A stretch of DNA of 64,000 nt, taken from Mytilus galloprovincialis. Taxonomy: Eukaryota > Mollusca > Bivalvia > Mytilida > Mytilidae. The notes beneath the pieces are model-generated. The model made no database searches. It was not told where the DNA came from and saw nothing but the letters and a program-made list of their open reading frames with translations. A program made the translations under genes and the position numbers. Of this stretch, positions 1 through 64,000 are shown in pieces (position 1 is the first letter of the stretch; the number at the start of each line of letters is the position of its first letter). The stretch spans positions 92,227,795 through 92,291,794 of the forward strand of contig NC_134843.1 in the NCBI RefSeq assembly GCF_965363235.1, written 5' to 3'.

Positions 1-1120
1 TGTGTTATCCGTTATGACATTGTTTTGGAGACTCTTCACATGGAAGAAATGTAGACTCATGAAACAAGCTTCAGTTGTTGTCAATTCTAAATAAATAAAA
101 AACTAGTGTAAATTTCATTTCCCGAGAAAAAAAAACAAAATAAACACTAGGTATTCATTATGTTAAAAGGGCACAAAACGAACAATAATTACTTGCAAAA
201 TCTAGTTAAAAAATACAGCGGGTCAATTAATATATTGAAATAATATTTTCTACGTTGTATATTAAAATATGTTGAATACTCAATATGCAGGACAAAACGA
301 TTTAATCTCTCGGTCTTGAATGCTTTCCAATGTTTTAACATGTCTTTAAATATCATATATCAGGTCGAAGTTTCGAAATCTGAGATAGATAGAGCATTAA
401 TTCCTATTAAACGATTTGCATATTGTGCAGGTAAAAAAAATCATTCTTCTTGAGAACTGATTCATTATTCAACGTTTTAGATCCCGAGACCTTGCATTAC
501 AGGTTTTGAAAGGGAAGTTGTCCATGGTGATTGTTTCCTTAAATTCAGGACTTGAATCCGGATCTCAAGTGCACATCAGCTTCAAATTTTATTTAGATCA
601 TAATCATTTGCTCTTTCATTACTCATCGGTAAATCTCTGCGAAAACACTAAGGTTACAAATGTTCACTACAACGGGTTACCATCAAGAAAACATTTTTTT
701 TAAATGCTTTATCTTCCACATGGAAAAATACTATAAATCATAAGTTCCTTTTCTTTTTAAATGGGTTTACTACATACATTGTTATTATTAAGTATACTGA
801 CGTGTTACAATCTGTCTAGTTATCACGACAGTTTCGTATAAATAAGAATCCCATCGCAGACTTTTCCTGAATTGCATATTTTAATGCATATTTCAAGTAT
901 ATATTTTTATTGTTGTGCAATTATTACTACTTTAAACACCCAGTGTTTTTTTTGTTTTTTTTTTTTTTTTTTAGAATTGACCACAATTAAAGCTTGTTTT
1001 ATGGTCTAAATTTTGTTTCTGGTGAAGAATATTCAATAATGTCACAATAGAATACAAAGTGATTGTTTTGATGTGTGTTTTATTTTTTATTTTTTTGGTT
1101 AAGATTTATTACTTTTACGT
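1..1120. other. gene-free AT-rich stretch
   Basis: No exon, RNA gene or recognisable element is supported here. The only open frame of note (506-703, plus) has no family resemblance and no splice context. A T-rich run lies at about 948-972. Confidence 0.5.
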
Positions 1121-1124
1121 TTAA

Positions 1125-1900
1125 GTCTGTTTTGGTAGGATCCATTTGACGTGGCTCTGTTCTTATATATCACATTATTGTTCTATGGTACAATTTTTGT
1201 ATTCTCGTTTTTTATTTTTGCTTATATGCTTTGTGTATATGCCTTTTTGAGTTTCTTTGTTGCATATGACGTGGCCCTGTACTTATATATCCCGACATTG
1301 TGTTAATGTTCTATGGTAAAGTCTTGTATTATTGTCTCTGTTTTTCACTAATAATTCTGCTTTGTCAATATGTCTTATTGTGTTTGTTTGTAACATATTT
1401 GTTTGTTTTTATTGTGATGAAGATTATAGAACAATGTTGACTGCTCTACCCTATTTTCTGACGTTTTTTTCCTATTATGTCTATTTGCTTGTTCACACAA
1501 CTTTGTCAAAATAGTTATAGACCCAAGTGAGAGGTAAAGCTAGCTTTAAAACAGGTTAAATCTACCATTTTCTACCTAAGAAAATGACTGTAGAATATGA
1601 CAATTGTTGTCCATTAGTTTGATTAGTTAGAGCTTTTGATTTTGCAATTTGATTACGGTATTTCCGTTTTCAAATTTTCCTCGTATTTTTGTGATTTTAC
1701 TTTTCCGTATATTTTTTGGTATTCACTGATTGTTTTCTGTTTCTCTTATGTTGGGTCTTCTTATTTTATTTTGATGGGATATAATATAAATGCACCGATC
1801 TTTTTTTTTTTATTTTTCTTATTTCGGTTGCTCGTTATTGACCAAGTACTAGGATGTCCTACCACATAGTAGGTAACCTTGCAAATAATTGTAGAACACG
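1125..1900 (+). repeat. dispersed repeat family R4
   Basis: Copy of a family seen at least five more times in this window (8215-8345, 17865-18320, 22745-23120, 35455-35905, 60945-61330). Recognisable words are the 'TGACGTGGCTCTGT' head and a 'gtgagaggtaaagctag' middle. They are followed by the 'tatgacaattgttgtccatt' segment and an 'attttgcaatttgatta' tail. The head is present twice in this copy, near 1149 and 1267, so the 5' part is locally duplicated. No coding capacity was recognised and the class is unknown. Confidence 0.6.
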
Positions 1901-2485
1901 GAGTCGAAGGTCGGAATATGAAAACGGTCTTTTGAAAGTGCAAAAATATTTAAATCATTTCAAGTATATTAATCAGAATACTTAAATTCGCAAATTTTGG
2001 AACTGATTTCACTTATCCTTCCTGAAGACTTACATTCACACTGTTTGTAGTGGGGCAGTGTTGTAGTTTTCATTTTTGCAATCCTTGGTATATTAATGAA
2101 GGTGTTATATCGGGGTTATTTTCCTTTTTTGTTGTTTTGTTGTTTTGTTGTCTTTTTTCTTTTCTCTTGAAATCTTCCTTATCACAAAAAAAGTGTTATT
2201 CATTCTTTTCAACCAATATTCCGAGTCATTTATGGTGACACAAAATATAGTATAGTACGTTATAGCTCGACAAATTTGTTTCAAGACAAAGAATAAGGAG
2301 CTCATTTGGTCTCACTATTAAACTAAGTTAGAACAATTTTGATTGATATTAATAATGACAGTACTGTAACTATCTGTTTATAACATTTTCAGTCATCCCA
2401 AGAGTAAATAACAGCAATGTATGAATGGCAAACATAAATCGCACGTGAATGCAATATAAACGAGGAAAACGACATTTAATAATTT

Positions 2486-2563
2486 TAGCCATGGCGTTGT
2501 CAGTTTATTTTCGATTTATGAGTTTGACTGTCGCTCTGGTAACTTTCGTCCCTCTTCTTTAAT
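2486..2563 (-). repeat. fragment of dispersed repeat R1
   Basis: Reverse-complement fragment of R1, recognised by 'agccatggcgttgtcagttt' followed by 'tttatgagtttgactgtc'. R1 recurs at about 7372, 12315, 14882, 22075, 25670, 28345, 48908, 50848, 57055 and 61337. Confidence 0.65.
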
Positions 2564-2910
2564 AAAGTATAGAATATGATTGGTACAAAGTACAAACGAT
2601 CTTTGTTTGGTGCTTATTGAGTAAAACCAATGGTATGAAGATTTCAGGACATGACTTTGTATAAGGTAAACATCACAATGTGATAAATTTAATAATCTTT
2701 ACTAAAGATATACAGAAAATGAAGAACACTAAGCAAACAAAGTAAAGACACTTCAAATATACATAGTTTCAATATACAGAAATTGTTCGAAAATAACTCA
2801 TAATGAGTTACAGTTTAATGCACTTAAGATTTGTTTGGCTGAAAGAAAAATGTCGAAGAAGTAAAATAGTCCTGTTTCAGTAAGCTGTTATATTCACATC
2901 TTCCAGGTTA

Positions 2911-3171
2911 TCAGCTACATTCACATCGGTATGCTTTGTTAGCCAGAGGACAATCCGATGGTCTCAGAACACAACGTCCACTTCTATATCCCAGCTCCTT
3001 ACATCTATCGTTACAGGTTTTCCACAACCATCCTGTCGCCCATGAACTCCAACGTGTACATCTGCTCCAGGTTGCCCAACAACCTCCAGTAAAGTCAGCT
3101 TCGGTGGGTTGTGGATGAAATGAAAGCATGACAACAACTGTTATCAAGGTTGCAATTTTATAGGACGTCAT
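2911..3171 (-). CDS. mytimacin-like macin antimicrobial peptide precursor (coding exon)
   Basis: Encodes an 86-residue secreted peptide precursor. Residues 1-25 form a signal peptide: a Lys after the start, the hydrophobic stretch IATLITVVVML, and a likely cut after TEA. The mature part has about 61 residues with eight cysteines at 31, 38, 53, 57, 67, 74, 83 and 85. Macin signatures are visible: CWxTWSRCTRWS, LWKTCNDRCKELG, and the end CPLxxKAYRCEC. Macins (theromacin, hydramacin-1, mytimacins) are disulfide-stabilised cationic peptides that act on bacteria outside the cell. I start at the ATG at 3171 because it follows directly on a consensus acceptor (ttctattgcag), so the 5' UTR probably lies in an upstream exon that I did not locate. 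Eight cysteines match the hydramacin pattern; other macins carry more. The whole mature peptide lies in one exon. No neighbour suggests an operon or cluster. Confidence 0.93.
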   Translation of the reverse strand: MTSYKIATLITVVVMLSFHPQPTEADFTGGCWATWSRCTRWSSWATGWLWKTCNDRCKELGYRSGRCVLRPSDCPLANKAYRCECS

Positions 3172-3182
3172 CTGCAATAGAA
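3172..3182 (-). promoter_or_regulatory. probable splice acceptor just upstream of the macin start codon
   Basis: On the minus strand the start codon is preceded by TTCTATTGCAG. This is a good AG acceptor placed so that the coding exon begins with ATG. It argues for a non-coding leader exon to the right, as in many small secreted-peptide genes. Confidence 0.5.
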
Positions 3183-3287
3183 TTTATTAAATATTAAACA
3201 ATTATTTAAAAAAAAAACGCAAAAGAAATTGAGGGATATTTCAATATCCTTGTATATATGCATAACAATATAGTGAATAAGGGTTAC

Positions 3288-3615
3288 ATGGTTATCTCAT
3301 AGAAGTTAGTAGATGTGATACAAGTGCCAAAGAGACAAGCCGTCATCCATATCACAATGTGTGAAATGTAAACCATTATAGGTGACAGTACGACCTTCAA
3401 CACGGAGCTTTGGCTTACAGAGAACAGCAAGCTATAACGGGCTCAAAAATGACTAGCGTAAAACAATTTAAACAGGAAATCCAACGGTCTAATCTATATG
3501 AAATACGAGAAACAAGAAATACTTATGAACCACATCAACAAGCGACGACCACTGAACAGCAGATTCCTGACTAAGGACAGGAGCAAACAAATACTGCAGA
3601 ATTGAAAATTTAAAC
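3288..3615 (-). repeat. dispersed repeat R2 (retroelement 3'-UTR-like)
   Basis: Reverse-strand copy of the repeat whose plus-strand form at 52540-52930 contains 'gtacggtgacctatagttgt' and ends in 'attggcaatcataccacatc'. Here the equivalent words are 'gtgacagtacgaccttcaac' and 'agacaagccgtcatccat'. At 52 kb the same sequence follows directly on reverse-transcriptase coding remains, so R2 is probably the 3' UTR of that retroelement. Confidence 0.6.
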
Positions 3616-3619
3616 GAGT

Positions 3620-4437
3620 GCCGACCTTCATCCTAACTTCAGGCTACCAAGTCCATGTTTTGTCATTTCTCACTTGTCCTTATTTGTGTATTTAGATATA
3701 GGTGTTTGTGAACTTGTTTGTCTTTTCGTCGGCTTTTTTTTTCGGTGTGTTTATTATGACTTATGAATTTTCCTTTGTTACATACCGCCTCTTTTATTGT
3801 TTCAGTTGTGTGTTGCCTCCTTTCTGTTCCTATTTAATAAGATAGAATACACAAAAAAGAAAAATCAAACAAGTTGGAATATTTGATAAATAGCAATGCA
3901 TCTAGCTGAAAATAGCCACCTTAAAAATTGATAATTACCTTTTGCAAATATTGTTCCAACTTCCAAAAGCCTAAATCGGATAATATGACATTTGAGTGAG
4001 TACGTTATATATTTGAAGTAACATATTGATTTTCCATTAGTAATTTTGTACAAACCGCTGTTTATTTCTATGTAAACATATTTGTTTACGTTATTTGCTT
4101 TATTTAGTTTATATCATATCTGAATCGTTTCAAGGTTCATTGGTTTGATTTTATCTTAGTTTGCACGTTTATGTTTGTGGTCAGATCGGTAAAGCAGGAA
4201 CTGTTTATACTTATTTAAGTTCTTTTAAAGTATGTAGTTTATTAGCAAAAGAAACTGTAATATTTCCTTGATGGTAATCGAGTGCGATATAAAACAATTG
4301 CACATGATGTTTCCATAAGTATGATAGATGACAGTACTCCTCAAATATATTTATAAACATATTATCTGCTACCTATGGTTGATTGTTTGCAGGTACGAGT
4401 TCGATATTGTTGTAAATTCTGTTCCACTAGTTGTTTT
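3620..4437. other. gene-free stretch
   Basis: AT-rich, with no supported gene. The minus-strand open frame at 3865-4053 has no recognisable protein character. Confidence 0.4.
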
Positions 4438-4439
4438 CA

Positions 4440-4556
4440 CACCCGTAGCCAGGAGAGGGTTTGAGGGGTTTGTACGAATCACCCCTTCCCTTTTTTGAAA
4501 GAAATTGACAATTTTAACGTCGACGTTCTGTTTGAAATTCCTGGCTACCGGCCTGA
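4440..4556. mobile_element. short inverted-repeat element (MITE-like)
   Basis: Bounded by the inverted ends CCGTAGCCAGGAG (about 4442) and TTCCTGGCTACCGG (about 4539-4552). 'GTAGCCAGGA' ends resemble those of hAT-type elements in molluscs, but no target-site duplication could be fixed, so the class is inferred only. Confidence 0.4.
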
Positions 4557-5039
4557 TTTTTCACATATTTTTCGCTACTATTCACGCAATAAGTGACCGT
4601 TACCGTGTCTTATTTTACCGTGATTATAACGGGGATGTTTCATAGTAATTTAAATTGCTTTTATGAATTATGATTCTATTTCAGAAACAAGTATCCTCTA
4701 CTTCGAAATATTTCTTCTGGTAGGATTTCTATCTCCACGAGTTAAATTCGTCAATGTCAATAAATATTTATTTCGATACTGACGTATTTCTAAAAGAACG
4801 ATTTATGATTATTATTTTTTAGTTCATACATTACTTGTCATATTATATGCACTAAACTCCTTCAGACAAAGATAGCCGGTTTTAATCGTCTATGATTTCT
4901 ATTCTCTCTCTCATTCTTCGATTGTTCTATGTTGTTTTCTTCAAATATGTTTTACCATTGAGCACAGCTGATAATTGTGAATTTATTTTAGAATAAAAAC
5001 GTCATGAGAAAAAAAGAACCGTACGCTTGCAATTTTTAA

Positions 5040-5278
5040 GAAGACTATCAAATTCTTACTTGTTATTACAATTCGGCAAATGTGACCATATACCTTTTGT
5101 GTGTTGATGTTCTTAACACTTTTTCGCTATAATGGATCCTCAATGCTCTTCAACTTTGTACTTGTTTGGCTTTATACATATTTTGATATGAGCGTCACTG
5201 ATGAGTCTTATGTAGACGAAACGCGCGTCTGGCGTACTAAATTATAATCCTGGTACCTTTGATAACTATTCATGTATG
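5040..5278 (+). repeat. dispersed repeat R5
   Basis: Carries the diagnostic block 'agcgtcactgatgagtctta' followed by 'gacgaaacgcgcgtctggcg', then 'tcctggtacctttgataact'. Related copies lie at 22650-22740 (plus), 37375-37640 (minus) and 59725-59915 (minus). A diverged form, 'gagcatcactgaagagacat', lies at 10952 and 11304. Non-coding; class unknown. Confidence 0.6.
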
Positions 5279-6844
5279 GCTATCCTATTGAATCTTTTAA
5301 TATGACTTGTGTCAGATAAACTTTCTAAACAATTTATTTATATGTTTACATCAGTACCGTATGATTTAAAGAAATAACATCTGACAGTCGTATTTCTCTA
5401 AAAACGACTTTAAATTAAAAAAAAATGAAGTTCTTTTTTTAAGAAAACACACGATCCAACGAGAATCATTAAGAAAAATAACGTTTTGTATCTATTATGG
5501 TCACATTCCACTATATCTTGCTATATCGAAATAACAATAGTATGTTATTACTTGTAAAAATGCATATCAATTTTGAAAAAAAAAAATAATTATGTTGATT
5601 TTTAATTAAAATCGATCGTGAAAGATCAGACAACGCATTATATTGATCGTAAAAGACAAAGTATGACCAAGCTTCATGATCAGAAAACAACATTTCTTTT
5701 ACAAATTGATTTTCATGTTATTGGTTAAAGCGTGTAATCACGTACTAGGAATGTAAATCAATGCTACTTTATTTGGGGTGAAATATAATTATATACATGT
5801 ATTTTCTTCTTCTACATAATTAAATGCCTGTACCAAGTTCGGAATATGGTTGTTTTCCATTCGTTTGAATGTTTGCGCTTTTAATTTTTACAGGGGATAA
5901 CCTTGATGGCATTCCGGTAATATGTTGCCACATTCATTCCTACGCACGCGACCTTCGTTTTTTTACCGATAACCAAACGTATTTTGAACAATTACGCGGA
6001 TATGATCGAGTGCAAAATAACATTTCTCATCGCTTGTTATATATTGATTTCATCAATAAATATCATGAAAATGATTTTTAAGAAGAAAGACAAATGATAT
6101 GAAAATGTTTTGTCAAGCGGAATGAATATATATCAATCACAAATCAAGAATACTGAAAATCTGTGTTAACGCATGCGGAAGAAAATCTCAAGAACGTTTT
6201 GCAACAAGCGCGGGAACATATGAATAAATACTCAAATCCAATCTATTAGACAAACGAATTATTAAAAAAGAATGATGCACATGCACATGCGCTGCACCAC
6301 CAGTAGAATATTAGAATAGAATAATATTGAAATGAATGAAAATTATATATAACTGTTATACAAATATTAATATAATATATAACAATAAACCACAGTATAC
6401 TGATAACAATGATTAGATCACTACTATATAATTGTTATAACGGTGAGGTTGAATTCCCTGTCATTTATTTATCATCCACACACGAACTTGTCTCCATGGA
6501 CCCGTACCGATCTTTCCGGTAAATAGATGTGATTTTTTTCTTAGACAAGTGCTTGTGACTATCCATCAGAATTTGCAGTCATTCGATGTTCAGTACTTCA
6601 ATTATTTGATTCAAGTTGATAAGGGACTTTTCTATTTACCTTTTTCTTGGATTTCGGTATTTTTGTTATTTTACTTTATGCATATACACGAATATCTCAT
6701 TTTATAGGCAGTGCTAACTAGGAATCAAAGTGCTAAATGCATCCACAAATGTGCTAAATGCAACTACAAAAGTGTGAAGTGGGAGGGGGTCAGGTGGTTT
6801 TCCCCTGGAAAATCTTAATGTGTACGTTTTTTTTTTTTCGTATT
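5279..6844. other. gene-free stretch
   Basis: No supported gene. The frame at 5869-6081 (plus) is preceded by a plausible acceptor (tttttacag at 5884-5892) and reads like a weakly protein-like 60-residue segment. I could not link it to any family or partner exon. Confidence 0.4.
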
Positions 6845-7725
6845 AGTGACGGTTAGATCAAAGAAACTATATCATTTAATTTTACATTCAGGTATATTGA
6901 AGACGTTCTTTCCATTATCAATACAAGCTTTTCTGTTTGAGTCTTAGTAATAGTTCTGAACTAGAGATTACATACACCACATGTACAGTTTCTTAGCCTC
7001 ATTTAAACATATATGCTCGCATTGTCTATAGCGTTCATCTCAATACCTAAATCTATGACAACTGAGATGATTTCAAATTATTTCAGTTTAGCCTCACCTA
7101 AGCATTTTACCAAATAAAAAAAACCCACTAAAACTGTTAATTGCAGTTAAAGTTTCTTTCAAATTTGTTTATCATGTTTATACCACAAGAATTAGTTGAT
7201 TTAATTTTCTCATATTCTCTCATTTCTCTTTGATTCAAAGTCCTTTGGTAAGAGTATATACGATATGTCAGAGCATCTTCTCGTCATTGATATCTCACAG
7301 ACAGGGATTTATATTTAATTTAAACTACCGCAGTGTGCTTGTCCCGATGAACATTCATACATGTATTTGAAAAAGAGGCAGAAGATACAAAGAGGAAGTT
7401 CAAATCTCAGAATTCGAAAAAACGACAAAGAGACAAACAAATCCACAAAACAATACATAGAAAACTACAAACTAAAAAGATTTAGCATCACGAACCCAAC
7501 GAAAAAACAAACTGATATTAGATGCTGTTAAAAGGTAAGTACAAACAAAGCTTCCTCCGACTCATTCTAAGACGTATACCTTGAATTAAAATTCAGCGGT
7601 AATCTCCGTTACGGAGGCTACATCAAAAGAGACAATTCCGATTTTCAATTTAACGATTTTCCTCATCTCCGCAGCGCTGCTCAGACTATGTTAAATGTAG
7701 TCGATGCATGAGAAAAAAAATAAAC
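6845..7725 (+). mobile_element. broken retroelement (reverse transcriptase), interrupted by R1
   Basis: Remnant of the reverse-transcriptase family also seen at 10.8-11.65, 16.1-17.1 and 35.1-35.4 kb. The catalytic-region neighbourhood (FTFRYIEDVLSI) is readable near 6880-6935. A downstream part of the same protein (FLDVYLE, then GYIKRDNSDFQF) is readable near 7580-7660. An R1 copy lies between them at about 7372-7505. It is an old, broken copy. I tentatively place the family with Penelope-like elements. Confidence 0.5.
7372..7505 (+). repeat. diverged copy of R1 inside a retroelement remnant
   Basis: Matches the R1 pattern: a 'gaagatac..agaggaagttca' opening, 'aaacgacaaagagacaaaca' and an end at 'cacgaacccaacg'. 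It is more diverged than the copies at 12.3 or 61.3 kb. It lies between two parts of one reverse-transcriptase remnant, so it inserted after that element. Confidence 0.5.
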
Positions 7726-9755
7726 GAGACAGGGTTTAGTCAAAAAATGTCTTGCTCTTTTATTCTAAAAGTGCATTAGAAGGTACCAAGACCTTATAGA
7801 ACTTGTCTGTGTCAATTTCAGAAATTATACAAATTGGTCTTCAGTTATAGATTATTGATGCCTTTTTTTGTTTTTGAACTGTTATGTCATTTTGGTCGTA
7901 AAGCTCTTAGTTTGGCTCGGTATTCGTGCATCCGGCTTCCGGAAATTTTGGTGTTGGGCGTTCCTGGTGCTCATGACTCTGGAGTGGCGATTCGGACGCA
8001 TGATCAAGTTTTATATTATTTTTGTGTACCCTGATATTATATTTAACTTAAATTGAACTCTATCTGGAAAGTGTGTACGTGTCCGTATGTTTTACTATAC
8101 TAAAATACGTATTCACTATCAACTACAGAAACTATTTTAGTTTGCGTCTTTGTAAGATAAAATTATATGTTTGTTAAGATTATTTGATTCAGTTTTGTTG
8201 ATTTTCTATGATATATGTTGACAGTTCTTGTCCATTCGTTTTTTATGTGTTTTGTTATTTGATTTTGCAATGTGATTATGGACTTTCCGATTAGATTTTC
8301 CTTTAAGTTCATTATTTTTGCGATTTTACTTTTTTTTTTTTTTTTAAAAACTGAGGCTACTGGATCTAAAATTAACCAAGTATATGTGTTACTATAGAGT
8401 TCCTTGCATACAATAACACTATTTTTTTGTAATCCATTTTTGCGTTAGTATAAATTAAGCAACTGATTTCCCTACATTGAAATAAACTAGCTGTTTTTCA
8501 ACAATTTATCAAAATACAAATATAATGAAATATTTTAGATAAACTGAATTTTTGTTATAAACATTACATACGTGTATAGCTATACTTCGTGTATTGTGAT
8601 AAGCCCTTCTTGTTTAATACTAACGACAATTTAACACTCTTGAAACGAAAAAAGTTTTTTGTCAGCTTTCGTTAGGGGAGGGGGTGGCTGTTTGTTGGAG
8701 TTGCCCTAGAAGCTAGAGACACAAGTATAGGTTCTCGTTACGGTTTGAGAGAACATAAAGAATCAGATCTACTCTAACATTGTAAGGTTGATGTTCTATG
8801 CACTTTATGACAATTCAGACGCCTGGTATTCCCCATCATAGGAAATCTTATAGACAATGTATAACTTGCATTTGTCGCTACATTAATATTGTAAGAGGCA
8901 TTTTTATTCGGTAAAGTGAAAGTTACCAGAAGACAGTTGTGACTGTTTTATAAGTTTGATTTTAGTTTAAAATAATGTTGCAAAACGTTCCACATTTATT
9001 TTGTTTTTTGCGATTTATTTTTTGTCATTTTAGAAAACGTTCATTTTTTTCCAATAACATTATTTTGATTTACTTGTTGAAACTTTTTTCGTGTAACTGG
9101 AAAAATCTTTGCTTTCATTTGTTTATGATATTCTATTTTTCAAGCACAAATGCAACAGATGTATAAGTTGGGGTGATATGAATATCGTTCAGTCATGAAA
9201 GTTTCAACCTTCATTCAATAAGAGGTAAATATTTCCTGGAAAACAATGTCACATCTGATCAACATCAATTAAAATGCTTGAAAATATTTGATATTTATAT
9301 TTGTATAATATTGATCCCTGGTTTAATGTCAAATTATCAGAATAACAGAACTATTTTGCGCAATAATGGCAAGATAAGAAATGTTTGAAACTAGATTTTT
9401 CGAAAGGATACTATGTCTTTAACTCCATAATTCAGTTTTAATTATAAAATAGGACAAATAAACTCACCATACAACTTTTTTCTTTCGTCAGAAAAATTAT
9501 TAAGTTAAGATTCTAAGATGACCTTCATCATTCAATTCTAAGTCTTCAATGTGAAAAATACACAATATCTTTATGTCATGTATTGTGGTGCAATAAAAGC
9601 ACAAACTGATAAAAAAAAAATGTTGCCGTTCAATTCCAAATAAACTCTATTTTATGAATATTGCTTCTATTATACACGTTTCTATTATTTTAAACTAAAA
9701 GGGTTCATGCATATTATTTATGTCATATAATTAAGAAGATGAGTATGCATTGTTA
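7726..9755. other. gene-free stretch with an R4 fragment
   Basis: The only recognised content is an R4 3' fragment at about 8215-8345 ('ttgtccattcgttttttatg', then 'gactttccgattagattttc'). The two overlapping frames at 7834-8056 have no family match. Confidence 0.4.
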
Positions 9756-9759
9756 TGCG

Positions 9760-10115
9760 TTTACTTTTCTGCATTGGCTAGAGGTATAGGGGGAGGGTTG
9801 AGATCTCACAAACATGTTTAACCCCGCTGCATTTTTGCGCCTGTCCCAAGTCAGGAGCCTCTGTCCTTTGTTAGTCTTGTATTATTTTAACTTTAGTTTC
9901 TTGTGTACAATTTGGAGTTCAGTATGGGATTCATTATCACTGAACCAGTATATATTTGTTTAGGGGCCAGCTGAAGGACGCCTCCGGGTGCGAGAATTTC
10001 TCATTGCATTGAAGACCTGTTGGTGAACTTCTGCTGTTGTCTGCTCTATGGTCGGGTTGTTGTCTCTTTGGCACATTCCCCATTTCCATTCTCAATTTTA
10101 TTGCTAGTTTGTGTT
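9760..10115 (+). repeat. dispersed repeat R3 (retroelement 3'-UTR-like)
   Basis: Contains 'aacatgtttaaccccgctgc', 'tcccaagtcaggagcctctg' and the distinctive 'ccagctgaaggacgcctccg'. It ends in 'gtctctttggcacattcccc'. The first part is shared with R2 (52.6 kb), so R2 and R3 are related 3' ends. A reverse-strand R3 copy near 39785-40355 has been split by a MITE. Confidence 0.6.
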
Positions 10116-10795
10116 CCATTTTGTAAATCAATATCACACTTTTTTCGTGAATAAATAAGAAACTGGCTTCGAAAAAGTAGAAAAAAGCTACAAACATTTT
10201 TTACTGCTGCATTTACAAATTATTTTAGCTGAATGGCTTATAAGATTCTTTCTCTGGGGATGAACACGGAAATAAGTTATATAAGGGTATAGGTATTCAA
10301 TGTTTTATGTATTGTGAACTCCATTGATATGGTTCAGATATGATATATGCTATATAATTTTTCAAATTTTGAAGGTAATCTACATGCCTGATAACCAACA
10401 GCTTTTTTCAAAAGGGAAAGACCTTACTGTATTTCTTCTGTTTATTATTATTATTAGTCATTTATAACGAAGGTATATTCCAAAAAGAACTGGTGATCTT
10501 GATGAGAATTTATTTATAAAAAATGAAAATAATGATGATATCAAAGCAAAGTGAAATATATATTGTATCGATCATTCTGAATCAGTTATTAATACATCGT
10601 TTTAGTTTATGTTTGATGTGCAAAGCACATTGCGAACTTTACATTTTATTATTTTGTTGCGATAATTTATGGTGTAGTTGTTTGTAATGCACTTAGTTGC
10701 CATGAATGTAAATGCATTTGTGTAATTTCATTAACTTTACATGGATTTATTTGAATTGATAACCTTGAAATTATCCGTGCAAATATAAGAAGGAC
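10116..10795. other. gene-free stretch
   Basis: AT-rich. No exon, RNA gene or repeat family was recognised. Confidence 0.4.
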
Positions 10796-10799
10796 AAGA

Positions 10800-11650
10800 A
10801 GTTAGCAATATCCTTTAACTCTACTTTCCGCTATATAGATGATGTTCTTTCACTAAATAATTCAAAATTTGGTGACTATGTTGAACTCATCTATCCCATC
10901 GAACTAGAGATAAAGGATACTACAGATACAGTTAAGTCGGCCTCATATCTTGAGCATCACTGAAGAGACATGTATTGTCGAAATGCGCATCTGGTGCAAG
11001 AAAATCGGTACCGTTAATTTTATTACTACCACTGGGTCGATGCCTCTGCTGGTGGACTATTAGTCCCCGAGGGTATCACCACCCCAGTAGCCAGTACTTC
11101 GGTACTGGCATGAAAATACGGATGTTTTGTGTTATTAAAATTTACTGTTACAAAATGATAGAAATTATTATAAATTAAGGAATGTATCTCCCTCATGCAA
11201 AGCTCTGATTCCTTTCACGGATTTGGCTATACTTTTTGGACCTTTTGGATTATAGCTCTTCATCTTTTATATAAACTTTGGATTTCAAATATTTTGGCCA
11301 CGAGCATCACTGAAGAGACATGTATTGTCGAAATGCGCATCTGGTGCAAGAAAATTGGTTTCGTTAATTTTATTGACCTACATCTAGAAATTGACAATGA
11401 GGGTCGGTTGAAAACAAAACTTTACAACAAAAGAGATGATTTCATCTTTCAAATTGTTAACTTTCCATTTCTAAGTAGCAACATTCCAGCAGCACCTGCA
11501 TACGGGGTATATATCTCCCAATTGATACGATATTACCGTGCTGCTTGCATTTCCTAACATGATTTTCTTGATAGAGGGTTGCTGCTCACAAGGAAGCTAT
11601 TAAACCAAAAGTTCCAAATTGTCTCTAGTTTGTTTCGATCATTACAGCAG
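10800..11650 (+). mobile_element. broken retroelement (reverse transcriptase) with internal insertion
   Basis: The left part reads FRYIDDVLSLNNSKFGDYVE, which contains the YIDD catalytic core of a reverse transcriptase, then LEIKDTTDT. The right part, from about 11378, reads DLHLEIDNEGRLKTKLY and NIPAAPAYGVYISQLIRYY. These belong to one protein separated by an insertion at about 10951-11375. The copy is broken. The same protein family is present at 6.8, 16.1, 26-28, 35 and 52 kb. I favour a Penelope-like family; another non-LTR class is possible. Confidence 0.65.
10951..11375 (+). mobile_element. insertion flanked by direct repeats of about 65 bp
   Basis: Two near-identical blocks begin 'gagcatcactgaagagacat' at 10952 and 11304. 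Each continues through 'tgtcgaaatgcgcatctggt' to 'cgttaattttatt'. They enclose about 290 bp that includes 'agtacttcggtactggcatg'. The unit interrupts reverse-transcriptase coding sequence that resumes afterwards. The block is a diverged relative of R5. Confidence 0.6.
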
Positions 11651-11719
11651 AATATGTTTAATTATATATATTTCGATCCTTTCGTCGTACTTTCACTGTT
11701 AGTAAAATTTCTCATACAT

Positions 11720-12065
11720 GTAAGATTAATTGATTGATTAATTAATTGGTAGTTGCTTAACGCCCAGTGGCAAACATTTTATGCATGTTCAGGACAAAAA
11801 CAAATTAACAATAAATTCAATAGGTAGTCCTGTAATTAAGACTGTTCGAAAAGGGAACTTTTGACTGCCTTTGGAAAATGAGGGTATCTTGGATAGGTAC
11901 AAAATGTTTGTCACCACGGACTCCCAAAGAGTTGTTGTAAGAGTTTTTAAAGTGCAGAAAGCGTGGTACTCCTTCTACACGAGGCATCGGATTTAACATT
12001 CTGAATGGTCGTGTCAACGAAACAGCGAAACGGACGCCACTCCGTGGCAAGGGTTTTAACTAAAT
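11720..12065. repeat. dispersed repeat with a conserved-looking 77-residue minus frame
   Basis: Opens with 'tggtagttgcttaacgccca' and continues through 'atgcatgttcaggacaaaaa'. A shorter diverged relative begins at about 46962 ('tcgcttaacgtccatcggca'). The minus-strand frame 11817-12050 reads GVPRFLHFKNSYNNSLGVRG and later IFQRQSKVPF. I recall similar short frames as common in bivalve repeats. This is memory, not a search, and I do not claim it as a host gene. Confidence 0.45.
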
Positions 12066-12240
12066 CGAGTTGGTTGCATAGATTTGGCGCAATTTAACCT
12101 AAATTCAAATATTTGTCGTTTTTTTTTTTTTTTTGTATTTTCTTATTTTCCTAGGTTACACAACGTTTGTATAAACCCTTATATGTCAGTGCAACAAACA
12201 ATAATTTGATTAAGAAGACAAATCATGGTTACAATCAATA

Positions 12241-12300
12241 ATTTAGGGAATCGCATGAACTTCAAAAGAAGCAAGACCTGATTGTTCGATAGAGTGAGAG
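12241..12300 (+). repeat. repeat R8 next to R1
   Basis: 'gggaatcgcatgaacttcaa' and 'gcaagacctgat' recur at about 19276-19320 ('gggaatcgtatgaactttta'). A small repeat of unknown class. Confidence 0.4.
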
Positions 12301-12314
12301 TCCCTAGTGTTACT

Positions 12315-12565
12315 GAAAAAAGAGGGACGAAAGATACCAAAGGGACAGTCAAACTCATAAATCTAAAACAAACTGACAACGCCACGGCTAAAAATGAAAA
12401 AGAAAAACAAACAACAGCACACATGACACAACATAGAAAAATAAAGAATAAAACTAAAGAATAAACAACACGAACCCCACCATAAAACTAGGGGTTATCT
12501 CAGGTGCTCCGGAAGGGTAAGCAGATCATGCTCCACATGTGGCACATGTCGTGTTCCTTATGTGA
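12315..12565 (+). repeat. dispersed repeat R1, near full length
   Basis: One of the best-preserved R1 copies: 'agagggacgaaagataccaa', 'gggacagtcaaactcataaa', 'aactgacaacgccacggcta', 'aacacgaaccccaccataaa', and the end 'aggtgctccggaagggtaag'. It explains the open frames on both strands at 12179-12464, which are not genes. Confidence 0.7.
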
Positions 12566-14880
12566 TAACAAATCTGGTAAATAGTCTAATTCGGTAGGTC
12601 ACATTCATGAAAGGGAGGGGATTGTAGATACGACGTAATGAACATATCCGATATCATTTGTGAAACGGTTATTCCATAACGGTTAAAAGACGCTGTAAAG
12701 GGATTATGACAATTACTAATGATAAGTGATGACTAATTACAAAATATAACTTATCAAATGTTTCATGTTTTATGGGTGTCACATATGGAAAAGGATATGG
12801 TGATCGTTCCGGAGCATAGCGCATTAGTTCACATTGGATGTGTGAGTTTCGAGTAGCTTAGTATCTAGATTTTGTGGATCTGTTTATCGTTTTTCCTTTT
12901 TTTCCCCGTTGCGATGTCAGCCTATGTGTTTATTATAAACATGAATATTCTACTTAAGAATATTGTTAACAAAAAAGGATTTTGAATCAATGTCAAATGT
13001 GTTACTACAACTGTGTTGTTTATACCTTTATCGTAACCAGATACTACTGAAAAAAATATTTCAACTTTTTAAGGCTTTTATCAGATCATATGTTGTTTTG
13101 TTATGTACGATATATTTTCGAACCTGAGTATTGATTTTTCATTAGTAATTGTATACACTTGTTTACTTGTTTAAGCGTAGCATGTGCTAGTCTACCTTAT
13201 TTTGAAATTCGTTGTAATGTTCATATATTTCATTTATATTTTTATCATTTTGTATGAATTAAGTTACTTTTTTGGTATCAATAGAAAAATATACAAAACC
13301 TACAAAAAAAAAAACCAACACAACACCGTTAGCAATGCACATATTTATGTACATCTTTCAAATGTATGATTTAATACAAAGTTTTTTTCAACCCGAATCA
13401 AACAACTTTAAACAGATGTAATTTTTTTAATACAGCTTTGAAATTCATAAATGAAAAAAAGACAGAAAGAGAAAGCTTTATTATCCAAATGGTTATAATT
13501 ATTATGTAATTAGTTGCTAAATTGTGATGTACACGTAGGAATGAAATTAGCCTCCTTGTTTTTCATAGCATCTCAAAATGTTTGATAGATTATTGTGTAA
13601 CACTGTTTAACCCCAACAGGTCGTCTCAGATTTTTCTATTGTATTTCACTCTCTCATCAACCTTCAATTAACTATGCAACCTTATATTTGAAAGAAACCA
13701 TCCAATTTGATTGGGTAAATTTTCTCTATAGGTGGTGTAGGAAACAAGAGACATCTTTATTTAGATATATCAACTAATTTCATTTAAAACTACATTTTCA
13801 TGACAAAAATATATCTGTCACAATTAGTTTAATAATAGCTTTCCTACTTGAACCTCATTTACTTCAATATAATTCATACATGTCCCATTTGATTACTTCA
13901 TGATTGGGCCTTTAATTATAAATCAACTAGGTTCTGACTAGTAAGAAAGCATTCCATTGCAGCAATTCTAAATGTATATAGAAAAATGCACACCCTAGCA
14001 AAACAAATCAGATGTGGTGAGCAAAGTTTTATCCCATTTGACCTTGCTCTATATCAGTTGCTACTGATATGGTCAAAACTCCGCACACCTTGATTAACAT
14101 TAACTATGAATGATCTCAAAATTTAAGTGCCAGTCTTTGAAAGGATCAGGCATTTAAAAGAATATTAAAACATGGATGTAAAACGCCCGCCGACGTAACT
14201 ATTCTATTTTGAAGTTTCCCTCATCCTGAGTTAGAAATAGTAGGTCTTTCGTTTCTGCGCATCGAGTAATCTCTTAATAGCTTTTGGTTTATATAATATT
14301 CATTTTGAACTTAAAATTAATGTGAACTTCAGCGGGCATTTGTTTATCATGTTTTCACCACTGCCTGATTCTTAGACATCTTGGCTTTCAAATTACATAT
14401 TGCATTTGTTGTTATATCATTTGGATGATATCCATCTATTATATAAAACCATTTATTTGGTTTTTAACATTATCCCAAAAAGTAAGTTTTGATTGTATTC
14501 ATTAAATGATCATTTCGTCAGTCTACATAATTCTGAATTATAATTGTATTCAAAGCAAATGCGGTATTTAGAACAAACAAGAATTTTCAAGCTTTTGTAG
14601 TTCCCCTTATGACAATCGATGTTAGAATGATCATTAATACATAAGCAACAGTAACTGTTCTACAATATATTTGTTTAATACTTGTACATTTTTTGATATT
14701 TTGATTCCCAATTTAGCTTCCAAGTGTTTCATGTATTTTTTTCTCCTGCCATTTTTAATAATTAAATGTTGTTGGTTTTTTTCATTTGCAGTTCTTTATA
14801 TTCCTTTACTATTATTACCCCGAATCCGAATCTTTTCAATAATTGCTATATTGATAGCTGGCCAGTGGTCATAAAGCTGT
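12566..14880. other. gene-free stretch
   Basis: No supported gene or recognised repeat. It is AT-rich with scattered poly-T/poly-A. A short imperfect hairpin ('gaccttgctctatatcag' against 'ctgatatggtcaa') lies near 14040-14076. Confidence 0.4.
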
Positions 14881-14881
14881 C

Positions 14882-15030
14882 ACATAGGGGCGAAAGATAA
14901 CATAGGGACATTCAAATTCATAAATCGAAAATAAACTGACAACGCCATGGCTAAAAAAAGTAAAAGACAAACAGACAAACAATAGTACAAAAAACACATC
15001 ATAGAAAACTAAACACCCCACCAAAAACTG
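14882..15030 (+). repeat. dispersed repeat R1, 5' part
   Basis: 'aggggcgaaagataacatag', 'acattcaaattcataaatcg' and 'ctgacaacgccatggctaaa' identify a truncated R1 copy. The minus-strand frame at 14869-15066 is a by-product of it. Confidence 0.6.
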
Positions 15031-16100
15031 ATGATTCAAATGATCAAATGAATGTTGATTAACCACAAAGCACTTCTCAAATGTTCGTATCTATTATCCG
15101 TCACGTGCATTTGTTAATAAAATAAATTGTCATCAAAATTCAATAAGAGTGTAAGATATAAATGCATATTTTTCTTCGGTTGTTTTGGAATAGTCAAAAA
15201 TAACACAACAAATGATTTTTTTTTTTTATATAGTTTTAGAATTCATTAAAAGGCCAACGTGCATGTTGGGACATTTTAGATTCACCAAAAGTAATCGTTA
15301 CTTCTCAAAATTTGTAAGCTTCAGACGGAAGGCTTTTCGGATAATGTTAGTACCAATTTTAGCTCTGATGACACAAGTAGACTTCTTTAGAATGACGTCA
15401 TAAGCAAGTTTTGTCTGTTTTTTCTAGCAAAAACAGTACAATTGTAAGACAATTTTAGCTTAACTAACATACAGTATTAATAAACCAAAAAAAAGAACAA
15501 AATTCTGACTGTTTAAACATAAATTTTTGTCGATGGTCTCATTTTTGTTCTGAGGATGTGTTGGTAAAAAATATAATTTTGCGTAAGAGATTATTTTCAT
15601 ATTACTGACTTTTGACTCCAGAGATTATTTTTTTGACAGGTTACTTTCTCTGTGGTAGGACATCGTGGTACTCGGTCAAGTAAGCAACTTAAATAATTTA
15701 AATCAAGCGTTCAATTGGTACAATTTAGGGGGAAATACTGTTTTATGTTTTTTATACACGACAAGACCATTGGAAAACAGTAAATTTTCTCCTATATTGC
15801 ACCGATTATATGTTTGAAATTAAACAATACTGATATCCTGGCCCAATCCATATTGCATAACGAAGAAAGAAAAAGATATGACGAGATGATCTTGAAAATC
15901 AAATAAATTAGTACATAATATCTTGTTGCTGTTTAAATATTATAAATACAAATTTTAATGTAAAAACATATTGCCCACAAAATATGGTGAAATAGAATAT
16001 TTGAAAATATGTTCTTTCTTAACCTCTGTGCAAAAATTTAAAATAGACCAGAGTGGTAATTGTAAGAAGCAGCAAAGTCCCATAATGTGTGATTGAATTA
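15031..16100. other. gene-free stretch
   Basis: No supported gene. A short shared word near 15655-15682 ('tggtaggacatcgtggtact') matches, in reverse, sequence near 1844-1866 and indicates an old repeat. Confidence 0.35.
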
Positions 16101-16104
16101 GTTT

Positions 16105-17120
16105 TGTGTGTACTCAACCATCAAACTGTAATATGTTTTATTTTACAACCAAACCACATTTTGTAAATGATAAGCAAAAGGGTAAAATATGCTACCCCGA
16201 GAAACAAGTGATCAGTATGCTGGATTTTCTTATTGAGAACATATTTGTTGAATTTGAAAGTAGACTTTTTCAACAAAATGTCATTATTCATATGGGAACG
16301 AACTGTGCGCCTCTCCTTGCCGATCTCTTCATATTTTCATATGAGTCGCAGTTCCTCCAGACACTTGTCAAAAGAAGATCAAAGAAGCCAGATCATTTAA
16401 TTTCACATTCAGATATATTGATGATATTTTTTCTATTAGCAATCTAATCTTTTCTGATTGGGTTCTATTAATATATCCTCTAGAACTATAAATTAAAGAA
16501 ACAACAGACACGGCTTCTTCCGCCTCTATTTTAGACGTATACATCAAATTTGACATGAGCGGTCAACTCAGTACCTGAACCTATGACAAATAAAGGCAAC
16601 AGTAGTATACCGCTGTTAAAACTCATAAATCCATGGACAAAAAACTAAATCGGGGTAACAAAACTAAAACTGAGGAAAACGCATTAAATATAAGAGGAGA
16701 ACAACGACACAACACTACAATGTAACACACACAGAAACAGACCAAGCATTAGACAAAATCCCACGAGAATAACAAATATAACATCAAAACCAAATACATG
16801 AATTTGGGATAGACAAGTACCGTGACACGTCTTATCGCAATGTGAATTTACACTTAAGACGAGACGAACTTAAGTTTGAAATTTGAAATTTCCTCCACCG
16901 TAGTAATAATGTATCAACTTTACCTGCTTATTGGAAATACATTTCCAAACTCATTCGGTATTCAAGGGCTTGCAGCTGCTACTCAGACTTTATAAAACGT
17001 CATCAAATCCTGAACCGAAAGTTAATGAACCAGAGTTATATTGGAAGTCCTTTTTTCTAAAGATATTCTAGATATCTAGACCTTGTTGATAAACATTTCG
17101 TGTCAACTTTACAAATAATA
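16105..17120 (+). mobile_element. broken retroelement (reverse transcriptase), interrupted by R7
   Basis: Reads GKICYPEKQVISMLDFLIEN, then MGTNCAPLLADLFIFSYES, a conserved reverse-transcriptase block just before the catalytic YIDD region. The C-terminal part of the same protein is recognisable at about 16925-17060 ('ctcattcggtattcaagggc' encodes the degraded YGVYISQLIR-like block). An R7 repeat lies between. It is a broken, old copy, tentatively Penelope-like. Confidence 0.65.
16585..16800 (+). repeat. dispersed repeat R7 inside a retroelement remnant
   Basis: 'aaaggcaacagtagtatacc' and 'gctgttaaaactcataaatc', then 'gaggagaacaacgacacaac'. Other copies or fragments: 34925-35045, 46780-46920 and, reversed, 56250-56345. 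Confidence 0.6.
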
Positions 17121-17149
17121 CATGATGATCTTTAGGTATAGGTAATAAT

Positions 17150-17760
17150 ACACAGTTAGGCGTGTGGTTTCGTATTTTGTCCCCTGTGGATTTTTTAAAT
17201 ATGAAAGTTAATGTGCAATAAAGTTCCTTTTTATACAGCTGAGTGCTAATTTAGCCTTCAAAGTTGGTTAATAGGAACATCATGAGTATTTTTTACATGT
17301 TTAATGGGCTATTTTTTGTTTGACTGTCCGTATGTTCGTAGCTAGACCAGCAATGGGTCCAGAAATTAGTGTTATGTTTGCAAACACTTTTTTTCTACAC
17401 GAAGTTTTTGACGCAATTTTACAAAAAAAAATGAGACGGAAGACATATGATTTTTATTTGGTTTCTTGATAGATATTTGTAAACAGTTTCAGAAAAAGGT
17501 ATCACTCCAAAGGATTGAAATTCAAATTCTTGCCAATTTTTTGGGAAATATGTGACATCTTTCCCCCCTTTTTGCATTATTTTATAGCAAATAAATGCAG
17601 ATTGTTGCCATTGATACACCATGGAAGATACCGATTACAAATAGATTCACATATATGACACAAACAGTAAGCTTAATGTGTAAGAAAGAAAGGAAAAGGG
17701 GATGGTAAAATTTATGTGAGTATCTTTTTACATTTTTTCCTAACCGTATATTGCTACTAT
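17150..17760 (+). mobile_element. element E48, diverged copy of about 0.6 kb
   Basis: Collinear with the better-preserved element at 48215-48890. Shared words in order are 'gtggtttcgtattttgtccc', 'tgtgcaataaagttcctttt', 'ggtatcactccaaaggattg' and 'aataaatgcagattgttgcc'. The terminal inverted repeats visible at 48 kb are mostly eroded here. Non-coding. The minus-strand frame at 17419-17622 arises within it. Confidence 0.6.
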
Positions 17761-17864
17761 TTATTCTAGATACTGACGTTGATTATCGTCTTAATTACGT
17801 GTTATAGTTTTCTTTTTATTTGTGTTTGTATATTTTAAACCTTTACTGTCCATTTTTGGTAAAA

Positions 17865-18320
17865 TACTCTTGACGTTGCTCCGTATGTATACATCCCGCC
17901 ATTGCGTTAGTGTGCTTTGGTCATGTTTTGTATTCTTGTCTATCATTTTTGCTTTTGTGGTTTATCTATAAAGTGTCTACATGCCATTTTGTTTTTCTTT
18001 GTTGACATAGTTGTTTGTTCTTATAGTGATTAAGATTATAACAAAATGTCTGTACCCCAATTTTTTACATTTTTGCTTATCATGTCTTTTGTTTTGATCA
18101 ATATAAAGGAATTTTATGCGAATATCATACAAGTGAGAGGTTTTAGCAAACTATAAAACAATGTTTAATCCACCACTTTCTGCATAAGGAAATGCCTGCA
18201 GTAAGTCATTCTTCTGATGTATTTTAGACTTTCATTTTGCCATTTGTTATTGGACTTTCCGTTTTGAGTTTTCCTTGGAGTTTAGGATTTTTGTCATTTT
18301 ACTTTTCATGAACTGATATT
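17865..18320 (+). repeat. dispersed repeat R4, near full length
   Basis: Shows the R4 order: 'tgacgttgctccgtatgtat', 'gtgattaagattataacaaa', 'caagtgagaggttttagcaa', 'ggactttccgttttgagttt'. Confidence 0.6.
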
Positions 18321-18535
18321 TAATTCTTTCACATGAACAATTGCTTACCCCTTTCTGAATTCATTCCCGTTTTTATGGGGTATATATTTCTAAATCTTTA
18401 GTTTTCTGAGTTGTGTGTGGTTAACTTTTTTTATGATGATTGTGTCATTGTGTAAAAATAAATCTGACCGTAAAATGATAATATATCGTAATTCAACAAA
18501 CAATTTTCAATCTCATTTAGCAGAATGTGAAAATT

Positions 18536-18775
18536 GAAATATGGTAACCTTATAACATTTTATATTTTGTCCTTGAAAATTGAAAATTGAATAAACGCTT
18601 TAATGTGGAACCTTTTTCAGTTATCAATATACTATCAAACATTTAAAAATGCTCCATATCGGATAGGTTTTGATATTAAATTGAAAATTGAAAAAGATTC
18701 CACATTTAAGCGTTAATTTTATTATCAGTTTTCAAGTACAACTATGAAATGTTATAAAGTTACCATATCGGAGAA
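18536..18775. mobile_element. fold-back element with arms of about 85 bp
   Basis: The left arm runs from 'atatggtaaccttataacat' (about 18539) to 'taatgtggaacctttttcag' (about 18620). The right arm, about 18686-18770, is its imperfect reverse complement ('gattccacatttaagcgtta' to 'atgttataaagttaccatat'). The spacer is about 65 bp. No coding capacity. Confidence 0.6.
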
Positions 18776-19673
18776 CTTTTTACCTTTTTAAAGAAATTCA
18801 AATGGAAAATTGTTCCAGCTGAAGTATTTTGAATCTCCAATTTTTACACAGACTTGGAAATTGTTCTATTAGGAAATATCCTTTCTTTTAAATACCTAAA
18901 TACTGCACTGTATAACAATGAGAAGCGAAAGACACCAACCAAGATTACAACAATGTACACCACTTACTGCAGTGAAATAATAAAAAAAAAGATATCCTCC
19001 TGAGAAAACAAAACTTCAATGTTGAAACAACATTATAAAAATGGTTCTAGAAAGTACATCTATAATACTTTCAAAATGACTTCAAAAATCAGTAATAAGA
19101 TGGAAAGACTTTTTTGGAATGTTATCAACTGCCATCTTTCAAATTCAATTCAGGAATAGGGAACTTGTTATTTATGTACTTGCATTGAATTAAAGGTAAC
19201 AGTAGTTTGCCGATATATTTAAATCTCATTAATTATGTTGAGAACATACAAATCAACTTAAAAACAAAATCTGAGGGAATCGTATGAACTTTTAAAGGAG
19301 CAAGACCTGATGAGCGAGAACCGTTATGCGAATTCAATCTCGGTCAAAATGTCACACTCGAACATAGAAAGAGTTAAGGAGATTTTTACCGATGTTCAAA
19401 TCTAATAAATCGATTAGGGAGAGACAAATCAAGTAACAATCAAAAGCACAGGAACTCTTTAAAGAGTGATTCAATAATTACATCTGGTTTTTTTTTCATC
19501 GATTTAAGTTGGGTTTTGTTAATATCAATTCTCTTATTCATAGGCAAAACAAAAACTAAGGAAATTCTGACCATTGTTAGTCTTTTATGGTTTTTGTTTT
19601 TATTTTGGATCATTAATATGTTTCAGAGTTTTGTGTGACGTTCATTTTTTATGAACTAGTATACATTTTTTTA

Positions 19674-19792
19674 AAGAAGAAGAAGAAGAAGAAGAAGAAG
19701 AAGAAGAAGAAGAAGAAGAAGAAGAAGAAGAAGAAGAAGAAGAAGAAGAAGAAGAAGAAGAAGAAGAAGAAGAAGAAGAAAAAGAAGAAGAA
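19674..19792. repeat. GAA/TTC microsatellite, about 118 bp
   Basis: Nearly uninterrupted AAG triplets (roughly 39 units) with one 'aaa' interruption near the right end. A pure purine/pyrimidine mirror repeat of this length can form triplex DNA. The poly-Lys and poly-Phe open frames on the two strands are artefacts of it. Confidence 0.97.
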
Positions 19793-19842
19793 ATTTTCAT
19801 ACAATACAAAAAATGAGAGAAAAAAAGATAAATGAGAACTAT

Positions 19843-20114
19843 TTAAGGTGGTACCTAACACTACAGGGAGATAACTCTGAAAAGCGTTTTAATTAAGTTG
19901 TGTTGTAAAAGGAATATTAAGCTTCTCAATGATCAAAATTGGTGTTTCTCAAACTGCTATCTAACCAGTGTATTTTTTCTGACAAAACGGTTGATTCAAA
20001 ATTTTTGATTTTTTTATATTTTTATTAAAGGGCCAAAGAAAATACTGTGGCAACATTTTATGAAAATTAAACGAGCCAAATTAATTTATGTGAAAGTGTT
20101 GGGTACCACCTTAA
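19843..20114. mobile_element. MITE bounded by TTAA with 13-bp inverted ends
   Basis: The left end is TTAAGGTGGTACCTAACACT and the right end is GTGTTGGGTACCACCTTAA, about 272 bp in all. The terminal TTAA on each side could be a target-site duplication in the piggyBac style or part of the inverted repeat; the sequence alone does not decide. Non-coding. Confidence 0.75.
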
Positions 20115-20402
20115 GTTTTTTATATATTTTTTCTTCTTCATGAATTTATAGGTATCAACATATGTTCATCTTGTGGCACAATAATCAAGCAAGTGAAATA
20201 GATAGGCATAATAAGCATTCTATGAACTAACACTTAGAAATCCATGGAATAAGTATAGTAATAACATTTTCATTAATAGTAATAATAGTAATAGTAGTGC
20301 AAGAAATATATGAGCATGCATATGGTATGGTATAACAGTATACAAATAATTTCAAATACTCATATACAGACATGTATATACATTTACCTCATTTGAATTT
20401 AA

Positions 20403-21030
20403 TTAATGACCGTAGCCAAGGGATTCCAGTACAAGTTGTGTTCTTCCACACTTAAATATTTTGAAGAAATATGTTTATCTAAAACATGTTTTCTTTTATA
20501 TAATTTTGAAGACCTTTTATATGAGGTTTTATATCTTGCATCTTACATCTGTCAATGAAGTACTTTGTCAGTAGGATAACTTTATTTTTAATAGAATTTA
20601 GTTTATAATTTTCAAAGAGGCCAAAAATGACAATTTTCAAATTAAATGGAATTTCGATAAGAACCTTATCGAAAATCCAAGAATTTAGCTTGTGCCAAAT
20701 GTCGGCTACAATATGACAACCCCAAAGTAAATGTTCTATAGTTTCAGGCTCTTACTTGCAAAATGTACACACATTACAATTATCAAGTTTCATTTTAAAA
20801 AGTAGAGCATTTGTCCTCAAGATATAATGAATAATTCTATATTGAAACCAACATAACCTAGTGTTTTTTGAAACCTTGGTAACACACAAGTGGTTTTTTT
20901 TTCCAATTTTCTACAATTTTATTAAGAATACCTTCCCATTTTTTTCAGCTACAAAATCTATAGGTAAAGTTCCTTGATTTAAAATAGTATACATGTCCTT
21001 TGAGCCCTTTTCGGACTTGAAGAAAATATT
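20403..21030 (-). mobile_element. 3' end of a LINE ORF2 (L1/Tx1-like), broken
   Basis: The minus-strand translation reads LCWFQYRIIHYILRTNALLF, then a zinc-knuckle-like segment (CNVCTFCK), EPETIEHLLWGCHIVADIWH and SWIFDKVLIEIPFN. It ends in LVLESLGYGH before a stop at 20403-20405. This is the post-reverse-transcriptase C-terminal part of an L1/Tx1-type ORF2. In-frame stops are present (for example after CTFCK), so it is inactive. The 5' part is missing. Confidence 0.65.
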
Positions 21031-21227
21031 AATTTTTAAAGGCATAATGGCCTGATGTTGTTTTTTTCTCTTTCAGATACATTTTTCATTAATGAGACCA
21101 CAACCGTAGAGACTAATTTTGTGATCTCAACCCTCCCCTTTTTTCTATTCTCGAGAGGTTCATTAAAAAAAGTACATTAAAGAAAATGTACATAAAACCA
21201 GTAAAGAAAAACACTAAATTGTACTTG

Positions 21228-21345
21228 ACCGTTGTTGTCCATTCGTTCCGTTAGTTGATATAGTCGAGTGTGTGATTTTGCAATGTTGTATGAACTTCAC
21301 CGATTTTTAATTTACCTTGGGGTTCTGTATTTTTGTTAATACCTT
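21228..21345 (+). repeat. R4 3' fragment
   Basis: 'gttgttgtccattcgttccg', then 'gattttgcaatgttgtatga' and 'accttggggttctgtatttt'. Adjacent to retroelement-derived R2 sequence. Confidence 0.45.
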
Positions 21346-21499
21346 TTTTACACGCTATGGACTTAATTAACAGGGAGAACTCCTTACACAAAAACTACTC
21401 GGACTTATTTAAATGGAAGCACGACTTTAATCAACGTTTACATAAGTTTAAGGAATCTAAATGGTGTTACAAACCCGACTGTTATACATACCATATGCA

Positions 21500-21612
21500 G
21501 TACGGGTTTTCTCAATGTTGAAGGCCGTACGGTGACCTATAGTTGTTTATTTATATGTCATTTGGTCTCTTGTGGAGAGTTGTCTCATTGGCAATATTAT
21601 CACATCTTCTTA
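21500..21612 (+). repeat. R2 3' fragment
   Basis: 'gtacggtgacctatagttgt' and 'tcttgtggagagttgtctca', with the end 'attggcaatattatcacatc'. It matches the terminal part of the 52.9 kb copy. The preceding open frame (21333-21521) may be the degraded end of the parent element's coding region. Confidence 0.55.
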
Positions 21613-21619
21613 TTTTTAT

Positions 21620-22055
21620 ATTAAACAATTTCAATCTACGGTACGTTCAATCATGATATACTGCTCTTCATTTGGGTCGACTTAAACCCATAAACAAAAT
21701 AATAACATTGAAAAAGGACAAAGAAGGTCAGCACGATACGTCGCCAACAGGCACCATAACACTTCCATGATAGACAATCTTAAATGGAAGTCACTTGAAA
21801 CTCGCAGAAACATCAATCGAGTAACAATGGTGTACAAAATCACACACAAACTTATAGCAGTATATCCCAATCTTTACCGTTCACCACAGCTAGTAAAAAT
21901 ATCCAGATTCACCAGTATACTACAATATCAAACATTCAGCACCAGAACAGATTATTTTAAGTACCCTTTTTTTCCATTCAAAGTTGTGATGTGGAATTTA
22001 CTTCCACAAAACATCATCAGCGTTAACTCTTTGGTCAGTTTAAATTATTGATCCA
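21620..22055 (+). mobile_element. 3' end of a CR1/Jockey-like LINE ORF2, broken
   Basis: Reads RRSARYVANRHHNTSMIDNL, then KWKSLETRRNINRVTMVYKI and, near the end, MWNLLPQN. Blocks such as 'RR.AR.V...', 'L.W..L..RR' and 'W..LP' mark the C-terminal end of CR1/Jockey-type reverse transcriptases. A second element of this kind is at 61500-62315. The copy is 5'-truncated and not functional. Confidence 0.7.
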
Positions 22056-22069
22056 AAGTCAGTACATTA

Positions 22070-22290
22070 AGGACGGGTGCCACATGTGGAGCAAAATCTG
22101 TTTACCTTTCCGGAGCACCTGAGATCACTCCAAGTTTTTAGTGGGGTTCGTGTTGCTTAGTCTTTAGTTTTCTATGGTGTACTTTGTGTACTATTGGTTG
22201 TCTGTTGGTCTTTTTCTTTTTTAGACATGGCATTGTCAGTTTATTTTAGACTTCTGAGTTTGAATGTCCCTCTGGTATACTTCACCTCTC
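22070..22290 (-). repeat. dispersed repeat R1, reverse orientation
   Basis: 'tttccggagcacctgagatc', 'gtggggttcgtgttgcttag' and 'gacatggcattgtcagttta' are the reverse complement of the R1 3' to 5' order. Confidence 0.65.
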
Positions 22291-22619
22291 TTTTAGACAT
22301 ATACCCTATATGTAAATGTGTTTATTTTTGTTTGTTTTTGTACAACATTATTTTGATTATTGCGATCATAGTATTGTTATCTTTTAATATAAAGTGTCTT
22401 TTTGCGATGCTCCGACGTATAGTCATCGATGTGCTGATGGATCGTCGTACGATGTAGATGTAGATGTTCACGTGACTCTTTTGGCATTCCTGGTGTAGCC
22501 GGTTCCTCATGTGCAATTCGGATACAAGGGTTTTTATAGTGTTGTTTATATTTTGTTTACCCTCTGTTTTTTTTCTATTTAATTTATTGAAAAAGTGTAT
22601 ACTTTATTCAGTATGTACT

Positions 22620-23120
22620 ATCAACGACAAAACTTTCTGTTGGTGATCTCATTGTCACGTCACTGATGAATAATTTGTAGACAAAATGCGAGTCTGGTGT
22701 TCAGAATTTTGGTCTTAGCATATATGATATTATAACTATTTACTACGCCTTCTTCTTTGTCATCTTTGTTAGATTAATGTGCATATTTGTTTGAATTTTG
22801 TATTCAGTGTTGTTATATATCTGTGATCCCAATCATTGTCACTTCAACCTGTTATGTCTATTTGGGTTGCTTATTCAATTTTGTCAATATAACGGAAATA
22901 TAAACAACTGTCATACCAATTAGAGGTTTAGCTAGCTTTTAAACCAGGTTTATCCCACAATTTACTTCGGAAAATGCCTATACCAAGTCAGGAATATGAC
23001 AGTTGTTTTTCACTTGTTCCGTTGATTGATATGTTTGTTTTTGTCAGTTTGTATGGATTTCTCCTTTTTGAATTTGCCTTGGAGTTCTGTATTTTGTTTT
23101 ATCTTTTTAGGATGATGGCG
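22620..23120 (+). repeat. R5 and R4 fragments in tandem
   Basis: A diverged R5 block ('tcactgatgaataatttgta', 'aaaatgcgagtctggtgttc') lies at about 22650-22740. R4 follows ('tagaggtttagctagctttt', 'aagtcaggaatatgacagtt') to about 23120. Confidence 0.5.
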
Positions 23121-24940
23121 AAAGAGCGTTTGACCTGCAACACAACTTAGAGATCCACTTATCTTTTTGTTTGAAACATTCTTAAAGATACTTATAGGAA
23201 TGTTAAACTGTTTGTGACCAATTCTCTACTTATTTAGTGATAGTTTTTTTTCTACAAATTGATATTCTTTATAACACAATTGTTTTCTTCTTTTTTTTGA
23301 GAAGTGTTGTATAAGTAAAATGGTAAAATGCTATTTTCAAACACGCCGACGTTTACCAAGGATCACTCTAGATGTTGTGGTTAATATATTGGCATATGTT
23401 TTTCAGTTCAAAATATCGTAAACAATAAATATTAAGGTTTGTTCAATAGCATGTCAAATTATTGATTTAGAAATATTCCATTTGTTTCAAATAAGGTATT
23501 CATATTTCTATTTTTCTATAATAATAAATTAAATGTAAGCATCAATAACAAGTAAGCATGATAATGATAATCCTTTTTAGTGTGGATGTTTCAAAAATAT
23601 GAATATTAAATAATCCTCTTCGATTGAAATTTTTATGATTTTACTATTTTTCACTGTTCTACTGTGGTTTTAATTTCCAGATCTTTCCGAAGAACTAAAC
23701 TGTTCTTGATTTGACATGATCCCTTTCGACTTATCACTTTACACTTTCTCGCCACTTGAATTCCTCGTGCACTAAAATAGGTGTTAGTACACACACGTAT
23801 TGGCGCAATGCTTAAATGACCTTGATGATACTATACAACAATCAGTTATTGTCACACATTTTTACCATGATTTTTGTTTCTAACCTATCTTGGCATTTCT
23901 CAACTAGGTCTTAAAATTTTGCACTTTTAACTTACACTATATGATCAAGTTGACATTGTTCCCCTTCAACTTTCTCTTTTTTAACTTCAAAATGACATTT
24001 TTCAGTTCCATGATTACCTTTTGTCTCTTCCAAATTGACACTTTATATATTTTCTTTAAACTTACCGATTTCGTTTCTTAACTTAAGATTTCCAGTTGAC
24101 GTTTCTATTTTTATTTCTGTTCACAAAAATCTGATGGCTGACGGAAAGACATAACACATATAATTTGTCCATTAAAATGAATAAGAGTAATTTCATCTGT
24201 TTAATACATATCTTTACGAATGCATATTACCAATGTACTATGACTACTATTTGAAATTTAGCATGACTTATGCTTCGTTTTACAACAAGTCAGTAATATG
24301 CATATATATTTCAAATATGCATTATTATATAAACTAATTATAGCTTCAGAATTATAATCATTCAATGGAAATGTCAGTATTAAAATCCACTCCGTTTACA
24401 CTTCTTATTACATATTGTTTATAATGCATCGTGCGAGTTATTTGAACATAGTGATAATAAGGTCAAAGTTAATTAATATTTTAAATAAGAAGAATGCTCT
24501 CATGGTATCTTTTAATGAACTAACTGTCATCAATTTTATCTCCTTTATTTTAAAACATATTTTTACTCATTTATAACATAAAACAGTAAATGAAATTTAA
24601 TGTTAAAGCAGCACAACATTGAAATCTCATATTCCGTAAAATGTATAGCACTCGTCATTTGATGTCCGGTGGAAAGACTCGTTAGCAACATTACAATATC
24701 TTCCTATTTCTATTATTGTAGCAATAAAATATTTCCTGCGATTATGACAAACAATCGTATATGTCGTTATCCCAGGAACTATCACATTGCGAGAATAAAT
24801 TAACTATAGACCAAATCACGTTGATGATTAATATCCTTATGCTTATGGAGGTGTTCGCATATCGTTTGCAAAGTTAACACCTCTGTGCAGTTATAATTGA
24901 CATATTGCATAGGTGATTAAGCTGCTTAACTCTTTTTTTC
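23121..24940. other. gene-free AT-rich stretch
   Basis: No exon, RNA gene or repeat family was recognised. Confidence 0.4.
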
Positions 24941-24950
24941 TCATTCAGAA

Positions 24951-25219
24951 GGCAGAGGACCATATAATATGTGTAAACACTATAGAGTTATTAAATGTTC
25001 ACAAAGTACTGATTTTCCAGAGACCTTGTTGTGTCCAAATAAGGATAAGTTACACCAAGAAGCCTCAAAAGGAGCATTACATGTTTGCAAGATTACGGAA
25101 AATCAATCTCACTTCGTAACCCGAAAATTTAACCACATATCTGAAATTGTTTCATCTTCGAAACGAGCCATCATACATATCAAAGTTTACCATATAGTTG
25201 AACATTTGGTTTTGTCAGG
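24951..25219 (+). CDS. candidate orphan exon of an unknown gene
   Basis: A strong acceptor (ctttttttctcattcag, ending at about 24950) opens a frame that stays open for about 89 codons. The frame reaches a possible donor (TTGTCAG|GTGTTATG, near 25219). The peptide includes GRGPYNMCKHYRVIKCSQ, LLCPNKDKLHQEASKG and HVCKITENQSHFVTRKFN, with four cysteines, and looks more protein-like than the chance frames around it. I do not recognise the family and found no partner exon within several kb. It could be an exon of a gene with long introns, a retroelement scrap, or chance. Confidence 0.25.
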
Positions 25220-25669
25220 TGTTATGAATTCCTTTTATTTTATTTTACCTTGGAGGACGGTAATTTTGTTAATATTTTTACTATTGGCATGTGTCAGTAA
25301 ATGAATTGTGTAATTAAATACACTAAAAAGGAAACTCCTGTACGCAATATTGATCTATACTCTGTTTGGAATTTTTTTAAGGTATACTTTTGTTGACTGT
25401 TCTGATGTACTAGGATTCACAAACCTGTATATTTTGTTTGTGTCTGATCAAGGTTTGTCATTAACGCTTGTACGGCATTGAATCCGGTATCGTATGTTTA
25501 TTATACATCATTTTGATATCAATATGATAAACAGTAGATGAGAAGAATACGGCATTGAGACTACAACCCAGCGACACAAAAATCTAAGGACATCTGGTTG
25601 TTTACAAGGTTATAATTTGGAATTGCAAAAAAAAGCTGCTGTAGTAATGAAATTGGACTGATAAAACAC

Positions 25670-25945
25670 TGGCAAAATATATAAAAAGAATATTCAAACT
25701 CATAAGTCGAAAACAAACTCACAATGCCATAACAAAACAAAGCCAAAACAAATGACGAAAAGACAGTACACAAAAGACAACATAGCAAACTAACAACTGA
25801 GCAATACGAACCCTACCAAATATCAGAGGTGATCTTCGGTGCTCCAGAAGGGTAAGCCGATCCTGCCATTGTGTTACTCATTTAAGTATAATTCCGGTAA
25901 TAAGTCTAATTCCTGTCGGTCACATTCGAGAAAAGAGGACGGGTG
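25670..25945 (+). repeat. dispersed repeat R1
   Basis: 'agaatattcaaactcataag', 'actcacaatgccataacaaa', 'acaactgagcaatacgaacc' and 'ggtgctccagaagggtaagc'. The minus-strand frame at 25561-25788 is a by-product. Confidence 0.6.
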
Positions 25946-26108
25946 CGTGCATGACATATAGGTCGTAATCTGTGAAACAGATATCCATGACGGTCAATCA
26001 AAACATGATGGCGCCCGTAAAATTTTCGAAAGGGTTATTTTAACTTCACCACTTGAAACTCTTGGTAAAATATCTTCCTTGTAAACAGTGTCCCTCTATC
26101 ATGGAAAT

Positions 26109-26191
26109 CTACCCTCCTTTAAGAGTAGACTAGTCCGACAGATAACCAATCTATCTGTCTGAAGGACTATACTACTCCGAAAGGAGGGTAG
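26109..26191. repeat. long hairpin (inverted repeat of about 83 bp)
   Basis: The left arm, from CTACCCTCCTTTAAGAGTAG through AGTCC and GACAGATA, pairs with TATCTGTC, then GGACT and CTACTCCGAAAGGAGGGTAG. The loop is a few bases. It could be a small fold-back element; no RNA family is recognised. Confidence 0.7.
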
Positions 26192-26269
26192 TATACCTAA
26201 CCTAATAATGACCTCAGGGTTCAGCTAACAAGCAAGCTAACCAAATATTATACCTTTAACTACACACTC

Positions 26270-28045
26270 TATGCATTCTGCTGTAATTATAACTTTTGTC
26301 GTAAAGTTTTGTTCTCAACCTACCCTCATTGTCAATTTCTAGATGTGATGCAAGTCAAGACTTAACGGCATCTGCTATATCCTTTATTTCAATTTCAATG
26401 TGGTAGATGCATTCGATATAGTCACCAAATTTTTAATTATTTAACGATAGGATATGAATTATATAGAGTAATGTGAAGTTAAAAGTATTTCATTTTTCCT
26501 AAGAAGCTATTGTATGAAGTCCATCTCATATAAATAAAGGAAGTCGACAAGAAGAGGAGCACAGTTGATTCCCGTGGGATTACTCATTGTGTGTTCTTTA
26601 AACGTAACAAATATGGTGTCAATCAAGAAATAAAGCATCTTGGAAATGTCAATTTTAGAGGATGTATGTTAAATCACGAGTGATATTTTACAAAAGTTCC
26701 CTTCCTAAGAACAAATACTTGTATCTACTTTGGACATTCTTTTTTATCAAATAAAACAGGACCAATTTTTTCAATTTGTCTTTTATTTTTGAATCCGGTA
26801 TACTTGTGTAAAGGGTAGAAGGATAAAATGTTTTAATACTGTATCAAGAATAAAAAGAGACCTAGATCATTTGAAGTGTAAAGTATCCACTTCTGATACA
26901 CGCCGCCTCAAAGTAGGTAGTTTCACAATATCTTTGAAACCCGCTTTGATTGCTGATAAAATGTATGATAATAATTTAAAAAGAGGTTGTAATTCAAAGG
27001 GAATATAGAACAGACAAATGATTATTTAGACTTTTCTCCTTGGTAAGTGTCTTGGGTGTATGTTCAAGTGAATTGTCAATACCTAATTTCTTTATCAAGC
27101 AGTTTATGTAATGTGATTTAGAATTAACGATGTTGTTTGGGGTTTTGTCTGCGGGGAAAACAATGTATGTGTCAAGGAGATAGGACAGGTGCTCAGCAAC
27201 ATTTTGGGTCTTTGAAGATCGATGTAGCATGTGTATTCATAGACCCATTCAGATTTTTAATTTTAATTTGTATCAACGACCTCACATCCATAACACACTT
27301 GGAAAGAGTAATGTCTTCTTTTTCGTGTTTAGTGTATTGCCTGGCAAAATCCTCGACTGAATCCATCAGTATTTCAAAGTTGTGTTTCCAATTGATGGAT
27401 TTAGGCGCACGATACGTCGGGGCTTTGGATAACACATTTCGTGGACTAGTGTTGTTGACAATGTTCAGGTCACCAGTTATAGCATGACCAAACGGATTAT
27501 ATATAGATTGGAAGCTAGAATTAGAGCAGTCAGAAGGTTAAGACATGAAGTCGTCAATGTCGAGATCCTGTAAAGCGTGTTTGACATTGGTAATGGGTTT
27601 GGTTTAAGTATAGGAGATGATAGTTATATATTAATTTTTTAAGGTAGGGATGTATTTTCGAGTGATGAAAAACATTTCCCAAGTTGGTGGCATCGAGACC
27701 TTTGTTGGCAAAAGAATGTTTTAAAAGGATCCTTTATCCTTTCTATCTTTTGTAATGCAAACCGGTATGAAAAGTTAGTGACTGGCAATATCCAAAATGA
27801 TAGCTGTAATTTCGTATTGGTTTGAAATGGAGATTTGTAACAGTACTGGTTTCTAAACACAATTTGTACAGAAGTGAAGTTTTGAATTGGGTAGTGAGCA
27901 AAGTTTCGTGCGAATGTGATGAATATTCAATGGCTTGTGTATAAATAACAGAAGGTCATTAATAGAGACAAAATGGAGAAAAGACGATGTATCATCACCA
28001 TGACCCTCGACGTCGGGGAGCAAAATTGATTTATTCATCATAATC
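26270..28045 (-). mobile_element. broken retroelement, reverse-transcriptase N-terminal half
   Basis: On the minus strand the order is PDVEGHGDDTSSFLHFVS with SLPNSKLHF (about 28010-27870), SKAPTYRAPKSINWKHNFEI (about 27430), and FPADKTPNNIVNSKSHYINC (about 27150). A short downstream piece (LEIDN region) lies near 26340. This is the upstream part of the protein whose catalytic blocks are seen at 10.8 and 16.1 kb; the 'PADK..NNIV' block precedes the fingers domain. It is a broken copy with much of its middle missing. The family is tentatively Penelope-like. Confidence 0.6.
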
Positions 28046-28344
28046 ACCGAGATACAGAATGGACTAGATAGAATACTTAAACCATCAATTTTGTCGTTAG
28101 AACAATAATATTATTTCATGATCGCTATTTTTGGTTTTGAAAATGGAACATATTATTAAAAGAATACCGGTATTTTGTATATACCATTACTCTAAAACAA
28201 AACATATCTATAACAAAGTCTGAATAATATGAATGATCAATTCAAGATGAGTGTTTCAAATAAATATTGAATGTATTCAAATAAATGGTGTCCCATTAAA
28301 CATTTAAAATCATTAAGTAAGTAATATGCATATTTCAATTCCAA

Positions 28345-28500
28345 GAGGAGCGAAATATCCCAAAGGGATATTCAAACTCACAAAAACAACCTGACAATGC
28401 CATGGCATAACAACGAAAAACCACCAAAAGACACACAACAGAACACCAAACAAAACCTGAAAAACTAAAAACAAAGCAACACGACCCTTAGTATCTCCCG
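28345..28500 (+). repeat. dispersed repeat R1
   Basis: 'aagaggagcgaaatatccca', 'gggatattcaaactcacaaa' and 'ctgacaatgccatggcataa'. The nearby open frames on both strands derive from it. Confidence 0.6.
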
Positions 28501-28759
28501 CCTCGTTTTGGTATAAGGTTTGCACGTGTGTCTATTGTTTCATACTGTATGTTAATATCTTCATGCTGTTTCGAATTAAGGTGTCTTTGGGTTCCTGACT
28601 CTCTGGTAAATACACAATCATTACTTTTATTCTTACTTAGATATGTAATGACTAATAATTTACAATTAAAATTCGACTGCATTGATAAGCAGTTATTTGG
28701 ATGTGCAGATTCATAACGAAGCAAATTATTACTTTATTTTATTTATTTTCAATTGTTTT

Positions 28760-31700
28760 TCAAAGCCTATCAGCAGCACAGCTGGAAAATACACACCACA
28801 TGTAGCTCAAGGCACCTATTAAAATGAAGTCACAAGTATCCATCAATACATGAACATATTTATTTATAGTATAACTAATCGCCGTATTTGAATATCAAAA
28901 ATAAGACAACGCGTGACCGAACGACGCATGGATTAAACGAGTGCGCAGCACGAGTTTAATCCATAGCGGCGTTCGGTCACAAGTTGTCTTATTTTTGATA
29001 TTCAAATACGGCGATTAGTTATTCTTTTTATTACATTGGCAAATGGCTTTTTTTTAATGAAATTAATGTAGAAAATGTAAGGAACTATATCTTTTTCCTA
29101 CGCATTGACAATTTGTTTTGATCCGACGTTATCGACGTCTTGACAACGCCTATTGTTGTATGACGTCAGAGAGTGAAATAACCACGTTTATTTCACATGT
29201 GAAATTATCGGTTTTTATTTAACTGGGAAATCAATGTAATTCATTGCAACCAATGTAATAAACCTTTATAATGGTCATCAAGTGATTATTTAAGACATTT
29301 GCTTTGTTATTAACAAGCTTTCAATAAAAACTTTCAACAAATTAGGCGCAAATCTTAGAAAAAAAATAAACATATTTAGAAAACCTGGTCCATATTTAAA
29401 ATATAATCTAAGAGTTTCAAGAGTTGAAAGTTTCTTATTTTCTATTTAATAATATATTTTTGAATACGCAAACATAATTTCGCATTATATGAAGTGATAT
29501 TTAGCGCAAAACTTACTGGATGAAGTGAAATCTGCATCTAAAACACAAGAAGAGCAAATTACCAATTTACCACAAAGAAACAATCAACTTTAATAGCATA
29601 CACGTTAAATGGAAACATAAAAGAAGCTATATAAAACTATTATCAATAAAGATGAACAAAGGGAGGTCAAGGATATACGTCAATTAGACAGCAACAGGTA
29701 TGTCATCCGATGGTTGAATATTTATAACCGACCTATTTAGAAATTTTACATTCAATTAGTTAAAATCATACATTTTCAACAAAAAAGGTAAATTCAAATA
29801 AAACATTGAAAACATACAAATCTGATAATATTTATGTTTGATCGATAGATAAAAAAGATGATAGCAGTAATATTGTCACATTGCATCGATTTTAATCTAT
29901 AAATCCATGGAAAAGTTGTAATGAGAAGAGTTTCAATCCACACACATCCCGAATTTTATATCTTAAAGTTTTGTGTCTTTCAAATGTTAAGGCCAGCGAA
30001 AAGATATCAACTTTTTAGTTTGACAAAAATAAAAGGGGAAGAGAAAAGTTAATTAAGTTATTCATATTGTTCATATGAAATGTTAGTAGTATGGCTATCA
30101 AAAGATATGCTGCTTGTTTTCCTCCATTTTACCTAAAATGTCTCAATTCAATTGCAGAATGATTTTTTTTCTTAAATTAATCAGTTTTCATTTCCTTTCT
30201 ATGCATAGTCATTTACAATTTAAGGTATTTGATATGTATACAATATCATTGTTTGATATGCAAGTTTGTCAGATTTCAGGCCCTATAACAATATCTATTA
30301 AACAAATTGACAACGTATAATGCAAAGTTCATAATATTGTGTTCTTACAAGTGTAAAAATAGAACACATCAAAATTTAACCACTTCTGTTTTTCTAAAAA
30401 AGTGTCAGAATAACTCTCCACTAAATCATTACAGCTAACATTATACCTATCATTGTTTTACATGTAATTTCAAAGATAATGATAAAATGATGTAATGAAG
30501 TACCTCTCCGCAGCTTTTTTATGACAGGAGAAACTGTAGCATGCATTGACCTGTAATCTTTACAAAACGCTGCAACTTTGTGTCCAGCTAAAGCCTTTAC
30601 TTCGTCATAGGTCATTTTAGTATTCACGATGTTTAGAATGTGGTCATGCACCTCGGTGGTCCATCCCTGTATAAAGATAATCTCGCATAAAATTTAACAA
30701 AATGAGGATTTTCTTCTCATGAAAATGCCATTTGTAACCTTATTATGTCCTCCTACCAAATAATTTATACTTCACTTTAACTGAAAAATTGCTTTATCTA
30801 CATACATGCCTTTAAAGTGTTTACACAATTAGAAAAAAAAATCATATAAACTTACGATTCTGTATTTTCTGTCAGATGCCATGGGTACGGGTGATTTCGT
30901 GATAATACAAGTTTGCTTGTTTATATTTTTCAGCGCACCGTAACCCTGCAAATTTAAATGTATTTGTCTAAATGAGAAATTCAACGCAACATACGTTCCA
31001 TTAAGAATATTTACATGTTTATATCTATTCAATTTTTTTTTATGTTCATTTATACTTCCAATAAAATCATAAAAAAACAATTGAAGGCAATTAAAGTCTG
31101 TAAATTATTTCTTGTTTAGCCTTGTTTATTAATAATATAAGTTATGAACTCAATAAACTGATAATATTGTTATCAATACTCTTCAGTTACTTAACTATAT
31201 ATTCATACCGTGCTATAATCGTGAAAATTGACTGTCGGGACGCCATTCTTGTATTTACAAACGTCGCCAACAATAGCAATGACAGTCTTTTCTTCGGTAT
31301 CATGTATAACATCCATAGCCACTTTGCGTCCCATATGGTCGATTTCAATCAGGTGGTTTACCTGTAAAGTCATAAGAAAAATTCAGAATTTTTTATGCAC
31401 AAAAAATGTGACAGTATAATTAACCGATAATTAATCTTGACGCATTTAATAGAAGACAAGTATGAATACTATATGAAAGGCTCTAAATACACTGAGGCTA
31501 TACGAGTTTTGCAAAAGACTATTAAATAATTGTCATTGAAATCAATTTTGTTCAAGGATAACGTTTCCAAACACAAAAAAGTTATTAAAGACAACCATTG
31601 ACAAGGATACTAACTTGAATGTTAACAAATTTAGTTGATTATAAAACAAAATATAATTAACGTACTCATTGATGTGAATTGTTTTTAGAAACAAGTAATT

Positions 31701-31865
31701 ATGGTTTTGTATACATTGTTCGTATTATTTTTTTATTTGAAGTGCTTTACTAGCAGCACAGCAATCAATGATTATTCAAAATTTACTCAAAATTCGAAAA
31801 TAATAACTTACCTCTGGAATAGCCTTCACATAAACGAACATCAATGTCACTATTCCAATAATCAT
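28760..31865 (-). CDS. BRICHOS-A: secreted BRICHOS-domain proprotein with C-terminal CX4C tail
   Basis: Six coding exons, all GT-AG: 31865-31812, 31361-31209, 30945-30856, 30666-30504, 29537-29517 and 28815-28760 (stop TGA). The product has 178 residues. The first exon is the signal peptide MIIGIVTLMFVYVKAIPE. Residues about 60-140 fit BRICHOS: FHDY (Asp 66), INKQTC (Cys 82) and AAFCKDY (Cys 134). KLRR (150-153) is a furin-type site, and a cut there would release 25 residues (DADFTSSSA, then the SYMWCVFSSC core). BRICHOS domains chaperone beta-prone segments of their own proproteins in the secretory pathway; that this tail is the client is inference. Cys 53 is absent from the two paralogues. 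Residues 84-99 match B and C closely, whereas the last exon is shorter and ends in AADRL. An AATAAA lies within 15 nt of the stop. A 150-bp palindrome sits in the last intron. Confidence 0.85.
28872..29021. repeat. near-perfect 150-bp palindrome in BRICHOS-A intron 5
   Basis: The left arm TAACTAATCGCCGTATTTGA, continuing through 'taagacaac' and 'gtgaccgaac', is mirrored by 'gttcggtcac', 'gttgtctta' and TCAAATACGGCGATTAGTTA. The centre (GATTAAAC...GTTTAATC) is also self-complementary. It would form a very stable cruciform or, in the pre-mRNA, a hairpin. It may be a fold-back transposable element. Confidence 0.9.
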
Positions 31866-34800
31866 GATGATGGTTTTGACGAAAGATATCTGTAAACATT
31901 AAAAAGAAAGAGGTTCCAATCTTTGAAATGAAAATTAAATGTTTCGTATAATTAAAACTTGTATTAATGATAATATCTACATCTTTTAAATATAAAACAG
32001 AAATGAATGATCTTTAAAAATTTTTAATTATGAAAATTATTATTTCACGGTTAAATTATAAAATCTAAATTTAAGAATTGATCACTTTGTATTTAATTTT
32101 AAAAAAACGGAAAAGGGAATTAAAATGTTTGTACTCACAGGTTTAAAGAGTTTTATCATAATTGCATTTTTATTTTTTAGAATGGAACTTATATAAGTTT
32201 ATTTTTCTACCTATATTTGGAAATCTATTCAAAATTCTGTCACGACATATTGTTTACTTCATATGTTGCACGCTAATTTTTAACTCTAATCTAAAAAAAA
32301 AAAAAGATAGATTACCTTCTTGTTGACACATAATTAATAACATCAATAAAAAATAAATAAACTCGTTTCGATTTTCAGGGTACCTGTTCTTTTTTTATAG
32401 GGTTCTTTTAAAATTTTGTAATTAAATGATAAAAAAAAAGAATTCTATTGATAAAAAAGGCCTTATCGATAGATGTTGGATGTAATCTTCCTGTATGAAT
32501 TGACTAAAGATGTTTATATTTGCACATTTAAGGTTTAATGTTATTCTTATCTTCATATTTCGCTAGACAGTGCCATGACAGAGGGCTCATCATTGTATAA
32601 AATTGTATGCAATTTTGACTCCTTTAGAATCCTTGACTTCACTGCTGGAAATATAAATGCCATCTTCGTGTTGTTCTTGAAATCGTTTTATGAGAAATTT
32701 TTATAAAGGTTCAATAAATGTATCTTGATTTTTTTAATCGGTTTTGTGCTTTGTTTGTATTTTTGTTTATATAAATTGTCTTATTCATAGTTTAAAAAAC
32801 AAGAATAAACTGGGTTTTTTTTCCTTGAAAGAAATTAGTTTCCATTGTATAAGATCATATGTATAAAGGGAAATGTGAGGTAAACATTAGTGAAACGAAA
32901 ACCTTATCACAATAATAACCAGAAGACATTTAGTGTGCATCATTTAGTTTTCAACAAAAGACAGGTGTATAAACACCCTGGAAAGCTCTAAATTGTCCGG
33001 ATTCCATTAAACGTGAAGAATTATTAATACATTGAACAGAAACTATCAAATATTTGCCATAAACACCGACTTTTTTCAAATAATGAAAAACATTAAGAGG
33101 TGACAAACGACAACTACTCTCAAGATTCTAAACTCTTCCCCTCTTTGTAGATTACAAATCGTACATCGAATATACAATTAAAACCAGTACAGGAATACAA
33201 TAAAGGTATAATAGATAACAAAATCACAATTTCATACAGCAAAGTCCTAAAAAGAAGAGAAAGTCATGATCATGAGCCATGGTCAAACCAATGTATTTAC
33301 AGAAAAACTATCATTAAGCGATGTTGTCACAAAACGAACATGATAACCTGGTTGAACCACAATAGTATAACAATAACATCTATCAATAAATCTTTTATGC
33401 CAACGAGACATGTTTGCTTGCACTGATAATGACTTTATATGAAATAAACTCGTATATACATCTAATTAGACTGCAGGACAGCATGGTGTTTGATGCCAAT
33501 ATATTGAAATTCCAATACATCATACAAATATCGGACAGTTGATGAAATATACGGACCAACATGATAACCCAACCCGACCATAGATTGTTCATATAAAATT
33601 CATTATACTGGTAATATTCATTCTACGTGATGTTTGTCTATTCAAGACTTGACATTATGCTTCTGGACTAACTTTTGATGTCTTTGTTAGCTTACCATTA
33701 TATGTTCATAAAATGTGTTTTGCATGACATGGATTATAAATTTTGGAAATTCACTGTTACTTTCGTATAATAAATATTCTCTGTACTACTGATTTTTTTC
33801 ATTCTTATTATTACAGGATGTTATTTATACATGATTTCAATATGACTTTAAAACAGTTAAGTCTTTCTCTTTCCGGGATCAACGAAACAATTTTTGAATG
33901 AGAAAAATGAGAGGATGTTTACCCCGGAATGATGTTTGTAAAGGTATCATTAATATATCATCTATATCATATTCATTATAAGCTCAGTTCTATATTCATC
34001 AACTATTGATTTTGCTTTTCAACTATTTTGATTCAATTGTCACTGATAACTCTTATTTTGAAAATATGAGCGACTGGCTTTTCAAGTTTTAATCCTGTTA
34101 TCATGAATGAGTTTTCTGTCCTCCGCCTTCCTCTTTCTACGTATATGATTGTGTTTGGTAAATGTTGATTTTTATGAGAAAAACGTCTATTTCAGTCTCC
34201 CAGCAATTGCGCACTAATACTGTACATCAAACCGAAACAACAGTCACGTAACCGGTAGGTCCGTGTTAAATTTGGTTGATTTAGATAATTTTATTTTTAA
34301 GAAATTTAGTTATTATCCTGTTACTCATATTCAATGTCTTGTTTTGTTTAAAAAAAACCATGCACAATGATATAGAGGACAAATAAAAACTGTTCAGCAT
34401 CACGCTACCAATAAAATTCGGACATGAATACAACGACCGTCAAAACCCATTTGTCAGTCAATTTACGAAAAACAAAAAAATCCTATATATGTTTTTACAG
34501 ATTTTCCCTCTATCATCTGTTAAATTCAAGCGCATCTTTTTATTTGTATGGTTAATTAGACGCTTTAATGGATTTGGGAACAATTGAAATACATTTCAAA
34601 TCATCAGACATTTAAACGATTGTCAATATAGAACTCCAACTACTAATAACAGAAAAGTGAGTTTCGTAAATTTCCAAAGCAAAATACTTTAAAATTCAAA
34701 AGTTATCAAAAATAAAGAGCTTATAAACCTAAGTAGACAAAAAGTATAGCCCAAGAGAAGCAATTGACTGTGAAATTATGGTTTATTCATTCAAAAATAA

Positions 34801-34920
34801 CACTATCATAGTTCGAATATAACCCTGAAATTAACTTTTTTCAATTCATTTATATAACAATATTTTAATATAAAATTTCGTTCCATTGAATTATAAAACA
34901 TGATGATTAGAATTATCTTT
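31866..34920. other. upstream region of BRICHOS-A and gene-free stretch
   Basis: Immediately upstream of the BRICHOS-A start the minus strand shows a plausible acceptor (ttttaatgtttacag, near 31880-31895), which suggests a non-coding leader exon further right. Beyond that I see no gene or recognised element. Confidence 0.4.
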
Positions 34921-34924
34921 GACA

Positions 34925-35445
34925 AGTAAAGGCAACAGTAGTATGTCGCTGTTAAAAAGTCATAAATTAATTGAGAGGGTAACAATTTAAAACGGAGGGA
35001 AACACATCAGCAAAAGCATACGCCAAAATACATAGAAACGAACTATTTGATAACAACTGCCATTTTACTGATTGGTACTCGACATTTGAAGACAAAAATA
35101 GTGGGTTGAACCTAGTTTTATGACTAGCCAAACCTTCCGTTTTTCAAAGATACACGAGACGACTTAGAATTTTGAATTAATCAATGTCCCTCACCTTAGT
35201 AGCATAATAACAACTTCACATACATATTGGACACACAGTGCCTAACTCATTCGGTATTCAAGAGCTCGCAACTGCTAATCAAATATTGTCAAAAGTCACC
35301 AGTGTCTGAGCAGAAAGTTGATGAACCAGTGGTGTGTTAAAGATCGTTTCGCCCTTTTTTTTTTAAGTTCATCTGAAGATACCAAAACCTGGTTGATAAA
35401 TATTCTGTATCTAATTTACATATAATACAAGATAGTATTGAAGTA
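34925..35445 (+). mobile_element. R7 fragment followed by a reverse-transcriptase remnant
   Basis: R7 ('aaaggcaacagtagtatgtc') runs from 34925 to about 35045. From about 35160 the sequence matches the C-terminal part of the 16.1-17.1 kb element, as 'actcattcggtattcaagag' and 'agaaagttgatgaaccagtg' show. Both loci have the same R7-then-retroelement order. An old, broken copy. Confidence 0.5.
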
Positions 35446-35454
35446 TAGATTCTA

Positions 35455-35905
35455 GGTACTGACGTTGTATATCGTATCCATCTTACGTGGCTCTGTACTT
35501 ACATCCCGTTATTTTATTGTTGCGTTATTGTAATTTTTTTGTGTTCCTGTCTATCGTTTTTGCAAATGGGCTTTGTCTTTATGCCATTTTATTTCTTTAA
35601 TGACGTTTTTGCTAGGTTTTGTAGTGATTACGATTATAACACAATGTACCTTACCTTTATGCAATGACTGATGTACCCTTACATTTGACATTTTTAACCT
35701 ATTATGTATGTCTGTTTTGTTCACACAATCTTGTCAATATAATGGCATTTTATGCGACTGACATACAAGTGAGAGATTTAACTTGCTATTAACTTGCTAT
35801 AAAACCTGGTATAATCCACCATTTCTACATCAGAAAGTGTCTGTACCAAGTCAGCAATATGACAGTTGTAATCCATTCGTTTGATGTGTTAGGGCTTTTG
35901 ATTTT
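35455..35905 (+). repeat. dispersed repeat R4
   Basis: 'gacgttgtatatcgtatcca', 'tacttacatcccgttatttt', 'tgttcacacaatcttgtcaa', and the 3' words 'aagtcagcaatatgacagtt' and 'gtaatccattcgtttgatgt'. Confidence 0.6.
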
Positions 35906-37370
35906 GCTCTTTTTGAAATTTAATACATTAATCACCGCATCAGACAAAATTGCATTAAAATAAATATTATCAGAAGACGATAATGACTGTTCGGGGTATA
36001 GGCCTATTTGGTTTTAATCTTGTTTAAGGTTCTTTATATTTGGCGGTTCATACTTTTTTTTTTTTACCTTTTATTTCTTTTTCCAAAAACAAAAGTTTGT
36101 TTGTTTGTTGGTAAGATCAATTTTTACCTATATTTTCAGGATATTTACTTCACAAATAAATATATCGCAGCTGTTATAGTTCAAGCATTTAGTTACATTA
36201 CAGTCACGAGAGTAACAACCTTCATTCATAAGTGATAAACATGTCATGGAAACAATGCCAAATCAACATCATTTTAAATCCATGAAATTATTAAATTTCT
36301 ATTTTAATGTGGATTTATTTTCTTATATTGTCAGAATTCACAACTGGTTTTAAAATCAAGCCAAATTAACCAACATTTGGATATCAGATCATTTTTTTAA
36401 CTGTTGTCCCTCTTTCCAATATATGCATTATAGGTTTGAATAAACTTTAACTCCAATCAGTTTTTTGTAAACAGAAAACAGAAAAGAATGAAGAACATCA
36501 TATGTTTAATGTCTATGGCAAAATTGTATTCTTCTTTCAAGTATAAAATTTAAGGAGTAAGTTCACTGACTTGTAAAAATGGTCCTGTCTTTAAAACAAC
36601 TTCATATAAAGAATATGTAAAGGACATCTTTGACATAAAAACAGATTGAATAAAGCAGAAGTTAAGTTTAAATGCATTTTTGGTTAAAAACAATTGAAAA
36701 ACAACATTCAAAATCAGATATATCTGGAAATTTTACCTTTTTTTTTCAATATTTGCACAAAAGATTTCAAATTTGGTCAAGATTACCACAACTTATCCTG
36801 CCATAATTAGAGAAGTTAAAATTCGAAATATCTTTGTATATTATTAGATTTTTGGGTCATAAAAAAATCATTAAACAGATTTTTGAATATATACTTTGAT
36901 TTTCTGATGTTGAGGTCAGTTATATTTATACTATATGAACTTGAACACAAACTTTTATAAACTATTATTATAAATATTTAGTTGCGACATTTTAATGATA
37001 TATTCGGCATTTTGGTGTTAACATAGAAAAATGAATCATAAAAAAAACATGGTTTTCTGAAGAAGAAAAATATACTTGTATATGTGCATATTGGATCAAG
37101 TGTTTCGATAATTGATGAATTTTACTACTACCATTCACAAATAATGATTTACGTCTCTGTTCCAATATGTTTTGGTATTCACTGAAACATTTTTATTCAT
37201 CTTATGTTGGTCTGGTGAGTTCATTTTAATGGGATATAAATTGACACATAACTTCACATCATATTTTCTTGAAAACAATGTTTTAATTGTTTATTAAATT
37301 TGGTCGTCTTATTTTTAAAAAGTTGAACTAAAAAAAAACAAAATATAAAGACGTCAAATAAACTCATCAT
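35906..37370. other. gene-free stretch
   Basis: AT-rich with no supported gene. The open frame at 36008-36235 has low-complexity hydrophobic content only. Confidence 0.4.
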
Positions 37371-37374
37371 AGAT

Positions 37375-37640
37375 ACCAGGATTATTTTTTTTTATTTACG
37401 CCAGACGCGCGTTGCGTCTACAAAAGACTCATCAGTGACGCTCGAATCCAAAAAAATAAAAAAGGCCAAAAAAAAAAGTATGAACTTGAAGAGCATTGAG
37501 GAGCAAAATTCCTAAACATTTCCCAATTACTGCTAAGGTAATCTATTCCGGAGACAGATCTTTCATTGTTTATGTTAAATTCATTCACAGCTTGTTTAGG
37601 TTCGGATCGGTTCATAACTTGATATCGTTCTGTTGTTAAA
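37375..37640 (-). repeat. dispersed repeat R5, reverse orientation
   Basis: 'cgccagacgcgcgttgcgtc' and 'aaaagactcatcagtgacgc', followed by 'aacttgaagagcattgagga' and 'ctaaggtaatctattccgga'. The same order and strand recur at 59725-59915, which defines a unit of about 200 bp. Confidence 0.65.
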
Positions 37641-38227
37641 GACTTCATTTTACTTTTCAAATGCTAGAGTTTTTAGTGGGGCTTTTATTTGTTGTTTAGT
37701 TGATGTCTCATTGACTTATTATTCCCTTTGTTAATAATCAAGTTTAAGTTTCTTAATTATGCTCGAACTCAAAGTTTTTTAAAACGAGATAAGCATATCA
37801 TAAATATGAACACTGAAAAGGCGACCTGTTTGTCATATATTTCATTTTTCGATATATTTATTACAAGCAATCTCTTTAATTTTCCTGTTTCATATGATGC
37901 TTGTAATTTTTATTTTTAAACAAATACAGCATCGTTATGTAAAATAAATTCCTTGAATTTAACCATTTTTTTTAATACAAAATGATGTAAATGTCAGCTG
38001 TTGCCTATCGAGCACGGAAGAGGCGACCTTCAATTTATAGAATGCTACGTAACCATATAAACGCATACAAATATTGGGATATGAAACGTGATCGCAAACA
38101 AATGTCACGTTAAATTAGATAATTTCGTTAAAACTACACCTTAGCACATTTTTGAAAATCATTTCCAGACCCGTTGATTGTGAACAATATTATATAGTGG
38201 TTTGAACTCCAGTTTTAATTTTAAAAA
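37641..38227. other. gene-free stretch
   Basis: No supported gene or repeat family. Confidence 0.35.
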
Positions 38228-38830
38228 AAAACTAGAGGCTCTCAAGAGCCTGTATCGCTCACCTGACTTTTCAAGGATTTTTGAAATTATATAGAAAAAG
38301 ATAAAATTTGGCTACAAAGTAACAACACTTGGCCAGCACCTAAAGAGGCAAGAAACAAACATGTTTGGTTTCATTCAATTCAGTGGTTCTCTAAAAGAAG
38401 TCATTTGTATGCATTTCCCATAGGGTCCTATGTTAAACTAACCCCCCTTCTGGCTGCCATCTTGGATGATGGATCGGGCACAAAGTAACAACACTTGGTC
38501 AGCACTTCATAGGGAACATTCATGCCATGTTTGGTTTCATTCCATTCAGTGGTTATCTAAAAGAAGTCATTTGTATGCATTTCCCATAGGTTCCTATGTT
38601 ATCTAAGTCCCCCGCTGGCGGCCATTTTGGAAGACAGATCGGCTACAAAGTAACAACACTTGGTCAGCACCTCATAAGGAACATTCATGCCATGTTTGGT
38701 TTCATTCCATTCAGTGGTTCTCTAGAAGAAGTTCAAAATGTAAAAAAAATTAACGACGACGACGACGACGGACGACGGACGCCAAGTGATGAGAAAAGCT
38801 CACTTGGCCCTTCGGGCCAGGTGAGCTAAT
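38228..38830 (+). mobile_element. element R6 with three internal tandem units
   Basis: Begins 'ctagaggctctcaagagcct' and 'gtatcgctcacctg', and ends 'acttggcccttcgggccagg' and 'tgagctaata', so the ends carry the inverted words 'gctcacctg' and 'caggtgagc'. The body has three tandem units of about 165 bp, each starting 'acaaagtaacaacacttgg' (about 38314, 38477 and 38645). The right end has a run of GAC triplets. A second member lies at 57149-58258. Non-autonomous; class unknown. Confidence 0.75.
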
Positions 38831-39780
38831 AATCAAATAAAAAATATCTGGGTTTTTTTCGTTTTCTATTTGTATTGGGTTTTCATCTTTTAAGCGAATG
38901 TGATATTGGATACTTTTTAGAAATGTTAAAGCATATCAATTTGTTCTAGTTTACACCTGCTACTTACATGTGTCATATACTTTTCATGAATGGTATTTTT
39001 AACCACAATTGAATGGAAGATTGTTCCTGGAATATTTGATCTTTTCCAAACACAACCATATTACATCCTTTAAAAGGTCAATTCGCAACAATATTGTCTA
39101 TCGGTTAACTGTTATAATCTTCAACAATTTACCAATAGGCTGCTTACAACTACAAATGACAACGACACCGACAGGTAATAGGCAATTGAATGCAACTATT
39201 TTCTCAAAAATTGTACTTTTGGAAACAAACTTTACCTGTAGTGTGTTTTTTATTTGTTTGTTTGAAAACAGGTAAGCCTGTATCTTTTATACTTTTCACA
39301 ACATAGTTTTTATTTGTTTGGTGTGAAACATATTGAAATTCAAATTTAATTGTATTTATATTGAAGAAAAGGGGGGTTCTTAATATTTTATTTGTTTACT
39401 CTTCCAGACGGTGAGCCGCAAGCATCCTTGATGAAATATTTGAAAAATGAATAACAAATCTGTTTTAAGTACTAGTAGTAAGTGTCAAGTTAAATATCTG
39501 TTTACGTCTCGTCAATGTATGTTAATTTTGGACTTGGATTTTTCCACAATGTACTCCTTTCATTTGTTTACTATGCCAAATTTTCGAAAAATCAATATAG
39601 TAAGTATCCACAATAATATTATTTTTGACGGAATATTCAAAAAATTAGTACCTACAGAAAGAACTAATCCATAGTAAATCGTTATATAAAAAAATGCAAT
39701 GGCTTAATGAGTGTGATTTCCTTCTAGAATTCGTCTATGGACCACACATTTATCACTGTGTCATACAATTGAGATTTAAA
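38831..39780. other. gene-free stretch
   Basis: The open frames at 39009-39275 and 39447-39674 (plus) were inspected and show no family features or matching splice signals. No repeat was recognised. Confidence 0.4.
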
Positions 39781-39784
39781 CGGG

Positions 39785-40355
39785 AAATATGTCTACGAGA
39801 CAACAACTAGACAAAAGAGCAGAAAACAGCCAAAGGCCTGTAGGTGTAATACCACCAAATCATGGTACGTCACATCCGGTTGTATACGAAAATAGGTCGA
39901 TAACAAATATTAGCTTGAATTTGACAGTTGTATGTAATTAATCCTACATTTTATTGCAGTAAAATATTTCTGTGTCATAAACATATGTCTTGGGTATTTC
40001 AAAGTACCATTATGTTTTTATTTGGGATTTCTAGAGAATATTTTGAGGTAACATGGTGACTAAACCTTGTACACAGATAAAATAAGGGGAGAAATTTGAT
40101 TGGTTAACTTCCAGTGATGGTTATTTTCTTTTATGCAATGAAATGTTATGTGAATTTTTTTCTATAGTACTGGACAGGATAAAACTTTAATCATGCCAAG
40201 TATTTCTTTATTTGAAACAAAGATAAATTCTACAGATTTTTTTGAAAATTGCAAATTTAACAAAGACTAATAGGGGAAAATCAATGGTGGTATTACACCT
40301 GCAAAAGGTCTCCAACTCAACAGAAAATATCCGCACCCGAAGGCGGACTTCAGCA
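39785..40355 (-). repeat. R3 repeat (reverse) split by a MITE
   Basis: The left piece, 'acgagacaacaactagacaa' to 'aacagccaaaggc', and the right piece, 'ggtctccaactcaacagaaa' to 'cacccgaaggcggacttcag', are the two halves of the reverse complement of the R3 core seen at 9960-10110. They are separated only by the MITE. Confidence 0.7.
39839..40303. mobile_element. MITE with TGTAGGTGTAATACCACC ends
   Basis: The left end TGTAGGTGTAATACCACC and the right end GGTGGTATTACACCTGCA are inverted repeats with one mismatch. It is flanked by 'aaaggc(c)t' and 'aaaggtct', an imperfect duplication of about 7-8 bp of the R3 target, which would suit a hAT-type element. Non-coding, about 465 bp. Confidence 0.75.
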
Positions 40356-40753
40356 TTTAATTTGCACCGTTTTGGTTAATTTATTTTTTTGTGTTCTTTT
40401 TCTTTTTGGAGTGTCTTACTTATGTTTTTAAGTCATTTAAAACAGAATCATTCCTTGTAGCTATAACCACATTTCTCATGTTCTGGGTTAAGGATTAATG
40501 CCATCAGTTAGCCTGTATATTCAGTCATCTTAAAGGAAATCGTACTATTATCCGATGATTGGCCTCGAACGTGTAAGGTTATATTCAATCGATACGACTA
40601 AACAAACACTGTGTATGGAAGTCAAAATTGCAATAATATTTCTTATTCAATATAGTAGCATTTGACTTTATAGAGACCGTGTTTAAAAGAAGACAGTAAC
40701 ACAGTTTTGATTCTTATTTCGTTTATCTAAAATTAAACCTAACACATCCTTGG

Positions 40754-43700
40754 TTATTTTCCTAAAGCAGAATCTAAGGCTGCGGTATTGACAAAACAAG
40801 TTGAAATTACACACCACATGTAGGACACTGAAAAAGATTACAAGTCATAAAAAAATTGTATTTTGTTATCACATTATCAAATAAATATATTTGAAAATAT
40901 CACATGTAGTCAATATATTAAACATGAAGAAAAAAATAAAATAAAAAGGATATATTTAAAACTGAATACAGAAACAGTATATATACTGTGCATAATTCGA
41001 AACACGTGCACTTGTTCTTTACTGATTGTATCCGAGTTCATTAAATGACTTTTAGAGAAGGAGGAAGTTAAACATGTTAAATGTTGGTAATGTCTATATA
41101 GTTTTATAAAATAATACACAAAATGTAACAGTAGTTTGCTATGTTCTATTTTATGTAAATTAAACTTACTACTAGATCCAGCATCATCTGCATCTAAAAT
41201 AAGATGTTTTTTTATTATTTACGTCCAAGTAAATTAACTATGAGAAAAAAGATAAAACGGCAGATGTAGTCCTTTTATTGTTCTGTACACTTGTCAATAA
41301 AGTATGTTCTTTCTTTTAACTTAAAGTTATGTAAAATTTGTAGTTGTGGAAGTTTTTTTTAGTTTGCATTCATATTGATTTTATTGCGACGCATATATTT
41401 TCTCAGCATTTTAACCAGATAATTAATGCAACAGAAACGAAAAAGTGATTGAAAGCTAAATGTTTGTATTAAAGCGATTTCGGTTGCAAACGAAGCAATT
41501 ATCATGGTGAAGAAAAATTATAAAAAGTTAATACATATCTAATATTAAAACGAATTAAAAAAAACTACGCGTTTGAGAAATAGATAACATAAAAGTACCT
41601 CGTCGCTGTTTATTTCCAGGGGTGATATCAGCGTATAGTGATGTGTAATCTTTACAAAATGCTGCTACTTTTGGTCCAGCTAATGTTTTAACGTCGTCAT
41701 ACGTCAATTTCCTGGGTACTAAACTTAGGATGTGATCATGAACCTCAGTGGTAATACCCTGTGTTATTATGTTTATAAATGAGTTTTAAGTTAATTTCTA
41801 TAAAAATCAAAGCATGTCATGAACATATTGATATAAAGTAAATACTTTAAGGCTTACGTGTATTATTTTGGATATCATTGTAATACTCATATAGTATTAT
41901 CTCTTTAAATATGCTCAACTGTCTTTATGAATCTACGAAAAATCTTTGCCGCATAACAACCGTAAAGATTATCATCGTTTTTTGTTTTATTTGTACATTT
42001 CATCTGGTAAATCATTTATCTTGTTTTTCTAATTTCCTATATTTTAGTAAATCATTTACCTTTTTTTCTAATTTCATCTAATTTGTATGCATATGTTTAA
42101 ATCAATTCAAATCAATAAGATTGATAACAACATATAAAAACTCCGAGGTTGCAATACAAATAAAAACTTACGACTCTGTATTGCTTGTCTGTTCCCATTG
42201 GTACTGGAGATTTCGTTATAACACAAGTCTGTTTGTTAATATCTTTAAGTGCGCCATAACCCTGTAAATGACCACTAGTATTGTAATTATATAGGGAAAA
42301 CCGTACTAATACATTTTCCCAGCACTAGGTTGGCCTTTTGTGTACCCAAGGCAGGTGAAGGAAGTCAAATTAGTAGGGCTGTGATTGGATGTAAGCGTAA
42401 AATATATTTTTTTATTTATCTATGAATAACTGCAGTGTGTATATTTACCATATAAATTTTGAAACCTATTGAAATATTTTCTAGAGAATTATTCGAAAAG
42501 ACTTCCAAAATCTGATCAATTTGGTGCAAAATGACGGTGGGCATGAATAACATAAACCAGCTCCGTTGAAAGTTGGTCATGATACTATTTGGCTTTCATT
42601 TTTAAAACGGAATAATAAAGTACTAACACCACATATAACTGTTTTATCCAGGTTTTTGTCATAAAAAGTGGTAAATTCAGAAAATGTTAATATTGTCGCC
42701 TATGGCAGAATAAATAGTACGGTTTTCCCTATACTGAAGATAGCAAGGGAATCAAAGTCCATCAGACTTCAATTCTTTTATTCTATTTTGAAGCTTTTGA
42801 TTAGTACATTTGTTTTTTATCACAAAGAATAGAAATTTGAATAGGCGATTAAGGTAGGAGTGATTTCTCATTTAATGACAGAAGTGGGGTTTTTTTCTCT
42901 CCTAAGGGAAGAAGGAATCACTTAATACTAGTATGTGTATTGGGTTTTTTTTTCGGAACAATATACACAACCATTATAGTAAAGGAACAACTACAAAATA
43001 TTAATCCATACTAAAGGATATTTTATCTGCTACATAAATCGTGGGAGACCTCCTTGCATTAGTAGCATTTTACCAACACATGTCTTGTTTTAGTCGCAAT
43101 GACTACATAAGTTAGCCGCCTACCAAACCAATAATAATAACAAAAACAACAACAACAACAACAACCATAAGAATTGGTTAATCTATATATATAATAGGCT
43201 ATTTGCCAATTCCCGTAATTGACCCTGTAATTATAGATCCCTATTTTTGTTGTCTCCCTTTATGAGGGACATTATTTTTTATTTACAATGGAGAGCTAGC
43301 AGAAAGAGCAAATTTACCTGTGCGTAATGTGAGTAATCTATAAGGTTTTCTAATCTTTGAATAACATTAATTTGTTGTTTAGTTAAATACTTTTGACATC
43401 AGAAGTTATTTTTCATGAAAAATTAGTTAAACCGCCGATACATCACATTCAATTCATCATGCTTTGCGTTGGCGAAAGCCAATTTTGTCCGGTATGGAAC
43501 CAATCTACGATTGACAAAGGGAAGTAATTTGTTTAAAAGTGTGTAATAACAGAATCAAATCGGTAATTGGCAAATGGACTATTGAATGCTGCTTTTTCTC
43601 AATTCCAACGAATAAAATAATTATCGTCACTATCTTTTTTGGGGGCTATAATTTTTTAATAAAGACTGTTTCAGTAAATCTCTTTAGCCATACTTACGGT

Positions 43701-44968
43701 CTTATAATCGTGGAAATTAACTGTTTGGATGCCATTCTTGTATTTAGATACATCCCCAACTATAGCCAGGACAGTTTTGTCCTCAGAGTCATGTATCACA
43801 TCCATAGCCACTGTGTGTCCTTGGTGATCAATTTCTATTAAATGGTTGACCTGGGATAATAATAGATAAATATTTCGTTTAAAAACGCTGATATTCCGTG
43901 AAATAAGTTAGTAACCAATTGACAAATGATGTCATATATGTGTGAATTTTGAAAACATGTTTCAAATGTAGCCACATGAAAGAACAACATAAATTGGTTT
44001 GTTATTTTGTAAATTGTACCTAATTTTGTTTGGAAATTGGCGTAAGTCAATAATAATTCCTCAAAATATCAAAATATCAAAAATCTAATTTGAATTTTAA
44101 TTTGTAATATAAGAACTAAAATGTTTTGTTCATAACAATAACTTTTTTTATGCAACTAGAATAAAACATTCAAGGGAAAAAATAAAGAAAAGCATTTAAA
44201 TTTATGCACATTTTATCAAAAAACTTTTGTAATGAAATATTTTGAATATTTTACAAGATAATAACTTTTTGAGCAATCTTAATTTCTAAATGGGTTTTTT
44301 TTCTAGAGAAATAGTAATTGCTGTTGAAGAGACCAATTAGTATTTTTCCGTTGATTTTTTTTGGGTTTTGCATATGTATTAACCGCGAAATTGTCCTACG
44401 GATATCGCTGACGGCAAAAGGGTGGTTAATGGTTATTGTGCCACGGTTCCAAATGTCGTGGCGAACAATGACGATGTTTATACTGATAATTATGAGAATT
44501 CTGCTACAATAGCCACTAGTAGCAATGTCCAACCTACTATTATGAGTTAGTCCCAAATGATGTCAAATTCTTGCTTTTGTGTATTACTATATTCAAAAAT
44601 TAGGGGAAATGTTACAATAAATTGTATCAGTAACTGAAAATAAATATATAAGAAATGTGATCAATCATTTTAGATTTTACCTGTTGTGGTTAATTAAATA
44701 CTAGTAGTTATAATTGAACGTTTTTCTCTTTTCTATAGAGCTTTAATATGTGATAAATAGACTATATTTACCCTAGTATCCTCTCTCGACCAATATCGGC
44801 CCTCGTCTAAAGCCTCCGATTGATATGTGAGTCTCGTGAAAATACCAGGGCAAATATGGAAAAGGGCATGTAATAATCTATGATTGTTTCAAATACGGAA
44901 AACTATTTACTCACTTCTGGGACAGCTCCAACACTAACAAGCAATAATACAACTAATCCAAGTATCAT
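40754..44968 (-). CDS. BRICHOS-B: secreted BRICHOS-domain proprotein with C-terminal CX4C tail
   Basis: Six coding exons: 44968-44915, 43850-43698, 42261-42172, 41758-41599, 41193-41170 and 40827-40754 (stop TAA). The product has 184 residues. The signal peptide is MILGLVVLLLVSVGAVPE. The BRICHOS region has TVNFHDY (Asp 66), KDINKQTC (Cys 82) and VAAFCKDYTSLYADI (Cys 134). NKQRR ends exon 4. A cut there would free 32 residues: the acidic linker DADDAGSSM, then SYMWCVISTC and FVNTAALDSALGK. The third exon encodes exactly the same 30 residues as BRICHOS-C; exons 2 and 4 differ by about five or six residues each. Intron phases are 0,0,0,1,1. Start choice: the ATG follows an acceptor-like 'ctcttttag' on the minus strand, so a leader exon is likely. 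Intron 2 carries two MITEs. The gene is divergent with BRICHOS-C. Function is unknown; the domain call is firm. Confidence 0.88.
42290..42733. mobile_element. MITE in BRICHOS-B intron 2
   Basis: Perfect 19-bp inverted ends: TATAGGGAAAACCGTACTA and TAGTACGGTTTTCCCTATA. The length is about 444 bp. Non-coding; no clear target duplication. Confidence 0.8.
43138..43166. repeat. AAC microsatellite
   Basis: Short run of CAA/AAC triplets in BRICHOS-B intron 2. Confidence 0.8.
43190..43585. mobile_element. second inverted-repeat element in BRICHOS-B intron 2
   Basis: The left end 'aggctatttgccaattcccg' is mirrored by 'cggtaattggcaaatggact' at the right, imperfect arms of about 25 bp, total about 395 bp. 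It contains no coding sequence and ends about 110 bp from exon 2. Confidence 0.6.
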
Positions 44969-45300
44969 GGTTTTGTCTAAAAGAGATAAAAACAAAAACA
45001 TATATTACAGCATAAACGTCGTCAAAATGATATTTTGTTTATGGTGCTGGTCTTTCCGTAATACTAGTGTGAATGTCAAAATAAATCATTCGTATGCTGT
45101 ACTTACAGTTAAAAGCTCAATACTAAATGATTATAATCTTTAGAACTGCTATTTGAATTTATAGGAAAATTACCAAAATTAAATACGTCATATTAAAGTG
45201 AGTAATTGCAACATTGATAACCTTTCCAATTTTTCGTCGTGGCAGTATTCAATTTCAACATCAGATGTTGCTTTATAATATAGACGCAATACCAGGAACT
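44969..45300 (-). promoter_or_regulatory. BRICHOS-B upstream region (left arm of inverted duplication)
   Basis: Read on the minus strand, this contains a TATA-like TATATTATAAAG (near 45275-45287), then 'aatactgccacgacgaaa', 'caatgttgcaattactcac' and 'aatatgacgta', and finally 'gtttatgctgtaatatatg' shortly before the start. The same order occurs upstream of BRICHOS-C. Core-promoter function is inferred from position and conservation. Confidence 0.5.
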
Positions 45301-47464
45301 GTTCATTTTAAAGGGAACTTGAAAAATTAAATTACACTTTCTGTTATTCACATTTTAGTACAAATTGACATCTGTATCTTAAATTGCTGATTCAATGGTA
45401 ATGGAAAGAAATTATATTTATTTGTTCATTTGTCACGTTTTAGGTCTTGTGTTTAATGAAACCTCAAAGTATGCATATTTGTTGAAACAAAAAACAATTT
45501 CCCTGGGTTCAGTATTTTTGTGATTTTACTTTATACCATATATGTTCTTGTAATACCTGTATTACAAAGGTTGAGAAATATAAATTTTCTTGAACTTTGG
45601 CCGTCCTTGTGGCTGTTCAGAACTTAAACGCAGACAGGTCTATTCGGAAAAACGGTAAATATCGTGCATCGTGTAGGTTGAATGCCAAGCTATTTGCTGG
45701 TAACACTTGTCACAACCATCTGGAGACTTCGTACGTGATCTGTTGCGCAAAAAAGTATCTGCCCTTTCCCACAAACCCTCTTCCTGCAGTGGCAGTCCAG
45801 ATTTCCCAATATTCATACCAGTCGATATACCTTTCAGAATCTATCAATTGTGTTAAGACGTAAAACAAGCAACGATCAATCAATCATGTTCTGTATAAGG
45901 TTGTATTAAATAGAATGTGTTTTACGCGTGTGACTAAATATGTATGGCTTAAGGGAATTCATACTTATTTTCTAAATTAATCCTTTATTTTGCAACGGGC
46001 AATTTACAAAAGTGGGGTTTTTTTTATATATAAAAATCCCCGTCAGTGGCTTAGCACTGATGACTGATTTGATGATACCCTAAAAGACTAACATCCCATC
46101 AGTAGTGATTCCAAGTCGATATTCATATAAAAATGCAACGACTTTTATGTATTAAGATACCCTTTGACAATGAGTAAGAGTAAGAGCGATATATTCGAAA
46201 TCTATTCAATAAAGCATATTTTATCTTTAGCATCGGTTCTAGATTCTAGATTCTTTAATGGCGCTCGAATTAAAACTGTCTATGTTGCATGTGTTGCTGG
46301 TGTTACCTAGAACTATGTTTGGTATGATTAAATGTATTGGATTTTTGTCACATTTGTTGGACATATCTGATATCAAATTGTAACACTAATGGTATAAAAC
46401 GATCAATAACAGCTGGTCAGGGTTTATTTATAAAAAGTTGTAACCTTCAAAGAAATTTTCTTGGAATACAATATGGAATTAGATTTGATTGTCTGAATAA
46501 CACAACCCAATCGTAGCAAAATAAATTCATGTATAAGCTTAAAGCTGAAAATCTATAAAGTTAAAAATGTACATAGTTTGAATTAAGGCAGAGGTATATT
46601 ACATATCTACCTACCAAAGATATGATAACAAAAAACAACCATCAAATATAAATAGAATAAGTAAATTACTGAGGTGTTTATGCATACGTCTATTAAAAGT
46701 GTTTCCATAGCTTTCCTTTGAAGTATAGATTTTCTTTAGAACGACTGGGTTTTTACTTTTGAATCTGTATTTCATTTGTGTAGATAACAGCAACAGTAGT
46801 ATACCGCTGTTTAAAGTCAAAGACAGATTTAGAAAAAAAAATCATGGTTACAAACCAAAACCGAGGGAAACACATTTACTATAAGAGGAAAACAAAGGAA
46901 CAACAGGAACACTGAAGTTATATTTGAAAGAACCCTCATTAAGAGAACATGCATTATAGATTATTGATCGCTTAACGTCCATCGGCAATTATATCGAGCA
47001 TATTTAGCACGATAACAAATAAAAAACTTATATATATTGATTATGCAAAAAAAAAAAGATATTATGCTGGAAAGCGACATTTATATGGCATGCAAGAGGT
47101 CTCCTTTGGAATCATCAGAGAGTTGCTGAAAGGGTTATTTTACGTTCTGAGAGCATAGCATTTCCCCTATAGAAACAGAAGTTCAGAGATGTTCTATATT
47201 GCCTTGTTACGCTCTTTTCCACGTTCACTATTTTTGACAATTATGTCTCATTCCTATACTTTGGAACGTTGATCCACCCTAGCCATGACCCTTTTAGTAC
47301 ATATCTGGTTTATAATCATAAGCGGTGAAAAAGTTTCCTCATTCCATCAAATATCTCTGAAGATTTAACAAAAAAAAAACTGATTAAAATCGATTTAGGC
47401 AAATGTGAAATAATTTATCAATTCTCACTAAAACAACTGATTTCTAAAATTAAACAATTCCAGT
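45301..47464. other. spacer between the two inverted arms
   Basis: No supported gene. It holds an R4 3' scrap near 45490-45535, an R7 fragment ('cagcaacagtagtataccgc', 46785-46920) and a diverged relative of the 11.7 kb repeat at about 46955-47180. The frame at 45597-45863 has no recognisable family. Confidence 0.45.
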
Positions 47465-47802
47465 ATTGAGTTTCATATAATACTGTAACACCTGACGCCG
47501 AAAAGAACTGCCACGACGAAAGTTCACGGAATTGTGTCCAATGTTGCAATTACTCACTTTTATATGACGTATTATGTTATGTTAATATAAATTTAAATGC
47601 ATGCAATGTTCATTCCAAAGATTATAATCATTCAGCGCTGATAATTTAAATGTAAGTACAAACATTAGTATCATTCATTTTGACATGTATATATCTTCAC
47701 AATGGAAACGCCATAACACTGAATAAACAATTATTCTGGTGTCGTTTATGCTGTTATATAAATGTTTTTGAAATTATCTTTTTTAAGCTCAAAACCAAGA
47801 CC
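47465..47802 (+). promoter_or_regulatory. BRICHOS-C upstream region (right arm of inverted duplication)
   Basis: Plus-strand counterpart of the BRICHOS-B upstream block: 'ttcatataatactgtaac', 'gaactgccacgacgaaag', 'ccaatgttgcaattactcac', 'tatatgacgta', 'aaagattataatcattcag' and 'cgtttatgctgttatataaa'. The acceptor-like 'cttttttaag' lies just before the start codon. The shared words make this the best place to look for the common promoter. Confidence 0.5.
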
Positions 47803-50800
47803 ATGATAATTGGATTAGTCACATTGTTGCTTGTAAGTGTGGGAGCAAGCCCTGAAGTGAGTAAATAGTTTACCGTATTTTTTAACATTAATTTTATTCG
47901 TTGTCTTTTCAAACTTCAGTAGTGTCTTTGACATAACAGCGGCAATACTTTTGAACTCAATAACAGCGACAATACTTTTAAACTATTAAATAAAAGCGGC
48001 AATACTTTTGAGATAAAAAAAAAAAAAAAAAAAAAACAGTGGCAATACTTTGGAACTAAATAATAGCGGCAATGCTTTGGAATTAGATAATAGCGACAAT
48101 ACGTTTGAACTTAATAACAGCAACAATAGTTTTGAACTAGGTAACAGTAGAAAACACTTTTCGGATTTTTTTTTTTTTTTTAAATGCTCTAAATATATAT
48201 TTCTAAAACATTTTAAGGTAGCACTCCACAGTAAGGTGTGTAGTTTCGCATTTTGGTCCCTGTGGATTTTTCAAATATGATAGCTAGTGTGCAATAAAAT
48301 TCATTTTTGGATAGCTGAGTATTAAAATAGCCTTTGTATTTGGTTTATATGAACATCGAGGTCATGTAATGTATGTAATATAGGCTGTTTTCTGTATGAC
48401 AGTCCGTATTTGCATGTCCATACCATACATTGGTCCGGCAATTATTGTAATGTTTTTTTTCAACTTTTTTTCGGACGAACTTTGTAATTGGATTTTACGA
48501 AAAAATTAGGCGAAAGACACCCATTTTTTATTTGATCATTAGGAAGATTAGTGTCAACAGTTTCTAAAAAGGTATCACTCAAAGGCATTGAAATTCTAGT
48601 TTGATTCAAATGTTGGGGGGTATGTGACATGTTCACCCCCCCCCCCCCCCCCACCCTTTCTGCTATACTTTATGGTAAATAAATGCAGAATGTTGCCATG
48701 GATACACATAAAAGGAATTATTTTTCACCATTTTAACTTTTAAAAATCAAATCTATGGAAGATACTGATTATACATATGCACTTGGACAGCACAAACAGT
48801 TAAGTTAATGTATTAGAAATCTAGGAATAGGAGATGATAAAACATTTTGTGGCTCATTTTTTAATTTTATTTTCTTACTGTAGAGTGCTACCTAAACAAG
48901 AACATATATGCACCTGAGATCACCCCTAGTTTTTTGGTGGGGTTCGTGTTGTTTATTCTTTAGTTTTCTATGGTGTGTCGTGTGTACTATTATTATTTGT
49001 TTGTTTGTCTTACTCATTTTTAGCCATACTGTTGTCAGTTTATTTTCGAACTATTAGTTTGAATGTCCCTTTGGCATTTTTCGCTCCTCTGTTAGATAAG
49101 ATGTTTCAACCGGTCTGACAAATAAACAACCGTCCTATAATGGTTCACGTTAAGAAGTTGTGTCTTGGATGGAGAATCGTCTCATTGTCACTTATACCAC
49201 ATTTTCTCATATCTAGTTTTGAAATGCCACAACCTAATGTACAGTGTTAAAAGTTCTTACAGTTATTTAATCAATTAGCAGATTTTGTTTCCAGTGATTA
49301 AAGTATTTTTAATTTTTGCACAGGTTAACCACTTAGTAGAAATTGATCATCAAGGATGCACAGTAGCTATGGATGTGATACATGACTCTAGTGCCAAAAC
49401 TGTACTGGCTATTGTTGGGGATGTTTCTAAATACAAGAATGGCATCCAAACAGTTAATTTCCACGATTATAATACAGTATGCATATGTATAGAAAAAATA
49501 AAGGAACAGTTATTTAATGAAAAGTATTTCCATATCAAACCTTATGATAAAGACTTTGCTTTTTCAAATATATAGCATTACTCAGAATGCATTACTTTCT
49601 TAAACAGTGAATTGTCAATGGAATGTTATTTCTTATTACTTTTTACTGCTTTAGAAAATAAATACAAAATCCCTAACTCTGACAACTTAATGATTTGTTA
49701 AATTGTGTTAACAAAAGACAGCATTTAGTAACAAAATTCATTTAACGATTCTGCTCGTCTTTCACAGGGTTATGGTGCACTTAAAGACATTAATAAACAG
49801 ACATGTGTTATAACAAAATCTCCAGTACCAATGGGAACTGACAAGCAATACAGAGTCGTAAGTTTTTATTTGAAATTCAACGTCGGATGTGTTATTTTAA
49901 TTCTTTTTAATCTTATGTATTTGAAGAATCATATATATATATATAATCATAAAAATTAGAGGGAAACTGCAAAGTGTTTTAAAATACGACGCACAAATAT
50001 AACGAACACTGATACTAATCTAAAACAATTGACAGATGGCTATAATCAAAATATAATAGTGATCATCATTTTGTTAGATTCATCAAGAAGTTTTGAAAAA
50101 AATGATAATATATGATTCTTCACAATATTCACAAAACTTTTAGACAGTTACCTCAACGAATTGTACAAAATCAATGCATGTATTTTATTCTGTGGTTTAC
50201 GTTCTCATATGTTATAATTATAATTATAATTATAACACAGGGTATAACCACTGAGGTTCATGATCACGTCCTTAATTTAGTACCTAGAACATTGACGTAT
50301 GACGACGTTAAAACGTTAGCTGGACCAAAGGTAGCGACGTTTTGTAAAGATTACACATCACTATATGCTGACATCACCAAAGCCAACAAACAGAGGAGAG
50401 GTAAGTTCTATGAACTTTACATTGGTGATACCACAGTTATAAACCATGCTGGTCAATTTTGATAGTTTATTTATAAACGCTCTTGTTAGATAATTTTTAC
50501 TTCATTTAGATAGGGGAAATTCCGTCCGCATATTGCCGCTGTCCGCAATTAGGCGAATTTCCCCTAATGTTTTATCATTCTTCAAACGATATGTTTACAC
50601 AAATACTTTAATTTCAAAGCTCATTGCCAGTTCTGTTGCATTATTTATCTGGTTACACTGCTGAGAAAATAAATGCGTAGCATTCACGGTCATAAAACTG
50701 ACAACGAGAAAAGTTTATAGCAACTTTATTCACGGCATTATTTTGTTTATACACAGTTCTGGCTTACAGGAAAACCCGACATTGTTAGAAAATACTAATA

Positions 50801-53800
50801 GTAACACCAATACAAACACAATTCCATTATATTATTTTTGGCATAGTATAAGAGGGACGAAAGATACAAGAGGGACGGTCAAACTCATAGATTGAAAATA
50901 AAATGACATCGCCATGGCTAAAAATAAAAAGACAAACAGCTAAAACATTGTACAGAAGACAAAACATAGAAAACTATAGACTAAGCAATACGAACCCCAC
51001 TAAATCCTGTGGTGATCTCAGGTGCTCCGGAAGGGTAAGCAGATGCTGCCCCACACGTGGCACCCGTCGTGTAAAAGTTACATAAAATAATACTATTTCA
51101 AACTCAATCCCAATTGATAGTATTGTACATGTCAATAAAACCAATCTGTCAATCTATAATAATATAAATGTCACTTAAAAATACGTCACCTTTTTGGGCG
51201 TTGGTCCATTGTATGATGTGCAGTTTACACTTCGTCTGTGGTGTCCTGGTATGCTGTCGTCAATACATGGGAGGTGTCCGTTGATGTTCTGCGGTTTACA
51301 TGTTGTAATGCACTATTATGTCATTCATTTCTATTTTCTGTGCTGAAAGTTCTTGTTTTTTTATATCGTATTCCTATGACTTAGTGTTGTCATTTTAGCG
51401 GTATTTGGTAACATTATAGAATTAAACGCCCTTTTAAAGGAATGTATTGGTGTATAAACTGCACCAAGTCACTCACAGACATATAATAACAGTCCCTCGG
51501 TTTAATCCTTATTATTCTTTAAAAATTGAGATGGGAAATATACACTCGTTACCTCTATCACACGTAAATTGCATATTTATGTCATTGATTAGACCTGGTG
51601 CATGAATATATTTGTTGGTAAACGCAAAAATATGTGTTCAATGAAATTTGCTATCGAGGCTTGTAATGGGTATATTGGGATACGGGATATTTGCCATTTT
51701 AATTTTAGGGATACGGGATAGTTGTCCTAAAAGTAAATGGGATATGGGATATTAATGCATTTATAAGGATATTGAATTTTTAACATGAAAAAAAAATAAG
51801 TTGAATTTAAAAGTTAAGTACAGAAATATTTACATCTCACTTGATAAAATTGCCCCAAAAAGTTTAATATTAAAGGTCATTTTAGTGCTTTGTTGATTTT
51901 AATTGAGTTAATGATCGTTTTATTTAAAAGTCATCCAAACTCAAGCGAAAAGTATTGATCTATTTTCGATATTTATATGTTCATGTGTACTGATAATTTT
52001 AAAAGTATTTGTTTTGCTTTCCATACTTCGATCCTTATCGTTAATTTTCCCTTTTTGGATGATGATGTTCCTTTGGCACTATCTTACAGTGTTTGTATAT
52101 CACAACACCTCCGCTATGCCCGTGTCTGTTGTAACGTTTTGGATTTTAATGAACGAAATCTATGTATTACTGGTAAATAATATTAAGTCAGGGATTTAGT
52201 TACCATAAATCACTTAAAATCTTTACTAAATTCTAGATTTGGTTTTGAAGTTTGGTTCTACCTGTAAAAAAATTTATTTCAAACGGGATAGCACATCCTC
52301 ATTTTTACGGAGATGTTGTTTACCGTGCCATTGGATGTTGGATGTGTAATGATTGATAATTTAGTCTCAGATGCATTACTTTTTATTAGTTGTAATTGGC
52401 TTTGAACTAGCTGTCAGTAACTGCAAGTACTCTCAGATCTGTACTTAGTGTCTTTTTGTTGATGGGATGAACAAGTACTCGGTCACATCCACTCTCTGTT
52501 TTTGTTAGATGTATTTCTATTTGTATCCATCTGATGAGTTAAGCCTCTTTCAACTGATTTGTATAGTTCGTTCTTATGTTGCACCACTGTCCCAGGTTAA
52601 GGGGAGGGCTAGGATCCCGCTAACATGTTTAACCTCGCCACATTCTGTATGTATGTCCCTGTCCAAAGTCAGGAGTCTTTAATTCAGTGGTTGTCGTTTG
52701 TTGCTGTGTTACATATTTGTTTTTGTTCATTTTTTTTTATACATAAATTAGGCCGTTAGTTTTTTCGTTTGAATTGTTCTACATTTGTCATTTCAGGTCT
52801 TTTTTATAGCTAACTATGAGGTATGGGCTTTGCTCATTGTTGAAGATCGTACGGTGACCTATAGTTGTTAATTTCTGTGTCACGTGGTCTCTTGTGAAGA
52901 GTTGTCTCATTGGCAATCATACCACATCTATTTTTATATTATATGCTCATATGCATTGATAATTTTCTTGAAATAATCATAGATTTTTGTTAGATGTATC
53001 CATCTGATGAGTTAAGCCTTATTGTTGTCAATGTTTTCATTTGTTTTGATGCTTTATATGATTACAGGATATTTTATAGTGTTTTACCTCTTATTTTTTA
53101 CGTGGCGTGGCGAGGATCTTCAGAGGTCTCCACGTTTTACAGATTGTTCTGATGTGCAACGGCTGTTTTGCCAGACAAGCTGAGCCGAGGGACGTCAGAG
53201 CACGTCCCATATATAAAAGTAGATATTTCGCTGTATAAACTATGTTAATAACGAATAATTACTAAATAGTCAATGTAAATTAATATATTTTCTTTCTATT
53301 ACTGGTGTTGTGAGGAAGGAAATTAAAAAAAAGTAACAAAAATATTGGGATCTATGTAATTCATAAAGTTCAAGATCACAGAGTCAAATGTTGTGTTATT
53401 TCTTTGCAAAACAAGGGCTGTGCAAATTTTGCCTGCTGTAAAAATATTGCAACAGTTAAGTGTAATGTAGGTACATTAGCAGAAAGCTTTCTTGTGTTAA
53501 ATTTTGAGTTATTGAACTTGCATGCTAAATATCCACTTTTTGATATGGATGTGCTCTGACGTCCCACAGTCTCAGCTTGTCTGGCAAAACAGCCGTTGGA
53601 TGTCTGAGCAATCTTGGACAAGAGACAGGGTTGCGTCCTTCTGTTCTTTCCAACATAGGTTAACGTGTAGGAAGAAGTTTCTTATCAATGAAAGAAGAAT
53701 GCTATCAAAATTATATTTTACAGTCATATGCATCACGGTTTGAACAATTAAAAAAAAAGTCTGAAATTAGACCCCTTACACTAAATTTATCGTTTAACAT

Positions 53801-56800
53801 CACATAAAAGAGATTGTTATACAAGGCTCTAAGATGGAACACTTCTTCTTTTGGACACATACATTGTATATTCTTATTTAACACTAGAAGTATGCACTAA
53901 ATTTCCTTTAACACAGTTTGTTCACCCAGAGTCAAAATTGTTGACGTTGTGATGATGAGGGAAAAAATGGGCTTGGGAATGAATTTATAATGATTTTTTG
54001 GGATATTTCAAAATAATTTTAGGGATATGGGATATTTGTAAAAAATAATTATTGGGATATTAGGGACGACATCAAAAGATCGATGTAGGATAAAAAACTT
54101 AAATCAAATAGTTTGGGGGTGGGGGGGTCAACACTGCTGCAAGTTTTGTTAATCTAAAATCGATTTTACATATATCCCTATTGGTCAATCAATTTTTCCC
54201 AAATTAAGTTAAGAGGGGGGGGTGGGTGGGGGGGTCAACACTGCTGCAAGTTTTGTTAATCTAAAATCGATTTTACATATATCCCTATTGGTCAATCAAT
54301 TTTTCCCAAATTAAGTTAAGAGGGGGGGGGGGTGTGGGGGTCAGTGGAAAAACTATGTGAATTAAGTTTTTTATCCTTCATTGAACTTTTGATGTCGTCC
54401 CTTAGGGGTAAACATTATAGGGATACGGGATATTAAGATAAAAACTTAATGGGATATGGGATATTGATACCCCCCCCCCCCCCTAAACAAGCCTCGCTAT
54501 CTGATAAAAAGTAAACTGAAAAAACTCTAATTATCATTCAAACGAATGTTTTCGAGTATTCTCTTTTTAACGATTAACGTGCAGTGAAAATAAATTTTGT
54601 AACGTCGATGTTATTATCGCCGTCATCTTGTTTACATTGGTTACGAAAAGAAATTCGGTCAACGTCGTCTATCGAAAAATAACCAACGTCAAGATCAGAT
54701 CAGATCAACTACCGGAAGTTCTTTAGACCAATCATATCAACGTATTTCCCTAATATGCAAATCCTATAAGAATTGTTGCTATACAGGGGCGTAGCTACCC
54801 GGAGGCACGACAGCACGTGCATCCACGTCGTTTTCACAAAAAAAAAAAAAAAAAAAAAGAAAAAAAAAGAAAGAAAAAAAAAGCAGAAGAGAGAGAGATG
54901 AGTTTGTCAATCGGAATCGGAGACTGTTGGTGTCTTTTCCGTCTATCCCGGATATTAGTTTGACAACCTAGTTACAAGTGTTGATGAAGCTGTTCATTCA
55001 GAAAAAGATCGTAGCTCCGAAGTTGCGTGCACATTGATTCGGCATGCAAAAAAAGAAATGGCAAAATAAAAAATTATAAATTGAATGTTAAAGGAAACAC
55101 CTATGTTGTCACTTTTTTTAATTGATGAAATATCATTAGATAACGACATTTGGTTTCAAAATAATTTTTTTTTTTGGAGATAATGACAAAATCGGAAGGT
55201 TACTTGTATCTTTTACAAGATTTTTACTTTTGAATTTGTAATACTCAGTCTATTCTAAGATATGTAGTTTTGGAGCACATTTTACAGTGTACAGTTTATC
55301 AGTTTGGAATGAGATGTACCAATCGGCATTAGAATTATCAGATCCCTTCGATATCGTTGAAAATATGCCGAGCCAATCACCCTGCAACCACGCCAAAACA
55401 GTATTGGAAAGTCTCATTATTTTTTGCGTTCATAGACCATATGATATGGCAACTGGAGAGTGGAGTCGCGTCAAGTTATCAGAAAATCGCTTCTTTGTGC
55501 TGTATCTCACGGTTTCATCGTGTTGTAGGAAATATCACAAACGAACAAATCTCAATATTGTCTGAAACATACGAAACTGACCTAGCATGTAATTTTGACG
55601 AATTCAATTGGGAGGTCGCTCGATGCTGAACACGTACGCTGGTTTATAACATCTCGCGAGTGCTACCATGCCATGATGGCCCTGAGATCAAATGTACAAA
55701 TGTACGATCAACAATGAACAACGAAAGTTACATAGCATTACCATGATTACTGCATGTTCATCGGCATTTCAGTGTGAATGTTGACAAAGTAATAGAGAAG
55801 TTTGTTTCTGCCCAGACCCGAAGAGCAGATTTTGGACAATTTTGAGTAAATTCTGTATCACAAATATTTGTTGTTTATGTATTACTATATTCAGAAGATT
55901 TATTAATAGTTTTACATTCATAAATTTTTATCTACATATAGCTCCTCTTTTAACCGTCCTATGACCGAAAACCGAAAAAAAAAATTCTGCATAATAGGGT
56001 CCCAAAAATTTTTCGCCTCGCTACGATCGGCGGTAGTTACTTCCACATCGTTTCTTTCTAGCTACGCCCCTGCTATATATATTATACGCCGTGGTTTGAC
56101 TATCCACAAAACCAGTTTCAACCAACTATTTGGTTTTTTTAAAATCTCCTGTATCAAGTCAAGAATATGACAGGTGTTATCGATAGTCCATGTCTATGTA
56201 TGTTGGCGATCGTTTTGTTGCAGTTAAGTATGTCTGTTGTTCCATTGTTTTCCTCTTATAGTTGATAGGTTTTTATTGGTTTTAGTTCCTTCCCTGGATA
56301 TTCCTTAATCGATTTATTACTTATAAACAGCGGTATACATATATGGCCTTTCTTTGAAACGTACACCCAATATTTCAAAATGGCTGTTTCGCATTTTTTT
56401 GTTTTTGATGTTTAATATCGCCGAACTGTAATTTGTGACATGTAACAATTATTTTTATTTTAGATGCAGATGATGCTGGATCTAGTAGTAAGTTAAACTT
56501 CAAATTCAGTTTGATATGTCATATGCCAAAATAAGTATTCGAAGATTTAATGAAAACCACTGATTTCAATTATTGAATCAACATCTTTTAATCAAATGGA
56601 TAGACATGAACGTATTTTCAACGTCCAGTATCTCAAAACGTTATTTACATTCATAAACTCTAGCTGGTTGTAAAAGTTCTTGGAAAATAAAATCTTAAAA
56701 AGTATTTATTTCATAAAATCCATAATATATTATTTTTTTCTCTCTTTGTCAATTTATTTATTGACTACATATCCGGTATCTTATATGTAATTATGCAATG

Positions 56801-56917
56801 ATGAAAGTTCTATATTTTTTTTAATGGATTACACTTTTATTTTTAGTGTCCTATATGTGGTGTGTCATTTCCAGATGTATAGTCAATACCTCAGCTTTCG
56901 ATACTGCAATGGAATAA
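47803..56917 (+). CDS. BRICHOS-C: secreted BRICHOS-domain proprotein with C-terminal CX4C tail
   Basis: Six coding exons: 47803-47856, 49324-49476, 49768-49857, 50241-50400, 56464-56487 and 56847-56917 (stop TAA, overlapping an AATAAA). The product has 183 residues: signal peptide MIIGLVTLLLVSVGASPE, BRICHOS with NFHDY (Asp 66), KDINKQTC (Cys 82) and VATFCKDYTSLYADI (Cys 134), then NKQRR (148-152), the linker DADDAGSSM and the tail SYMWCVISRC followed by IVNTSAFDTAME. Intron phases are as in A and B. The exon 2 donor is the weaker GTATGC, where B has GTAAGT. Cys 30 is extra compared with A (Arg) and B (His). Intron 1 holds a minisatellite and element E48. Intron 4 is 6 kb and carries many nested elements, which explains the 9.1 kb span. 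If released at KQRR the tail peptide has 31 residues and a net negative charge, so a classic cationic antimicrobial role is not evident. Confidence 0.88.
47938..48155. repeat. minisatellite, unit about 27-30 bp, in BRICHOS-C intron 1
   Basis: About eight units of the pattern 'agcggcaatacttttgaact' plus 'aaataac', interrupted by a poly-A run near 48017-48039. The later units have a 30-bp period and keep an open frame (MELNNSGNALELDNSDNTFE and onward), which is an artefact of the period being divisible by three. Confidence 0.85.
48214..48892. mobile_element. element E48, about 0.68 kb with inverted ends, in BRICHOS-C intron 1
   Basis: The left end TTTAAGGTAGCACTCCACAG and the right end CTGTAGAGTGCTACCTAAA form imperfect inverted repeats of about 20 bp. 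The body matches 17150-17760 in order. It contains a poly-C run at about 48637-48653. A non-autonomous DNA element. Confidence 0.75.
48908..49210 (-). repeat. R1 (reverse) followed by an R2-like 3' scrap
   Basis: R1 reversed: 'ctgagatcacccctag', 'gtggggttcgtgttgtttat', 'gccatactgttgtcagttta'. Then 'ggatggagaatcgtctcatt' and 'cacttataccaca', which resemble the R2 end. In BRICHOS-C intron 1. Confidence 0.55.
50508..50567. repeat. short fold-back in BRICHOS-C intron 4
   Basis: 'taggggaaattc' and 'gaatttcccctaa' are inverted ends about 60 bp apart. Inside, 'gtccgcatattgccgct' is followed by 'gtccgcaatt', a short direct repeat. Confidence 0.55.
50848..51085 (+). repeat. dispersed repeat R1 in BRICHOS-C intron 4
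   Basis: 'aagagggacgaaagatacaa', 'gggacggtcaaactcataga', 'catcgccatggctaaaaata', 'ggtgctccggaagggtaagc', with the end near 'cccacacgtggcacccgtcg'. Confidence 0.7.
51190..51440 (+). repeat. R4-variant repeat
   Basis: 'gtcgtcaatacatgggaggt', 'gtaatgcactattatgtcat' and 'gtgttgtcattttagcggta'. It resembles the R4-variant head at 60945-61100. Confidence 0.4.
51960..52330 (+). mobile_element. broken retroelement, reverse-transcriptase C-terminal part
   Basis: Reads LIVNFPFLDDDVPLALSYSV and CISQHLRYARVCCNVLDFNE, matching the 'VNFPF...PAYGVYISQLIRYARAC' block of the 10.8 kb element. Sequence to about 52520 continues the element, and R2 follows at 52540. An old, broken copy. Confidence 0.6.
52540..52930 (+). 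repeat. dispersed repeat R2, best copy
   Basis: 'atcccgctaacatgtttaac', 'tccctgtccaaagtcaggag', 'gtacggtgacctatagttgt', 'ttgtgaagagttgtctcatt', 'ggcaatcataccacatcta'. It lies directly downstream of reverse-transcriptase remains in the same orientation, so it is probably that element's 3' UTR. Confidence 0.65.
53100..53665. mobile_element. fold-back DNA element with arms of about 100 bp
   Basis: The left arm near 53150-53235 ('caacggctgttttgccagac', 'aagctgagccgagggacgtc') is the reverse complement of 53525-53612 ('gacgtcccacagtctcagct', 'tgtctggcaaaacagccgtt'), with weaker matching further out. The overlapping open frames on both strands (53376-53743) are by-products. Confidence 0.7.
54061..54407. 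mobile_element. MITE with GGGACGACATCAAAAG ends and an internal duplication
   Basis: The left end GGGACGACATCAAAAGATCG with 'taggataaaaaacttaa' is mirrored at the right ('ttaagttttttatcc', CTTTTGATGTCGTCCC). Inside are two near-identical tandem units of about 110 bp, each 'gtcaacactgctgcaagttt' to 'cccaaattaagttaagaggg'. Interposed G-runs range up to about 13 bases. Confidence 0.8.
54784..56072 (+). mobile_element. hAT-family DNA transposon remnant (P52rIPK-like transposase)
   Basis: The ends CAGGGGCGTAGCTA and TAGCTACGCCCCTG are perfect 14-bp inverted repeats, typical of hAT elements. The flanks 'gctata' and 'ctatat' hint at a target duplication. Inside, around 55270-55640, two overlapping plus-strand frames give transposase-like sequence: RANHPATTPKQYWKVSLFFA with FIDHMIWQLES, and NITNEQISILSE with FDEFNWEVARC. 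The switch between frames shows a frameshift. The rest of the transposase is gone, so it is inactive. In BRICHOS-C intron 4, about 390 bp upstream of exon 5. Confidence 0.75.
56155..56345 (-). repeat. R4 3' end joined to reversed R7
   Basis: 'caagtcaagaatatgacagg' then 'ttttcctcttatagttgata', with 'ataaacagcggtatacatat' at the end. The same junction is seen near 61190-61335. Confidence 0.45.
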
Positions 56918-57054
56918 TAAATGACGACGTTGACGTTTCAGGAATAGTTAAAAAAAAAAAAAATAAACAATAAAAAATCATAAATTTTCTTCTGTACTTT
57001 GTTATTCATATCCCTTGAATTTAAATGTTTAAAGCTAAAGCGGTCCTGAACAAA

Positions 57055-58385
57055 AAGGGGCGAAAGATACAAGCGGGATAGTCAAACTCATAGATTGAAA
57101 AAAAAAATGACAAAGCCATGGTTAAAAATAAAAAGACGAACAGACAGACTAGAGGCTCTCAAGAGCCTGTGTCGCTCACCTTGGTCTATGTGCATATTAA
57201 ACAATGGACACAGATAAATTCATGACAAAATTGTGTTTTGGTGATAATGATGTGTTTGGAGATCTTACTTTACTGGACATTCTTCTTGCTACAATTATCT
57301 CTATCTATAATGAACTTGGCCCAGTAATTACAGTGGAAAATATATTCTAAAAATTTACAATTTCCAATTGGGTAGCAACCCAACAACAGGTTGTCCGATT
57401 CGTCTGAAAATTTCAGGGCAGATAGATCTTGACCTAATAGATTATATTATACCATGTCAGATTTGCTCTAAATGCTTTGGTTTTAAAGTTATAAGCCAAA
57501 ATCTACATTTTACCCCTATGTTCTATTTTTTAGCCATGACAGCCATCTTGGTTGGTTGGCAGGGTCACGCCACACATTTTTTAAACTAGCTACCCCAATG
57601 ATGATTGTAGCCAAGTTCGGATTAATTTGGCCCAGTAGTTTTAGAGAAAAAGATTTTTGTAAAAGATTACTAAGATTTACGAAAAATGGTTAAAAATTGA
57701 ATATAAAGGGCAATAACTCCTAAAGGGGTCACCTGACCATTTCGGTCATGTAAACTTATTTGTAAATCTTACTTTGCTGAACATTATTGCTGTTTACAGT
57801 TTATCTCTATCTATAATATTATTCAAGATAATAACCAAAAACAGTAAATTTTCCTTAAAATTACCAATTTAGGCGCAGCAACCCAACAACAGGTTGTCCG
57901 AATCATCTGAAAATTTCAGGGCAGATAGATCTTGACCCGATCAACACTTTTACCCTGTCAGATTTGCTCTAAATGCTTTGGTTTTGAGTTATAAGTCAAA
58001 AACTGCATCTTACCCCTATGTTCTATTTTTAGCCATGGCGGCCCTCTTGGTTGGTTGGCGGGGTCACGCCACACATTTTTTAAACTAGATACCCCAATGA
58101 TGATTTTGGTCAAGTTTGATTAAATTTGGCCCAGTAGTTTCAGAGGAGAAGATTTTTGTAAAAGTTGACGACGACGGACGACGACGACGACGGACGCCGG
58201 ACATCGGACGCCAAGTGATGGGAAAAGCTCACTTGGCCCTTTGGGCCAGGTGAGCTAATAATAGTACAGAAGACACAACACAAAAAAATAAAGACTAAGC
58301 AACACGAACCCCACCATAAACTGGGGCTGATATCAGGAGCTCTGGATGAATAAGAAGATCCTGCTCCGCATGTGGATATATAAGT
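57055..58385 (+). repeat. dispersed repeat R1 split by an R6 element
   Basis: R1 begins 'aggggcgaaagatacaagcg', runs to 'aaaagacgaacagacag' at about 57148, and resumes at 58259 with 'atagtacagaagacacaaca' and 'ctaagcaacacgaaccccac'. The two pieces join in the order of an intact R1, so R6 inserted into an existing R1 copy. Confidence 0.8.
57149..58258 (+). mobile_element. element R6, longer member, with internal duplication
   Basis: The ends match the 38.2 kb member: 'ctagaggctctcaagagcct' and 'gtgtcgctcacct' at the left, 'cacttggccctttgggccag' and 'gtgagctaat' at the right. The body holds two related units of about 500 bp, each with 'agcaacccaacaacaggttg', 'tttcagggcagatagatctt' and 'ggttggttggc(a/g)gggtcacg'. 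GAC triplets precede the right end, as in the other member, but the interior is unrelated to the 165-bp units there. Confidence 0.75.
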
Positions 58386-58838
58386 CCAGAAAATCGATGA
58401 GGAAGCATGAAATTAATAAAGTGCTTTTGTACAAGAGAAATGATTGCCATTTTGAATTCCTGCGCGATACTAGAATTATCGTGCGAATTTGATAAATCCC
58501 TTTACCTTTGTCGTCAATCTTATTGTAATACAATTTCTTAAAAATGAAATAAAATGCTATAAACTAAAGATTGGTTCATTTAACATTCGTGAATACTTAA
58601 CTTGCTTTTGTAACATGAATGGTAAATTTTCCTTTGATCTTCTGGTGAGTTAACTCGGTTATTTTTAGCAGAGTGCATTAACTGAATGATTTTTTAGTTA
58701 TTTCACTCTCGAATCCCGCCGTAGAGATCTTCTCGTTTGAAAAGCAAAGAATGGGAGGAGCTTAAACCAGTGCATTAACTTCCATCTCAAAAGTTGTTAA
58801 TGCATAGTCTAGCTCCGCCTCCTTGGGGTAGTAATTAG
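58386..58838. other. gene-free stretch
   Basis: No supported gene. The minus-strand frame at 58333-58533 has no family features. Confidence 0.35.
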
Positions 58839-59125
58839 GGAGCAACCATTTGAACTTCAAGGGGGCAATGTTTTTTTGTCTCAGTCGGAAAATTGTTTTC
58901 GCACAAAGCGCGATCAATCTTATCAAGGTAACACGACGCTACCAATCACATTAATTTTTTTTAAATATTTATAACACGATAAGGTATGGGAAAAATCTGA
59001 ATTCAGAATTCATTTTTTTTGTCATCTACTTTACCAGAATAAAAAAAACTTTTCATCAAATTGAGGATCAGAATATCTTTTTATAAGAGAAGAGAAAACA
59101 TACCCCCCCCCCCCCCACCCCCACA
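58839..59125. repeat. dispersed repeat with 'gggagcaaccatttgaactt' head
   Basis: 'gggagcaaccatttgaactt', 'gttttcgcacaaagcgcgat' and 'aaggtatgggaaaaatctga', with the poly-C run at 59103-59115. I recall this head as frequent in bivalve DNA; only one copy is visible here, so the repeat call rests on memory. Confidence 0.35.
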
Positions 59126-59640
59126 TAAAGTTCTATGTTCGTGACTTCAATTAGTTTCAAACATTTGTCCCTGGACCTTACATGAATTCAACACGCAATC
59201 AATAAACCGATCTTCCCCAGTTTTGGAAAACGAAAGAACATTTTGATTTACCTTCATAATTGGTATTAGAGATATGTTTCCTTTTTATATCACAACGTTC
59301 TTTCAAACTACAAGTCTTTTTTTATGTTTTGATGGCAAATAATCATAGAATAATTTTTTGTATTACCCCGTCCCCCCCTTTTTTTCTCCCAACCACTACC
59401 CCTTTTTCAAGAATTTTTGGGAAGAAAAAATAAACTACTATCGAGTATGAATCAAACTTCAACAATTCTTTGAGTTTTAAACGTCCCTTTATCGGACAAC
59501 AAATCCAACTGACATTAATTTTCTGAAATCAGATATAGTATCACGCCACTATTTGATTGATTTATCTTAAAGTGCTGACATGTTTTATTGGTTAGGGCTT
59601 AACCTTTAACATGTATTATAGCCCATTAATGTTACAAATC

Positions 59641-59702
59641 ATATATAGCTACGCTTTTCGTGAATTAAATAAGTTAATTCGTAAAAGGCGTGCTATATAT
59701 AT
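59641..59702. repeat. short hairpin
   Basis: 'atatatagctacgcttttcg' and 'tgaattaa' pair imperfectly with 'ttaattcg' and 'taaaaggcgtgctatatata', about 60 bp overall with a short loop. Confidence 0.5.
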
Positions 59703-59724
59703 AACTTAGCAAATAAACTAATCA

Positions 59725-59915
59725 TAGATATCAGATTTGGAATTTAGTATTTGCGCCAGACGCGCGTTAAAGTCTACAAGAGACTCATCAGTGACGCTCG
59801 AATAAAAAAAAGTTAATAAAAAAGCCAAACAAATTACAAACTTGAAGAGCATTGAGGACCAATTATTCCTAAACATTTTGCCAAATACAGCTAAGGTTAT
59901 CTATTCCTGAGATAC
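59725..59915 (-). repeat. dispersed repeat R5, reverse orientation
   Basis: 'gcgccagacgcgcgttaaag', 'agagactcatcagtgacgct', 'acttgaagagcattgaggac' and 'gctaaggttatctattcctg', collinear with 37375-37560. Confidence 0.65.
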
Positions 59916-60940
59916 AAAAGCCTTATTAAATCATATCGTTTTTACAATAATTAAATGATTATTGCTTCAATTGTACCTATATATGTCTGTATTGTCTTAT
60001 ATATATATATGCCGTTTAAAGTTCTGCTTATGGTAAGAGGGATGCGTTTAGTATCTATCTTTGTTAGCCAGTAACAAAGTACAGATATACTTTCAAAGAT
60101 TTCACTATTGTGTTAATTATTTTTTAATCGATTAGTTCACCCGGATTGTATCTAAATTAACTGTCCCTATAAACAATATAACAAGCAAATTTGGGATGTG
60201 ATATCCCTTTTTTTAATCGGAATTATACAGGCACAACGAAATCTGATTATCTTTGAGAGAGTTTTGTAAAGTTTTTAACTGATTTGTGGTAACCAAATCC
60301 CTGACTTAAAAATCGACATGGTATACATAAATTACGTTCATTGAAATCAAAAATGCGACTACAGATAAGGTCATAATTACATAGAGGCCAAAGAGTTATG
60401 ACCGTTCAAAAAAGGGGGGATTAACATCGGTAACAAGAAATCGTCTCTTTTGTCGTAAGTTTTTACATAGATTTACCCGTGTGAAACTGAAATATTCAAA
60501 TCTAGAAAAGAACAATTATCCCTATCTGCATAAGATTTGTTTAAAAAAAGTTGATTATATCTGCAGTAAAATTTGAAAATGCTCGATTGTTTGAAGCACA
60601 AATCTTAACAAGGAAACAGTCAGTGTTTTTGAATATTTCAGTTAAAAGTAAAGATGTATCACAAAAATACTGAACTCAAAGGCAAATTCAAAAAAGGAGA
60701 GGTACATAAAATTTAAAAAAAAAATAAACGTTATTTATCAACGAAAGAAGTGAAAAACAATCGCTAAATTTCTGACTTGATATAGGCATTTTTCAAAGAA
60801 ATGTGTACTGATCTTTACTGTGTTCTTCCGTAAACTGTTATCTTTGGACGAGAATTGTGAAAATAATTGTATAAAGATCGAGATTGCCTTTTTAGTTACG
60901 TAAGCGCGTCACTGTTTTTTTTTTTTTTTTTTTTTTTTTA
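59916..60940. other. gene-free stretch
   Basis: No supported gene. It ends in a poly-T run at about 60916-60939. Confidence 0.4.
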
Positions 60941-60944
60941 AATC

Positions 60945-61335
60945 GTATGGTGTCTGTCGTTTATAAAATATGTTCGTTGTTGTTCTATAGTTTGCATGTT
61001 GTGTCGACTATTATATTATTTGTTCGTGCGTTTCTATGTGATGAATGTTCTTGGGTGTCTTTGTGTTATATTTCTGTCACGTAGAGTTGTCATTTCAGTG
61101 ATATTTCTTAACATTGTCATAAAGCGGGAGGTTTGGCTAGCCATTAAACCAGTGTCATCCCACCTTTTTTCTTATAATGTCCTGTACTAAGTCAGGAATA
61201 TGACAGTTGTTATCAAATAGTTCGTTTTTATTTATTGTTCACTTCAGTCTTCCTGTTGTTCGTTTATTTTCCTCTTATAGTTGATGTGTTTCCCTCAGTT
61301 GTTTTTTTACTAGGATTTGTTTTCTCTCAATTGAT
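60945..61335 (+). repeat. R4-variant repeat with R7 tail
   Basis: 'gtttgcatgttgtgtcgact', 'gagttgtcatttcagtgata', 'gggaggtttggctagccatt', 'aagtcaggaatatgacagtt', then 'tttcctcttatagttgatgt'. Confidence 0.5.
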
Positions 61336-61336
61336 T

Positions 61337-61490
61337 TATGAAAGAGGGACGAAAGATACCAAAGGGACAGTCAAACTCATAAGTCGAAAATAAACTGACA
61401 ACGCCATGGCTAAAAATGAAAAAGACAAACAGACAAACAAAAGTACACATCACACAACGTAGAAAACTAAAGAATAAGCAACACGAACCC
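61337..61490 (+). repeat. dispersed repeat R1, 3'-truncated
   Basis: 'aaagagggacgaaagatacc', 'aaagggacagtcaaactcat', 'ctgacaacgccatggctaaa', with the end 'aacacgaaccccg'. It is cut where LINE-derived sequence begins. Confidence 0.7.
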
Positions 61491-61499
61491 CGTTGAACA

Positions 61500-62315
61500 C
61501 CAGCTTACTATTGTTGCCTTTTGTCTGATATTAAAGGGGTGAGAATGATCCAAACGAAATACCTGTTACCATTCCATCATATGTTTTGTTGAAACGTAAA
61601 AAGGTGATGTCATGGAGAAAGTTATAGCTTTATACCTGACTATCTAAAATACACTACAGCCAAATAAGTTTCAAGAAGATATGGACTCAACTATAAAATG
61701 AGAGAAAGACTGTTCATGTCATTCCACCCAGACAAATGTAACATCCTTAGAGTCGCAACAAAGAAAAGATAAATACATTTATATTACGACATGCATGGAC
61801 TCAAAATGAGTAAAGGAAAGAGCCTATCAAATTATAGTTATACCAAAATTAGAATACTGCTTCCCAGTTTGGGATCCACAAAATCTCAGAAAATATATAT
61901 AAAGATTGGAACCAGTACAAAGAAGTATTCTGACCATAATATACTTGCAACAGATATCACAATACCAGCAGTGTATCTGAAATGCTAGAAAATCTTAGAA
62001 GGCAAACCTTAAAAGAACGCAGGTTTAAACCAGATCGACTCCAAATGTTCCACAAAGTCATCCACAATAAAATTGCAATACCATTGCAAGGTAAAATAAT
62101 TAAAAAAAAACAGTCTAAAATAAGATCTACGGGCCATCAATACACATACAGACCTCTTTGAAAATGTATCAAAGACGGTTTTAAATTTTCATTCTTCAGC
62201 CAAACAATCAAAGATTGGAACAAATTACCACCGAATATCCCAAACTAAACCTCTGAACTCACTAATGAAGTCCTCCTTGAAAACATTCTCTCACAGGTCT
62301 AAATTGGATATAATT
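61500..62315 (+). mobile_element. 3' end of a CR1/Jockey-like LINE ORF2, broken
   Basis: Readable blocks in several frames: an equivalent of LEYC(F)PVWDPQN near 61850-61885, SEMLENLRRQTLKERRF near 61975-62025, LQMFHKVIHNKIAIPLQGKI near 62040-62095, and FSFFSQTIKDWNKLPPNIPN near 62187-62246. The frame changes several times, so the copy is dead, and the 5' end is missing. It is of the same class as 21620-22055. Confidence 0.65.
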
Positions 62316-62442
62316 ATATATATTGTTTTTATCTTGTTATAAAAATATATAAATATAAAAAAAATATGAAAATTGTAATTCAAAAATTGTAATTTTATAG
62401 AAGAAAATTGAAATTTACTCACATCAAACCTCATACAGGCAT

Positions 62443-62924
62443 ATGACAAGCCGTTTTTATATTTATTCACTTTCGAGATAGCTTAGAAAGTTAAATCAGA
62501 TATCTTTATAATTAAATAAGATATCTTCTAAATTAAAAGAGATATCTTGATAATTAAATAAGATATCTTATAAAACTTGTTATATAGATATCTTATTTAA
62601 CATATATAAGATATCTTATTTAGTTAATAAGATATCTTTTTTTAGTTTAAAAGATATCTTATTAAGTTTATAAGATATCTTATCATAAACTATATAAGAT
62701 ATCTTTTGTATAGTTTCTTGTAAAGATATCTTAAACACTAAATTAGATATCTTATAAATTAAATAAGATATCTTTATTACTTAAAAGTATATAAGATATC
62801 TTTATTACTTAAAATAAAATAAGATATCTTATAAACATTATAAGATATCTTATATATACTTTCTAATATATCTTGTTAATTTTAAAAGATATCTTGAAAT
62901 TGATTAGATATAAATACGGCTTGC
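62443..62924. mobile_element. inverted-repeat element filled with AAGATATCTT palindromes
   Basis: Flanked on both sides by the 11-bp direct repeat CATACAGGCAT (62432-62442 and 62925-62935), which looks like a target-site duplication. The ends are inverted: 'caagccgtttttatattta' at the left and 'tagatataaatacggcttg' at the right. The interior, 62498-62897, holds 17 exact GATATC sites, most within AAGATATCTT, spaced about 20-35 bp apart, plus one decayed copy. No coding capacity. Confidence 0.75.
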
Positions 62925-62939
62925 CATACAGGCATGCAC

Positions 62940-63120
62940 TAGAATGTAGTCCTTAAAAAGTTGATGGTTCGGCTAAACATAAGGGGTCCAGTCCCCTGTT
63001 TTTGTGGGAAAAAACGTGGTTGATCATGTAAGGAATCACCAAAGTGACTGGAGACCTTTGAGGTCAGTAAGCGACTTTTCTTAGCACTAACGAAAAGCTC
63101 TGGGTCCGCCACTGCTGAAG
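62940..63120. mobile_element. hAT-like terminal fragment
   Basis: The right side 'ctctgggtccgccactg' (about 63098-63114) is the reverse of the 'CAGTGGCGGACCCAG' type of hAT end. A matching left end was not found, so this is probably a truncated copy. The minus-strand frames here have no family match. Confidence 0.35.
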
Positions 63121-63778
63121 AAGAGAGGGACAAGACTGAACGTATGCCCGTTTCCGTAAAATAATAATCTTTCCGTCTTTGTTTCCGAGATTTTACACTT
63201 ACAGTGGCTTCCTGTTTTTTTGTTTTGTTTTGAAGAGGAAAATTTTGTAATTTTCGATTCAGGTTGATATCCTTGTATGATAATAATCACACTATAGTCT
63301 TTTATGATTTAGGATTACATATGTTTTAAATAAAATAATATGTTATAACCTTTATTCAGTGAGCTCATGAAAAAAACCTGTCGTGTTTCTGTTTCACTGT
63401 TGTATAAAGACTGAATTTAATAGAATTACACAACAGATAAGGTTTGGTAAGGACCACAGATTTAGGGCACTCTAACATGTATCATGTACATACTTGTGGA
63501 AGCTACTATTTTTTACATCCAATTGTAATGATTTTTAAGGTTTTGGTCTTCAATCATTTTTGTCAATCTTCAATCTTTGTCGTGATGACAGAGTAATCTC
63601 TCTTGTAAAATTATTAATCACTAATGTAGTTTCTCCTTTGTACTTATACATTGTAGGTGGCGCTTTAAAAATATTAAAGAATCAATGTATGAAGCGAAAA
63701 AAAAATATTTTTAATTAGATAATTGAAATGACATGAAAAATTAAAAAATAATAAAAATTAAACGAAATTTGTATCAAA
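63121..63778. other. gene-free stretch, partly the probable 3' UTR of the right-edge LINE
   Basis: No supported gene. The part nearest 63779 lies downstream of the LINE stop codon on the minus strand and is likely its 3' UTR. Confidence 0.4.
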
Positions 63779-64000
63779 TTATCCACTAAAACGGTTTGTT
63801 TCCTCTATGTACTCTGCTAATAGTTGAGTGATATTTTCTGCATTTGACAAATTGATTGTTAATAAATTGTCTAAATCTGTTGGAATTTGTCCTGTTATGA
63901 AGTAGATTTGATGAAATAATTTGTCTCTGGCATCTGAATACAGATCACATTCAAAAAGGTAGTGTTGTACATTTTCTTTTTGTTTGCAGTGATCACAGGT
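63779..64000 (-). mobile_element. C-terminal end of a non-LTR retrotransposon ORF2 (continues past the window edge)
   Basis: The minus-strand frame is open from the window edge for 73 codons to the stop at 63779-63781. It begins TCDHCKQKENVQHYLFECDL, with the C-x2-C...H-x4-C zinc-binding pattern of the tail domain behind many LINE reverse transcriptases. It continues YSDARDKLFHQIYFITGQIP and ends YIEETNRFSG. It has no in-frame stop and no frameshift in the visible part, unlike the other LINE scraps here, so this copy may be young. Confidence 0.75.

Follow-up and report, generated by a model that had tools for sequence, protein, structure and literature searches.

Three clustered Mytilus galloprovincialis genes for BRICHOS-like, secreted-looking proproteins belong to a bivalve family with a conserved C-terminal cysteine loop

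The window analysed here is a single stretch of 64 kb of Mytilus galloprovincialis DNA. Exon assembly across positions 28760-56917 revealed a cluster of three spliced genes, with g1 and g2 on the reverse strand and g3 on the forward strand (Table 1). Each gene has six coding exons with start phases 0,0,0,0,1,1, and all 15 coding introns have GT-AG ends, which bears out the original prediction of three six-exon genes with equal phases. The splicing of g1 and g3 is correct, because both are letter-identical to annotated proteins: g3 to M. galloprovincialis LOC143078417 (P0001; 183/183 residues) and g1, read from an inner Met, to P0003 (178/178 residues). The one annotated counterpart of g2 is the partial model P0009, which agrees over residues 1-99 and then skips exon 4. 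The genes had been described as missed by simple ORF calling; they were not missed by the annotation, which enters them as uncharacterized or hypothetical proteins. A possible extra upstream exon of g1 (32159-32139, reverse strand) would, if coding, add 15 residues and give a protein of 193 amino acids, and g1 with this exon could carry a membrane anchor. Longer hydrophobic starts are possible in both g1 and the family member P0014.

The three proteins share the order of parts that had been claimed for them: a hydrophobic start, a BRICHOS-like domain, a basic site (KQRR in g2 and g3, KLRR in g1), a DAD linker, and a C-x4-C tail. The starts end in V-x-A followed by S/V/I-P-E and look like cleavable signals. 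Further copies were sought by tblastn (E<=0.01) with the 28 family proteins described below and the three spliced proteins against the window. Matches at this threshold were g1, g2, g3, and three further places, and no fourth family gene was found in the 64 kb. Two of the places (9965-10102 and 39779-39859) were matched solely by the odd N terminus of P0027 and the other (47863-47961) solely by the similarly odd N terminus of P0009, and all three were rejected as extra copies. A macin-type antimicrobial gene also is present in the window.

The paralogues had been described as differing outside the tail core. This holds for g1 alone, which matches g3 at 8/10 residues of the tail core and 53/74 of the BRICHOS core, whereas the g2 and g3 proteins are identical at 162/183 residues. 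Comparison of g2 with g3 gave a dN of 0.071 and a dS of 0.461 for the whole coding sequence and 0.030 and 0.373, respectively, for the BRICHOS core. Their upstream regions also are homologous, and they probably share a noncoding first exon, which is bounded downstream by a GTAAGTAC donor.

Table 1. Features of the three-gene cluster (positions within the window)
Feature	Position	Strand	Basis
g1 gene, BRICHOS-like secreted-looking proprotein, 178 aa from inner Met	28760..32159	-	Exon assembly
g1 exon, hydrophobic signal-like segment MIIGIVTLMFVYVKA, then IPE	31812..31889	-	Assembly; aligns with g2/g3 start
g1 exon, BRICHOS-like N-terminal strands and conserved Asp	31209..31361	-	Assembly; alignment via P0003
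g1 exon, BRICHOS-like core, first conserved Cys	30856..30945	-	Assembly; alignment via P0003
g1 exon, BRICHOS-like core, second conserved Cys and KLRR site	30504..30666	-	Assembly; alignment via P0003
g1 linker exon, 21 nt, DADFTSS	29517..29537	-	Exon assembly
g1 tail exon SALSYMWCVFSSCAADRL and stop, stop codon ending at 28760	28760..28815	-	Exon assembly
g2 gene, BRICHOS-like secreted-looking proprotein, 184 aa	40754..44968	-	Exon assembly
g2 coding exons 1-4	44968-44915, 43850-43698, 42261-42172, 41758-41599	-	Exon assembly
g2 linker exon, 24 nt, DADDAGSS	41170..41193	-	Exon assembly
g2 tail exon MSYMWCVISTCFVNTAALDSALGK and stop	40754..40827	-	Exon assembly
g2 upstream region, similar to g3 upstream region by homology	44891..45309	-	Alignment; 72% over 439 columns
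g3 upstream region, similar to g2 upstream region by homology	47447..47880	+	Alignment; 72% over 439 columns
g3 gene, BRICHOS-like secreted-looking proprotein, 183 aa, LOC143078417	47803..56917	+	Exon assembly
g3 signal-like exon MIIGLVTLLLVSVGA, then SPE	47803..47856	+	Exon assembly
g3 exon, N-terminal strands and conserved Asp66	49324..49476	+	Assembly; model; alignment
g3 exon, core with Cys82	49768..49857	+	Assembly; alignment
g3 exon, core with Cys134 and KQRR site	50241..50400	+	Assembly; alignment
g3 linker exon, 24 nt, DADDAGSS, phase 1-1	56464..56487	+	Exon assembly
g3 tail exon MSYMWCVISRCIVNTSAFDTAME and stop, holds Cys166 and Cys171	56847..56917	+	Assembly

Searches yielded a family of 28 proteins, 27 of them named as bivalve and including mussels and clams, often with several family genes in a single species. 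Three alignments were used. A1 has 9 rows and omits the partial P0009; A2 has 25 rows and omits the partial models P0009 and P0027 as well as the later-found P0028, and g2 is absent from it; A3 has 22 rows, being A2 minus the odd or truncated models P0008, P0014, P0022, and P0025, plus P0028. Exactly four cysteines occur in 16/25 proteins of A2, counted over whole chains including the signal and without implying pairing.

Searching the whole Pfam library returned BRICHOS as the best match for all three cluster proteins (E values of 3.9e-4, 4.9e-4, and 0.026, with g3 at about 4e-4). Against the curated PF04089 cut-off of 25 bits, g3 scored 21, g2 20.7, and g1 15.2. No member of A2 reached the cut-off (P0001, which has the best E value of the 25, scored 21 bits), nor did the family consensus, at 21.5. 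We therefore call the domain BRICHOS-like and do not file the proteins as Pfam members; the anticipated BRICHOS match was thus obtained, but below the cut-off. As sequence matches, E values down to 4e-4 are still significant, and BRICHOS was matched by 20/25 members at E<=1. A short sub-cut-off match to the Pfam entry Fve (11/25 members; best E, 0.0037) and sequence matches to PDB entries (best E, 0.32, 0.36, and 0.022) were taken as chance.

The hallmark residues of the domain are well kept in A2: Asp66 in 24/25 proteins, Cys82 in 23/25, and Cys134 in 25/25, with a D-x15-C spacing in 22/25. P0008 lacks Cys82, P0011 lacks Asp66, and P0014 lacks the stretch around Cys82; these may be gene-model errors or altered copies. 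In proSP-C the Asp is D105 and a bond links C121 with C189 (PMC9627735, PMC8983781), which gives the same Asp-to-Cys spacing of 16 as in the bivalve proteins. In 97% of single BRICHOS domains, strand 2 is reported to end in a conserved Asp (PMC9627735), and in the g3 model Asp66 closes the strand at 62-66. The two conserved, bonded cysteines of BRICHOS domains are placed in strand 4 and helix 2; in the g3 model strand 81-86 contains Cys82, and Cys134 comes immediately after helix 128-133, positions consistent with a putative bond between the two.

Two family members, one from a mussel and one from a clam, were examined as AlphaFold models, with mean pLDDT values of 84.9 and 84.2, respectively. 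The g3 model is predicted to contain strands at 18-25, 31-39, 44-51, 62-66, 71-76, 81-86, 106-117, and 138-146 and helices at 119-126 and 128-133. Compared along the chain by description, without coordinates, both predicted models match the published BRICHOS order of beta1', 2', 1-4, 4', and 5 with helix 2 (PMC9714404). Taken together, these analyses support the view of the cluster products as secreted-looking BRICHOS-like proproteins.

The tail had been described by a ten-residue motif, SYMWCVxSxC. Its core, WCxx[ST]xC, occurs in 22/25 proteins of A2 and is thus present in other bivalves; of the three exceptions, one carries F in place of W, and the others are gene models without a tail. The full motif is too long and was rejected as a conserved unit, SYMWC being found in just 4/25 proteins (and in g2, which lies outside A2). 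Both tail Cys columns hold Cys in 22/22 rows of A3, P0028, which lacks [WF]C-x4-C, fitting only via a gap. Mean conservation in A3 was 3.38 bits per residue for the tail core versus 3.07 for the BRICHOS region, so the two are about equally conserved across the family; the linker and the post-loop residues are variable, at 1.77 and 1.75 bits. The idea that conservation peaks in the tail was rejected: among 177 sliding segments of the protein, the one at residues 165-171 ranks 36, and the eight best-conserved ones start at 63-72, inside the BRICHOS-like domain. Two short strands are predicted at the Cys pair in both the mussel and the clam model (161-166 and 169-174 in g3).

Conservation also extends to the basic site that had been proposed before the tail, and Arg directly precedes the linker in 18/25 proteins of A2. 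Sites and charges were assessed wherever a loop could be recognised, in 24 proteins made up of g2 and 23 of the 28 family proteins, with basic sites called by a pattern of our own under which P0023 (RK) and P0024 (KR at the domain end) are doubtful. A convertase-type site was found in 20/24 tails and thus is not universal. The predicted released peptides have net charges of -4 to +1 and are neutral to acidic in 19/20 cases.

On balance, we favor the interpretation that these are divergent BRICHOS secreted proproteins which release a conserved, non-cationic client with a six-residue Cys loop. The strongest competing explanation, which we regard as rather unlikely, is that the tail is never released and that the loop is an integral part of a gastrokine-like secreted fold, with the basic residues being incidental or merely permitting a nick. 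This would fit a loop that is kept more widely than the Arg preceding it, the four members without a basic site, and a tail modeled with fair confidence (block means of 82-85 in g3 and of 68, 84, and 87 in the clam member). It sits less well with the segment after the site, which is variable and of low model confidence (55 for g3 block 151-160; below 50 for clam residues 152-161), and with the Arg column itself (17/20 letters, 3.57 bits), which within positions 147-183 of A3 is second only to the W, C, S, and C of the loop.

Were the peptide released, it could be a membrane-acting antimicrobial of the arenicin, alvinellacin, or nicomicin type, the first of which had originally been drawn as a parallel; this is a special case of release, so that its odds overlap with those of the favored interpretation, and we consider it improbable. 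In annelids, the BRICHOS precursors of nicomicin (the closest case), arenicin, alvinellacin, and capitellacin have the same layout of a signal, a BRICHOS domain, a dibasic site, and a disulfide-containing C-terminal peptide, the signal and the disulfide being putative in the bivalve proteins. Nicomicin-1, a cationic peptide of 33 residues, has a Cys24-Cys29 disulfide loop (PMC6265681) of the same C-x4-C size as the bivalve tail. The occurrence of several genes per species and the macin-type gene in the same 64-kb window also would suit this role, as would a "BRICHOS domain-containing protein" listed with a defensin-like protein among up-regulated digestive-gland transcripts (PMC4203926), although that transcript may not derive from these genes. 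However, the annelid peptides are cationic, and the BRICHOS-linked peptides of Heteromastus are enriched in positive charge (PMC10745061), whereas only 1/20 of the predicted bivalve peptides is positive; the arenicin-type parallel is for this reason unsupported. In addition, the alvinellacin BRICHOS domain diversifies while its peptide is fixed (PMC5431198), but the g2/g3 domain core also is constrained, as the dN and dS values given above indicate. BRICHOS antimicrobials are stated to occur only in polychaetes (PMC9756803), and the invertebrate BRICHOS clients in the literature covered are cationic annelid antimicrobials.

It is similarly doubtful that the domain falls outside BRICHOS and belongs instead to the wider ependymin/LolA-like half-barrel fold, carrying lipid or another hydrophobic ligand: ependymin-related chains were the best Foldseek matches (E 5.2e-3, prob 1.00) and, with LolA entries, head the VIA structure lists, but none of the 25 members matched Pfam ependymin at E<=1, and the mussel model is closer in identity to the BRICHOS entries 2yad (20%) and 8ovi (18%) than to ependymin or LolA rows (<=12%), which is not true of the clam model (13% and 8% versus 12 to 16% for ependymin rows).

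The family also can be set beside other BRICHOS proteins. The gastrokines (GKN1-3) are small secreted single-domain BRICHOS proteins, a layout that the bivalve proteins appear to share; no gastrokine was among the 28 family proteins found. ITM2 proteins have a type II membrane topology and more widely spaced peptide cysteines, whereas the bivalve starts resemble cleavable signals. The parallel originally drawn with ITM2B/Bri2 is limited to layout, in that both have a BRICHOS or BRICHOS-like domain, a furin-type site, and a C-terminal polypeptide with one disulfide, which is putative in the bivalve proteins; for ITM2B/Bri2 this polypeptide has been modeled in the BRICHOS groove (PMC9714404). 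Comparison of models and profiles has identified OAF as a divergent relative of BRICHOS; it is listed with a signal, a convertase site, disulfide-linked mature strands, a domain disulfide, and the conserved Asp; its mature part is longer, with four disulfides, and it has its own Pfam family, PF14941 (PMC9714404), to which none of the 25 family members gave a Pfam match. In the BRICHOS literature on molluscs and evolution, which was covered in part, we found no description of this bivalve family, and no paper was found naming any of six family locus tags. Overall, the original observation of the cluster is confirmed, and its interpretation is partly supported.

Under the favored interpretation, the signal peptide would direct the protein to the secretory pathway and be cleaved, and the divergent BRICHOS domain, with its strands, one Asp, and one Cys pair, would fold first. 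The domain would then hold the hydrophobic C-terminal tail and prevent its aggregation while W-C-x-x-S-x-C in the tail closes into a disulfide loop of six residues. Cleavage behind the basic site by a proprotein convertase would, in most members, then free the product, a peptide of about 20 to 39 residues that is neutral to acidic in most cases. The family may release a new kind of peptide. More tentatively, and as a possibility that falls well short of even odds, the peptides could constitute a bivalve-specific class of BRICHOS client, mostly acidic to neutral, hydrophobic, and closed by the W-C-x-x-S-x-C disulfide loop, whose role would be that of a secreted signal or a mucosal factor, as opposed to a membrane-breaking antimicrobial. 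In this proposed class the loop is kept in mussels and clams, the flanks vary freely, and there often are multiple genes per species. Such precursors stay "uncharacterized" because the tail core is encoded by a separate, short last exon and the domain does not reach the cut-off. BRICHOS domains are under study as chaperones that counter amyloid, and the bivalve multigene family offers a test provided by nature of the properties that such a domain needs in its client. If the proposal is true, BRICHOS domains would escort non-cationic cyclic peptides outside the vertebrates, and the family may point to a previously unknown class of secreted bivalve peptide.

The three BRICHOS-like proprotein genes, designated g1, g2, and g3, were reassembled exon by exon from the raw sequence of the window. 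This placed g1 and g2 on the minus strand and g3 on the plus strand, with g2 and g3 forming a head-to-head pair. Each gene has six coding exons with the same start phases (0,0,0,0,1,1), and GT...AG ends are present at all 15 coding introns. The g3 product (183 residues) matches NCBI LOC143078417 (Mytilus galloprovincialis) at every position, and the g1 product, when read from an inner Met (178 residues), is identical to a second annotated protein of this species. The splicing originally proposed therefore is correct, and the genes had been annotated previously; the three are carried as uncharacterized or hypothetical proteins. The annotated model of g2 is partial; it follows our reassembly over 99 residues, after which exon 4 is left out. 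A candidate additional upstream exon of g1 would lengthen its product by 15 residues, and a similarly long start is found in P0014, a relative from M. coruscus. No copies beyond g1, g2, and g3 were detected in the window by tblastn.

At their 5' ends, g2 and g3 align over 439 columns (72%), and we read the aligned regions as containing a common non-coding exon terminating in GTAAGTAC. The 24-nt linker exons of the two genes (g2, 41170-41193; g3, 56464-56487) have the same sequence and are enclosed in a 46-bp block that is 95.7% identical. Both are phase 1-1, so exon skipping would preserve the frame. Judging by dN and dS, which were 0.071 and 0.461 overall and 0.030 and 0.373 in the domain core, g2 and g3 both look to be under constraint.

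Other features of the window are tabulated below. The macin-type open frame, about 26 kb from g1, begins with a segment resembling a signal peptide and is rich in cysteine toward its end. The inverted repeat that lies within g1 (28868-29025) resembles a small transposon.

Additional features of the window, in order of position
Feature	Position	Strand	Location or evidence
Macin-type antimicrobial peptide gene	2911-3183	-	Pfam Macin match, 42.3 bits (cut-off, 27)
Inverted repeat, 60-nt arms, 93% complementary	28868-29025		Last intron of g1
165-bp tandem repeat, 2.6 copies	38310-38732		Gap between g1 and g2
27-bp tandem repeats	47933-48147		Intron following the signal-like exon of g3
Inverted repeat, 53-nt arms flanking the 107-bp unit	54062-54114 and 54350-54402		Fourth coding intron of g3
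107-bp unit, 2.2 copies, 97% matches	54115-54343		Within 54062-54402, 6-kb fourth coding intron of g3
AT-rich array, 21- to 43-bp units, including AGATATCT	62476-62899		

One search with g3 as the query, followed by two with growing alignments, yielded a family of 28 proteins: M. galloprovincialis (5), M. californianus (5), M. edulis (2), M. coruscus (1), Mercenaria (4), Ruditapes (3), Mya (5), and Dreissena (2). Every named source organism was a bivalve (27 of the 28 proteins), a range that holds within the reach of the search, which is limited to relatives with short words in common. Several species have more than one family gene, and four M. californianus loci are numbered close together (LOC127701606, -608, -609, and -611) and come from contigs of equal length. 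The X3 and X1 isoforms of LOC127701608 differ throughout, from signal to tail, and look like merged tandem copies. In a 27-row tree, which was well supported at 10 of 24 inner branches, g2 and g3 clustered with LOC127701609 (support, 97/95), and g1 paired with P0014 (97/90), the pair being joined by LOC127701611 (100/97).

Of the 25 proteins aligned, 24 keep the domain Asp, 23 the first domain Cys, and all 25 the second. Replacement of this conserved Asp by Asn is reported to alter the behavior of the Bri2 and proSP-C domains. In the tail, the Trp is present in 22, each Cys in 23, and the Ser in 22; the Arg preceding the linker is present in 18. The original prediction of a conserved SYMWCVxSxC tail holds for its W-C-x-x-S-x-C part, which is kept in most family members, but not for SYM (SYMWC in 4 of 25). 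Mean information over 22 rows was 3.38 bits for W165-C171 and 3.07 bits for residues 61 to 146, whereas the linker averaged 1.77, SYM 1.54, and the residues following the loop 1.75. The seven-residue segment, which ranked 36th of 177 windows, therefore is isolated between variable stretches and conserved about as well as the domain. Exactly four Cys residues occur in 16 of the 25 proteins, and g3 and g1 have five; the simple pairing would be one domain bond and one loop bond.

The proproteins are ordered as a hydrophobic start, the domain, a basic site, the linker, and the loop. Of 24 tails, 20 carry the basic site, and these are predicted to yield peptides of 20 to 39 residues with net charges of -4 to +1, only one being positive. 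Annelid BRICHOS peptides have been described as cationic or as carrying many positive charges (PMC10745061, PMC6265681), and the arenicin-type antimicrobial parallel therefore is disfavored. By loop size, the closest known client is annelid nicomicin-1, which has a Cys24-Cys29 bond (PMC6265681); a six-residue loop after a BRICHOS domain thus is not novel per se. In the portions of the BRICHOS literature on molluscs and invertebrates that were consulted, no description was found of a bivalve family whose loop is mostly non-cationic and is kept in both mussels and clams. A "BRICHOS domain-containing protein," which may or may not be the product of one of the present genes, is listed in a 2014 report as up-regulated in the digestive gland of mussels fed a toxic alga (PMC4203926). 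Overall, the genes and their splicing stand as observed, and the interpretation first placed on them is partly supported, without the full motif length or the arenicin-type parallel.

If the family behaves like other BRICHOS proproteins, its hydrophobic tail would be shielded by the domain until it is freed by a convertase. Since four of the 24 tails have no basic site, some family members may keep the tail attached.
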